From contig NC_079498.1 of the NCBI RefSeq assembly GCF_030052815.1, positions 79,842,992 through 79,906,991 on the forward strand: a DNA stretch of 64,000 nucleotides, written 5' to 3'. The notes under the pieces were generated by a model that did not search any database, was not told where the DNA came from, and saw only the letters and a program-made list of their open reading frames with translations. Within the stretch, counting starts at the first letter, position 1, and every line of letters starts with the position of its first letter. Below, in pieces: positions 1 to 64,000 of this stretch. A program made the translations under genes and the position numbers. The stretch comes from Hevea brasiliensis (Eukaryota > Streptophyta > Magnoliopsida > Malpighiales > Euphorbiaceae).

Positions 1-244
1 CCTGCTTCTCAAAGAGCAGTTGATGAAGAGGTGGAGAGTCATGCTCCACCAAGGGCTGAATCTGGGGGCAGGGGAGAATCTGCTCCACCAGCAGCTGAGG
101 CACCTGCCCAACTTCAGTTTGCACTATTTCAACAAATGACCGAGTTTTACCGACAAATGATGGGGGAAATTCCACCACCACAACCACAGCCACAACCTCC
201 ACCAGCACCACAGAAGTCCCATCTGGAGAAACTGCGAAAACATG
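1..244 (+). pseudogene. H1 gag, N-terminal linker part (fragment 1)
   Basis: Open in frame 1 from the window edge. It encodes an acidic then proline/glutamine-rich stretch (a run of PQPQPQPPP) typical of the segment before the capsid-like domain in Tekay-type gag. It is interrupted at residue ~81 by the solo LTR at 245, and the reading frame resumes at 4041. The upstream start is outside the window. Confidence 0.8.
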
Positions 245-3200
245 TGTAACACCCCTATTTGTATAGCCTAGTATATTTCACTGTTCCGGTGACCGATGTC
301 GGTCCGGACAATTAAGGGGATTAGAACCACACTTAAGATAACTAGATGAGCTATAAATACAAATAATTAGTAATTGCCAATTAGTTAAGTACAAATAAGA
401 AAAACAGAACATAAGAAGTTAAACGAGCCGAGAGTCACAGCGATGGGTGACCTTCTCGGGAAGGATTGCGAAGTCGATTTAAACTCGAATTTTGAACCGT
501 AAAATTTGACGCTGCGGTCCTTAGGACTATTACAAACACAGTGGAAAAGAAAAAATCACGAAAAAGAATTGTTAAGTCAGTCAAATAATTTGGTCAGGGA
601 GCCGGAAGAAATATTGAATTATTTGCAAACCGGGTTGAACCGGCGAGGGTCAATTTGGTCAATTGACCCCGAGAGTTGACTCCTGACCTAACTGTCAAAT
701 AAAATCAGAGAAAAGAAAATTTCGCGATCAAAAATTAAATTAAAGAACTAATAGAAAAATTAAAAAAAAATAAGAGAAAATGAAAAAGTGAAGAGAGGTG
801 ACATCATGTATGATGCCATAAATCTTATAATTAATAAATTTGATTGAATTGATTTTTTGGTCTTCCATAAGACAAAATACATAAAAGAAAAGAAAAGAAA
901 AAAAAAATTCATTTGGTCTTCTTCCTCATCCTTGTGCCACCCTCACTCTCTCTCTCCCTCCTCCATAAGTGTCCACCATTAAAGAGTTATTCAACCTTGA
1001 ATAACTTGATGTTCTTCCACTAAAATTAACCCTAAACCCTAGAAAGCTTCTTAAGAACCCTAGACAAGAAGTATAGAAGAAAGAAGGAGGAAGAAAAATA
1101 GAAAATTGGAGTTTTGGGAATCCAAAGCAAAGGTTAGTATTCTAACTTTCAATTATCTAATCAAATGCATTTTTAGTTATTTAAATGAACTTAGAAACTA
1201 AAGAAATGAGATGAAATTAATTGTTGGAGGGCTAAACCTAAATTTCGGTCTAGGGTTTTGATGTGTGTATGCATGAGTTTGATAGATTTAAAAGTGTATG
1301 TGATCTTGTTTGAGATAAAGAAACATGAATATAGGCATAGAATCAATCAAATGCAAAGAATTGGTAAACTAGGGTTTGGACACTTAGGGTTTAGAGACAA
1401 AAATGTGAGAAATTGGTAAATGATATATTTGACCTAGTTTGAAGTGGGAATGGTCAATGGTGAGCAAATGAAGTGTGTTGGAAGTGTTGGAGTTGTGATC
1501 AAAGCAGCATGACCAAGGTCCCTTTGAGGGACCAAAACTGAAAATTTACAAGTCCAATTGGTATGAGACCAATTGAGAATGAAAATAGACACAAAATGAC
1601 ATAATTTTCATTTAGGAAGCATGCCCAAAAAGTGACCAAAACCTAGTGAACAAATTGACCAAATCCGGAAAATCTCAGTCTGCCCTGTACAAACTGACCA
1701 AATGAACAGTATTTGTTCATTTGGCCATAACATGAACTAGGCAGGTCTAAATGACCTGAAATTTTACCAGTGGATAGATGAGATATAGACCTAAAACTTT
1801 CATGAAGAATACAAACCCAAATTATGCCATTAACCAAGTCATTTGGCCACCCTAAATTGGTGACCTAAAACTGCCAGAACCAAAATTTGCCCAAAAATCT
1901 GGGTTAAGTCCAATCCGGTAGCCATGGTTCAAATGGCTATAACTTGAGCTACAAAACTCCAAATGGAGTGATTCAAAAAGGAGAATTTAGTTAAGATAAT
2001 AGGGAACATTTTCTATGAAGGAAGTTTTGCCAAATTCTAACAGAAAAATAACCAATAGAACAGTGCAACTTGAGACACCAAAACTAAAAATTTGCAAAAT
2101 TGCCTAAAAGACTTAGAATTTGAGTAAACCACCAAAACCAACAAATTTAGTGATCAAAATGTAGTATGTGGGTGAAGTTGGAATTCCCATACCTATTAAG
2201 CCTTAGAAAGTCAACAAATTGACTTGAATAGTGTAGTGAATAGTAACCCCAAAACACAAATTTTGAAGAACGCCAAGTTTAGCATATTAAAGCTAGGTAT
2301 AAGTGAATTTGAATTTATTTTTGGATTTACAATGAGTTATGATACTGAAACACTGTGAAACTGTATGTTTCAGTTGAAAAGAATATCGGAAAAGAACCCG
2401 AGGGATCGAGTCAAGGCCAAGAGGCGACTCGTATAAGGTTTGTGAACAACTAACTCTTTTGTTATTTTTCAATTCCAAATTGATTTGAAATAAATTTATT
2501 GTATGATTTATGATTTTTGTTGTGTTGAGAATTTTAACTTATTGAATGAAATTGTATAATTTGAATATAAATTTTCTTATACATTTAAGGATTTATTGCA
2601 TTGTTTTAAGAATCATAAATTTTAAGTTTGATGTGTTGCCAACCTTGAGCATGAATTTATGATGATTAAATATGTTGATGATTTGTAAACACTTTGTAAA
2701 TAGAAATTGTTTTGAATATGATTTAAAACCACAGTTGACATGACAAAATTTGTTGTGAATTCTCATTAGCTTGTCTAGTGAGATATCTCCTCCACTAGAT
2801 GGGGCGAGTTACTTTCTCTCTGGCTTGCCAGTTGGGGAAGAATTTGAATGAGTACTCATATATACTAGCTAGTCTTTGTTTCTCCCTTTTAGTCTCGGTT
2901 ATTGGGAGAATGTGAAATGTCGTGGTGTACAACACGGCATCTATTTGAATTTTGGGTCATGGGATCAACTGTGTGAATTATTGGCAACGCCATTTAAATT
3001 ATGCATAATTTGATAAATTGTGATTGAAATAAATAATTTGTTAGTGATTCAAAATATTTTTGTATTGTTTTGGAATTTAAAAGAAATGTAAATAAATAGT
3101 TATTAATTGATCAAAATGTTATTCAAATGAATAATTTGCATGAATGAAAATAATGATTTTTGTATGTCATGGATTTTGAAGAATTTAGAAATTTTAAATT

Positions 3201-4035
3201 TTTATTCATTATGAATTGTTAAGAATAATTTGTATTAAGTTTTAAATTATTAGTTTGTGCATCACTGAGTTCACCACTCAGCGATAGCTTTGTATGCTGT
3301 CGCAGGTGACAGAAAATATAGAGCAGCTGAGCGAGGTTACTGAAAGACACGGTGAGATTATCCTCGGGTATATCATAGGTATACCCTTGTACATTAACTT
3401 TTTATGTAATTCTGTAATTATATGTATGAAATTTCCTTTGACCAGTTATACCAACTCTTTTGTAATATATTTGGATTGTAATGAAATACAAATTATTGTA
3501 ATATTATCTTGAGATTTTATATACTTATAAAGTTTTGCATTATTAAATTTTAATGCTCCCATGAATGTGAAAATTAATTTGGTTACCTCAATGAGATGTT
3601 TTAATGTTTGATTTAATTTAAACTGTGTATCGAATTGCTTGTGTTGATTTGTGAAATGAGGATTGTTTGAATTTTGAGACTTGAGAAATTGGTTGAGATT
3701 AATTGTGAAATTTGAAGAAGTTGTTGAGGAAAATATTGGGAGTGTCTTTATTTTCAAGTTTTGAAGAACTGTTTTCTTAAAATACAGACGGCACTCTACC
3801 GAAATTTTTATAAAAATTACGGAGATTTTAAATATCTAAAAATTAGATTTATGTTTGGACTTTAAATAAAGGTTTTTAATATTTGAGAAAATTTTACCCA
3901 CCAATTTAAAAATGAAGGAAAATTGTTTTAAAATCCCTTGTAGTATATTTAATGGGTTATCGGTAGGCGAAGTACGGTAATTCATTAGGTGTACTGCGGA
4001 AGCATGTTACATCTTACGAGGAATAGGGTGTGACA
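245..4035 (+). mobile_element. Solo giant LTR 1 (3791 bp) inserted in H1 gag
   Basis: Begins TGTAACACCCC and ends GGTGTGACA, flanked by the 5-bp duplication ACATG (240-244 and 4036-4040). No PBS or coding region is present, so it is a solo LTR left by LTR-LTR recombination. It carries the family landmarks: a 5S-like block (405-463), the palindrome GGTCAATTGACC (657-668), an exon-1 hairpin (985-1006), a splice donor (GT at 1133), inverted repeats near 1555 and 1695-1727, and the double hairpin at 3263-3307. It is closely related to the LTR at 59391-63455. ORFs in it are short and unsupported. Confidence 0.92.
405..463 (+). promoter_or_regulatory. 5S rRNA-like segment in LTR 1
   Basis: In order it contains CAGAAC, AGTTAA, CGAGAGT, GATGGGTGACC and CGGGAAG, with spacing close to the 3' two-thirds of plant 5S rRNA, where box A, the intermediate element and box C of the internal Pol III promoter lie. 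The similarity is direct; promoter activity is inference. It lies about 160-220 bp from the LTR start, as in the sister copies. Confidence 0.7.
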
Positions 4036-4040
4036 ACATG

Positions 4041-4392
4041 GGGCTGTGGATTTCTTTGGGAAAAAGGAGGATGATCCCATGACAGCGAAAAACTGGTTGG
4101 ATAGAATAATCATAATGCTGAAACAGCTTAATTGTACCCCCGAGCAGAACCTAGAGGGTGTTGTGTCCCTACTTCAAGATGATGCATATCAGTGGTGGGA
4201 CACAGTAACCAGTGAGGTGCAACCGGAACATATTACCTGGGATTACTTCCTAACAGAGTTCAGGAAGAAGTATGTCAGTAAGGTGTATTTAGAAGAGAGA
4301 AGAAGAGAATTTATCAGTCTGAGACAGAGGTAACTATCAATGGTAGAGTATGAGCGAGAATTTGTCAGACTGAGCCGGTATGGGAGGGAGAT
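4041..4392 (+). pseudogene. H1 gag, capsid-like part (fragment 2)
   Basis: Continues fragment 1 in register. It shows the retrotransposon-gag pattern: a short KHGAVDFFGKKEDDP-type entry, a leucine/cysteine helix, the LLQDDAYQWW motif (LLQ..AY.WW), then the TWDYFLTEFRKKYV motif. A stop at ~4331 (LRQR then TAA) breaks it. It is cut at 4392 by an antisense solo LTR and resumes at 8029. Confidence 0.88.
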
Positions 4393-7300
4393 TGTCACAC
4401 CCTATCCCTCTGTAAGGCATAATATGATCCCTTAGTATACCTAATGAATTACCAACTCCGTCTACTGATAACCCATTAAATACACTACAAGGGATTTTAA
4501 AAACTTTTCTTACTTCTTTTACAGTGGTGAGCACTATTTACAGGTGTTAAAAACCTTTTTGAACTGAAGTGATAGAACTAACACATTTGAATTATTTGGA
4601 ATTTCTGTAAAAATTTTGGCAGAGTGCCATCTGTATTTTGGATAAAACAGTTCTTCAAAAACCTGTAAAAAGCACTTCAATATATATTCCCAAATCTCAA
4701 CTCCAACATTTTCTCAACACAACATGTTTCTCAACTTAAATCCACAGTGATTTTTCAAAGACTAAGATACAAGAAATATAATACAATTTTTACAAGCCAA
4801 AATAACTCATAATTATTTTACAACTTCAAGGTACAATTTGAATTTACAACTGCTCAAAACCAAAAACAATATGTACATACAGTGGTCATACATTACAGTA
4901 CAAAATGCAAAATGTGGTATACTCATTATACCCGAAAATCTCTCGCTGGAGGTACTAGAGCCTAGTCTGCTACTGTCTGCTCACCATGACAAAGAATAAA
5001 GCTATCGCTGAGACAATGTCTCAGTGGTGCACAACATTAACCAAATACAACTTAAATCACAATTCATAAATCATTTAAATGATGGATATGTAAAGTCATA
5101 GTTAAATTCAAGACAATGAGTGTCAGAAGGAATTTAACACAATATCACAATAAATCCCAGAGATCAAAACATAGTTAACTTCAAAAGACAGTAAATGTGA
5201 ATAAGGATTTAACTCCATTTCACAATCTCATAATACAAATCAATAAATCACACACAGCTTAATCATGTTCCAAAGTTCAATTCGTCCCAAAAGTCGATGA
5301 CTAATGAGGAATAACATAGCTAGCTAGCAAAAATATGAGTACTCATCCAATTCGTCCTCAACAGGCACACACCTCAACACTTCAGCCAGAGAGGGAATTC
5401 AATTCGTCCCACTAGACAAGCTAATGAGGAATACAATCAATATACATGATAGCTGTGGTTTCAAATCATTTCCAATGCTTTTCAATCAATAAGTATCCAT
5501 CAATATCATTCAAACAATTTCTCACAGTTTCAAATCGTTTACAATGCTTTTCAAGCAATAAATATCCATTCAAACACATTTCCACAATTTAAAACAATAA
5601 TGTACAAATAGTCATAATTCATTTCAATTGAAAAATTCAAAAGAAATAGTTGTTGTGCACAAACCTCTGATAACTGTCTCTTGGTCTGGACTCAGTGTTT
5701 CCTTCCCTTTTCCTGAGTCTTTGGTAACTGAGAAACACAATTTGAAGTGTTTCAGTACTAAATTAAATTATCTCTAACCATAATGTTCGATAAGTAATTC
5801 ACTGAATTCAAATATTTACTTAGTCAACCTAATATGTCGACCCTCGATACATTCTAGGTAAATTAGGTTTTAACATTACTAATGTGTCACATTCGATAGT
5901 CTTTTAGGGTTGGTACATGTTACCAATTTCGTTTCCTTGTTTAGTGCATTTTATTGCAACTTGCTGGATTCCGGGATACTAGTTTGACCTAGCCGGACGA
6001 CCTAGTTCCCTCGGTTTTCGGGTTTCGGTCAAAACTAAAAAATTGTAGATCTATGTCTTATTGCACGCGGGGCAAAATTCCAGGTCATTCTGAGTTATGT
6101 AGACCAAGTTATGGTCATTTCACTATTGCTGGTCAAATGGCATCAAATTTGGTCATTTTGGTCAACTTTGGTTCGGCCAGTTTTTGGACCCGAACTTGTG
6201 CAAGCTGTTTGACTTGCTTATGGTCATTTCTGGGCTTTGGTTTCTTCATAAGAATTTTAGATATGGGTCTTAACTATTCATGGTTAAAATTTCAGGTCAA
6301 TTGGACCTGTTTTGAGTGAGTTATGGCCTAAAAACTAACTGCTGCCCAAATGGTCAGTTTTCAGGCCTCACTTGCACTTAATCCGGATTTGGTCATTTTT
6401 CAAGCTACCTTGCAAGCAGAATTTTGGTATGTTTCCTTCATGAAAGTTGGCACATTTTGTGCCTAGTTTCACCTCCAATTGGTCTCATACCAATTGGAGT
6501 TACACATTTAGTGTTATAGGCTAAAATGCATACTGCCCTTAAATACATTGCTTAACATCTATCAATTGCACATTTACTTGCTATAAATCCACTTCTCTTA
6601 CCAATTCTGATTTGGTACATTACCAAAACCATTTATCACTTCATATTAGAGTCACTTTGGGCAGAATACAATTATCCTCAATATACCAAATGAAACTCTA
6701 ATTCACAAAGTCCAAATAAAACAACATATACACATGACCACTCCTAATTATTACATACAATTTCCACAACCAATTTACATACATATTCATCAATCCTCAA
6801 TGTCCAATTCACCCAATATCTTCATGAATTTAAACATTCATCAAGGAGTCTCAAGGCTGCCGAAATGCTCCCCATTGCCAAAGTTTCCCATAGTTTCTTC
6901 CACTTCAATTCCAAATGCACAATCACCACATATACATGGAAATAACTTACTAGGACATTAAATCACCCTACTCAACATGAATTCACATCAAATATATGTA
7001 TGAATATTTCATTAAATATACTACTCCATGGCTGTCCAAACTGGATATATCAATAACTCCTCAAAACTTTAAAATTTTCTTCACAAATCAAACACCCATA
7101 CATGCTTACAAACTTTAACAAAGCAATATTCAAAAATACAAACTTACCTATTGTTAGGACTTGTGAAATCTTCACTAAACTTCCTTGATTTTGCTATCAA
7201 ACTCTTCCTTGTGATGTGGAGGTAATCTTTAATGAAACAACCTAGGTGTTTGGAGGTGAATTGAAGGAGGTTGATGAAGCTTTATGCAAAACGGCAATGG

Positions 7301-8023
7301 AGGTTTTCAATTCTTCATTTCGGCATGGATGAACTAAGTGAGGAAGATGAAGTTGAAAATTGTATAATAGGTGTACACCTGCCCATTTAGTTCTTAATTT
7401 ATTCCATAGTGGTCCACTTTCACAAATTAATTCATTTTATATGTTTAATTTTCATTTATTCCTCATTAAACCCATAATTTTTGCTATTTACTTTATATAC
7501 CACCAATTTAATTTTTCATTATATTTTCCAAGTGTAATATTATTTATTTTTAATGGACATTTAGGTCAAAAGACAACTCGGGATGTCAAATGACCATAAT
7601 GCCCCTGTTCGGGTTGCATTCCCGATTTTTTTGTAACACCGGGTTTTGTCTGTTTTTCGATTTCTCACTTTTCTTTGTACTAATTATTTAATTTTTCTTT
7701 GATATTTCTAATGATATTTATACTTCAATTGATGTCTCTTTAAGTCCTAAAAATATTTTCTAGGGTTCCATGATCCGAGCTAGTCAACGGTCCACGCCGT
7801 GACTTCCAGTCTGATCACCATCGCTAGGGTTCTCGGCTCGCTTAACTTGGTTACATTTCTTTGCTATTATTTTTCCTTTGTTTTTCTTGTATTTTCTTTT
7901 CTTGTATTTCATTATTTTATGTCTCCTCACTCATAACGATGTGTAGTTCTAGGCATCCTAGCTGTCCGGATAACACTGGCCACCAGAACAGTAGAACGCA
8001 CTACCGAACATAGGGGTGTTACA
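4393..8023 (-). mobile_element. Solo giant LTR 2 (3631 bp), antisense, in H1 gag
   Basis: Plus-strand ends are TGTCACACCC and GGTGTTACA, so the LTR reads on the minus strand. It is flanked by GAGAT (4388-4392 and 8024-8028). It is nearest to LTR 3 (11942-15922); the terminal segment with the CACTACCGAACATAGG block is shared. Its 5S-like block is degenerate (7801-7850). The splice donor AG|GTAAGT is clear, with GT ending at 7147 on the minus strand, 876 bp from the LTR start. The hairpin near 5000 is partly damaged. No internal domain is present. Confidence 0.92.
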
Positions 8024-8028
8024 GAGAT

Positions 8029-8640
8029 AGTCCCTACAGAGGTAGCGAGGTGCAGAAGGTTTGAAGAAGGGCTCAAAGACAATATCAAAATCATGATAAC
8101 AGCATTGGAGATCACAGACTTTGCCAAATTAGTAGATGTTGCGTCGAACGTAGAAAGAGTCCGAATAAATGAGCAAAATAGAAGGGAAAGACAGCAGAAG
8201 AGGGGTCTAGGTCAATCCAGTTCATTTTCTACTCCCAGTAAGAAGAGTAAGGGTCCTCCTGCTCAGAGTTCGGGACAACCACAAGGTCAGGGTCAGCCCC
8301 AGGGGCCCAAACCACAGTTTACACCTAGGAGAGGCCAGTCCACAACATTAGTGGGCAGCTCTCCAGGGATGGTGTTCAGGGGACCAGCCCCAGCATCTTC
8401 TGTCTGTCCATACTGCTAGAAGTGTCATAAGGGGGACTGTTGGCGAGTGATGGGTTCATGCTTACGGTGTGGATCTATAGAACATCAGATCAAGAATTGT
8501 CCGAAGAGGACTACTACAGCTGCTCCAACACAAGCTGACAGACTTGCTCCTACACCACAACGGGGTAGGAAGCCTAGTAAATCTGAGGCAGCTGGTCCAT
8601 CACTGAGGCCTACATCTGAGTCAGCTGAGAGGCCAGAGTA
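8029..8640 (+). pseudogene. H1 gag C-terminus with nucleocapsid CCHC knuckle (fragment 3)
   Basis: Continues gag through the end of the capsid domain, then a Q/G/P-rich linker, a first cysteine pair (CPYC) followed by a stop at 8417-8419, and a full CX2CX4HX4C knuckle (CLRCGSIEHQIKNC, ~8462-8503). A Thr/Pro-rich tail follows. The frame is lost around 8640, where the protease frame begins. The knuckle would bind the element's RNA during packaging. Non-functional because of the stop and frameshift. Confidence 0.88.
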
Positions 8641-9162
8641 CCTGCCAGGGCCTATGCCATCAGAGCTCAGGAGGAGCAAGATGCCCCGGACGTCATCAGG
8701 GATACATTCTCTCTCTACAACACTTCTGTGCATGCAATGGTGGATCCAGGATCTACTCATTCATACATCTGCATCAAACTACCCGTAGAGAGGGGAGTTC
8801 CAGTAGAGAAGAGTGTTCAATACATTCTGGTCACAAATCCACTAGGCCACAGTGTGGTAGTGAATAAAGTGTATAAAGGTTGCCCGTTGAGGATTCAGGG
8901 GTATGAATTCTCGGCAGACCTAATTGAATTGCCCTTCCACGAGTTTGACGTGATTTTAGGAATGGACTGGTTATCACGTCATCAGGCAATAGTTGATTGC
9001 AAGTTGAAAAGGATTTCTCTGAAAACTTCTGAGAGTAATGAGATTACTATTGTGGGTGAAAGGACAGATTTCCTGTCCAATGTTATCTCAGCCACAGTTG
9101 CAAGAAGATTGATGAGAAAAGGCTGTGAAGCTTACCTAGCACACGTGGTTGATACTAGGTAG
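8641..9162 (+). pseudogene. H1 aspartic protease domain
   Basis: Opens with the gag-pol junction motif ARAYAIR. The aspartic-protease signature MVDPGSTHSY follows (~8734-8763); plant gypsy proteases show D-S/P-G-A/S-T here, so the catalytic Asp is kept. The ILGMDWL motif is near 8957 and the conserved [11 protein letters not shown] segment precedes the RT. The frame ends at TAG 9160-9162, which replaces a codon where related copies read on; RT continues in the same frame. Confidence 0.9.
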
Positions 9163-10870
9163 GCTAAGCCGAATCTGTGTGATATACCCACAGTGAGAGA
9201 CTTCCCAGATGTGTTTCCTGAAGAATTGCCTGGTTTACCATCAGAAAGGGAAGTCGAGTTTGCTATTGAGGTAATGCCGGGTACAACACCAATTTCTATT
9301 GCTCCTTATAGGATAGCACCCACTGAATTGAGAGAGTTGAAAATTCAATTACAAGAGTTGCTTGATAAGGGGTTTATACGCTCCAGTGTGTCACCATGGG
9401 GAGCTCCGGTGCTGTTTGTGAAGAAGAAGGATGGAACCTTGAGATTGTGTATTGATTACCGGCAGTTGAACAAAGTAACTGTGAAGAATAAATATCCGTT
9501 ACCCAGAATTGACGATCTGTTTGATCAGTTGAAAGGATCCGGTGTATTTTCAAAAATTGATCTCAGATCAGGGTATCATCAGTTGAGGGTAAAGGATGCA
9601 GATGTGTCAAAAACTGCATTCAGAACCCGGTATGGGCATTATGAATTTCTAGTGATACCGTTTGGGTTAACAAATGCACTAGCAGTATTTGTGGACCTTA
9701 TGAACCGTATCTTTCATCCATATTTAGATCGGTTTGTAGTAGTCTTTATTGATGATATTCTGGTGTAATCCCAAACCAGGGAAGAACATGATGAACATTT
9801 GAGGATTATTCTGCAAACCCTGCGAGAAAAGAAGTTGTATGCTAAGCTGTCCAAGTGTGACTTCTGGATGAGTGAAATCTCTTTCCTTGGACACATAGTA
9901 TCAGCAGAGGGGATTAGAGTGGATCCCAAAAAGATAGAAGCAGTGATGGAATGGAAGCCTCCCAGAAATACAACTGAGGTCAGAAGTTTCTTGGGGCTAG
10001 CTGGGTATTATAGAAGATTTGTGAAGGGGTTCTCTCTTATAGCTGCTCCAATGACCAAGTTGTTACACAAGAATGTGAAATTTGGCTGGAATGACAAGTG
10101 CCAAGCCAGTTTTGAGAGGCTGAAGGCTATGTTGACAGAAGCACCAGTGTTAACACAGCTAGTGTCGGGAAAAGACTTTGTGGTCTACAGTGATGGCTCG
10201 CATAATGGGCTAGGGTGTGTATTGATGCAAGAGGGGAAAGTGGTTGCCTATGCTTCCAGGCAGTTAAGGCCACATGAACAGAACTACCCTACTCATGACT
10301 TAGAGTTAGCAGCAATTATCTTCGCACTGAAGATATGGAGGCATTATTTATATGGTGAAAAATGCTACATCTATACAGACCACAAGAGTCTAAAATATTT
10401 GCCAACCCAGAAGGAGCTCAATCTTAGATAGAGGCGATGGATTGAGTTCCTAAAGGACTATGATTGTGTGATAGATTATCATCCTGGGAAGGCAAATGTA
10501 GTTGCTGATGTCTTAAACAGAAAATTCATCACAGCTTTAAGATCACTAAATGCCTATCTGTCCTTAGCTCAAGATGGAGCTATTTTGGCTGAGTTACAAG
10601 TGAGGCCATACCTGCTACAGCAGATACAAGATGGGCAGAAGTTCAATGACAAATTGATGGCTATTGTGGGTAAAATTCCAAAGGGAAAGGAATCTGATTA
10701 TGAGATGAAAGCGGATGGATGTCTGTACTACAGAGGAAGAGTGTGTGTACCAGATGATAGGGAACTGAAGACTAATATTCTGAAAGAAGCACACACTAGT
10801 ATTTATGCTATGCACTCGGGAAGCAGAAAAATGTATAATGATTTAAAGCCTTATTATTGGTGCCTGGTAT
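9163..10870 (+). pseudogene. H1 reverse transcriptase and RNase H
   Basis: RT starts with [13 protein letters not shown], then the PYR and LDKGFIR motifs, [17 protein letters not shown], and the catalytic box FIDDILV (~9748-9768), so the YXDD-type aspartates are intact. Stops at 9766 (after ILV) and 10429 break it. RNase H has [15 protein letters not shown] (catalytic Asp), the DLELAA glutamate region and the YTDHKSL aspartate, followed by the GKANVVAD segment. The chain continues into the integrase zinc-binding region until a one-base loss near 10862 shifts the frame. At least one stop looks like CAG to TAG. Confidence 0.93.
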
Positions 10871-11941
10871 GAAGAAGGATATAGCTGACTATGTTACTAA
10901 GTGTTTGACATGTCAGCAAGTTAAAGCAGAACATCAAGTTCCATCAGGATTACTACAGCCTATAAGCATACCTGAATGGAAATGGGATCGGGTCACTATG
11001 GATTTTGTTAGCGGTCTACCTCTCACCCAGAAGAAGCATGATATAGTATGGGTGATAGTGGACAGATTGACAAAGTCAGCACATTTTTTGCCAGTTAGGA
11101 TTGACTACTCACTGGAGTAAGCAGAGTTGTATATCAGTGAGGTAGTTAGACTGCATGGAATCCCACTTTCCATCATATCTGACCGAGACCCAAGGTTTAC
11201 ATCGAGATTTTGGAAAAAGTTGCAAGAAGCCTTAGGCACACAACTCCATTTTAGCACGGCTTTTCATCCTCAGACGAATGGACAATCAGAATGAGTAATC
11301 CAGGTAAACCTAGAACCTAATTGAATTTTCACAATTTACAAATTGATGAAATGATAATAACAATGTGAATTATGTGATAGATCCTGGAGGATATGCTGAG
11401 GAGTTGTGTCATTGAGTTTGAGGGGAGTTGGGATAGATATCTCCCACTGGCAGAATTTGCATATAACAATAGCTACCAAGCTAGCATTCAAATGGCCCCA
11501 TATGAAGCACTGTATGGGAGGAAGTGTAGAACCCCCGTATGTTGAACTGAATTGGGCGAAGATAAGCTGGTAGGACCAGACCTGGTGAAACAGACTGAGG
11601 AGAAAGTGAAGATAATTAAAGCTAACTTGAAGGTTGCCTCAGATAGACAGAAATCTTATGCCGACTTGAAAAGAAAAGAGATAGAGTATGCAATTGGTGA
11701 CAATGTGTTTCTCAAAGTCTCACCGTGGAAGAAAGTACTGCGGTTTGGAAGAAAGGGTAAGTTAAGCCCTAGGTTCATTGGCCCATATGAAGTCATTGAA
11801 CGTGTGGGACTAGTGGCCTATCGGCTAGCTTTACCACCAGAACTGGATAAGATCCATAATGTATTCCATGTTTCTATGTTAAGAAGATATCACTCAGACC
11901 CTTCACATGTCATCTCCATGGAAGAGATTGAAATCCAACCG
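10560..11941 (+). pseudogene. H1 integrase (zinc finger, DDE core, C-terminal domain) with an apparent intron
   Basis: The H-H-C-C zinc-binding region ends in CLTCQQVK (~10897-10920). The core shows MDFVSGLP with the first Asp, [12 protein letters not shown] with the second Asp and GQSE with the catalytic Glu. Between VIQ and ILEDML lies a 77-bp GT-AG segment (11304-11380) absent from the homologous H4 site. The C-terminal SPWKK, GRKGKLSPRFIGPYEV and HNVFHVSMLRRY motifs follow. Stops at ~11118, ~11294 (CGA to TGA) and ~11545 (TGG to TGA), plus a frameshift at ~10862, make it non-functional. The chain is cut at 11941 by solo LTR 3. Confidence 0.9.
11304..11380 (+). other. Candidate 77-bp spliceosomal intron in H1 integrase
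   Basis: Starts GTAAAC, ends GTGATAG, is AT-rich, and lies in phase 0 exactly between the VIQ and ILEDML codons. The same site in H4 (between 53200 and 53201, minus strand) is uninterrupted. Removing the segment restores alignment without loss of a residue. Plant introns of 70-80 bp are common. Splicing itself is inferred. Confidence 0.7.
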
Positions 11942-14715
11942 TGTAACACCCCTATGTTCGGTAGTGCGTTCTACTGTTCCAGTGACCAGTGTTGTCAGGA
12001 TAGCTAGAATGCCTAGAACTAAACTTAAATATGGATGAGGAGACATAAAATAATGAAATACAAGAAAAGAAAATACAAGAAAAACAAAGGAAAAATAATA
12101 GCAATGAAATGTAACCAAGTTAAACGAGCCGAGAACCCTAGCAATGGGTGACCGCACCGCAAAGTTGCTGCATGGACCGTTGACTAGCCCTGGACCGCGA
12201 AGAACCTTGGAAAATATTTTTAAGACTTAAATAGACATCTATTGAAGTATAAATATCATTAGAAATATCAAAGAAAAATTAATTAATTAGTACAAAGAAA
12301 AATAAGAAATCGAGAAAACGACAAAACTCGGTGTTACCGAAAAATAGGGAATACAACCCGAACAGGGGCATTGTGATCATTTGACACCCCGAGTTGTCTT
12401 TGACCTAAATGTCCATTAAAAATAAATGATATTACACTTGGAAAATGCCACGAAAAATTAAAATAGTGGTACAAAATCTAAATAGCAAAAGATAGGAGGA
12501 AAATGTGCAAATTATGGAAGTTTAACATAAAAAATGTTTTTAATCCTATTAGTGCTCCACTAACTCCACTAAAGTGGACCATTAAACATATTGTGGATAG
12601 CAGATCACTCATCTTCTTCAACCTCACTCACCTTGCCGAATTGAAAAAAAAAACTCTCAAAACCTCCATGGATGGCCAACCATGGCCAAAGCTTCCTAAC
12701 CTCCATGCAAGCATGAAGTAAGCCCCTTTTCCACTTGATTTCTTCACTAAAGTTGTTCTACACAACTTGGGCAGTAGATAGGCAGCAAAAAATTTAAGTT
12801 TTGGTGAGGTTTTGAAGAATTTCAAAAGTGGTAAGTATGTATTTTTTATTCTTGTTTCATTAAACCTTGAATGGATGTTATGGGTAGTTGATTTGTGGAA
12901 GAATTTTTGAAGTTTGATGTTTTAAGGGAGATGTACATTTTGGCAACCATGTAACCTCAATAAGAATAGTTTATTCTTGCATGTAAATAGTGGTTTGAAT
13001 GATGATTTAAATGGTTGATTGTATTGTACTTGAATTCCATGTGTAAGGTATGATTTGGAAGCTTAAAAAGTGAAAATGGCAATTGATGGGTATGTGTAAA
13101 TTTGTGGCAGCCTCATGAAGAAGATTGAAATGTTTGAGTTCATGAAATTTTGTTGAATTATTTTGTCATTGATGGCAGCATGTGTATATGAATAATTGGT
13201 TGAATTTGGATATGTGTATAGTGATTTGAATTTGGTCATGTAAATGAGGTGCATTCATGTGTTTAATTGTTGTAATTGGACTTGGAAAATTCTGGGTTAT
13301 AGTGTGCATATTGAGAATGGTTATAAGCTGCCAAAATGACAAAAAATGAGTTGCTAAATGTGTTAATGTTATGGTACAAACCAGAATTGGCATGGAAGAG
13401 TGACTTGTAAGCATAGGATGTGTAATTGGTAAAGGGGTGAACAATGTACAATAGGGCAGTGTATGTTTTGGCTTAGAACCTTAAGTGTGTGGCTCTAATT
13501 GGTATGATACCAATTGGAGGTGAAAGTAGGCACAAAATGTGCCAACTTTCATGAAGGAAGCTTACCAAAATTCTGCCCAGAAGATGACTTGAAAAATGAC
13601 CAAATCCGGATTAGTGCTTTGAAAGCCTGAAAATTGACCATTTGGGCAGTAGTTAGTATTTTGACCATAACTCACTCAAAACAAGTCCAATTGACCTGAA
13701 ATTTTTACCATGAATAGTTGAGACATATATCTACAACTCTTATGAAGACACTAACACCCAGAAATGACCATAAGCAAGTAAAATAGCTTGCACAAGTTTA
13801 GGTCCAAAAACTAGCCGAACCAAAAGCGACCTAAAAATGACCTAAAGCTACCATTTTGGTACATTCTGTCCAGCATTGGTAGATTGACCATAACTTGGTC
13901 TACACAACTCAGAATGACCTGAAATTTTGCCCTGCTTGCAATAAGACATAGACCTACAAGTTTGTAGTTTGGACCGAAACCCGAAAACCGAGGGAACTAG
14001 GTCAAATTAGTATACCGAAATTCGATAAATTGCAATAAAATGCAATATACTTGAAAATGAATTTGGTAACATGTACCAACACTAAAAGGCTATTAAATGT
14101 GACATATTGGTAACATTAGAATTGACTTACTTAGAGTGCATCAAGAGTCAATATTATAGGTTGACTAATGAAATGAATTGAAGGGAATAGTACCAAGAAA
14201 ATTTAAATATTGGATTTTATTGTTAGAAACAAATTCATTGAGTACTGAAACACTTTAAATTGAGTGTTTCAGTTAAAAAAGATATTGAGAAGCATAAAGA
14301 ATACTAAGTCAGGGCCAAGAGGCATATATCAGAGGTTTGTGCATAATAGTTATTTCTTTTGAATTTTTCAATTGAAATAAATTATGATTATTTGTATGTT
14401 ATTGTTTTAAATTGTGTTTGTGCACCATAATTTCGATTTCTTATTTCTACTTAAAAATTTATTTGAACATTATAGTTTTAAATTGTGTCTGTGCAAAATA
14501 CTTTTTATATTCACTGCTTTTACTAGAAAATTTATTTGGAGAAATGAGTTATGAATAATTTTTTATTGTTTTGGCTTTAAGAATCTTATTTGGAAATAAT
14601 TGTGTTGCCTACTTTGTAAATGGAAATTTTGAGATAAAATGTGATTTGGGAATTGTATGAAATATTATGATTTAGAATTGTTTTGATTCACACTTGGCAT
14701 GACACTGTTATTATA

Positions 14716-14803
14716 TTCCTCCCTCTTTGACTTATCAGTCTGGGGTGAGTGTGATTATGTTCCTCCCTCTTTGACTTGTCAGTCTGAGGTGAGTGTGGAT
14801 GAG
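14716..14803 (+). repeat. Two-copy tandem repeat, ~44-bp unit, in LTR 3
   Basis: Two adjacent copies of a unit beginning TTCCTCCCTCTTTGAC and ending near GTGAGTGTG, differing at a few bases. The same motif occurs once in related LTRs (around 2790-2840 and 62250-62290 in altered form), so the duplication is local to this copy. Confidence 0.85.
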
Positions 14804-14913
14804 TACTCATTATTTAGCTAGCTTCCTCCCTCATTGATTTCGATTATTGGGGTGAGTGTGCCTTGTCGTGATGTTCACACAGCATGTTTGGAAAATTTGT
14901 GTCATGGCCTAAA

Positions 14914-15148
14914 TTGTGTTATGGATTGGCAACACTGTGTTATTCAATTATTTGATCAAATTGTGTTATTGATTGGCAAAACTGTATTATTCAGTTATTT
15001 GATCAAATTGTGTTATTGATTGGCAAAACTGTATTATTCAGTTATTTGATCAAATGGTGTTATTGATTGGCAAAACTATATTATTCAATTATTTGATCAA
15101 ATGGTGTTATTGATTAGCAAAATTGTGTTATTCAATTGTTTGATCAAA
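14914..15148 (+). repeat. Five-copy 47-bp tandem repeat in LTR 3
   Basis: Exactly five units of 47 bp (235 bp), each starting TTGTGTTATTGATTGGCAA or a close variant and ending TTTGATCAAA. Units two and three are identical; the outer units diverge slightly. Sister LTRs have a single unit, so this expansion explains part of this LTR's greater length. Confidence 0.92.
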
Positions 15149-15927
15149 TTTGTGTTATATGAACTTTGTAAATTGTGAAATGGAATTGTGAATTATTTAA
15201 TTTGTGAATTGTCAATAAAAGAATTATATATCGCATTTCAAATTGTTATTGTGCACCACTGAGTAAATTTTACTCAGCGATAGCTTTTCATTGCTGTCGC
15301 AGGTAGACAGACTGACAGGGCAGCAGACTAGGCTGCTAATGCTATATTGAGAGTTCATCGGGTATATTGAGTATACCATATTTTACATTTTGTATTGTAA
15401 TGTATGTTCACTGTATGTATAAAATGTTCTTGGTTTTGAGCAGTTGTAAATTAAAATTGTACATTAAAGTTGTAAACTAAATTTGTAAATTATTTTGGTT
15501 TGTAAATATTGTGATATATTTCTTTTATCTCAGCTTTTGAAAACACCGAAAAATTATTATGGATTGGATAGACAAATGTTGAGAAACTTATTGTGTTGAT
15601 TTGGATGTTGGAGTTTGAGATTGAGAAATATATTTGAAGTGCTTTTTACAGGTTTTTGAAGAACTGTTTTATTCAAAATACAGATGACACTCTGCCAAAA
15701 TTTTTTTCAGAAATTATTAATTCTTCAAATGTGTTAGCTATTTCACTTCAGTAAAAGAAACTTTTTAACACCTGTAATAGTGCTCACCAGTGTAAAAAGA
15801 AGTAAGAAAAGGTTTAAAATCCCTTGTAGTGTATTTAATGGGTTATCAGTAGGCGAAGTTTGATTATTCATTAGGTATACTACAGGATCATGTTATGCCT
15901 TACAGAGGGGTAGGGTGTGACAAACCA

Positions 15928-16139
15928 GACTTGACATATACAGAAGAACCTATACAAATCCTAGCTCGGGAAGTGAAGGAATTGAGAAATAAACAAATTC
16001 CACTAGTGAAAGTGCTTTGGAGGCACCACAATACTGAAGAGGCAACTTGGGAAAGTGAAGAGACGATGAGGCAACAATTCCCTCAACTGTTTGCATCAGG
16101 TAAATTTCGAGGACGAAATTTTTATTATAGGGGAGGAGT
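15928..16139 (+). pseudogene. H1 chromodomain, pol C-terminus and polypurine tract
   Basis: Continues integrase in register after LTR 3. The chromodomain-type motif reads LAREVKELRNK, then IPLVKVLWRHH, then EEATWE and MRQQFPQLF, which is the diagnostic C-terminal module of plant chromoviruses. The conserved FRGRNFYY end (GGACGAAATTT) follows. The purine tract ATAGGGGAGGAGT (16127-16139) directly abuts the LTR and would prime plus-strand synthesis. Chromodomains direct integration to marked chromatin in this group. Confidence 0.88.
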
Positions 16140-19100
16140 TGTAACATCCTCACTTTAGCTAGTCTGTACAGTCTACTGTTCTGGTGACCAATATCAGTTC
16201 GGGCAGCTAGAATGTTTGAAATTATAATTAGACTAAAGTGGAGAGTTATAAAGAAACCAAATAATGCTCATAAAAATCAAGGAAAAATTTATAGGAAAGA
16301 AATACACTAAGGTTAAACGAGCCGAAACCCCAGGGATGAGTAACCCGAAAGGGAAGTGACGATGAAGGTCGTTAGCAACCCGAGACCTGGGAAAAACTTC
16401 ATGAAATAATTTTTGGGACCTCAGGGAAGGATTATTGAGGTTCCAATGACAATAAAATATTAAGAAAACACAAGAAAAATTTAATCAATCGGTACACACA
16501 ATTTTGGCTCGTTAAGCCAAACGGAGGGCATTTTAATCATTTCATCTTTAGAAATGATTTTTGACCAACTTGTCCATTTATGTAAGTGAATTATATGACA
16601 TAAAATATGAACAAATATTGATAAAAAAATTATTTAAAAATGAATAGGCAATGAAAGAAAAGAAAATGAAAATTATGGGATTTATTACTTCATGCTTATG
16701 TAAGCATGAGGTAATTAAAAATGCTATGGCCAATCAAATTAAAGCAAGAAAATTATAATACATTAAAAATAGAAAAAAGAGGGCAGAAAATCTGGATCAA
16801 ACCAGCAGCCTCTCCCTTCTTCAAAACATCACTTATGCTCTCCTCCCTCACTCCTCCATTAACAAGCTCCCAAACCTTCATTTTCCCTAGCTTTCTTTCA
16901 ACAAAAACCCTAAGTGTCAACATAAAACCTTGATATTTCAGCTTGGTGAAGCTTTTGGGAGCAAAAGGAAGAGTAAAAGAAGAGTTCTTACTAGCTTGAG
17001 ATTAGCTCTATTAAAGGTTAGTGACTTAAACTTGTTTTTCTCTTTAAATTCATGTTAAAGGAGTATGATTGAGTGCAAAATTACAAAGAAATTTAATAAA
17101 TAACATGTGTATGCCCATCCCACATTTTTGGCAGCCTTGGATGTGGTAATGTTTTGAGGATTTCATGAACTAAAAATTGTAGTATGGCTGCCTTAACATT
17201 GGTCTCTTAAGTGAAATGGTGAAATGCAAGTTAAATGCATGATTTGAGATGTTAGGGTTAGGGTTTGGGTATGAAATGGAGCCTTTGATCATGTAATGGT
17301 GAAAGTAAGTTTTAATGGTCAATTAGTGACCATTTGGTTATGTGTAAACAAGAGTGGGAATTAAGGTTAGTGTGGCTGCCCTTGGTGACCTGCAGGACTG
17401 GGCATGAGTCCAGTAGGTTTGGGCAGCAATAACTAGAGTTGTAGAGGTTCAATTGGGGCAAGGAAAATTGGACATGAAACTAGACACATAATGGCACAAC
17501 TGTGGTGAAGAAACTATGCCCAGAAAACCAAACCAAGTTGACCTAAAGATTACCCTAATCTGCGTGACCTGCATTCTGCCTGGGCAAAATGACCAAATGA
17601 ACAGTGTTTAGTCATTTGGCCATACCTCAGTGTAGAGAGGTCCAATTGACCTAAAATTTTACCAAAAACAAGCTGAGATATAGACCTACAACTTTTATGA
17701 AGAAATATAACCAAAATTATGACCATAACATATTCAAAAAGTGACCTGCAGTCACTGCTCAAAATACTGTAGATTTGGTCAGTCCAGAAAATCTGGAAAA
17801 TTTGTAATCCGGCCAGTTGTTGTTTTTGGGCCATAACTTGAGTTACAAAACTCCAAATGGAGTGATTCAAAAAAGGAAATGTAACTAGACAAAATAAGAA
17901 ACAACTTTCATGTTGACCATTTTTCCAAATTCCCACTGCAAGAATGACTAATGGAACAGTAAACACAAAGTTTGAAATCTGAAAATTTTGAACAATTAAC
18001 ATTAAGCTTAGAAATGGTATTGGCAACCAATACCAACAATTTTAGAATGCAAAATGTGGTATGTTGGGAGTATTAAAACCAATGTACCTATTGTCCATGT
18101 AAAAGTCAACATTTTGTTGACTAATGAATTGAATAGTAACACCAAAACTTGAATTTCAAGAATTGTGAAACTTAATAGTGTAATATGCCCTAGTACACCT
18201 AGCAAGATTGGTTTGGATAGGTTGGCATGCCAATAGGGTTCTGTTAGCAGTACTGCATATAGCTTCATGCCATTCTGTGTTTTATGGCCTCACTTGCCAT
18301 TCTGTGACATAATAGCCTTTGGCTATGTTGATTGAGTTGTTATACTTGGGTTTTATCCCTTATAATTATTACAGCTTAGTAGCTGTTCTGTTGCATACCA
18401 GAAGACACAATGTGACTGATGGTGTGATGGTCCGAGGTATTTAGTACCCAGTGCTAGTTTACCCGTTTATCCAGTCCAGTCAACTAGTATGGGTTACTCG
18501 GGCAATGATAATAAATCTTACCAAATTTTAATCAAATAATACTACAATAAATATCAAAAATTAAGTCTACCAAAAATATAAACATACATTCTGCATATTT
18601 ATTTTATTTTAGTTATTTTATTTTATATTGTCACCACTAAGCAGAATTGCTTAGCGCATCACTTTTGCCATGCGCAGGTACTGGAGACATAGCTGGGGAG
18701 TCCAGCAGACCTCATACAGGGTGAGCTTTCAGATCTGCACACGAAGTCCAGAGTCACCTCACATTTCCAGTGCATTTGGTAGGACATTAGGCCACTTTTG
18801 GTGTTTTGGTATTTCGTATTTTGTAAACTTCTGTAATGTATATTATAAACTCATGTAATTATGTTTTTGATGTAATTATCTATGAACTATGTTCAGTAAT
18901 AAATGTGAGCATTTCTCATTGAATTGAGTGTGATATGAAATGAATTGAATTTTGAGATACTGAAGTCATTTGAGAAATTATTGAGAATATATTGGTGGTT
19001 AACTGAGAATGATGTGATGATTTTATTGGAAGTGTTTTTAACAGATTCAAAAGAACTATTTTTCCAATTTACAGCCAGCACTCTACCGGATTTTCTATAA

Positions 19101-19241
19101 AATTTGCGAAAAATTCAGATTAATAAAAAATTGTAAATAAATAAGTAAAAAGGGTAAATTGAATTGAAATATGATTTGGTGCTCCAGCGCACTGTGTGGC
19201 ATATCTTGCTCGGCTACACTGTAGACGGGTAAGGGGTGTCA
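16140..19241 (+). mobile_element. H1 3' LTR (3102 bp)
   Basis: Begins TGTAACATCC directly after the polypurine tract and ends GGGGTGTCA. It is the most divergent giant LTR here but keeps the architecture: degenerate 5S-like block (16313-16359), donor AAAG|GTTAGT (GT at 17017, 877 bp in) and the double hairpin at 18637-18677 with substituted stems (CTAAGC/GCTTAG and GCGCAT/ATGCGC). The flank at 19242 matches the interior of LTR 1 (position ~2230), marking H1's insertion point in H2. Confidence 0.88.
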
Positions 19242-20743
19242 TAATAGTGTAGTGAATAGTAACTCCAAAATACAAATTTTAAAGAATGTCAAGTTTAGCA
19301 TATTAAAGCTAGGTAAAAGTAAATTTGAAATTATTTTTGGATTTATGATAAGTTATGATATTGAAATACTGTGAAACTGTGTGTTTCAGTGGAAAAGAAT
19401 ACCGGGAAAGAACCCGAGGGATCGAGTCAAGGCCAAGAGGCGACTCGTATAAGGTTTGTGCACAACATGGAATTTCTGTAAATTTTTTTCTGCACATTGT
19501 TTTGAATGAATTGAAATATTACATTGTGACACCATTGTCTTGAAATGTTTATTATACTTTGATTTAAATTGTTGAAAGGTTACTTGTTTGTGTTTGAAGT
19601 GGCAATAAATATTTAGTAAATTGTTAAGATAGTTTTGAAACCACAGTGTCATGACTATATATTTGAATACCTCACTAGCATGACTAGTGGGGGAAATCAG
19701 TTTCGAATTTTGATTCCTTTTTTGGTTGAAGTGTTAAGGTGTGTGCCAGTAGAAGAAGAAAAAGAATGGGTTCCCATATATTTGAGCTAGCTAGCCTTGT
19801 GATGTGACTTCCCATAAGCCCCTGGCCATTGAGATTAATATGTTTTGAATGGCATGATATAACTGTGTATTTTTATGAAATTTGTTTTGAAACTTTCGAA
19901 ATGAAATTGTTTGGATTAAAATTTTATAAGTCATATTTTGAATTTATATCTCATGTTCAGTTTAATTTTTGAATAAATATGATTTAAATTCTACATAAAT
20001 ATTATTTTGGCATGTTGTGCACCACTGAGTCATAGTACTCAGCGATGGCTGTTATTGCTATCGCAGATATAGATACTAGAGGAGCAGTAGAGTGAGCTGC
20101 TAAGGATTGTGGAGCCACCTTCCCTGAAGTTTATCAGGTATATTTTATACCCTGATTGTAAAAATTATTTTGATGTATGTAATGTATGTAAATGTAGGAA
20201 GTGGTCATGAGCAGTTGTATAAAGCTTGTAATAAATTTTAGTTTGGATTTTTCTTAATGTAAATTTTTGTAATGATGTATATAAATTGTTTTATCTTTAA
20301 TTACATATGAATGGAAGTATTTTGTTTTAATTTGAATGAAATTAATTAGTAGTATTTTGATGATGTTGAAGTTTGGAATTTGAGAAATAATGTTGAAATT
20401 GGTTGGGATGGATGTTGAATTGATGAAGTTGTTGAGATAAATCATTGGAAATGCTTTTTACAGGTATTTGAAGAACAGTTTTCTCAAAATACAGACGGCA
20501 CTCTGCCGAAATTTTTATAAAATTTGCAGAAAAATAAAATGGGATAAAAATCTTAACTAGTTTTTAAACTCTAATTAAATATTTTAATACCTATTAGAAA
20601 ATGCTCACCACTTATAAAAAGTAAGAAAATAATTTTAAAATCCCTTGTAGGGTACTTAATGAGTTATCGATAGGTGAAGTTCGGTAGTTCATTAGGTATT
20701 CTATGGGATCATGTTATACGTTACAGAGGGGTAAGGTGTGACA
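19242..20743 (+). mobile_element. H2 5' LTR, 3' part only
   Basis: Starts in mid-LTR with sequence matching 2228 onward of solo LTR 1 and ends GGTGTGACA at 20743. The left part must lie upstream of H1, outside the window. It contains the double hairpin (20025-20064, stem variants GCGATGGC/GCTATCGC), the GGTATA/TATACC hairpin near 20137 and TGAGCAGTTGTA (20208-20219). The 3' terminal segment matches those of the LTRs at 43096 and 59391. Confidence 0.87.
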
Positions 20744-20751
20744 TGTTTTAG

Positions 20752-20763
20752 TGGTATAAGGGC
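20752..20763 (+). promoter_or_regulatory. H2 primer-binding site, initiator tRNA-Met type, mutated
   Basis: TGGTATAAGGGC, eight bases after the LTR, differs at two positions from TGGTATCAGAGC, which is intact in H3 and H4. It would bind the 3' end of initiator tRNA-Met to prime minus-strand synthesis; the mutations suggest decay. Confidence 0.85.
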
Positions 20764-20931
20764 AAATTTTTAAAGTACGTTTTAACTTGTGAATTTGTGT
20801 CTTTTCTTTGTTAAGTACAACTGCTCAATGTCCTTATTTGTTACATACAGTGCATTACATCATAAATATGAACTAACGGAGGGAAATCTCCTTGTGTTAT
20901 TTGTTTAGGAGATATCCTACTCCAGATTGAA
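20764..20931 (+). promoter_or_regulatory. H2 gag leader with conserved splice-acceptor-like site
   Basis: Contains GTACAACTGCTCA (20815-20827), the reverse complement of a conserved LTR motif (20208-20219). It then has a T-rich stretch ending TTTGTTTAG (AG at 20907-20908), 23 nt before the gag ATG at 20932. H3 and H4 carry a matching acceptor (TTGTGTTGGTTGTNCAG) at the equivalent place. Together with the LTR donors this suggests a leader intron. Confidence 0.65.
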
Positions 20932-22170
20932 ATGGAAGAAGGGGATCACTCAGTTGAGCAATCTATTAAAGCTTAGGCACAAGGGGAAGCCCCAGCTCTA
21001 TAGAATGTCAGTGGGTCAGTGGCACTAGCCCCATAAATGCCGCAGTTTCCTGCACAGTTCGCACAGCAGATGGCTGCGATGTTCCAATAAATGGCTGGGG
21101 GTATGCCTGCTCAAGCTCCACCCCAGATTTCTGTGGTGCAACCTCAAGCTCCAGTCAGACAGTATGACAAGCTGTTGAAGTATGGGGCTACGAAATTTAA
21201 GGGTACAGTAGACCCTTTAGAGGCAGAGCAGTGGCTAGAAAGGATGGATCGAGTGTTCAAGAAGCTGCACTGCCCTGATGAGCTGAAATTTGAACACTCA
21301 GTATCGCTACTACAAGGGGATGCTTATGATTGGTGGAAGACCATCCCCCACAGCTTAGCTGAACCACCAGTACTGACCTGGGATGACTTCATCAGAGAGT
21401 TCAGGCAGAAATACGTCCCAGATGCATATGTTGATCAGAAACTATAAGAATTTTTGAGTTTGAAGCAAGGTAACTGAACAGTGGCAGAATATGAGAAGGA
21501 GTTCTCCCGCTAAGCCACTATACCGGGAGCCTTCTTTCTACCAGCAAGGAAAGGTGCAAGAGATTTGAGACGGGTTTGAAGCCCAGCCTACGGATGCAAG
21601 TAGTGGGATTCAGACATAGTAACTTCTATGAGCTCATCTCTCAGGCACTTGAGTTGGAAAGAATTGAATTAGAAGTGACCCCAGCAAAAGAAAAATCAGA
21701 GAAAACTGAAAAATCAGAGAAAGACAAGGGGGAAAAGTCAATAGAGCAAAGTCCTAGTGGTACTTCTAGAAAGAAGAAGAAATTTGGGGGACCTAACAGA
21801 GGTCGAGGTGGAAGGTTTGGAAGGTGCTGATTCTCTGGATAGAGACCCCCTAGGTCTAGTCAGCAGTCGAGCAAGGGTTCACAACCTCCCCGCCCCTGTG
21901 AGACTTGTGGCAAGATTCATGGGGGAGAATGCTATTGGGCAACAGGAGCCTATTTTAACTATGGAGGCAAGGGCCATCTTGCTAAAGACTGCACTAGTGC
22001 TCCTAGATTCGGTCCAGCTCCTACTACTGCAAAAGTATCTGTTCAGAGTCCTGCTATCAGAGGTTCACACTCGGTTAGCAGAGGAAGAGGCAAAGGTAGA
22101 GGCAATGCTTTGGGCATTCAGGGTACTGTTGGTCAGTCAGCATAAGGAAGTGCTTTAGCCAGGGTTTATA
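20932..22170 (+). pseudogene. H2 gag
   Basis: Start ATG at 20932 (MEEGDHSV). A PQAP-rich linker leads to the capsid-like domain with YDKLLKYGATKFKG, EAEQWLERMD, LLQGDAYDWW and TWDDFIREFRQKYVP. The nucleocapsid keeps a first CETCGKIH cluster, but the main knuckle has lost both leading cysteines (FNYGGKGHLAKDC where CYNC is expected). Several stops (for example after SIKA, at ~21446 and near ~21515) and a frame change around 21760-21900 disable it. Confidence 0.87.
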
Positions 22171-22189
22171 CGATGAGACAGTGAGAAGA

Positions 22190-24175
22190 GACTGAAACTT
22201 CTGACATTGTGGCCGATACATTCTCTATCTCTGATCAAGAAGTATTTGTGTTGTTTGATCCGAGTTCAACCTACTCGTATGTTAGTGCTAGCATAGTCAG
22301 CTCACTTACTGTTCCGTGTGTCCAAATGGGTTTTGAAGTGCTAGTAACTAGTCCGTTAGGACAAGAGGTTTGGGTCAACAGAATCTATAGAGACTGTCCT
22401 TTGGTGATCCAAGGATATGTTTTTCTGTCAGATTTGATTGAAATGCCCTTCAGAGATTATGATATTATCTAGGGCATGGATTGGTTAGCCAGGCATCACG
22501 CGATGATTGACTGTAGACTGAAGACAGTCACTTTTGATCTCCCTCTGTACGGTGATGTGGTAATACATGGGGAGAGGCATTTACTACCATCAAATATCAT
22601 TTCGGCTGCACTACCTAGAAGGATGATCAGAAAGGGGTGTGAAGCATACTTGGCACATGTGATAGACACCCAAGTGGGGAGTCCAGCATTGAGGGATATC
22701 CCTACGGTATATGACTTTCCGGATATGTTTCCTGATGAATTGCCAGGATTACCTCTAGAAAGAGAAGTGCAGTTTGAGATTGATGTTATGCCTGGTGTGG
22801 ACCCAATCTCTATAACACCATACAGAATGGCACCAGCAGAATTGAAAGAGTTGAAAGTGCAGTTGCAAGAGCTGCTTGACAAGGGCTTTATCTGCCCTAG
22901 TGTGTCACCTTGGGGAGCGCTAGTGTTGTTTGTCAAGAAGAAAGATAGCACTCTCCGTTTATGTATTAACTATCGGTAGTTGAATAAGGTGACAATAAAG
23001 AATAGATATCCATTGCCCTGCATTGATGACTTGTTTGATCAGCTAAGAGGTGCAACTGTGTTCTCCAAAATTGACCTGAGATCAAGTTATTATTAGTTGA
23101 AAGTACAAGAGCAGAGTATTCCTAAAACTGCCTTTAGAACCCGCTATGTCCATTGTGAGTTCTTGGTTATGCCATTCGGGTTAACTAATGCTCCTACTGC
23201 TTTTATGGATCTGATGAACACTATCTTCAGACCATACCTCGACCAGTTTGTTGTGGTATTCATAGATGATATATTGGTTTATTCGAGGAGTGCAAAAGAG
23301 CATGATAGACATCTACGAATGGTACTGCAGACTTTGAAGGAGAAACAGCTATACGCCAAATTGTCAAAGTGTGAATTTTGGCTGAAGGAAATATCCTTCT
23401 TGGGGCACGTAGTATCAGTAGAGGGCATTAAGGTAGATCCAAGTAAGATAGAAGCTGTCCTTAATTGGAGGCCACCCATAAATATCATGAAGATTCACAG
23501 TTTTCTAGGTTTAGCTAGATACTACCGTCGATTTGTGAAGGGATTCTCCATGTTGGCATCTCCATTAACTAAGCTACTTCGAAAAGATGTGAAATTTCAA
23601 TGGACGGACAAATGTCAACAGAGTTTTGATGAATTGAAGAGATGTTTGACTGAAGCTCCAGTCCTGACTTTACCTACTCTGGGTAAAGAATATATAGTTT
23701 ATAGTGATGCTTCTCATAATGGGTTAGGCTGTGTATTGATGCAAGATCGAAATGTCATTGCCTATGCATCACACCAGCTGAAACCGCATGAGAGGAATTA
23801 TCCAACACATGATTTGGAGCTTGCAGCTATTATATTTGCTCTTAAGATCTGGAGACACTAGTTGTATGGGGAGAAGTGCTACATCTACACAGATCATAAG
23901 AGTTTGAAGTATTTGGGCACCCAGAAAGAGTTGAATTTGAGACAGAGGAGATGGTTAGAATTGATAAAAGACTATGATTGTCTGATCGACTATCAGCCAG
24001 GGAAAGCTAATGTGGTGGCCGACACCTTAAGTCGCAAGACTATGGCAAGTCTTAGAGTTTCTCCTTTGTCTATGGTACATGAGTTGAGATCATTACATGC
24101 CAGCGTAGAGATTAATGATGAAGGGCAGACAGCAGTTGCATGGCATGTACAGCCAGTGTTGATTGATCAGACAAT
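22190..24175 (+). pseudogene. H2 pol: protease, RT and RNase H, truncated before integrase
   Basis: The protease active site reads LFDPSSTYSY: the glycine of the D-x-G signature is serine. A stop interrupts the ILGMDWL region (~22471). RT has LDKGFICPSVSPWG, FVKKKDSTLRLCINYR, then stops at ~22977 and ~23095, and the catalytic FIDDILV (~23260-23280) intact. RNase H has [15 protein letters not shown], a stop at 23859-23861 and [11 protein letters not shown]. The chain ends at VLIDQ where an antisense LTR fragment replaces the expected integrase. Close homologue of H4 pol. Confidence 0.92.
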
Positions 24176-26493
24176 CATACCTAATGAGTTACCGAACTAC
24201 ACCTACCGATAACCCATTAGTTATGCTATAAGGGATTTTAAACAAATGATATCTTTTTATCTTATCAATTCTTTTGCGGAAAACTGCATGAGAATAGTTA
24301 AAATTCAATGTAAACATTCATTCGAAATAATGATAGACTAAATATTGCAAAGGTTACATTTCCATAAGTCTCAAAATAAAATACAAATAATTACAAACTC
24401 AAAATACTTTAGTAATGCAGTGCTTTTTAATACAAACTGCTCAATGTCCGTACATCCATACATATAGGTACAAAATGCATCCAAATGAATCACAAGGGTA
24501 TACCTAACGTAAATACCCACAATCAATACCAAAATACTGCTTCCAAGTCTCTCACTCGACAGCCTTCTCCTTTCCCTTACCTGCGACAACATAAAGAACC
24601 TATCGCTGAGTATATTACTCAGTGGTGCACAACTAATAACTTTAAAACTTAAGGTAAAATACAATTTATCAAAGCATGATAAATCACATTTTTCTTAAGC
24701 ATGAAAACTTCACAATAGTTCTAAGTCCATAAGAGCCATTTATTGGAATAACATTTCAAATGAGAAATCACACTTCATAAATCACAATTCACAAAGCATT
24801 AGTGTTGCCAACATCAACACACAGTTTAGGCCGTGACACAAAATTTCATGATCAGTGCCGTGTTGTACACCACGATAAAGCAATCTCAACCTTACTAACC
24901 GTTATTAATGAGGGAAGGGCTAGCTAGCTAATGAGTACTCATATAGTCTTACCCCACTAACCGTTATTAATGGGAGACACAATCAATATCCATTATCAAC
25001 CCCAAGTAGTCGTTACTACTAGGGAGTTTCGAAAGGGACTGTCATGCTAACTATGGTTTCAAAACATTTTTCAAAAGTTTTCCACTCAATAATCACATTT
25101 ATAAACCAATAAACACATTCAAATCATCATAATATCCATATAGAGGTGGCAACACCCAAATTTCTCAAATGCAAGAGAAAAACCATATTTTAGTCAAAGT
25201 AAACTTGTGCAAAGCAAACTCATTCAAATAAACACATTCCAAATAATTTACAAGTTTAAAAACGAAGAAAATGTTAGTTGTGCACAAACCTTCAATAATT
25301 CTCCTTCCTTGTTACCTACTTCTCCTTGTTCGTTCTAACTTCTTTTTCTACTGAAAATACACAAATAGAATACCTCAATACTAATCTCAATTGCTGCTAA
25401 GAACTCATTACATGAATGTCTAATGTATCCCAAGTTAGCATTGTAAATTTTAGAAAATTTTGGTTTTCTGGCAGCTTGGTATATTAAAATTTGAACCCAA
25501 TTTTTACCTAGTTTCAATCATAATTTGGTGAGGTGTTCTCCATGAAAATTGTCCTTTTAGGTCTCATCTTTATTTCCCTTTTTGAATCACTTCATTTGGA
25601 GTTGTGTAGCCAAAGTTATAGTCAAATGAATTTTACTGTTCACGTGAGGCTGATTGCGGCAGCTTTGGTGACTTAAATTTGGCTAACAATTTGATTGGGT
25701 TACATTCATAATTTGGCTCCAAGTTCTTCATATGAAATGTTCTACTATGTTTTAAGTTTTCATTGGTTCAAGAATCACCTAAATCGAAGCTTTCTAGAGA
25801 GAGTTATAGCTATTTAAAATTTACTATTTATGTTACTGTTCATGTGCTGGCAGATTTATCAACTCAATTTTTCTCAGCAATTTGGTTCGGTTACGATTGT
25901 AATTAGGCTTCAAGTTCTTCATACGAAATGTTTTACTATGTTTTAAGTTTCTATCGGTTCAAGAAACACCTAAATCAAAGTTTTCTAAAGAGATTTATGG
26001 CCTTACAAAGTTTACTATTCATATGGTCAATTTGTAGATTTCCAGATTTTCTGCAGATTTGGTGACTCAATTTTGCTTAGCAATTTGATTGGGTTAAGTT
26101 CATAATTTGGCCTTAAGTTCTTCATATTAATTTTGTCATAATGGAAATGAAAGTTTAAGTTTTTATTTCTTAAATTTTCCCTTACATATTTTTACTTGAA
26201 TTTTTCTTCAATTTTTACCCCATAATTCAATTCATTAATTTCATTTAATTTAATTCACATTTTGGTCAAAAGTCAACTCTTGAGGTGAATTGACCAAAAT
26301 GCCCCTCATCGGGTCATAATCCTTCTTTTTATAATACCCGATGAGTCCTTAGATTTTTTGTTCACTTGAATTTTTATTGTGTCTATCTCAATTAATTTTC
26401 CATTTATTTTTAGTCCTCAAGGTGTCATTGAATAGTACTAGTCACAGACAAAAAAATGATACTATTCATAACTTGGAGGTTCGGGGTGTTACA
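24176..26493 (-). mobile_element. Truncated antisense LTR of the H4 family joined to H2 pol
   Basis: Matches the H4 LTR from the CATACCTAATGA point onward, lacking the first ~50 plus-strand bases, and ends GGGGTGTTACA. It also lacks ~1.3 kb relative to H4 (jump near 26120), including the splice-donor region. It contains repeated blocks (AGCAATTTGATTGGGTTAAG to GTTATGGCC) at 25685-26100. I see no target duplication, and the right side is an unrelated Tat-type element. This is probably a deletion junction rather than a clean insertion. Confidence 0.85.
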
Positions 26494-26925
26494 AAATTAA
26501 TAGCGCATAAACCAAAAAAGATGAGATATGCACAAATTTATTCATGGCATAAGAATATAATTATCAAAAGAATAAATGTACAATTTTGTGGCTAAGAATA
26601 CAGAAATAAATCTCATAAACATCCTCAGTTAATTTTGAAGTCTCTCAATTATCATCGTTTCAAGTGACCTTCTGAAAAGCGTGCTGCGTATTTTACAGTC
26701 CCTCGATCTTGGAATCCTCCTTGTTTCTTCGTCGTCTTCGACTAGAAGTGCCCTTCCGGGTTTTCACTCCTAGCTCCTTTTTTTTTTTTGGCTCTCTTTT
26801 CCAAGGCGTCCTTTTGGATTTTCACCCTTCGTTCATTTTGCAGAAAGTGCCTTTTTAGCTTTTTGCCTTCTTTCCCTCATTTTGCTAGGAGCGCCCTTTT
26901 GGGTTTTCACCCCTACTCTTTTTTT
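26494..26925 (-). other. 3' noncoding part of a Tat/Ogre-like element
   Basis: No convincing ORF. It lies just downstream (minus sense) of the integrase stop and contains repeats of a CCC/TTTTGG-rich motif (GCCCTTTTGGGTTTTCACCC and variants at 26760-26910). It is presumed 3' untranslated region. No LTR boundary is identified before the H4-type LTR at 26493. Confidence 0.5.
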
Positions 26926-28497
26926 TTATGCATAGTACCTTTTCATAGCATCTGCATTCACCGGCCTTGGCAATTCTTCCCCATCCATGTGAGTTAAGAT
27001 GAGTGCACCACTAGAAAATGCTTTTTTAACCACATAAGGCCCTTCATAAGTTGGTGACCATTTTCCCCGAGAATCACTTTGATTTGGGAGGATCTTCTTT
27101 AGAACTAGATCTCCTGATTGCAATTCGCGTGGGCGTACGTTCTTATCGAATGCTCTAGCCATCCTCCTTTGGTACAGCTGACCATGGCATACTGCCATTA
27201 GTCTTTTCTCATCTATCAAATTCAGCTGATCTAACCTTGATTGAACCCATTCTGTCTCATCTAGTTCTGCCTCTTTTAAAATCCTTAAAGAAGGAATTTC
27301 TACCTCAATTGGCAGAACAACTTCCATCCCGTAGACCAGCGAATATGGAGTTACCCCAGTTGACGTTCGTACTGTAGTGCGATAGGCATGAAGCGCAAAG
27401 GGAAGCATATCATGCCAATTTTTATAAGTGACTGTCATTTTTCCAATTATTCGCTTGAGATTTTTATTGGCAGCTTCTACAGCTCTATTGATCTGGGGTC
27501 GGTATGGCGATGAATTAAGATGTCGAATCTTATATTGATCACACAACTTCAGAATCTTCAGACCATCAGATTTTTGGCATTATCAGTGACAAACTCCCTA
27601 GGAAGACCATACCGGCAGATAATATTATTCTTGAAAAATTTCAGAAAGGTGTTCTGAGTGATGTGAGCATATGAAGTTGCTTCAACCCATTTAGTGAAGT
27701 AGTCGATGGCTACTAAAATGAATCTGTGCCCATTGGACACTTTTGGGTTAATCAGACTAATTACATCGATACCCCACATTGCAAAAGGCCATCGTGAGGC
27801 GAGATTATAGAGCTGATGAGGCGGAACATTTATTTGATTAGCATAAATTTGGCATTTGTGACACTTCTGAAAGTACTCAATGCAATCCTTTTCCAAGGTA
27901 GTCTAGAAGTAACCCCACCTTAAGATCTGCTTTGCTCTCATATATCCATTACTATGAGTAGCATAGTTCCCCTCATGGGTTTCAAATAGAATTCTTCTTG
28001 CTTCTTTGGCATTTACGCACCTTAACAACTCACCATTGGAGCTTTTCTTGTATAAGATTTCTCCACTGGGGAAGTATCCCATTGCTAATCTTCTAATCAT
28101 TCTCCTTTTGTTTCTACTTGCCTCGAGAGGATATTCCCTATTTTTTATGTAAACTTGGACATTATGATACCAGGGTTTGCCATTTGTTTTTTCTTTGATC
28201 ATAAAGTAGTATGCCAGCTCATTTCTTACTTTGATTTGCAATAATTGCATTATTTGCCCTTCCTCCATTTGAGTCGTCACCGCCAGAGTAGCTAAAGCAT
28301 CAACAAATTAGTTCTTATCCCGGCTTAAGTAAAAGAAAGAAATCTCCTCAAATTCCTTGATTAGTTTAAGGAGATATTTTTTATACGGGATCAGTTTCGG
28401 GTCTTTAGTTTGCCATTCCCCTTTGACTTGGTAAATGATCAAAGATGAATCCCCATACACCTCTAATTTTTTTGTCTTCATTTCAATGGCTGCCTGT
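26926..28497 (-). pseudogene. Tat/Ogre-type Ty3/gypsy pol fragment: RNase H and integrase
   Basis: Minus strand. A second RNase H-like segment (YGDSSLIIYQVKGEWQTKD and SRDKN then a stop, FVDALATLA) is followed by the zinc-binding region (HEGNYATHSNG, CHKCQIY) and the core: WGIDVISLINPK (first Asp), FVTDNAKN (second Asp), NRAVEAANKNLKRI (Glu). The C-terminal part includes RPRELQSGDLVLKK and GPYVV. These motifs fit the Tat/Ogre lineage and not the chromoviruses around it; there is no chromodomain. Stops at ~28310 and ~27902 and a frameshift at ~27550 break it. The N-terminal side is cut at 28497 by a Copia-type LTR. Confidence 0.88.
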
Positions 28498-29279
28498 TGT
28501 TAGTAGTATGCCCTAGAGCATATCATTTAGTATGTATCTTGTACATATTTTATTAATAAAAGGCATTTTCACTTTTCCGTTTACATAATATATTTATGTG
28601 TAATAGAAAAGGTCCATTGATATTTTGTTAGAAATTCTATTCTTAAGTTGTTAAGAATATGAGTGACAGTATTTCTAGCACAAAGTATCATAAATTGGTT
28701 CACAATCGAGGATACTTCACAATAAGGACATGACTTATCTAGAAAGATTGTAATAATGTTTGTTCCCAAGTTATTTATATGAGATGTAAATAAGATGGAA
28801 TGGTGAGTCTCATGCCACATAACAAACATGATAGGCATTTATACATGATAAGTAGGCCGAACCAGTGACATTTATGACAAGCACATGGAGTTTACTCTTG
28901 TCAATGTATTGTCATAAATCATATCAGTGTATATAATCTTTAGACCTGAGATAGCACAGTTATCTTGTATATAGGTAGTTTGAGTTTGATACTGCTTTCA
29001 TACTTGTACTGTGTATGGGTATATGGTCATTTGTTGGCTCCTACTAGTTATATATGGAGGTAGGTGTTGATCAAGATGAAATCTGTTACCCTAAGTAAAT
29101 AGGGATAAAATCCTATGTTCATTTAATTGTTCTTGATGTTTCAAGTTCCTAGCCAGGACAAATAGATTTAATCAGAAAAGAGTTTCTGATGAGAAAATCT
29201 TTTTAATCAAGAACTGGAATTAAAAGAGAACATAATATTCATAGCAAATGGGGTTTGACATAAACCATGACTCCAGCTC
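28498..29279 (+). mobile_element. Copia-type LTR fragment, sense
   Basis: Begins TGTTAGTAGTATGCCCTAGA and is related, in opposite orientation, to 37066-39043 (shared AGAATATGAGTGACAG, CCTAGAGCAT and a GGGGTTTGAC segment near the end). It is truncated at 29279, where H3's left LTR begins abruptly. I infer Copia because the antisense relative abuts Copia RT. ORFs inside are spurious. Confidence 0.65.
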
Positions 29280-30672
29280 AGGTTTGACCTAATTTTACAC
29301 CACTTTGTGTTCAGTTTTAGGGCAAGGTTTCTTCACCAAAATTGTTACATTATGTCTTAACCAATTTCCAGTTATACCTATTTGAATGAGTAAGGGTCAA
29401 GCTGTCCAAAATTGAACATCACACATTCACAATCCCATTTCAATTTTAACCATTCAAACACATTCTAAATTACACCAATTAACCATTTTAAACCTTAATT
29501 AGGTCAAGATACATCAATTTATCAAATTCTCAAATTTTTTCCGCAAAACCTTAAGGGTCAAGAACCCTAATTTTCTAATTATCACAATTGATAAAATTGA
29601 AGTATACTAATAAACTATTCTTACTCATCTAAGCATAAATACACCTTTAATTAGATTAGAACACTTTAATTCCCCTTAAGTGCCAAGCCAACTGAAATTC
29701 CTCCCTCCTCCCAATCATGCAAATTTTCAATTTTCTTCATGTAATTCCATCAAAACTAACTTAATTTTAATCAATTTTCACTAAAGAAGAAGATTAAATT
29801 ACTTACCTCACTTGAGCTTTTTAAATCTTTCAATTCTCCTCCAATTTCTCCACTTTCTTTCTCCCAATCTTCTTCTCAAGGCTTAATAACAATTTTTAAC
29901 TAAGAGATTTAGGGGGTTTATAATTAAAATTAAGGTTAAGAAAGCTTGAAAACAAGCTTTCATGGTGGAAATGGAAAAGAAGAGAGAGGAACAAGAGAGA
30001 GAGGGGTGCTCACAGCAAAGGAAGAAGAAGAACTAAAAAAAAAATTTGTTTTTTCTTTATTTATTTGACTTAGTCAAATACTTAATTAAATTATAATTAA
30101 TTTTGAGGTCATGCATGATGTCACTTATATGATGTCATTAATCTTTTGTTTTCTTTTCTTTTCCTTTCTTATTCCCCACTTCTTCAATTTAATTATATAT
30201 TTCACAATTTTAATTTCTCACTTTTTATTGGACAGTTAGGTCATGAATCACCTTTAGGGGTGAATTGACTGACCAATTTGCCCATCGTCGGTCTAATCCG
30301 ATTTACTAAAAATTCAGTATTTCTTTCGGAACCCTGATTTAATTATTTGATCTGGTTCTCTATCTTTTTCTGTGATTCTCACATTTCCCCTAGCTTCGTA
30401 ATTTTTCCTAGAACTGCGGCGTCATAATGTCCCGTACGAAATTAGGGTTTTGACTAATCTCGCAGTCACCTATGGCTGTGACCCCCGGCTCATTTATCCT
30501 TTTATGTTCTATTTTTTTTTATCTGTATTTACCCTTCTGGTAATCACTATTAATTTTTATTCAGGGCTTTTCTAGATGGCTTCAATATAGTTCTAATTCT
30601 CTTAATTGTCCGGACTGACACCGGTCACTGGAACAATGAGATGCACAGAATTATGCATATAGAGGTGTTACA
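29280..30672 (-). mobile_element. H3 3' LTR, truncated
   Basis: Matches 35635-37065 of the right LTR. Keeps the splice donor GAG|GTAAGT (GT ending at 29816, 856 bp in), the hairpin AAAGCTTG/CAAGCTTT (29940-29959), an RY motif CATGCATG (30110-30117) and a damaged 5S-like block (30462-30500). Ends TGTTACA at 30672, directly followed by the polypurine-tract complement. Confidence 0.9.
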
Positions 30673-32094
30673 ATTCTCCTCCCCTTAAAAGAAATTTCGT
30701 CCTCGAAATTTTGCCCACTGTCTGTCCTTAAATAATCGGATGTATTGTTTTCTCACTTCTCTCTCACATTTCTATGTTGCTTCATAGTCTGAATAATGGT
30801 CCATAATAAATATTTTTCCTAATGTCATTCCTTTAACATCCTCATCCTTACTTTTCTATTTACTTCTTTTTCCATTCCACAAATTAACTTTGATTATTTC
30901 ATCCTTCAGTCTTATTTTCTTCCTTGACTCGACTATTGAGTCAAAATTTAGTACCTCTTAACATCCCTAATAAATTCACTATACTTCAATATTACTCTGT
31001 TTTGGTCCTCTGATTATTCTAGTCAGCACTCTCTCACTGATATTCATAACGTTTATTACATTTGCATCAACTATTCAAATTTTTACTTCCACATCTCTTT
31101 TATCTATCGATATTCTATAGTTTATTTTTCACTGGTTTGAAATCAGTGTCTTCTTTTTTACTTAACTATAAACTAGCCTCTAATATCTTAAGAAGGGGGT
31201 CAACAAAACTCTCCTTTTTCTCTTGTCATATACCAGTCATAATCTAGTCATTATGGTCCGCAGAATAGAATTGTGCTCTTTCGAAGAAATACCTGGCCAA
31301 TTATTCTTATCCTATCCTTGTCTTAATTAGAACATCATTTTACAATTTATGATTATCATCCATAGCATCCTGTCTCCTTCAGGGGAATAAAATTTTTCTT
31401 TGTGCCTTACTGTTACACTAATATAATATTGTTTTTCACTAAACTTTAGGCGAAAGATCCATGACAATATCAAAATAATTATAAACCCCATATTAGAGAC
31501 CATATGACTTTACTGTATAGGTGTTATCATTAATTTATGACTATACTAAAATCTATAGTTTTATAATGATTTTTTATGTATCGTAGTTCATGTTAGATAA
31601 CTGAGTCAATGACTCTAGCTATCTTATAACTATAACCTTTCGATATTCTAACTTTAGAGTTTTAAATCCCTAAGTAGGATTTTCAAACTCATTTCTAATA
31701 ATAAAATTCTGTCCTGGCATAGCCATACCAAAACAGATGTCATTTACAAACACCCTTATCTTAGTGCACTATCGGGTAGTACGTAGCTCTACACAATAAT
31801 CATAAGTCGGTACTGTAATCTGCAGCTTATAGTACAAACATTAAGAATATTGCATAGTTACTACGATACATTCCAATAGATTAAACTTTCCTATATTTTT
31901 TCCTTTTCAAATCACTAATATCCTAAACTTATTCTGATTACAATATCCATTGACAATTACTAGTAGTAACATCTTTGCCCTAATCTAGAGCAATTATATT
32001 ACCACTATTCATCTTGGGTCTTCTAACTTGCACTAAATAAACACGCTAAAAAATCTAGAAGTTGTTATATTCTAGAAAAATATCTTTAAAATGG
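30673..32094 (-). pseudogene. H3 polypurine tract, chromodomain remnant and decayed interior
   Basis: 30673-30720 is the complement of the polypurine tract and of the GGACGAAATTT end of pol. About 30716-30805 translates (minus, with a stop) to a YSDYEAT...REVRKQY..LF pattern, the end of the chromodomain. From ~30850 to 32094 I recognise nothing: AT-rich, no long frame, no RT or integrase motif. It may be strongly decayed pol or foreign sequence. Confidence 0.65.
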
Positions 32095-32928
32095 CTAGTC
32101 ATTAACAAATCTAAATTTATTTCCATGCAAGGAAATAGCAACAGAACACCCAATTCTGACATGCAAATATATTGAATCGAAATCCCATAGTACATAATTA
32201 TTCCTTTTAAAAACTAAGAACATACCAGTAGCTATGTCTAAAGTCTCTACTTCTTCCCCCTGGTACCTGGAGTACACACTGGCTAGTTCACTACTCTGTT
32301 CAGGTTGATTCATTATGCTACGATTACCAGTAGCACTGCCTCTATCTCTAACTCTGCCCATATTAACCATTTGTGGAGCTCTAGAGATAAGACCTCGGGC
32401 TGATCTCTTTAGTGCAATATGTGGCATATGTTGACGTGCTCTAGTACAATCCCTAGCGAAATGTCCACGTGCATCACAATTATAGCAGGCTCTAGTGGCC
32501 TTACGATAAATGTCCCTATGCAGTTTGCCACAAGAGTCGCAGATACAAAGAGGATAGGAACTTTTGATTGTTTGATGACTGGATCTTGGTGGTCTCTACC
32601 TTGAAGATCCGTCTCTATCATATCCATGAGCTCGGGGTCCTTCAAATTCTTTTCTCTTCCCCAAATTACTACTCGAACTCTAACCCATAGGTTTCTCACT
32701 CTTCTCTATTCCATGTTGCCCTTGTGGGGGTTGGGTTTGTGCTTGGACTTGGGCTGACAAATTATCAGCCATTTTTTGAAAGAAAGTGGCCAATTGCTAA
32801 GCCATTTGTGCAGTAATTTGTATAGATGGGGCTGGTACAGTTGGGCCTTCGACACTCTAAGGAGTTAGGGCCTCACCTTGTACTTCCACTGTCACAGACT
32901 ATTCTATTGTCTCATCCTTCTCTTCCAT
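32095..32928 (-). pseudogene. H3 gag remnant with CCHC knuckle and protease stub
   Basis: Start ATG at 32928 (MEEKDETIE, paralogous to the H2 start). After a PQ-rich linker the capsid domain is missing. The nucleocapsid is present: a first cluster CDSCGKLH and a perfect CX2CX4HX4C knuckle (CYNCDARGHFARDC, ~32445-32490). The tail leads into the start of the protease, where the active-site region is degenerate (WDFDSIY). Multiple stops; a relic that may only retain RNA signals. Confidence 0.82.
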
Positions 32929-33112
32929 ATATTTTCACAGGATTTTCTATTTCCTGTACAACCAACACAAGGAGATTTCTCCTTGTCAGTTCATATTTAT
33001 GATGTAAATGTACTATATGTATCAAACATTCGAGCAGTTGTACTTATCGAAAAATTATTTCAAATTCACAATTCAAAATTTACATTAAAACTTGCTCTGA
33101 TACCACTAAACA
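32929..33112 (-). promoter_or_regulatory. H3 leader: PBS, LTR-complementary motif, splice acceptor
   Basis: PBS complement TGCTCTGATACCA at 33093-33105 (sense TGGTATCAGAGCA, initiator tRNA-Met). The motif GTACAACTGCTC (sense, 33032-33043) is complementary to TTGAGCAGTTGTAC in the H3 LTR (33673-33686). An acceptor TTGTGTTGGTTGTACAG ends with exon start at 32953, 25 nt before the gag ATG. Confidence 0.82.
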
Positions 33113-36100
33113 TGTCACACCCTACTCCTCGTAAGATGTAACATGATCCCGTAGTACACCTAATGAATTACCGTACTTCGCCTACTGGTAGCCTATTAAA
33201 TATACTACAAGGGATTTTAAAACTATTTCCAATCATTTTTATAGTGGTGGGAACGTTGAATATTTATTAAAAAGCCTTTAATTGAAATTTTGGTCATGGA
33301 TTAAATCCTCAATTAAAATCTGGTGTTACGAAATTTTTTCAAAATTTCGGCAGAGTGCTGGCTATATTTTGAGAAAACAGTTCTTCAAAACCTGAAAAGA
33401 AAAACACTTCCAATATCTTTCCTCAACCACAACTCCAATAAACTCAATTTCATCTCCCAATTCAATACAAGCAACTCAATTCAATTTTCAAGTCAAACTC
33501 ATCATAAAGGAAACAATTCATTCATTACCAAACTCAGAAAGAATTTTGAATATTACATTCATTAAGGTAATAAAATTTATATTACAAAATTATACAGGTA
33601 AATAAAAATGTCAAATTTACATTACAATAATTTGCATTTAATTACATACTAAAATATTTTACAAGAGTTTTTGTACAACTGCTCAAATAAAATTACATAT
33701 ATATAATCACATGAATACATCAAAATCTAATACACTAGGGTATACCTATGATATACCTGGAGCTAGTCCCAATGTGTCTTCAAGGAATCTTACTCAGCTG
33801 CTCTATATTCCTTTCACCTGCGACAGCATACAAAGCTATCGCTGAGCGGTGAATTCAATGGTACACAACTATAATTTAAAATATAATACACTATACATTG
33901 ACAAAATTATAGCAAAGAATTTGGACATCTTGAAATTCATCAAATCAAGGTCAATATTTTCAATTATATAAATCAAGTAATTAAGTGACCTTAGTTAATA
34001 ATTAAAATTTTTCAATCATAATTGGTCATTTGAAACAGTTCCATCAACTATAAAAATAGTTATTACAAAACAAATAGTCTCTTTCAAATCAATTTTACTC
34101 AAATAATAGTTTAAAATCACCATTTCTCACTTTCTAAAACCATTTTTTATCTCACTAACTATGCCGGACTAATCCATAAGGGTCATCTTCAAAGTGATTC
34201 TAACTCTCTTTGGTCGGGGAAGTCGAATCGTGATTCTAGCTCCCTATGGTCAGGGAGATCGAATTATCATGCACATTATAACACCACAACAATGTAACTT
34301 CTGAAAGGGCCATGAGAAACTTAGATCTAACCTCTAATAAGAGGAGAATCTAAGTATGTGCACGTACCAAGGTAATCAAAACAAAGCTAACTCTAGTGTC
34401 TCCTCAACAAATGAGGGACAGGTAATAACTTAGTCAAGCATCTATAGTGAGATATAAAACACATCATGAATCTCTTTGTCCTTTTTGTGAGCATAAATCA
34501 CAATACAATTCAATTCAAAGTCAATTCCAATATCCAATAATTTTTTTATGCCCATCACAATTCAAAATATATTTAATCCATTTCCCATGTTAAGTATAAA
34601 CCATTTTTCAAATCAAATTTTCCATGTAAACCATGTAAACGTATTTCAATCAAAATTTTTCAAAAGCCAATTTCATTCAATTCATAACAAAATAAAATCA
34701 TAATTAATTTCATTTTCCAAAACTAAACTCATTCATACCATAACACATTTCAATAATCATTGAAATAAATTCAATAATTGGTAAACATAATACATAAAGA
34801 AACTAAAATCATTTAATCAAATAAAATATGCAAAACATGAACAATTTAAAACTAGTTGTGCACAAACCTCTTTTGTTGACTCAATTTACTCCAATTTTCT
34901 TTTTTCCTTCGAAGATCCCTTTCCAACTGAAACACATAAATTTAAAGTGCTTCAGCATCCATTCAATCCATTTCTAATAATTAATTCCAATAATTTCTTT
35001 GCAAACTTATCCTACTCATTACGGTTCTTTACATTTTTGTGTATGGTGATACTATTCATAGCATTATTCAAGTCAAAATGTTGACTTTTTCCTTCTAAAT
35101 AGGTTTATTAACTCTAATTGCACCCACATACCACATTTTGAATGTCAAATTTGTTGGCATTGATTGCCAATTAAATTTCCAAACTACCTAAGTAAAATCC
35201 CAAAAATTCAATTTTGGGTCACAAGATTCTACTATTCCATTGGTCTATCTATAGTGGAATTTTGGCCAACTTTCCTTCATCAAAGTTGTTCCTTAATGTG
35301 TCTTCTTTAATTCTCCTTTTAAATCACTCCATTTGGAGTTTTGTAGCTCAAGTTATGGCCATTTTTTTAAGGCTGGCCAGATTAGTCTAAACCCAGATTC
35401 TGGGTACCAAATTTGATTTTGGCAGTTTTGAGCAACCAACTTTGGTTGACAATTTGACTTGGTTATGGGTAGAATTTTGGTTTGTATTCTTTATGAAAGT
35501 TGTAGTACTATGTCATAGCTTTCTAATGGTTCAAAAATTAGGTCATTTTGACCTGTCTAGGCCAAGTTATGGCCAAATGAACAAACACTGTTCATTTGGT
35601 CATTTCTGTACAATGGCAGTGTGCCAATTCTGGGTTTGACCTAATTTTACACCACTTTGTGTTCAGCTTTAGGGCAAGGTTTCTTCACCAAAATTGTTAC
35701 ATTATGTCTTAATTTTCATCTTCAATTAGCATCACACCAATTGGAGCAACCAATTTCCAGTTATACCTATTTGAATGGGTAAGGGTCAAGCTGTCCAGAA
35801 TTGAACATCACACATTTACAATCCCATTTCAATTTTAATCATTCAAACACATTCTAAATTACACCAATTAACCATTTAAACCTCAATAAGGTCAAGGTAC
35901 ATCAATTTACCAAATTTTCAAATTTTCCCTCCAAAATCCTAAGGGTCAAGAACCCTAATTTTCTGATTATGACAATTGATAAAATTGAAGTGTACTAATA
36001 AACTATTCTTACTCATCTAAGCATAAATACACCTTTAATTAGATTAGAACACTTCAATTCCTCTCAAGTGCCAAGCCAACCGAAATTTCTCCCTCCCCCC

Positions 36101-37065
36101 AATCATGCAAATTTTCAATTTTCTTCATGTAATTCCATGAAAACTAACTTAATTTCAATCAATTTTCACTAAGGAAGAAAATTAAATTACTTACCTCACT
36201 TGAGCTTTTCAAATCTTCCAATTCTCCTCCAATTTCTCCACTTTCTTTCTCCCAATCTTCTTCTCAAGGCTTAATAACAATTTTTAACTAAGGGATTTAG
36301 GGGGTTTATGATTAAAATTAAGGTTTAGAAAGCTTGAAAATAAGCTTTCATGGTGGAAATGGAAAAGAAGAGAGAGGAACAAGAGAGAGAGGGGGTGCTC
36401 ACGGTAAAGGAAGAAGAAGAATTAAAAAAAAAAATTTCTTTATTTGTTTGACTTAGTCAAATACTTAATTAAATTATAATTAATTTTGAGGTCATGCATG
36501 ATGTCGCTTGTATGATGTCATTAATCTTTTATTTTATTTTATTTTCTTTTCTTATTCCCTACTTCTTCAATTTAATTATATATTTCACAATTTTAATTTC
36601 TCACTTTTTATTAGACAATTAGGTCATGAATCACCTCTAGGGGTGAATTTACCAATTTGCCCCTCACCGATCTGATCTGGTTTACTAAAAATTCAGTATT
36701 TCTTCCGAAACCCTGATCTAATTATTTGATCTGGTTCTCTACCTTTTTCTGTGATTCTCACATTTTCCCTAGCTTGGAAATTTTTCTTAGCACTGCAGTG
36801 TCACAACGTCCTGTACGAAATTAGAGTTTTGACTAATCTCGTAGTCACTTCCCGATGGGTCACCCATCGCTGTGACCCCCGGCTCATTTAACCTTTTATG
36901 TTTTATTTTTCTGATCTGTATTTACCCTTCTGGTAATCACTATTAATTTTTGTTCAGGGCTTTTTTAGATGGCTTCAATATAGTTATAATCCTCTTAATT
37001 ATTCGGACCGACACCCGTCACCGGAACAGTGAGATGCATAAAACTATGCATATAGGGGTGTTACA
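33113..37065 (-). mobile_element. H3 5' LTR (3953 bp)
   Basis: TGTCACACCC at 33113 to GGTGTTACA at 37065. Contains the 5S-like block 36847-36893, RY motif 36493-36500, exon-1 hairpin 36329-36348, donor GAG|GTAAGT (GT ending 36194, 871 bp in), the inverted repeat around 35570-35605, the double-hairpin region near 33817-33860 and TTGAGCAGTTGTAC. Its right flank is the Copia-type LTR; no target duplication can be tested because the left end is lost. Confidence 0.92.
36847..36893 (-). promoter_or_regulatory. 5S rRNA-like segment in the H3 LTR (best-preserved copy)
   Basis: Minus-strand sense shows GGTTAA, GATGGGTGACC, three variable bases, then CGGGAAGT. Plant 5S rRNA has GATGGGTGACC, three bases, TGGGAAGT at box C. 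Here the block has also become a palindrome, CGATGGGT-C-ACCCATCG. Confidence 0.72.
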
Positions 37066-39043
37066 CCTTTAACATGCATGATTCTTTCATTTTCCATTAA
37101 AGATTGTAGTTTAACAATTAACCTAATTCAATCCTAGATTAAAAGGGGTTAAGAGACCTCTAACCTTGAAGGGCGCAGAATCAAACTTCTTGCTCCTTTT
37201 GGCAGTCTCCAGAGCTCCACTTGTAGCTCCTTTGGCTTGTCCACCACAAGCTACCACCAAGATCACCTTAGGCAACCCAAATCCTCTCTTAGGTGTTTGC
37301 CAACCACTAACAATTAGGGTGTGTGTCTTTAGGCGATGTTCTAATGGATGTAGGTGGCTAGAAACAATTTCTAGAATTATTTATTCAAGAAAGAAACAAG
37401 CTTTCTTTCAAGCATTAATGGAAGAATTTAGAGAGAGAAAAATCCCTTTTGTTGCCGTCTAACTTGGTGAAGAAGAAGAAGAGTAAGTTTTCTTCTTATC
37501 TAACATTTATACATAAGAGACAAAATAGTTAATAGTGTACCACATGTCATGATCCTATTCTATCTTGCTTTTAGTGTGTCTTAATCTCATTAAGACAAGT
37601 GTCAATGTAAGATTATATGATCAAATATCATCTTCCATCACATGGAAGACAAATGGAACACATCTATAGGTGCCACGTGTCACCATCTCATGGTGTCACG
37701 TGTCACCATGTAAAATTACCATTTTGCCCTTGTATTGAATTTTGAGTTCTCAACCCAAAATAGTAATTTCTCTCTCAAATTAATTTATATCACATATAAA
37801 TTAATTTATCAATTAATCTTCATTAATTAAATTCAATTTACATCATACATCCAATGTCTAAAATTTAGTTTCAAGTCATGCTAGGGACTTTGCAATCTTA
37901 TTACAAACCAAATCTATTTAATTAATTAATTAAACTCTTTAATTAATTAATTAAATCATAATTTACTTGGTAGTGAAACTTGTGTAGGTGTGTGACTTAC
38001 TAGGCTCATTACTAATTGGCAATGAGAAATGATATTAATTCTTAATATCATTAGAACTCTTCCAGATTGCAAATGATTTCGCCAAACCATTTTAGACATC
38101 TCATAGACCATGGTTGACATCTAGCATAGCATGCCATGGCATCCCAATTACCAACAAGAAATATCTTAAAATGAACCTTTAATCATACATGATCATGCGC
38201 TAAAATCCTTCTGTATTATGTCCCAATCCCATTAAGGGTCATGGTGAAGTCAAACCCCTTATCATGGAATCTTATGCACTTATTTGAAATCTGATTCTTG
38301 ACATATAAGACTTTACCATTAGGAAACACCTTTTCTGACAAAGTCATTCGTCCTGGCCAGGAACTTAATCTTGTCAAGAATAGCTCAAATCCACATGGGA
38401 CTTTTAACCCTATTTACTCAAGGCTACGGATCCCCTCTTGACTGAACACCTGTCCCAATATATAACTAATTTGAGCCAACACACACCGAAATATCCATAC
38501 ACAATACAGATATGTAAGTGGTATCAAACTCAAACCACCCATATAAGAGACAACCATGTCATCTCAAGTCTGAGGATTATATGCACTAGTATGACACAGA
38601 TAACATTTTATTGACTCGAGTAAACACCATGTTCATGTTATCTGTACGTCACAAGTTCGACCTACTTATCTCATAAGTGTCCACTGTATTTATCCCGATA
38701 TCTCATATCAGATGGCACGTGACTCACCATTCCATTTACATCAGTATCTCATACTGATCAATGGAGATAAAAAGAGGTGACAGCTCTTTGGATATAATGT
38801 GCCCACCAAAATATCCATTAGTTGCAAACTCTGATTTATAGCTAATGTCCCATATATTCTGTCACTCATATTCTTATCTTATAAGAATAGAATATATGAT
38901 ATACTGCTAATGGACAATTTCAAATAAATATGTTATTAAATATATACAACATTTAAATGAAATGTTTATTGCCATTAATATATTTACAATGTTATTTATA
39001 AGTCACAAGATTAATGCATGCTCTAGGGCACACATAACTAACA
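37066..39043 (-). mobile_element. Copia-type LTR, antisense
   Basis: Minus sense begins TGTTAGTTATGTGTGCCC at 39043. Long AT-rich sequence without pol. The 98-codon frame at 37166-37462 on the plus strand is antisense and unsupported. The left end is set by H3. It is related to 28498-29279 and to the partial copy 39161-39372. Confidence 0.65.
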
Positions 39044-39044
39044 T

Positions 39045-39160
39045 TAACACCTTTTCCAAGTAAAGCCTTTGTGATAAACCTATTATTCTTTTCGGTCTAT
39101 ATCTATAGATCCGAATTCCCAAAATATAGGTAGCTTCCCCAAGGTCTTTCATAGAGAAAG
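39045..39160 (-). pseudogene. Copia reverse transcriptase fragment
   Basis: Minus-strand translation gives FSMKDLGEATYILGI, then a basic stretch, GLSQ and YLEKVL. This is the conserved KDLGE..YILGI...GLSQ..Y block at the end of plant Copia RT. Only ~38 residues remain, between two LTR pieces of the same family. Confidence 0.85.
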
Positions 39161-39372
39161 TACTGATTTATAGCAAATGTCTCATATTTCTGTCACTCAT
39201 ATTCTTATCTCATAAGAATAGAATATATAACATATTGCTAATGGATAATTTCAAATAAATATGATATGAAACATACAACATTTAAATGAAATGTTAATTG
39301 CCATTAAAATATTCACAATGTCATTTATAAGGTACAAGATTAGTGTATGCTCTAGGACACATACAACTAACA
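39161..39372 (-). mobile_element. Second Copia-type LTR fragment
   Basis: Repeats 38830-39043 with differences (CTGATTTATAGC through GCTCTAGG, ending AACTAACA). It starts abruptly in mid-LTR next to the RT scrap and ends where CACTA sequence begins. Confidence 0.8.
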
Positions 39373-40513
39373 ATTAAAACCATCACTAGCAAGACCAAGC
39401 CTCACATTTCAAAAATCAGAGGAAAAATTTGGATATCTAGCATCAAAATCCTTCCATGCTTTTCCATCACTAGTATGTATCAAAAACCCATCTTTTAAGT
39501 GTCTTCCTCATGCCATTTCATATCATTCAAAGTTTTTGTTGATGTAAATAATCTCTGAAGCCTAGGTATTAATGGAAAATAACATAAAACCTTAACTGGC
39601 TTCTTTTTCCCACTAAAACACCCATATTCTCCATCACCATTTGAATTTTATTGTTCATTTCCCATCTTTGTAACCCATCGAGAGGACCCACAAACATCAC
39701 ATAGTTCATGCTTCTCTCTTTCCCCCCCCAAAACAATATACAATCATTTGCACAAGCATGAATCTTATCATAATTAAGGCCTATTGCTTGTATGATTTTT
39801 TTAGCTTCATACTGAGATTAGGTAATGAACAACTTTCAGGGAAAGCATCAACTAACAACTTAAGAAGCATAGTGAATGACTTCCCAGTCCATCCATTTAA
39901 ACATTTCAAATGGTATGGGTGCAATATAAAATTTAACCTTAAAAAGGATTTACACCCTGGGTATAACTCCAAATTCACATCTTTCAATAAATTCACAAAT
40001 TCATGTGCCTCTCCATTAGACAAATCTTCTATTTGTTCTACAGTAGCCCCTTCAAGTTGTGGTTCAAGATTAACTCTATCTTCTTGGCTACCTATTGCAT
40101 CCACATCTATCATATTCCATAATTCCCTTGATTAGTAATGCTCAAGCATCACATAACAACCCTATAATATCATCTCATCTAACTGGATTTGTTGGTGTGG
40201 GATTATATTCTTCATTAGGCTGAACATTATGGATATGAGTGGTATATTGTGAGGAAGATGATGATTGACCAATATTAGAGTATGGATTCTCCCCATGACA
40301 TATCCATTGAGTATATCCTCTTAAAATTCCATCACAGATTAAGTGTACTCTAGCATCATCATAAGTTTGCGAAGAACAATTAACACAATGAATACATGGA
40401 CATAATATCTTTCCACACTAAGATGCACTTTGAAAGGCAATATCAAGAAATTCCTTAACACCTTCTTTGTATTCTTTACTATTTCTAGGCTTATTCATCC
40501 AACTCTCATCCAT
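39373..40513 (-). pseudogene. CACTA (En/Spm) TNP2-type transposase, N-terminal part, broken
   Basis: Start ATG at 40513. The transposase-associated domain reads MDESWMNKPRNS, then KEFLDIAF, CPCIHCVN, DDARVHLICDGI and YTQWICHGE. Later come the linker, a frame with ELYPGC, HLKCLNGW, KSFTMLLKLL (~39860-39960), then ACANDCILFWG and YFPLIPRLQRLF (~39500-39770). Stops occur at S*CGK, VR*DD and elsewhere. The gene is cut at 39373 by the Copia LTR, so the catalytic body is absent. Confidence 0.88.
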
Positions 40514-41568
40514 TTTAGATGTTTGTGATTACTATATGAGAAAACAAATAAATAAAATATCAAATTAAGAGCATAAGTATGATTGTTGATTTTATCTCTA
40601 AGTATATATCAAGTTGCATAATGATAAAAAGATTAAGCACCAATAACTAACATAATTAAGAACTACTAGAATTCAAATTTAAGTAAAAAAAAGATAAGAA
40701 ATAAGTTAAAAATTCAGAATCACAAGAGTTTGAGTAAAAGAAGACTGAAATAGTTATGCAAATGTAAATAGTTCCAAAGGACAGTGAAGAAGTTAACTAC
40801 TTAAAGATAAATGAGGACTCCACCTAAATATTTTTCTCATTTTTTTTTCCTTCTTTACAACTCTCTCTAACTCTCATATTTGGTGAATTAATTCATAAAT
40901 TCAAACAGTGCGTGCAACATGCTTCATAGTCACCAATTAGCAAAAGAAAAGATATATAAAAAGCAACACATATGAGAGAGAGAGAGAGAGAGAGAGACCT
41001 ATAGTAAATCTAAAGTGCAACTTAGTCTGGTGATTTAAAATTCACAGCCACAAACTGATAACCTAATCAATCCAATGATTTATACTCAATCAATGCAAAT
41101 AAAGAAATCAATTTAGTAATTTTTGCCCAATACTAAAAAAAAATCAACAAATCCCAAAACACTCTAAATAAATATGAAACCTTCACCTTGATTGATTCCA
41201 AGGAATGGTTGGAAACTTCAAACAACAACTTTAACTTTCCAAACTTAATCTCACTTGAATCCTAATTGAGTTGTAATTGAACTCTATACATCACAAATAA
41301 ATTACACAATTAAAATCAATGTTCTACTAATTCAATAACATACAGTTTCATGTTGTTTGATGTCTTCACCAGTTATGCGCACTATGACTATCTTGATCAT
41401 GAAAAATTTTATTGGACAATCATCAATTATAGTATTGCACAATACCAAGATACCAATCATATAATGTTGTGGATCTCATATTGTTCACATGAAGAAGCCC
41501 AGAAATAAGAACCCTCTTGTCATCTCTATATAATAATAAATAAAATTTGTACATATTTTTTTCTATTC
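40514..41568. other. AT-rich noncoding DNA upstream of the TNP2 relic
   Basis: No coding potential. Presumed 5' region of the CACTA element, but no CACTACAAGAAAA-type terminal repeat is visible, so the boundary is unknown. Includes the GA microsatellite at 40974-40997. Confidence 0.45.
40974..40997 (+). repeat. (GA)n microsatellite
   Basis: About 12 GA units, uninterrupted. Confidence 0.95.
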
Positions 41569-41583
41569 ATTATAGCATTTTTC

Positions 41584-41678
41584 TGAGGATTTAACCCAAA
41601 ATCGTTTAGAGTGGAAAAAGCGAATCCATATAGCCGACCCCAAATTTTTGGGATAAAGGCTTAGTTGAGTTGAGTTGT
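41584..41678 (+). mobile_element. 5'-truncated RTE-like LINE (or derived SINE) 3' tail, 95 bp
   Basis: Flanked by a perfect 15-bp duplication ATTATAGCATTTTTC (41569-41583 and 41679-41693). It contains the plant RTE-type 3' end AGCCGACCCCAAATTTTTGGG, AAGGCTTAGTTG and a short TTGAG repeat tail. The length of the duplication and the repeat tail indicate target-primed reverse transcription. Confidence 0.82.
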
Positions 41679-41693
41679 ATTATAGCATTTTTC

Positions 41694-43095
41694 ACCCTTA
41701 ATTTAGTTTAACTCTTTTTAAGCATTTCAGCATCTTTGTATGTACACAATGAATGAAAAATAGAGAAAAAGATAGAAAATACAACCAGGTAACCATTTAT
41801 ACAATTAAACAAAAAAAAAAAAGAAAAAGAGTCTAGACCATATATTGTTGTCAAATAAAATCAAAAAAGAAGAATAAAAGGCACAAGATCTAAATAAGCA
41901 TGGATATAAAAAAATAATGCTTAAACTCGATATATGTTATTTGTGTATGTGAGTGAGTTAGAGAATCCAATCAAGTGAATGTCAAGTTAGCAGCCCATAG
42001 GTTACTTATAAGTAAAAAGAAAAACAACATTTTTATTGTTTTCATAATAAAGGGCTACATGTCACTTGTCTTTTTTAGAATTAAATTTTGATTTCTTAGA
42101 TGCACACTAGACTGATTTTAACAAACTAACAATATATCAAATCAATTAGAAGAGAGTGATGGTTGTCGAATCCACCAAAATTTAAATTAATTGAAATTAC
42201 TAGTTATAAAATATTTTCTGTAGTAAATGGTAAATCCAGGTCGAACCCTAGAGACTGAATTACTAAATTTCATGCACTTGTGTAATGGAAAAAGAAATAA
42301 AGGTTGGGGGGGGGGAGGAGGGGGTAATTCACAATTCAAAGAAGAAATTAGAAATTAAGAACTAAAATTAAATATGAAACTCTCAAATTAAACAGACTTC
42401 AGTCAAAGGTAATTCGCATTCCAATGCATTGATTCGATCATAGACAAAAGAAATACAATTATATCTTATTGAATACTTAACGTAGATTTACCAATCAGTG
42501 AGGTAAACCCCTAACTTCCCTATACTTATCAATTCGAGCCCAGCACTCTTGTTGACTCTAATTATTAACTGAATTGGTATTAAGCAATCATCATCAAATT
42601 AATAATTACTTTAAGAATAGGAAGTAGTTAAGCTGAATAACAATTTATGAAGTATAAATCATTTAATTCACCCTATTATTTCCTTAGGTTATTATCGAAA
42701 ACTGGGATCATAATCAATAAAACCTAATTGCTACTCATGTTCAATCTTACACAATAATTACGGATTATGAAGATGAACTAGCAATTGATCACATCAAACA
42801 ATTAACTAATAGGCCTTTTTAGCAAATCATTCAATAGATCAAAGACAATGAAATCAGAAAACAATAGTTATTCAAAAAGACATAAATTAAATTAAGAACC
42901 TGGTCTCACAAATCACGCAAAAGAACTTGAATCCCTTGAACTGAATTAAAAACTTAGCCACTCATGTTCATGGTTTACAGAAAAATAAAGAAGAAATTTA
43001 AAAAGAGAATGAAGAACGAAGGTCTTTTATGGAGAACGAAGGTCTGAATTGGATGTGTTTTAGCTACTGCCCAAAGACGCATTTATAATAAAAAA
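41694..43095. other. Unclassified sequence N, left part
   Basis: No gene. It includes a motif with TCGAATCCACC and AATCCAGGTCGAACCC (42158-42246) that resembles repeats I know from plant genomes but cannot assign. A G-run is at 42305-42324. It continues at 47912 after composite A, sharing the AAAAA duplication (43091-43095 and 47912-47916). Confidence 0.5.
42305..42324 (+). repeat. G-rich tract
   Basis: Ten G, then AGGA and a run of five G. It could form a quadruplex, or be a polypurine tract of an unrecognised element; neither is shown. Confidence 0.6.
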
Positions 43096-46000
43096 TATCA
43101 CACCTTACCCCTCTGTAAGGCATAACATGACCCTGTAGAATACCTAATGAACTACCGAACTTCACCTACCGATAACTCATTAAATACCCTACAAGGGATT
43201 TGAAAACCATTTTCTTACGTCTTGGAAGTGGTGAGCATTTTAGTAGGAATTAAAACATTTAATTGAAGTTTCAAAACTAGTAAAAATTTTTGTCCATTTT
43301 TATTTATCCACAAATTTTAGAAAAATTTTGGCAAAGTGTCGTCTGTATTTTAGGAAAACAGTTCTTCAAAAACCTGTAAAAACACTTCCAATACTTGTTT
43401 CCACAACTCCCAACTACTAAATTTACCCAACTCAACATAACTCGAATCAATTCCACAACTCAATCAAAGTTTGTCATCTCAAAATAGTTCATAATTTCAT
43501 TCACATTGCATTTAAAATTTAATTTACATATACATATACAGATCTTAATTTACAAAAGAAAATCCAAATAACAATATTACAATTTACTGTACAACTGCTC
43601 AACTTTACATTAATACATATGACATTACAATATTTACATCAAATAACTACAAGGGTATAAATAAATACCCGTGCAAAAAGATTAGTGAAGTCCCAACAAT
43701 CAGTAGCTCACTCTACTGCTTTTTCCTTGTCTCTATCTGCGACAGCAAAGAAAGCTATCGCTGAGTATAAAAATACTCAATGGTGTACAATAAAATACAA
43801 AATGCATAATATAAAACATTTATGAATAATTCATAATTCAAAAATCTCACAATCACATTTCATAATTTTTCAAATCACATTTATAGCAAATCATAATTTT
43901 CAAAGCTTGATATAACACAAATTTGATCAAACAATTTAATAATCATAGTGTTCCCAATCAATAACACAACTTAGGCCATGACACAAAATTTCCAAACATG
44001 CCGTGTTGTACACCATGACAAGGCAAACTCACCCCACTAATCGAAATCAATGAGCGAGGTGGCTAGCTAGCTAATGAGTACTCATCCAAACTCACCTCCT
44101 GACTGGAAAGCCAAAGAGGGAGGAATATAGTCAAACTCACCCCATAAATGGAGGAGGAACATAGTGATATTGCCATGCCAAGTATGAATAAAAAAAAACA
44201 ATTTAAATCAAGTTATTCAAACATTTCATACAATTCACAAATCATATTTCATTCCAAACTTTTCATTTTCAAAGTAGGCAACACACTATTTTTCAAATAA
44301 CATTTTCAAAGCCATAATAATCAAAATTATTCACAACATTTATTTCAAGAATTATCAAGTAGAAACAAAAAAAATTTTAAGTTTGTTGTGCACAAACCTG
44401 ATGTAAGTCGCCTCTAGGCCTTGACTCAGTTTGCCCTATCCTTTTCCAAGTCTTTTTCAGCTGAAACACGAAATTTATAGTGTTTCAGTATCTTATCTCA
44501 GAATAATTCCAATAATTAATTTATATATGTTCAATTCTAGCTCCAATATACTTAAACTTACATTCTTGAACATTTTCATGTTGAGGTTACTATTTATGGT
44601 ACTATTCAAGTCAAAATATTGACTTTCTTATGCTTAATAGGTATGGGAAATCCAATTATACCCACACACCACATTTTGGTTACCTAACTTGTTGGTTTTG
44701 GTCATTTTCTCAAAACTTAAGTTTTTTAGGCAAACTTTCAAATTTTCAGTTTTGGTAGCCTATTTTGCACTGTTCCATTGGTCATGTTGCTGTTAGAATT
44801 TGGCCAAGTTTTCTTCATAGAAATTGTTTCTTATTGTCTTAAATTTATTTTCCTTTTCGAATCACTCCATTTGGAGTTTTGTAGCTCAAGTTATAGCCAT
44901 TTGAACATGGCTGGCCGGATTGGCCTAACCCAGATTTTCTGGGCACCAAATCTGATTCTAGCAGTTTTAGGTCACTAACTTTGGGTGGCTAAATGACTTG
45001 GTTAAGGGCATAATTTGGGTTTGTATTCTTCATGAAAGTTGTAGGTCTATATCTCAGCTTTCTACTGGTAAAATTTCAGGTCATTTAGACCTGCCTAGCC
45101 TAAGTTATGGCCAAATGAACAAACACTGTTCATTTAATTATTTTTGTACAGGTCAGAACACCCATTTCTGGATTTGGCGAATTTATTCACTATGCTATGG
45201 TCACTTTCTAGGCATGATTCCTAAATGAAAAATGTGTCATTTTGTGTCTAGTTTCATCCCCAATTAGCCTCATACCAATTGGGTTGGTAAATTTTCAGTT
45301 TTGGTCCCTGAAAGGGACCTTGGTCATGCTGCCTGCAGAATGGCCATAACCAATCCAAATTTCAATTTGGTTCCAACACTTCCAACACACCATAATTGGT
45401 CATACATGACCATTTTTCAACTCAAGCAAGGTCAAACACATCATTTGGCTAATTCTCACATTTTTCCTCCTAAAACCCTAGGTCCAAAACCCTAACTCAC
45501 TTCATTTGTTACATTTAATTAGTTCCAAGCATACAAACACCATTTCTCAACTCATTCAAACTTTCTAACATATTTAATTCAATCAAACTCATGCATTCTC
45601 AACTTAAACCCTAGCTAGCCGAATTCACACCTAGTCCTCCAAAGTTGTTTTCATTTCATTTTAAGTATTTTTCTAGGTTTATTTAACTATAAACACAATT
45701 AATTCAACTAGTAATTCAAGTTTAGCTTACTAACCTTGATATAGCTTTTCAATCTTCACTTCCTTCAACTTTTTCTTCTTTCTTTCTCCTTTAATCTTCT
45801 TTTCTAGTTGCCCAAACAAGGTTTAATCATGGTAAATGAATTTTTTATGGTGGGATTTTGGTTTCTTCAAGCTCACAAATGAGCTTTCATGGAGATTTTA
45901 AAAGGGAGAGAAGAGAGAGAGAGGTCACGGCAAGAATGGAAGACAACTCCTTTTTTTTTTCTTTTCTTTTATAAATTTTAACTAAATTAATACATAATTA

Positions 46001-46613
46001 TCCATAATTTTTTTAATTCTTAATTATTAAGTTTATTGCATCATGCATGATGTCATGCATGATGTAATAACTTTTTCACTTTTTCTTTCACTTTTTTTTT
46101 AATTTTTTCATTAGTTTTTTAATTTAATTCCCGATTCTGAAATTTTCTTTTCCCCAATTTTATTTGACAGTCAGGTCAGGAGTCAGCTCTAGGGGTCAAT
46201 TGACCAAATTGCCCCTCGCCGGTTCGATCCAGTTTGTAAATAATTCAATATTTCTTCTAGATCCCTAACCTAATTATTTGACCTGCTTAACAATTCTTTT
46301 TCATGATTTTCTCTTTCCTACTGTGTTCGCAATAGTCCTAAGGACCGTGGCATCACATTTTATGGTTCGAAATTTGAGTTTAAATCGACCTCACAGTCGT
46401 TCTTGAGAAGGTCACCCATCGCTGTGACTGCTCATTTAACTTTTTATGCTTTGTTTTTCTTTTTTATACTTAACTATTTGGCAATTACTAATTATTTACG
46501 TTCAGGGCTTAACTAAGTGTCTTAGACGTGGTTCTACTTCTCTTACTTGTCCAAACCAACATCGGTCTCCGGAATAGTAAAATATACCAGGCTATGCCAA
46601 TAGGGTTGTTACA
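43096..46613 (-). mobile_element. 3' LTR of composite A giant element (3518 bp)
   Basis: Plus-strand ends are TATCACACC (TG mutated to TA) and GGTTGTTACA, followed by the CCCCCC complement of the polypurine tract. It holds a 5S-like block (46400-46440), GGTCAATTGACC (46194-46205), two RY motifs (46042-46049, 46054-46061), exon-1 hairpin AAGCTCA/TGAGCTT (45869-45886) and donor CAAG|GTTAGT (GT ending 45734, 879 bp in). The double hairpin is near 43737-43785. Confidence 0.9.
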
Positions 46614-46950
46614 ATTCTCCCCCCTTTAAAAGAAATTTCGTCCTCAAAATTTTGCCCACTATCTGTCCTCAATTAGTCATATGTGTTATTTTCTCATGTT
46701 TTTCTCACATTTTCATGTAGCCTCATCATCGGAATGATGGTCCATAGCACTTTAACTAATAATATTTACATATTGATTGCTCACATCGTGTACCAAGTTC
46801 CTTATGAGTTTCTGTCATAAGTTAATTTTGAATTCATTTCAATTCTAGGGGTAAGCAAATCTATGTGCTAACGGATCCACTTTTTTCTAGGGCCTCGTAT
46901 GATCCTAGATAATGAGAACTTAGTCTTTCTCCTTTTTACATAATCTTATA
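46614..46950 (-). pseudogene. Composite A pol end: polypurine tract, chromodomain and integrase C-terminus relic
   Basis: Minus strand. The purine tract and GGACGAAATTT end are at 46614-46650; a decayed chromodomain end (HHSDDEAT...MRK) is at ~46665-46755; 46855-46935 aligns with the integrase segment that reads LSPRFIGP..VLERVGPLAYRLALP in H4 (52750-52830). Upstream pol is deleted. Confidence 0.75.
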
Positions 46951-46951
46951 A

Positions 46952-47286
46952 TCTTCCAAAGATTTATCTCAACAACTTCATCAATTCAACATCCATCCCA
47001 ACCAATTTCAACATCATTTCTCAATTTCCAAAATTCAACATCATCAAATAATATAATTCAATTTCATTCAAATTAAAACAAAATATTTCCATTCATATTT
47101 CAATAAAGATAAAACAATTTAGATACATCATTCTAAATATTTACATTAGGAAAAATCCAAACCAAAATTTATTACAAGCTTTATACAACTGCTCATGACC
47201 ATTTCCTACATTTACATACATTACATACATCAAAATAATTTTTACAATCAGGGTATAAAATATACCCGATAAACTTCAGAGTAGGT
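46952..47286 (-). mobile_element. 5' LTR remnant of composite A giant element
   Basis: Antisense match to the 3' third of the H2 LTR (20130-20450), including the GGGTATA hairpin and GAGCAGTTGTA. It is joined directly to Cassandra at 47287 and to pol relics at ~46951, consistent with internal deletion of a once complete element. Confidence 0.8.
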
Positions 47287-47911
47287 AATCCCACATCGAC
47301 AAAGCATGGAGATGGTCTTGGGTTCAAAAAGTAATGATATATAAAATGAGGGAACTAATCACTAGAGGCATCTTTTGGTGGAATGGCCTGGAGAGTTGGA
47401 AGAACTCCAGGGTTAAGCGTGCTCACTTGAGAGAAATCCTAGGATGGGTGACCTCCTGGGAAGTTCTTCATTCCACCTATGGGACAAAACCGTGAGGCTT
47501 ATGGCCAAAGCGGACAATTCCTCTAATGGTTGGAGCCCGATCATTATAATTGGTATCAGAGCCGCTCGCGTGTCCTCTTGGGCGATGGTGGGGCAAACCT
47601 CAGTGAGGACGCTGAGTCCCGAAAGGGGGGGAGAAAGGTCCCTTAGGCAAATCCCACATCGGCAAAGCACGGAGATGGTCTTGGGTTCAAAAAGTAATGA
47701 TATATAAAATGAGGGAACTAATCACTAGAGGCACTTTTTGATGGAATGGCCTGGAGAGTTGGAAAAACTCCAGGGTTAAGCGTGCTCGCTTGAGAGAAAT
47801 CCTAGGATGGGTGACCTCCTGGGAAGTTCTCCATTTCACCTATGGGACAAAACCGTGAGGCTTACGGCCAAAACGGATAATTCCTCTAGTGGTTGGAGCC
47901 TAATCGTTACA
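47287..47911 (+). mobile_element. Cassandra TRIM element A
   Basis: 5' LTR ~47287-47548 (start truncated, end TTATA), PBS TGGTATCAGAGC at 47551-47562, a ~90-bp spacer, polypurine tract AAAGGGGGGGAGAAA (to 47636) and 3' LTR 47637-47911 ending GTTACA. Both LTRs carry the 5S rRNA-derived segment that defines Cassandra. It has no coding capacity and would need proteins from an autonomous element. Confidence 0.93.
47401..47464 (+). promoter_or_regulatory. 5S rRNA-derived segment, Cassandra A 5' LTR
   Basis: AGAACTCC, GGTTAAGCGTGCT, then AGGATGGGTGACCTCC and TGGGAAGT, nearly identical to the 3' half of plant 5S rRNA with box A, intermediate element and box C. A second copy is at 47763-47827. Confidence 0.92.
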
Positions 47912-48894
47912 AAAAACCTAATCCTAAAGATAGGAACCAAACTAGGAAAAGTTTTGAAATTCAAAAGACAGATTTTCAGCCTGCATTCACGTCTCTGAAA
48001 TCAAGGCCAATTTTTAATAACTTCCTTTTCGAATCTGTCTCTGCCCTCTTCAGGAAAGTTGTAGCCCTATTTTTTAGCTTTCTAACGGGTACTCATTTGC
48101 CCAAATCTGAGTTCTACAGCCCAAGTTATGGCCCAAAAATTAAGACTGGTTCAGACAGAGTGTCCAGCCCATAATGATGACTTCATTGCTATTTTTGACA
48201 ATTAAAACGGCCTCATCTCACTTCTACCCTTCATAGAAGTTGTAGAGGCAGCTCTTAAAGTTTAATTGGGCTTGGCCTTACTTCATTTAGATGTTTGAAA
48301 CTCCAGATACAAAATAAATACTAAAACTAGTCGTGACACATTAAGTCTGGGCTTTTGCAATAGATCCATAGCTCATTTTGTCAACCTTGAAGACTGATTT
48401 GGGCTTTGGTCCCTCTTTATCATTTGTAGTGCTCTATCTTAGCTTTTCAATGGATTAAACAACACTCAATTTGGAGACCCACAACTTTAGAAATACCTGA
48501 AAAATACAGTAAAGGTCAAATGCTGAAAATTTCTCCATTTAACATAATTATTCGAACAACTATCTAAAAATATGTCTAAATGATAAATATACTTTAATCA
48601 ACTAAATTATGCATAAAAATACACTAGAAACACTAAATATGATGGGAATAAAATTAATAAATTATGCACTTATCAAATTCCCCCACACTTATTCCATGCT
48701 TGTCCTCAAGCATGACTTAAACCCTCAATTAATTCCACTTAGAAGTTCCTTAACTTCACCCTATCACAACATTCTCTAACAAAAGATTAAAAGTTTGAAA
48801 GAAGAGGCAAGTAAAGTAATAACCATCACAACAAATTCCATCAACACCATACCAATATATCAACAATTTTCCAACACAAAACAAAAGGCTTAAA
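47912..48894. other. Unclassified sequence N, right part
   Basis: Continues 43095 after composite A. No gene. It contains repeats of the AGCTTTCTAA/GTTGTAG type and the motif CCCCCACACTT...TGTCCTCAAGCATG (48682-48714). It ends where the H4 LTR starts at 48895. Confidence 0.5.
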
Positions 48895-51808
48895 TGTCAC
48901 ACCTTATCCCTTGTAAGGCACGACATGTTCCCGTAGCATACCTAATGAATTATCGAACTCCACCTACCGATAATCCATTAGTTATGCTACAAAGGATTTT
49001 AAAATAAACCATAGCTTTTTATCTTATCAATTCTTTTGCGGAAAACTGCATGAGAATAGTTAAAGTTCCATGTAAACATTCATTGAAAATAATGATAGAC
49101 TAAATATTGCAAAAGTTACATTTTCATAGGTCTCAAAGTAAAATACAAAATAGTTACAAACTCAAAATGTGATAGCAATGCAATGCTTTTAAATACAAAC
49201 TGCTCAATGTCTGTACATCCATACATATAGGTACAAAATACATCCAAAGGAAATTACAGGGGTATACCTACGATATATACCCACAATTAATACCAAATGC
49301 TGCTTCCAAGTCTCTCACTCGGTAGCCTTCTACTTTCCCTTACCTGCGATAGCATAAAGAAGCTATCGCTGAGTATATCACTCAGTCGTGCACAACTAAT
49401 AACTTTAAAACTTAAGGTAAAACACAATTTGTCAACGCATAATAAATCACATTTTTCTTAAGCATGAAAACTTCACAATAGTTCTAAGTCCATAAAGGCC
49501 ATTTATTGGAATAACATTTCAAATGAGAAATCACACTTCATAAATCACAATTCACAAAGCATTAGTGTTGCCAACATCAATACACAGTTTAGGCCATGAC
49601 ACAAAATTTTACGATCAGTGCCGTGTTGTACACCACGACAAAGCAATCTCAACCTCACAACCGTTATTAATGAGGGAAGGGCTAGCTAGCTAATGAGTAC
49701 TCATGTAGTCTTACCCCACTAACCGTTATTAATGGGAGACATAATCAATATCAATTATCAACCCTAAGTAGCCATTACTACTGGGGAGTTCCGAAAGGGA
49801 CTGTCATGCTAACTGTGGTTTCAAAACAGTTTCCAAAAATTTCCCACTCAATAATCACATTTATAAACTAATAAACACATTTAAATTCATCATAATATCC
49901 AAATAAAGGTGGTAACACCCAAATTTCTCAAATGCAAGAGAAAAACTATATTCCAGTCAAAGTAAACTTGTTCAAAGCAAACTCATTCAAATAAACACAT
50001 TCCAAACAATTTACAAGTTTAAAAACGAAGAAAAGGTTAGTTGTGCACAAACCTTCAATAATTCTCCTTCCTTATTACCTACTATTCCTTGTCCGTCCCA
50101 ACCTCTTTCTCTACTGAAAATACACAAATAGAATGTCTCAATACGCATCTCAATTGCTGCCAAGAACTCATTGCATGAATGTCTAATGCATCCCAAATTA
50201 GCTTTGCAAATTTTTGAAAATTTTGGTTTTGGACAACTTAGTGCCCCAATCTTTGAATCCAATTTTTACCTAGTTTCGATCATAATTTGGTGAGGTGTTC
50301 TTCATGAAAATTGTTCATCTAGGTCTTAACTTTATTTTCCTTTTTGAATCGCCTAATTTGGAGCTGTGTAGCTTAAGTTATGCCCAAAACACGATTATTG
50401 TCCACGTCACTGCTGCAGATTTAGTTCTGGCAGATTTATCGATCCAACTTCGTTCAGCAATTTGATCAAGTTAAGTCCATAATTTGGTCTAATGTTCTTC
50501 ATACAAAATGTTCTACTATGTCTTAGGTTTCCATCGGTTCAAGAATCGCCTAAATTGGAGTTTTCTAGAGATAGTTATGGCCATGCAAATTTTACTATTT
50601 ATATGATAAATCTGCAATTCTATAGATTCAGTGATTCAACTTTGCTCAGCAATTTGATTGGGTTAAGTCCATAATTTGGCCTCAAATTCTTCATATGAAA
50701 TGTTCTGCTATGTCTTAGGTTTCCATCGGTTCAAGAATCGCCTAAATCAGAGTTTTCTAAAGAGAGTTATGGCTATGCAAAATTTACTGTTCATATGGTC
50801 AAATTCTGCAGGTTCCAGATTTCTGTCTCCAAGTCCAAGGCTCATTTTGGATAGCTTAAGGTCATTTTCGGGGCAGGGTATCTTCATGAAAATTCTAGCC
50901 CTATGTCTTAAGTTTCATTTCCAATTGGTTTCACACCAATTGGAGTTGTGTAGCACAATTTATGGGCTGTTAAACACACTGAACTTAGTGTGCAAATTCT
51001 GCCCTAAGTTTAAAATTTTCATTTCTTCAATTATTCCCTCTAACCAACCTCAATTCATATTTAATTTACCCAAAATGACTGTAATTTAGCATTGACACAT
51101 CAATGGCACTTCCTAGCACAAAACCCATAATTTTCAAGTACCAAAGTTTTCAATTTTCCCTAATCCTACTATTTCATTACCTCCATTCATCAACCCAATG
51201 TCAATTCAAACTAAATAAACCTCAAATGACCATAATTTAACACTACACACACCAATTTCACTCTTTAGCACCAAAACTCCAATTTTCCCATGAACCCTAA
51301 TCTTCCATAATTCAATTTATGCAATCCCATGAAATCTTACTACTTCCAATCATGCATACTACTTCACTTTAACTTAGATTTATTATCAATTTAACTAAAA
51401 ATACATCAAACCCTAATTTTTCTCCTATTTGGCCAAAACCCTAGTTTAGGTTCCATACATGTTTTCTTTCATTTTCTTATGAAATTTCATCATAAATTAA
51501 CTTCATTCCAAGCTTATACAACTAATCTAACATGAAAAGAAACTTACCTCTTGTTGATTTCTTTCCAACTTCACTTTTCTTCCAATTCTTGTTCTCCTTG
51601 CTTTTAATCTCTCAATTAAAGATCTCTTTGATGTTTTCTTTTAGTGGGCTATGGAATTTATAAAGGGAATTTAAGGGAATTAAAACTTGGGAGGGGAAAT
51701 CAATGAGGGGAAGAAATGGAAGAAGAAGAGAAAAAGAGAGAGAGAGGAAGAGAGAGGAGAGGGTGGTGGCATCTTATGAAAAAAAGAAATGAATAAGACA
51801 TTTGTCTT

Positions 51809-51883
<75 letters not shown>

Positions 51884-52416
51884 GTATATTTATCCCCAAA
51901 ATTAGCTTATTAAAATTATAAATTTTAATTGTGTCATAAGGATAATTAAACTTAAATTTTTATTCCTTTTTTTTTTTTACATTTACACTTAATTTTTCCT
52001 TTTAATTAAATAATTAAATTTAACTATCAAAAGCCCATAAGTCTTTCATTTTAATTTTGTCATAATGAAAATGAAAGTTTAAGTTTTCATTTCATAAATT
52101 TTCCCTTACATATTTTTACTTAAATTTTTCTTCAATTTTTACCCCATAATTCAATTCATTAATTTCATTTAATTTAATTGATATTTTGGTCAAAAGTCAA
52201 CTCTTGAGGTGAATTGACCAAAATGCCCCTCATCGGGTCATAATCATTCTTTTTATAATACCCGATGAGTCCTTAGCTTTTTTGTTCACTAGAATTTTTA
52301 TTGTGTCTATCTCAATTAATTTTCTAATTATTTTTGGCCCTCAAGGTGTCTTTGAATAGTATTAGTCACGGACCAAAAATGGTATTATTCATAATTCGGA
52401 GGTTCGGGGTGTTACA
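48895..52416 (-). mobile_element. H4 3' LTR (3522 bp)
   Basis: TGTCACACC at 48895 to GGGGTGTTACA at 52416. Donor AGAG|GTAAGT (GT ending 51547, 869 bp in). Two ~190-bp internal repeats at 50455-50820, the CCAATTGG inverted repeat near 50929, the hairpin at 49345-49390, and a long TA microsatellite. Confidence 0.92.
51811..51882 (+). repeat. (TA)36 microsatellite in H4 left LTR
   Basis: Uninterrupted TA for ~72 bp. The right LTR has only ~17 units at the equivalent place (63551-63584), so the LTRs have diverged in repeat number. Confidence 0.95.
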
Positions 52417-54016
52417 ATTCTTCCCTCCTTAAAAATAAATTTCGTCCTCGAAATTTGCCTGGTCTCAGTCTCTGAATAGCTGTGGGTGCTGTCTCCTCAT
52501 GTCCTCCTCACGCTCCCATGTAGCCTCTTAGCCTTAATGATAGTTCCACAGTACTTTGACTAGAGGTATCTGTTTGTTCCTCAGCTGCTTCACCTCATGT
52601 GCCAAGATCTTTATGGGCTCTTCATCATATGTCAGGTCTAGATTCACCTCAATCTCCTCTATTGGCAAAATGTGAGAGGGGTCTGATCTCTACCTCCTCA
52701 ACATGGAGACATGGAAGACATTGTGAATCTTTTCCAACTCCAGAGGCAATGCAAGTCTATATGCCAATGGACCCACTCTTTCCAGAACCTCATTTGGCCC
52801 AATGAAGCGAGGACTTAGTTTCCCCTTTCTACCAAACCTCATGATCCTCTTCCATGGGGAAACTTTCAGGAACACCTTGTCACCCAAACTATACCGAATA
52901 TCTCTTCTCTTTAGGTCAATGTAGGACTTCTGTCTATACGTTGCAACTTTGAGTCTGTCTCTAATGAGCTTAACCTTTTCTTCTGTCTGTTGCACTAATT
53001 CTGGACCAATCAACTTCCTCTCGCCCACTTCATCCCAACATAAGGGAGTTCTACACTTTCTGCCATAAAAGTGCTTCGTATGGAGGCATCCCGATGCTTG
53101 ATTGATAACTGTTATTGTAGGCAAATTCAATTAAAGGCAAGTGTGTGTCCCAACTCCCTTCAAACTCAATCACACAAGCTCGAAGCATATCCTCCAAAAT
53201 CTGAATGATCCTTTCAGATTGGCCGTCTGTCTGTGGATGGAATGATGTACTGAAGTTCAATCTAGTTCCTAGGGCTTTTTGGAGACTACCCCAGAATCTA
53301 GAAGTGAACCTTGGGTCTCTGTCTGACACATTAGACACTGGCACTCCATGTAACCTCATAACATCATCAATGTACAGTTTGGCCAATCTTTCCAGGCTGT
53401 AATCCATTCTCACTAGCAAAAAGTGTGCAGACTTGGTCAATCTATCAACAATAACCCAAACTGCATCATGATTCTTTTGTGTACGTGGAAGTCCTGTCAC
53501 GAAATCCATAGTGATTCTTTCCCATTTCCACTCGGGAATTGGCAATGGCTGTAGCAACCCTGCAGGCACTTGGTGTTCTGCCTTTACTTGCTGACAAGTT
53601 AGGCATTTGGCAACATATTCTGCAATGTCTTTCTTCATTCCTCTCCACCAATAGTGCTCTTTCACACTTCTATACATTTTGGTTCCACCAGGGTGCATTG
53701 CAAAAGGTGAATCATGTGCTTTCTTTAAAATGGTCTGCCTCAGTTCAACATTCTCAGGAATGCACATTCTGCCCTTATATAACAACAAGCTCTCATCATT
53801 TACTGATAATTCTGGTTTCTTGCCATCCCGAGCCTCTTCCATCAACTTCACATACTTATCATCCTTCTGTGCAACTACTTTAATTTGTTCTGCCAGCATT
53901 GGCTTCACTTGCCAAGTAGCTATCATCTGCCCAACTTCATTAATCTCCAAATTAGCATGCAATGCCCTTAATTCATGCACCATGGACAAAGGAGAAACCC
54001 TCAAACCAGCCATAGT
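52417..54016 (-). pseudogene. H4 integrase, chromodomain and polypurine tract
   Basis: From 54013 (minus): the zinc region has [19 protein letters not shown] and CLTCQQVK; the core has [20 protein letters not shown] and [14 protein letters not shown] with all three acidic residues. There is no intron between IIQ and ILEDML. A one-base insertion at ~53066 shifts the frame. The C-terminal part has GRKGKLSPRFIGP and HNVFHVSMLRR, then the chromodomain (KQLRNKQIPLVKVLW, EATWE, ~52480-52600) with stops. The polypurine tract (AAGGAGGGAAGAAT in sense) abuts the LTR at 52417. Confidence 0.93.
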
Positions 54017-55745
54017 CGCGACTTAAAGCATTAGCTATAACATTTGCCTTTCCAGGCTGATAGTCTATCAAGCAATCATAATCTTTTATCAGCTCTAACT
54101 ATCTCCTCTGCCTTAAATTTAACTCCTTCTGTGTGCCCAAGTATTTCAAACTTTTATGATATGTGTATATATAACATCTCTCTTCATACAAGTAATGTCT
54201 CCAGATCTTCAAGGCAAAGACAATGGCTGCTAGCTCCAAGTCATGTGTAGGATAATTCCTTTCATGCGGTTTAAGCTGGCATGAAGCATAGGCAATGACG
54301 TTTCTATCTTGCATCAACACACAGCCTAATCCGTTATGAGAAGCATCACTATATATGGTATACTCCTTACCCAAAGTGGGCAAGGTTAGGACTGGAGCTT
54401 CAGTTAAATGCCTCTTTAACTCATCAAAACTTTCCTGGCACCGATCAGTCCACTGAAATTTTACATCCTTCCTAAGTAGCTTGGTCAGTGGAGATGCTAG
54501 CATGGAGAATCCCTTCACAAACCTTCGGTAATACCCAGCTAAACCAAGGAAACTCTGAACTTCTGTGACATTTCTAGGTGGCTTCCAATTAAGAATGGCT
54601 TCTACTTTGCTAGGATCCACCTGGATACCCTTTGCAGATACAATATGCCCCAAAAATGTAATCTCCTTTAGCCAAAACTCACATTTCGATAGTTTGGCAT
54701 ACAACTGCTTCTCCCTCAAAGTCTGTAATACTATCCTCAAGTGCTTGTCGTGTTCCTCTACATTCTTTGAGTACACCAAAATATCATTAATGAACACCAC
54801 AACAAACTGGTCCAAATATGGCCTGAATATAGTGTTCGTCAGGCCCATAAAAGCAGCTGGAGCATTAGTCAACCCAAATGGCATTACCAAGAACTCATAG
54901 TGGCCATACCGAGTCCTAAAGGTAGTTTTAGGAATACTTTTCTCCTGCACCCTCAACTGGTAATAGCCCGATCTCAAGTCAATTTTGGAGAATACAGTTG
55001 CATCCTTCAACTGATCAAACAAATCATCGATTCATGGCAGAGGATATCTATTCTTTATGGTCACCTTATTCAACTGTCTGTAGTCTATGCATAGGCAGAG
55101 AGTACCATCCTTCTTCTTCACAAATAATACTGGTGCTCCCCAAGGTGACACGCTAGGGCGGATGAAACCCTTATCTAACAATTCTTGCAATTGCACATTC
55201 AACTCTTTCAACTCGGCAGGTGCCATCCTATAAGGAGTGATGGAGATTGGCTCCACACCAGGCATAGTCTCAATTTCAAACTGCACCTCTCTTTCCGGAG
55301 GCAATCCCAGCAATTCTTCTGGAAAGACATCCAGAAAACCCCATACCATAGGAATATCTTTAAGATATGGACTCTCCACGTGGGTGTCTATCACATGAGC
55401 TAGATAAGCTTCACATCCCTTTCTAATCATCTTTCTAGCAAGTACAGCTGAAATGATGTTGGATGGCAATAACTGCCTCTCCCCATGTATCACTACGTCT
55501 ACATACTCAGGAAGACCAAAAGTGACTGTCTTCAGTTTACAGTCGATCATGGCGTGATGCCTAGCTAACCAATCCATGCCCAAGATGATATCATAATCTC
55601 GGAAGGGTATGTTAAGTAAGTCTTATAGGAATGTATGACCTTGGATCACCAAAGGACAATCCTTATACAATTTGTTCACCCTAACCTCTTACCCTGAAGG
55701 ACTAGTCACTAGCACATCATAATCCAATTTCACAGAAGGAATTCT
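54017..55745 (-). pseudogene. H4 protease (truncated), RT and RNase H
   Basis: The protease begins past its active site (KLDYDVLVTSP) and keeps [17 protein letters not shown] and the [11 protein letters not shown] end. RT has [31 protein letters not shown] and the catalytic box VFINDILV, where the first Asp of the usual FIDD is Asn (~54775-54795), so polymerase activity should be lost. RNase H has [10 protein letters not shown]; its later YTDHKSL reads YTYHKSL, losing a catalytic Asp. A stop at ~55031, one at ~54100, and a 2-bp loss at ~54017 add to the damage. Confidence 0.93.
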
Positions 55746-55914
55746 ACTCCCTGAACAACCAACACAAGGAGATTTCCCTCTATTAGTCCATATTTATGAT
55801 GCAATGCACCATATGTATCAATAACGACAATTGAGCAGTTGTACTTATCAAAATTTTTGAAACATGCAATTTCAAAACTTGTATAAAAACCAAAGCTCTG
55901 ATACCACTAAAACA
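55746..55914 (-). promoter_or_regulatory. H4 leader: PBS, LTR-complementary motif, acceptor, deletion junction
   Basis: PBS complement GCTCTGATACCA at 55895-55906, eight bases from the LTR. GTACAACTGCTCAA (sense, 55831-55844) faces GAGCAGTTTGTAT in the LTR. An acceptor TTGTGTTGGTTGTTCAG gives exon start at 55750. Almost immediately after it the sequence jumps into protease: all of gag is deleted. Confidence 0.83.
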
Positions 55915-58751
55915 TATCACACCTTATTCCTTGTAAGGCACGACATGTCCCCATAGCATACCTAATGAATTACCGAACTTCACCTACCGATAACCCATTA
56001 GTTATGCTACAAAGGATTTTAAAATAAACCATAGCTTTTTATCTTATCAATTCTTTTGCGAAAAACTGCATGAGAATAGTTAAAATTCTATGTAAACATT
56101 CATTGGAAATAATGATAGACTAAATATTGCAAAAGTTACATTTTCATAAGTCTCAAAGTAAAATACAAAATAGTTACAAACTCAAAATGTGATAGCAATG
56201 CAATGCTTTTAAATACAAACTGCTTAATGTCCGTACATCCATACATATAGGTACAAAATACATCCAAAGGAAATTACAAGGGTATACCTACGATATATAC
56301 CCACAATCAATACCAAATGATGCTTCCAAGTCTCTCACTCGGTAGCCTTCTCCTTTCCCTTACCTGCAACAGCATAAAGAAGCTATCGCTGAGTATATCA
56401 CTCAGTCGTGCACAACTAATAACTTTAAAACTTAAGGTAAAACACAATTTGTCAAAGCATAATAAATCACATTTTTCTTAAGCATGAAAACTTCACAATA
56501 GTTCTAAGTCCATAAAGGCCATTTATTGGAATAACATTTCAAATGAGAAATCACACTTTATAAATCAAATTCACAAAGAATTAGTATTGCCAACATCAAC
56601 ACACAGTTTAGGCCATGACACAAAATTTTACGATCAGTGCCGTGTTGTACACCACGACAAAGCAATCTCAACCTCACTAACCGTTATTAATGAGGGAAGA
56701 GCTAGCTAGCTAATGAGTTCTCATGTAGTCTTACCCCACTAACCGTTATTAATGGGAGACATAATCAATATCAATTATCAACCCCAAGTAGCCGTTACTA
56801 CTGGGGAGTTCTGAAAGGGACTGTCATGCTAACTGTGGTTTCAAAACAGTTTCCAAAAATTTCCCACGCAACAATCACATTTATAAACTAATAAACACAT
56901 TTAAATTCATCATAATATCCAAATAAAGGTGGCAACACCCAAATTTCTCAAATGCAAGAGAAAAACTATATTCCAGTCAAAGTAAACTTGTTCAAAGCAA
57001 ACTCATTCAAATAAACACATTCCAAACAATTTACAAGTTTAAAAACGAAGAAAAGGTTAGTTGTGCACAAACCTTCAATAATTCTCCTTCCTTATTACCT
57101 ACTATTCCTTGTCCGTCCCAACCTCTTTCTCTACTGAAAATACACAAATAAAATGTCTCAATATGCATCTCAATTGCTGCCAAGAACTCATTACATGAAT
57201 GTCTAATGCATCCCAAATTAGCTTTGCAAATTTTTGAAAATTTTGGTTTTGGACAACTTGGTGCCCCAATCTTTGAATCCAATTTTTACCTAGTTTCAAT
57301 CATAATTTGGTGAGGTGTTCTTCATGAAAATTGTTCATCTAGGTCTTAACTTTATTTTCCTTTTTGAATCGCCTAATTCGGAGCTGTGTAGCTCAAGTTA
57401 TGCCCAAAACACGATTATTTTTCACGTCACTGTTCATGATGCAAATTTAGTTCTGGCAAATGTATCGATCCAACTTCGTTCAGCAATTTGATCAAGTTAA
57501 GTCCATAATTTGGTCTAATGTTCTTCATACAAAATGTTCTACTATGTCTTAGGTTTCCATCGGTTCAAAAATTGCCTAAATTGGAGTTCTCTAGAGAGAG
57601 TTATGGCCATGCAAAATTTACTGTTCATATGGTAAATCTACAATTCTGCAGATTCAGTTATTCAAATTTGCTCAGCAATTTGATTGGGTTAAGTCCATAA
57701 TTTGGCCTCAACTTCTTCATATGAAATATTCTACTATATCTTAGGTTTCCATCGGTTCAAGAATCACCTAAATCGAAGTTTTTTAGAGAGAGTTATGGAC
57801 ATGCAAAGTTTACTGTTCATATGATCAAAGTCTGCAGGTTCCAGATTTCTGTCTCCAAGTTCAAGGCTCATTTCGGATAGCTTAAGGTCATTTTCAAGGT
57901 AGCGTATCTTCACAAAAATTCTAGCCCTATGTCTTAAGTTTCGTTTCCAATTGGTTTCACACCAATTGGAGTTATGTAGCTCAATTTATGGGCTATCAAA
58001 CACACTAAACTCAGTGTGCAAATTCTGCCCTAGGTTTAAAATTTTCATTCTTCATTCCCTCTAACCAACCTCAATTCACATTTAATTTACCCAAAATGAC
58101 TGTAATTTAGCATTGACACATCAATGGCACTTCCTAGCACAAAACCCATAATTTTCAAATACCAAAGTTTTCAATTTTCCCTAATCCTACCATTTCATTA
58201 CCTCTATTCATCAAACCAATGTCAATTCAAACTAAATAAACCTCAAATGACCATAATTTAACACTACACACATCAATTTCACTCTTTAGCACCAAAACTC
58301 CAATTTTCTCTTGAACTCTAATCTTCTATAATTCAATTTACGCAATCCCATGAAATCTTACTACTTCCAATCATGCATACTACTTCACTTTAACTTAGAT
58401 TTATCATCAATTTAACTAAAAATACATCAAAACCATAATTTTTCTCCTATTTTGGCCAAAACCCTAGTTTAGGTTCCATACATGTTTTCTTTCATTTTCT
58501 TATGAAATTTCATCATAAATTAACTTCACTCCAAGCTTATACAACTAATCTAACATGAAAAGAAACTTACCTCTTGTTGATTTCTTTCCAACTTCACTTT
58601 TCTTCCAATTCTTGTTATCCTTGCTTTTAATCTCTCAATCAAAGATCTCTTTGATGTTTTCTTTTAGTGGGCTATGGAATTTATGAAGGGAATTTAAGGG
58701 AATTAAAATTTGGGAGGGGAAATCAATGAGGGGAAGAAGTGGAAGAAGAAG
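55915..58751 (-). mobile_element. H4 5' LTR, 3' part in sense (left of composite B)
   Basis: Starts TATCACACC (TG mutated to TA) at 55915 and matches 48895-51731 closely. Donor AGAG|GTAAGT has GT ending at 58570. Interrupted by composite B at 58751; it resumes at 63456 after removal of one AGAAG. Confidence 0.92.
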
Positions 58752-59389
58752 TGTAACGATCGGGCTCCAACCACTAGAGGAATTGTCCGCTTTGGCCATA
58801 AGCCTCACGGTTTTGTCCCATAGGTGGAATGGAGAACTTCCCAGGAGGTCACCCATCCTAGGATTTCTCTCAAGCGAGCACGCTTAACCCTGGAGTTCTT
58901 CCAACTCTCTAGGCGATTCCACCAAAAGGCGCCTCTAGTGATTAGTTTCCCCATTTTATATATCATTACTTTTTGAACCCAAGACCATCTCCGTGGTTTT
59001 CCGATGTGGGATTTGCCTAAGGGACATTTCTCCCCCCCTTTTGGGACTCAGCGTCCTCACTGAGGTTTGCCCCATCATCGCCCAAGAGGACACGCGAGCG
59101 GCTCTGATACCAATTGTAACGATCGGGCTCCAACCACTAGAGGAATTGTCCGCTTTGGCCATAAGCCTCACGGTTTTGTCCCATAGGTGGAATGGAGAAC
59201 TTTCCAGGAGGTCACCCATCCTAGGATTTCTCTTAAGCGAGCACGCTTAACCCTGGAGTTCTTCCAACTCTCCAGGCCATTCCACCAAAAGGCGCCTCTA
59301 GTGATTAGTTCCCCCATTTTATATATCATTACTTTTTGAACCCAAGACCATCTCTGTGCTTTGCCGATGTGGGATTTGCCTAAGGGACC
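58752..59389 (-). mobile_element. Cassandra TRIM element B
   Basis: 3' LTR 58752-59026 (275 bp, TGTAACGATC to GGGACA on the plus strand), polypurine complement 59027-59042, PBS complement GCTCTGATACCA 59101-59112, 5' LTR 59115-59389 ending GGGACC where GGGACA is expected. 5S-derived segments at 58836-58899 and 59199-59262 (minus). Same family as Cassandra A. Confidence 0.94.
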
Positions 59390-59550
59390 TTGTAACACCC
59401 CTATTTGCATAGCCTGGTATATTTCACTGTTCCGGTGACCGGAGTCAGTCCGGACAATTAAGAGGATTAGAACCACACTTAAGACAACTAGATAAACTAT
59501 AAACACAAATAATTAGTAATGTTCAATTAGTTGAGTATAAATAAGAAAAA

Positions 59551-59608
59551 CAGAACAGAAGAAGTTAAACGAGCCGAGAGTCACAGCGATGGGTGACCGT
59601 CTCGGGAA
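59551..59608 (+). promoter_or_regulatory. 5S rRNA-like segment in the composite B LTR
   Basis: CAGAAC, AGTTAA, CGAGAGT, GATGGGTGACC, CGGGAA in 5S order, as in LTR 1. Confidence 0.7.
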
Positions 59609-60350
59609 CGACTGCGAAGTCGATTTAAACTCAAATTTCGAACCGTAAAATGTGACGCCGCGGTCCTTAGGACCCTTATGAACACAGTGAAAAAGAGAAA
59701 ATCACAAAAAAGAACTGTTAAGCCAATCAAATAATTAGGTCAGGGAGCCAGAAGAAATATTGCATTATTTACAAACCGGGATGAACCGGCGAGGGGCAAT
59801 TTGGTCAATTGACCCCGAGAGCTGACTCCTGACCTAACTGTCAAATAAAATCGAAGAAAAGAAAATTTCGGAATCAAGAATTAAATTAAAGAACTAATAG
59901 AAAAAAAAAAAAAAAAAAGAGGAAAATCAAAAAAGTAAAAAGGTGATGACATCATGCATGACCTCATGCATGATGCCATAACTAAATTAATTAAATATTT
60001 ATTAAATTAGATTTTGTGGTCTTCCATAAGCATAAAAACAAAAGAAAAGAAAAGAAAAAAAAAAGTAAAAAGCCTCATCTTCCTCCCATTTACGTTTCTC
60101 TCTCCCTCACCATTGTAAACCTCCATTAAAGCTTGCTTCAAGCTTTGAAACCACCATTAAACCCCAAATCCTCCCATACTTGCTTCACAAAAACTTGATT
60201 TAATCACCTAAGAGGAAGATTGGTCATCAAAGAATTGAAGAAAATTGAGAGGAAGTGAAAGTTCAAAGACACCTAACAAGGTAAGTAATGCAAACTTCAA
60301 GTTTTTAGTTTAATTAGTGTATGTATAGCATCAAGAGCATAGAAGTAAAC

Positions 60351-60472
<122 letters not shown>

Positions 60473-63455
60473 AGGGACTAAATTGAAATTCGTCCAGCCT
60501 TTGTAAGGGTAAGAATTGCATGAATTTGATTGAATAAAATATGTTAGAAAGCTTGAATGAGTTGAGGAATTGTGTTTGTATGGTTGGAATTAGTAAAATG
60601 TAACAAATTAAGTGAGTTAGGGTTTTGGAATTTAGGGTTTATGAACCAAAAATTTGGAGAAATGAGTAAATGATGTGTTTGACCTATTGTGAAGTGAAAA
60701 ATGGTCAATAATGACCAAAGGAGATGTGTGGGAATTGTTAGAATGGAAGTCAAATTCGTAGGGTATATGGTCATGCTGCTGGCAGCATGACCAAGTCAAC
60801 TTTGAAGGACTAAAACTGAAATTTTACAAGTCCAATTGATATGCCACCAATTGGGGATGAAAATAGACATAAAATGACACAATTTTCATTAAGGAACCAT
60901 GCCCAAAAACTGACCAAAACCTAGTGAACCAATTGACCAAAGTTGGTTAAGAGCATCACATCAAGATAAACTGACCAAATGAACAGTATTTGTTCATTTG
61001 GTCATAACTCGAGCTAGACAGGTCAAAATGACCTGAAATTTTACCAGTAATTAGACAAGATATAGATCTAAAACTTTCATGAAGGATACTAACCCAAATT
61101 ATGCCATTAACCTAATCAAATTATTGAGTAAAGTTGAGTTACTGAACTTGCAAAACTGCAGATTTCCATTTGAACAGTAAAGTTCCAATGGCTATAACTC
61201 TCTCTAGAAAACTCCGATTTAGGCGATTCTTGAACCGATGGAAACCTAAGACATAGTAGAACATTTCGTATGAAGGAAATTAGACCAAATTATGGACTTA
61301 GCTTGATCAAATTATTGAACGAAGTTGGATCAAAAATCTGCCAGAATCAAAATTGCAGCATGAACAGTGCACGTGAACAGTAATTGTATTTTGGCTATAA
61401 CTTGAGCTACAAAACTCCAATTGGGGTGATTCAAAAATGAGAATACACCTAAGACAATAAGGAACATTTTCTATGAAGGAAGGTTTGTCAAATTCCAACA
61501 GTAAAAGGACCAATGAAACAGTGCAACTTAGGACTCCAAAACCGAAAATTGGCAATTTTGCCTAAAAGACCTAAGCTTTGAGAAAATGACCAAAACCAAC
61601 AAATTTAATAACCAAAATGTGGTATGTGGGTGAAGTTGGAATTTCCATACCTATTAAGCCTTAGAAAGTCAATAATTTGACTTGAATAGTACAGTGAATA
61701 GTAACCCGAAACACAAAATTTTAAGAACGTCGAATTTAGCACGTTAGAGCTAGGTAAAAGTGAAGTTAAATTTATTTTTGGATTTATGCTAAGTTATGGT
61801 ACTGAAACACTGTGAAATTGTGTGTTTCAGTGGAAAGGAATATCGGGACAGAACCCGAGGAGTCGAGTCAAGGCCAACAGGCGACTCGTTTGAGGTTTGT
61901 GCACAACTAACTCTTTTGTTATTTTTCAATTCCAAATTGATTTGAAATAAATTTATTGTATGATTTATGATTTTGTTGTGTTGAGAATTTTAACTTATTG
62001 AATGAAATTGTATAATTTGAATATAAATTTTCTTATGCATTTAAGGATTTATTGCATTGTTTTGAGGATTGTAAATTTTAAGTTTGATGTGTTGCCAACC
62101 TTGAGCATGAATTTATGATGATTAAATATATTAATGATTTGTAAACACTTTGTAAATAGAAATTACTTTGAATATGATTTGAAACCACAGTTGACATGAC
62201 AAAATATGTTGTGAATTCTCATTAGCTTGTCTAGTGAGATAACTCCTCCACTTGATGGGGCGAGTTTCTTCCTCTCTGGCTTGCCAGTTGGGGAATGATG
62301 TGAATGAGTACTCATATATACTAGCTAGTATTTATTTCCCCCTTTTAGCCTCGGTTATTGGGAGAATGTGAAATGTCGTGGTGTACAGCACGGCATCTAT
62401 GTGAATTTTTGGTCATGGGTTCGACTGTGTGTATTGTTGGCAACGCCCTTTAAATTATGCATGATTTGATAAATTATGATTGAAATAAATAATTTGTCAA
62501 TGATTCAAAAAATTTTCTTTGTCTCGGAATTTAAAAGAAATGTAAATAAATAGTTACTATTTGATCAAAATGTTAATAATTTGCATGAATGAAAATGTTG
62601 ATTTCTGAAGGTCATGGATTTTGAAGAATTTAGAAATTTTAAAATTCTATTTGTTATGAATTTTAAAGCATAAATTGTATTAAGTTTTAAATTATTAGTT
62701 TGTGCACCACTGAGTTCACCACTCAGCGATAGCTTTGTATGCTGTCGCAGATATAGAGACTAGAGGAGCAGCAGATTGAGCTGCTGAGGACATGGGAGCT
62801 ACCTGCTAGAAGTTATCGGGTATAATTTATACCCTGACTGTAAATATTTCTTTTGATGTATATATTGCGCATAAATGTATGGACATGTAAAAATGGGTCT
62901 TGAGCAGTTTGTATAAAATTTGTATAAAGTTGTAATATATATTGTAGTTTGAAATTCTCTTAATGTAAATTTTGTAATGATGTGTTTTGTTTCTAATGAA
63001 ATATGAATGGAACTATTTTATTTAATTTGAATGAAATGTATTGCTAGTATTTTGAGGATTATTGAATTTTGAATTTGAGAAATTGATTGAAATCATTGTG
63101 GAATTGTTGAAATGGATTGAGTTTGATTGTGAAATTGAAGTAGTTGTTGAGAAAAATTTTTAGAAGTGCTTTTTGCAGGTATTTGAAGAACTGGTTTCCC
63201 AAAATACAGACAGAACTCTATCAAAATTTTTATAAAATTTGCGAAAAACTAAAATGGACCAAAAATATTAACTAGTTTTAATTTTAACTAAATGTTTTAA
63301 ATACCTATTAGAAAATACTCACCACTTGTCAAAAGTAAGAAAATTGTTTAAAATCCCTTGTGGGGTACTTAATGAGTTATTGATAGGTGAAGTTCGGTAG
63401 TTCATTAGGTATTCTACGGGATCATGTTATGCCTTACAGAGGGGTAAGGTATGAC

Positions 63456-63542
63456 AAGAAGAGAAAAAGAGAGAGAGAGGAAGAGAGAGGAGAGGGTGGT
63501 GGCATCTTATGAAAAAAAGAAATGAAGAAGACATTTGTCTTC

Positions 63543-63591
<49 letters not shown>

Positions 63592-64000
63592 TTTATCCCC
63601 AAAATTAGCTTATTAAAATTATAAATTTAAATTGTGTCATAAGGATAATTAAACTTAAATTTTTATTCCTTTTTTTTTTACATTTACACTTAATTTTTCC
63701 TTTTAATTAAATGATTAAATTTAACTATCAAAAGCCCATAAGTCTTTCATTTTAATTTTATCATAATGGAAATGAAAGTTTAAGTTTTCATTTCATAAAT
63801 TTTCCCTTATATATTTTTACTTGAATTTTTCTTCAATTTTTACCCCATAATTCAATTCATTAATTTCATTTAATTTAATTGACATTTTGGTCAAAAGTCA
63901 ACTCTTGAGGTGAATTGACCAAAATGCCCCTCATCGGGTCATAATCCTTCTTTTTATAATGCCCGATGAGTCCTTAGCTTTTTTGTTCACTAGAATTTTT
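63456..64000 (-). mobile_element. H4 5' LTR, right remainder to window edge
   Basis: Continues the H4 right LTR after composite B, matching ~51727-52310 of the left LTR. Includes a short TA microsatellite (63551-63584). The LTR start is beyond the window. Confidence 0.9.

What the first reader, a model, noticed from the sequence alone, without database searches (positions are those of the whole stretch)
245..63455. A conserved leader intron: splice donor at the same depth in every giant LTR, acceptor just before gag
A donor of form AG|GT(A/T)AGT (TG|GTAAGT in LTR 3) occurs at 1133, 12831, 17017 and 60281 (+) and at 7147, 29816, 36194, 45734, 51547 and 58570 (-). Measured from the LTR start it lies 888, 889, 877, 890, 876, 856, 871, 879 and 869 bp in (the last copy is in a broken LTR), although the subfamilies have diverged widely around it. 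In the leaders, a T-rich acceptor (TTTGTTTAG in H2; TTGTGTTGGTTGTNCAG in H3, H4) lies 23 nt (H2) and 25 nt (H3) before the gag ATG. Splicing between them would remove ~3 kb, including the rest of the LTR, the PBS and the structured leader, giving a short-leader gag-pol mRNA; unspliced RNA would remain the genome. Some plant gypsy elements splice, but I do not know this arrangement as described.
Basis: partly seen in the sequence, partly recalled or inferred. Interest (0 to 1): 0.88.

Follow-up and report, generated by a model that had tools for sequence, protein, structure and literature searches.

The report
Spliced leader hidden in giant LTRs
Large jumping genes in a plant genome carry a conserved splice-donor-like site inside their long end repeats, and one genomic copy lacks exactly the stretch that splicing from it would remove, so their RNA is likely spliced; a second, only predicted, splice would then make a short messenger for the coat protein while unspliced RNA would stay the copying template.

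Summary
GGTWAGT lies 866-890 bp into 9 LTRs, plus one split LTR; an 11th LTR lost the region. It is an island: 6 of 7 columns invariant in 9 copies against about 8% of flanking columns. An acceptor (ACTRAY, 32 nt, YAG|G) lies 23-25 nt before the gag ATG. The elements are Ty3/gypsy chromoviruses.

The single 3-kb intron is not supported. Genome searches for the donor-to-gag-acceptor junction gave 0. The 8 full LTRs of the window also hold a 59-64 nt, U-poor segment bordered by ..TCAG| and AG|GTTTGTG. A search for donor joined to this segment gave one match in 1.88 Gb: a solo LTR with target-site duplication lacking exactly the 1434 nt GTAAGT...TTTCAG. So the donor most likely splices to an acceptor in its own LTR; that RNA keeps the PBS and could be copied. 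A second intron, from the 60-nt exon to the gag acceptor, would remove the PBS and make the mRNA; this is predicted only. No RNA data were available. New variant of a known kind.

The parts
1131..1138 (+). splice donor D1 in LTR L1 (solo LTR 245-4035, TSD ACATG); last exon base 1132, LTR position 888
7142..7149 (-). donor D1 in LTR L2 (8023-4393); LTR position 876
12829..12836 (+). donor D1 (TG|GTAAGT) in LTR L3 (solo LTR 11942-15922 inside the chromodomain part of pol); LTR position 889
17015..17022 (+). donor D1 in LTR L4 (16140-20743); LTR position 877
29801..29808 (-). donor D1 in truncated LTR L6 (30672-29281); LTR position 866 (reader: 856)
36189..36196 (-). donor D1 in LTR L7 (37065-33113); LTR position 871
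45729..45736 (-). donor D1 in LTR L8 (46613-43096); LTR position 879
51542..51549 (-). donor D1 in LTR L9 (52416-48894); LTR position 869; the spliced fossil belongs to this subfamily
58565..58572 (-). donor D1 in LTR L10, split by the solo LTR L11
60279..60286 (+). donor D1 in LTR L11 (59391-63456); LTR position 890
2374..2437 (+). candidate internal LTR exon (exon 2) of L1, TTTCAG|...AAG|GTTTGTG, 64 nt
5665..5727 (-). candidate exon 2 of L2, 63 nt (TTTCTCAG| border; the pattern picked a later AG, 48 nt)
14273..14334 (+). candidate exon 2 of L3, 62 nt
19390..19453 (+). candidate exon 2 of L4, 64 nt
34868..34926 (-). candidate exon 2 of L7, 59 nt
44398..44460 (-). candidate exon 2 of L8, 63 nt
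50053..50113 (-). exon 2 of L9, 61 nt; its acceptor (LTR 2303|2304) is the one at the fossil junction
57073..57133 (-). candidate exon 2 of L10, 61 nt
61831..61894 (+). candidate exon 2 of L11, 64 nt
20884..20908 (+). gag-proximal acceptor in the leader that follows L4; AG at 20907-20908
20872..20877 (+). branch-point-like ACTAAC, A 32 nt before the end of the AG
20932..20934 (+). gag ATG (MEEGD...), 24th base after the acceptor; this copy's gag has stops
32954..32978 (-). gag-proximal acceptor in the leader that follows L7
55751..55775 (-). gag-proximal acceptor in the leader that follows L10 (element without gag)
55895..55906 (-). PBS TGGTATCAGAGC (initiator-Met type, recalled), inside predicted intron 2
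925..964 (+). CT-rich patch about 205 nt before D1 in L1 (predicted start of exon 1); the like in 8 of 9 LTRs at 199-211 nt
15925..16155 (+). chromodomain at the end of pol of the surrounding element
   Evidence: Pfam Chromo 2.6e-06

Best explanation
In this family of chromodomain-bearing Ty3/gypsy elements the conserved GGTWAGT about 880 bp into the giant LTR is most likely a working splice donor, because a genomic solo LTR lacks exactly the 1434 nt from that GT to a TTTCAG in the same LTR; a second intron, predicted only, would run from the end of a ~60-nt LTR exon to the acceptor 23-25 nt before the gag ATG. Model: transcription starts near LTR position 680 (predicted). Exon 1 is about 200 nt, exon 2 is 59-64 nt, exon 3 begins just before gag. 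Splicing of intron 1 leaves the PBS in place, so such RNA could still be copied, as the fossil implies. Splicing of intron 2 would remove the LTR 3' end, PBS and leader and give a short-leader gag-pol mRNA that cannot be copied; unspliced RNA would be the genome.
For: Donor conservation against flanks. The site is the best 5' splice site of its LTR in 5 and second or third in 4 of the 9 LTRs that hold it from their start, by a recalled plant matrix. Base content flips as at an exon-intron border: T 13-30% in the 60 nt before, 36-48% after, in 10 of 10. A CT-rich patch lies 199-211 nt upstream in 8 of 9 LTRs. Exon 2: AGGTTTGTG invariant (9 of 9 columns) and 5 of the last 9 acceptor columns invariant (TCAG among them) in 8 of 8 full LTRs, body invariant in 2 of 54 columns, T 10-18% between flanks of 38-52%. 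Direct: junction exon 1|exon 2 has 1 genomic match with 2 mismatches, reversed control 0, expected by chance below 1e-5 on a uniform-base estimate; the locus is a solo LTR with TSD ATTCA and both LTR ends, 96.1% and 91.2% identical to L9 on either side of the gap, the other gaps of 5 nt or more being 5-21 nt. Gag-proximal acceptor: ACTRAY 32 nt before YAG|G in 12 leaders recognised of 13, ATG at +24 or +26 in 11. Donor context found upstream of the leader in 5 of 7 presumed gag-bearing elements (one of the 5 mutated) and GGTTAGT in 3 of 4 elements whose leader runs into a gag start.
Against: No RNA evidence. One fossil only, in one subfamily, among four junction patterns that were answered; the same junction for the L1 type gave 0 (its unspliced denominator was not counted). 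Exon 1-to-gag-acceptor junctions: 0, none among 40 scored of 2157 candidates. The exon 2-to-exon 3 junction search did not complete. AG|GTTTGTG is a weak donor, and the exon 2 borders also form inverted repeats (CTGAAACAC..GTGTTTCAG, TTGTGCACAA; seen in the sequences), so another role is possible. Among 30 leader loci of the L10 type, 21 hold AGGTTTGTG within reach and 18 the acceptor too; L5 has the donor but no matching acceptor by pattern. The gag acceptor ranks 4th of 227, 2nd of 179 and 2nd of 172 AGs by a recalled matrix. Exon 1 keeps 0-2 ATGs.
Confidence: 0.68

Rival explanations
1. One long intron: D1 joins directly to the gag-proximal acceptor, with no LTR exon; the fossil would be a side product.
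For: Both sites occur in the same elements; introns of 5-10 kb can be spliced in Arabidopsis (PMC5575664, abstract seen).
Against: 0 matches to the direct junction for two subfamilies, though RNA without PBS is not expected to leave copies; the conserved U-poor segment with splice-site borders and the fossil need another explanation.
Confidence: 0.12
2. D1 serves mainly as a U1 snRNP site that keeps the LTR poly(A) site silent in the 5' LTR, as in foamy viruses, with splicing minor or confined to the LTR.
For: [quoted passage not shown] the clade member Retrosat2 has a predicted 2-kb R region (PMC3485330, passages), so D1 may lie in R.
Against: Does not explain the conserved acceptor before gag, the branch point spacing or the exact intron loss. 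Not exclusive of splicing.
Confidence: 0.1
3. The L105 gap is an ordinary DNA deletion by 2-nt AG microhomology, and the motifs are conserved for DNA or RNA structure (promoter, packaging, uORF).
For: AG is repeated at both ends; a two-codon ATGRACTRA overlaps the branch point in 12 of 13 leaders; exon 2 borders lie in inverted repeats (sequences).
Against: About 7e-7 of possible deletions of 500 nt or more have these ends, and this junction was proposed before it was searched; the ends are GT..AG.
Confidence: 0.1

Closest known systems
Foamy virus (Spumaretrovirinae) major splice donor in the LTR
   Same: Donor inside the LTR, downstream of the start and probably upstream of the poly(A) site; needed for gag expression there (PMC3694450, passages)
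   Different: There the donor feeds pol and env mRNAs and gag comes from unspliced RNA (recalled); here the last acceptor sits just before gag and an LTR exon lies between
Ogre (Tat) retrotransposons of pea and Medicago
   Same: Plant Ty3/gypsy with a partly spliced intron (PMC6317226, passages) and giant LTRs (recalled)
BARE1 of barley and EVADE of Arabidopsis
   Same: Splicing helps separate RNA pools or gives a gag-only mRNA (PMC3735527, PMC12786077, passages)
   Different: Ty1/copia; intron at the end of gag or across protease
Spliced sunflower and triticale retrotransposon RNAs (Tyran, Varan, GAG-RNAs)
   Same: Plant LTR element transcripts with one or two introns seen by nanopore RNA reads (PMC7730604, PMC7765848, passages)
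   Different: Introns give truncated or gag-only isoforms; most of the triticale Gags are Ty1/copia, and the one Ty3/gypsy GAG-RNA had no intron; no LTR exon is told of in the passages seen
Retrosat2 and other Tekay/Del chromoviruses
   Same: Same clade by name, LTR over 3.2 kb, R predicted at 2 kb (PMC3485330, passages)
   Different: No intron is told of in the passages seen; the word 'intron' does not occur in that paper
CRR of rice
   Same: Plant gypsy element with spliced transcripts (as told in PMC3735527)
   Different: Splice removes rt, not the leader

Membership tests
Tekay/Del chromovirus (Ty3/gypsy) | Chromodomain after integrase | tested here: met
   Pfam Chromo 2.6e-06 at 15925-16155
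Tekay/Del chromovirus (Ty3/gypsy) | gag, protease, RT-RNaseH, integrase order | tested here: met
   Pfam hits in this order, spread over several broken copies of the window
Tekay/Del chromovirus (Ty3/gypsy) | Initiator-Met PBS | tested here: met
   TGGTATCAGAGC after the LTR end; its tRNA is recalled
Tekay/Del chromovirus (Ty3/gypsy) | Place in the RT tree among Tekay | not tested
   No tree was built; the best 120 of 7986 protein matches are 60-79% identical, the named ones mostly from plants
Spliceosomal GT-AG intron (intron 1) | GT..AG ends with conserved borders | tested here: met
Spliceosomal GT-AG intron (intron 1) | RNA shown to be spliced | tested here: inconclusive
   One genomic copy with the exact gap; no RNA
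Spliceosomal GT-AG intron (intron 2) | Junction seen | not tested
   The pattern search was sent repeatedly and never answered
Foamy-type LTR donor | Donor suppresses 5' LTR polyadenylation | not testable with these tools
   -

The most novel reading that the evidence does not exclude
These chromoviruses have turned their giant LTR into an exon-intron-exon-intron leader gene: exon 1, a 60-nt exon and a gag exon. The first splice leaves a copyable RNA and sheds intron-less LTRs into the genome; the second strips the PBS and makes a dedicated gag-pol mRNA, so splice-site choice sorts RNA into mRNA and genome. LTR length would then be explained by intron content.
Probability: 0.55. Interest if true: 0.86.

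Novelty: new variant of a known kind. Interest (0 to 1): 0.78.

Why it matters
Why some plant elements carry LTRs of 3-5 kb, and how plant gypsy elements with one gag-pol frame separate translated from packaged RNA, are open questions to my knowledge (recalled). A 2025 review states that plant LTR elements generally lack introns, Ogre and EVADE being exceptions (PMC12786077, passages). If a high-copy chromovirus family (3755-3977 first-look candidates per query here, not all confirmed) has a multi-exon leader in its LTR, the pattern is testable in every expressed Tekay family, and LTRs would be ready-made promoters with first exon and donor for nearby genes.

Tried and rejected
Direct donor-to-gag-acceptor junction as genomic retrocopy: 0 by two patterns and none in a BLAST probe (40 scored of 2157 candidates); unspliced context of the L9 type 975 places. 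L1-type exon 1|exon 2 junction: 0. Within-subfamily conservation test: uninformative, copies too young. Conserved GCTRTCGCAG|GT at LTR 2.9-3.9 kb scores as the best acceptor in two of three introns, but it is the arm of a conserved hairpin; kept as a possible further acceptor. Other species: viral contigs gave none; genome contigs gave two contaminant plant fragments, one with a leader but no clear acceptor of this kind. Ten 701-nt stretches placed by L4's length missed the donor, apart from one GGTTAGT at the edge of one. L5 as a spliced copy: its gap is not at the splice sites. Papers: ten searches brought no leader intron in a Tekay/Del element; only open-licence papers are held, only passages or an abstract of the papers named here were read, and one wanted paper was not held. 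PMC3059260 has no occurrence of 'intron' or 'splic'.

Rows dropped or chosen: five genome LTRs were added because they carried the motif; L093, fetched with three of them, has none. In one search, 26 of 33 LTR starts had the motif within 1000 nt (7 not: mutated, truncated, deleted or unrelated; two of the 7 are one locus). L10 and L6 are near-duplicates of L9 and L7 and were left out of the 8-row alignment; L5 was left out of the LTR alignments.
Full report
What is there. The window is a nest of Ty3/gypsy copies in a plant genome (1.88 Gb held as G000, window at C6:79842992-79906991; that it is a plant follows from the elements and their protein matches). LTRs begin TGTAACACCCC or close to it and end GTGTGACA or close to it. 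Pfam finds gag, protease, RT, RNase H, integrase and a chromodomain, so these are chromoviruses; Tekay/Del is the likely clade (name recalled, no tree built). I number the LTRs L1-L11. Several are solo LTRs inside other copies: L1 has TSD ACATG and sits in a gag; L3 has AACCG/AACCA and sits in the chromodomain part of a pol; L11 splits L10.

The donor. GGTWAGT is at 866-890 bp in nine LTRs and in the split L10. In 9 aligned LTRs 6 of 7 columns are invariant, flanks about 8% (42 of 520), no other 7-column window above 4. A simulation on the LTR tree (length 5.1 substitutions per site) matched to the flanks gave none in 285,714 windows; settings that over-predict the flanks gave up to 4e-3. In the full-length alignment of 8 LTRs the 3' half has other blocks as long or longer, so the donor is an island in a fast-changing part, not the most conserved block of the LTR. 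With 13 LTRs, five of them taken because they carry it, the motif stays 6 of 7 against 10 of 242. Upstream 60 nt are purine-rich and T-poor, downstream T-rich, in 10 of 10. About 200 nt upstream, in 8 of 9 LTRs, a CT-rich patch marks a likely transcription start. Within young subfamilies the site is as conserved as everything else.

The gag-proximal acceptor. The three leaders in the window share AAATCTCCTTGTGTTnnTTGTnnAG. In 13 leaders (3 of the window, 10 of the genome), 12 recognised by the pattern have ACTRAY with its A 32 nt before the end of the AG; the 13th (L098) has the same block with one change that my pattern missed. The gag ATG follows at the 24th or 26th base in 11; the twelfth has no gag. 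In 30 leader loci of the L10 type, 29 match a looser pattern, two of them with CAA for CAG. The branch-point motif overlaps ATGRACTRA, a two-codon uORF in 12 of 13, which could also explain its conservation.

Both sites in one element. Seven elements of the L10 type are presumed to bear gag, because their match ends where that of gag-bearing copies does; two were read and have a gag start. The fetched 5' stretch held the donor context in 5 of the 7, one of them mutated to GGTAATT. Of 4 elements of a second type, whose leaders run into a gag start, 3 held GGTTAGT, 890, 894 and 901 bp into the LTR (the middle one counted from a start that reads TGTAATA); the fourth stretch held none.

A middle exon. 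Scoring acceptors showed a conserved ..TCAG and, 59-64 nt on, an invariant AGGTTTGTG in the 8 full LTRs. The segment between is T-poor (10-18%, lowest 0.3-5.8% of windows of its LTR), its flanks T-rich. Its donor border is conserved in 9 of 9 columns and its acceptor border in 5 of 9, while 2 of 54 body columns are. That is what an exon looks like, though the borders also sit in inverted repeats. L10 has it too; L5 has the donor border without a matching acceptor by pattern. Of 30 leader loci of the L10 type 21 hold the donor border within reach and 18 of these an acceptor.

The fossil. If RNA is spliced D1 to this acceptor, it keeps the PBS and may be copied. I searched the genome for the L9-type junction of exon 1 and exon 2: one match with 2 mismatches, reversed control 0. 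The locus (L105) is a solo LTR with TSD ATTCA, 2077 nt against 3523. Its one large gap is 1434 nt, L9 LTR 870-2303, GTAAGT to TTTCAG, with a 2-nt AG ambiguity; other gaps of 5 nt or more are 5-21 nt. A chance deletion of 500 nt or more with these ends is about 7e-7 of the possible ones. Against this stand 975 places with the unspliced context, 0 for the L1 type, and 0 for exon 1 to gag acceptor in two types. The last is what the model expects, because such RNA has lost its PBS, but it is no proof of it.

How it would work. Shown: conserved sites; an LTR copy with intron 1 exactly absent. Inferred: that the RNA was spliced and then reverse transcribed (first-strand transfer of a spliced R-U5 would put the intron-less form into both LTRs). 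Predicted: intron 2 from AG|GTTTGTG to the gag acceptor, giving an mRNA with a leader of about 290 nt, while unspliced RNA remains the genome. In this reading D1 may also guard against poly(A) addition in the 5' LTR, as in foamy viruses (PMC3694450, passages).

Known or new. A donor in an LTR is known in foamy viruses; introns in plant LTR elements are known in Ogre, BARE1, EVADE, CRR and some sunflower and triticale elements, at other places as far as the passages tell. No leader intron with an exon inside the LTR came up in ten searches of open-licence papers. I class it as a new variant of a known kind.

Noticed in passing
55913-52417 (-) and loci L011-L040: The L10-type leader runs straight into protease/RT: a gag-less, probably non-autonomous derivative. 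Of 40 scored copies 7 match only to query base 225; the two of these read (L024, L032) carry a gag start.
   Followed up: partly
leaders: 20868-20876 (+) and the same place in the two others: Two-codon uORF ATGRACTRA that overlaps the branch-point motif, 12 of 13 leaders.
   Followed up: partly
LTR positions ~2.8-3.9 kb, e.g. L1 3279-3305: Conserved hairpin CAGCGATAGC..GCTRTCGCAG with pairs kept through G-U changes, followed by a T-poor stretch and UGUA-rich sequence; perhaps the 3' end of R.
   Followed up: partly
58752-59391 and 47287-47912: A ~640-bp stretch with an internal 280-bp tandem repeat beside solo LTR L11, 95% identical in inverted orientation at 47287-47912.
   Followed up: no
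16140-24161: L4 is both the 3' end of one + element and followed at once by PBS, leader and gag of another; related leaders elsewhere follow a different LTR type, so a recombinant tandem is likely.
   Followed up: partly
26929-28307 (-), 39572-40417 (-): Degenerate frames that look like integrase of another gypsy lineage and like a CACTA transposase (recalled; a Pfam scan of 26926-27546 gave no family; the other was not scanned).
   Followed up: no
L001, L002: Two bacterial assemblies (NZ_SWBM01000019.1, NZ_VCHY01000050.1) hold contigs that encode a chromovirus-like RT of plant type: probable contamination.
   Followed up: no
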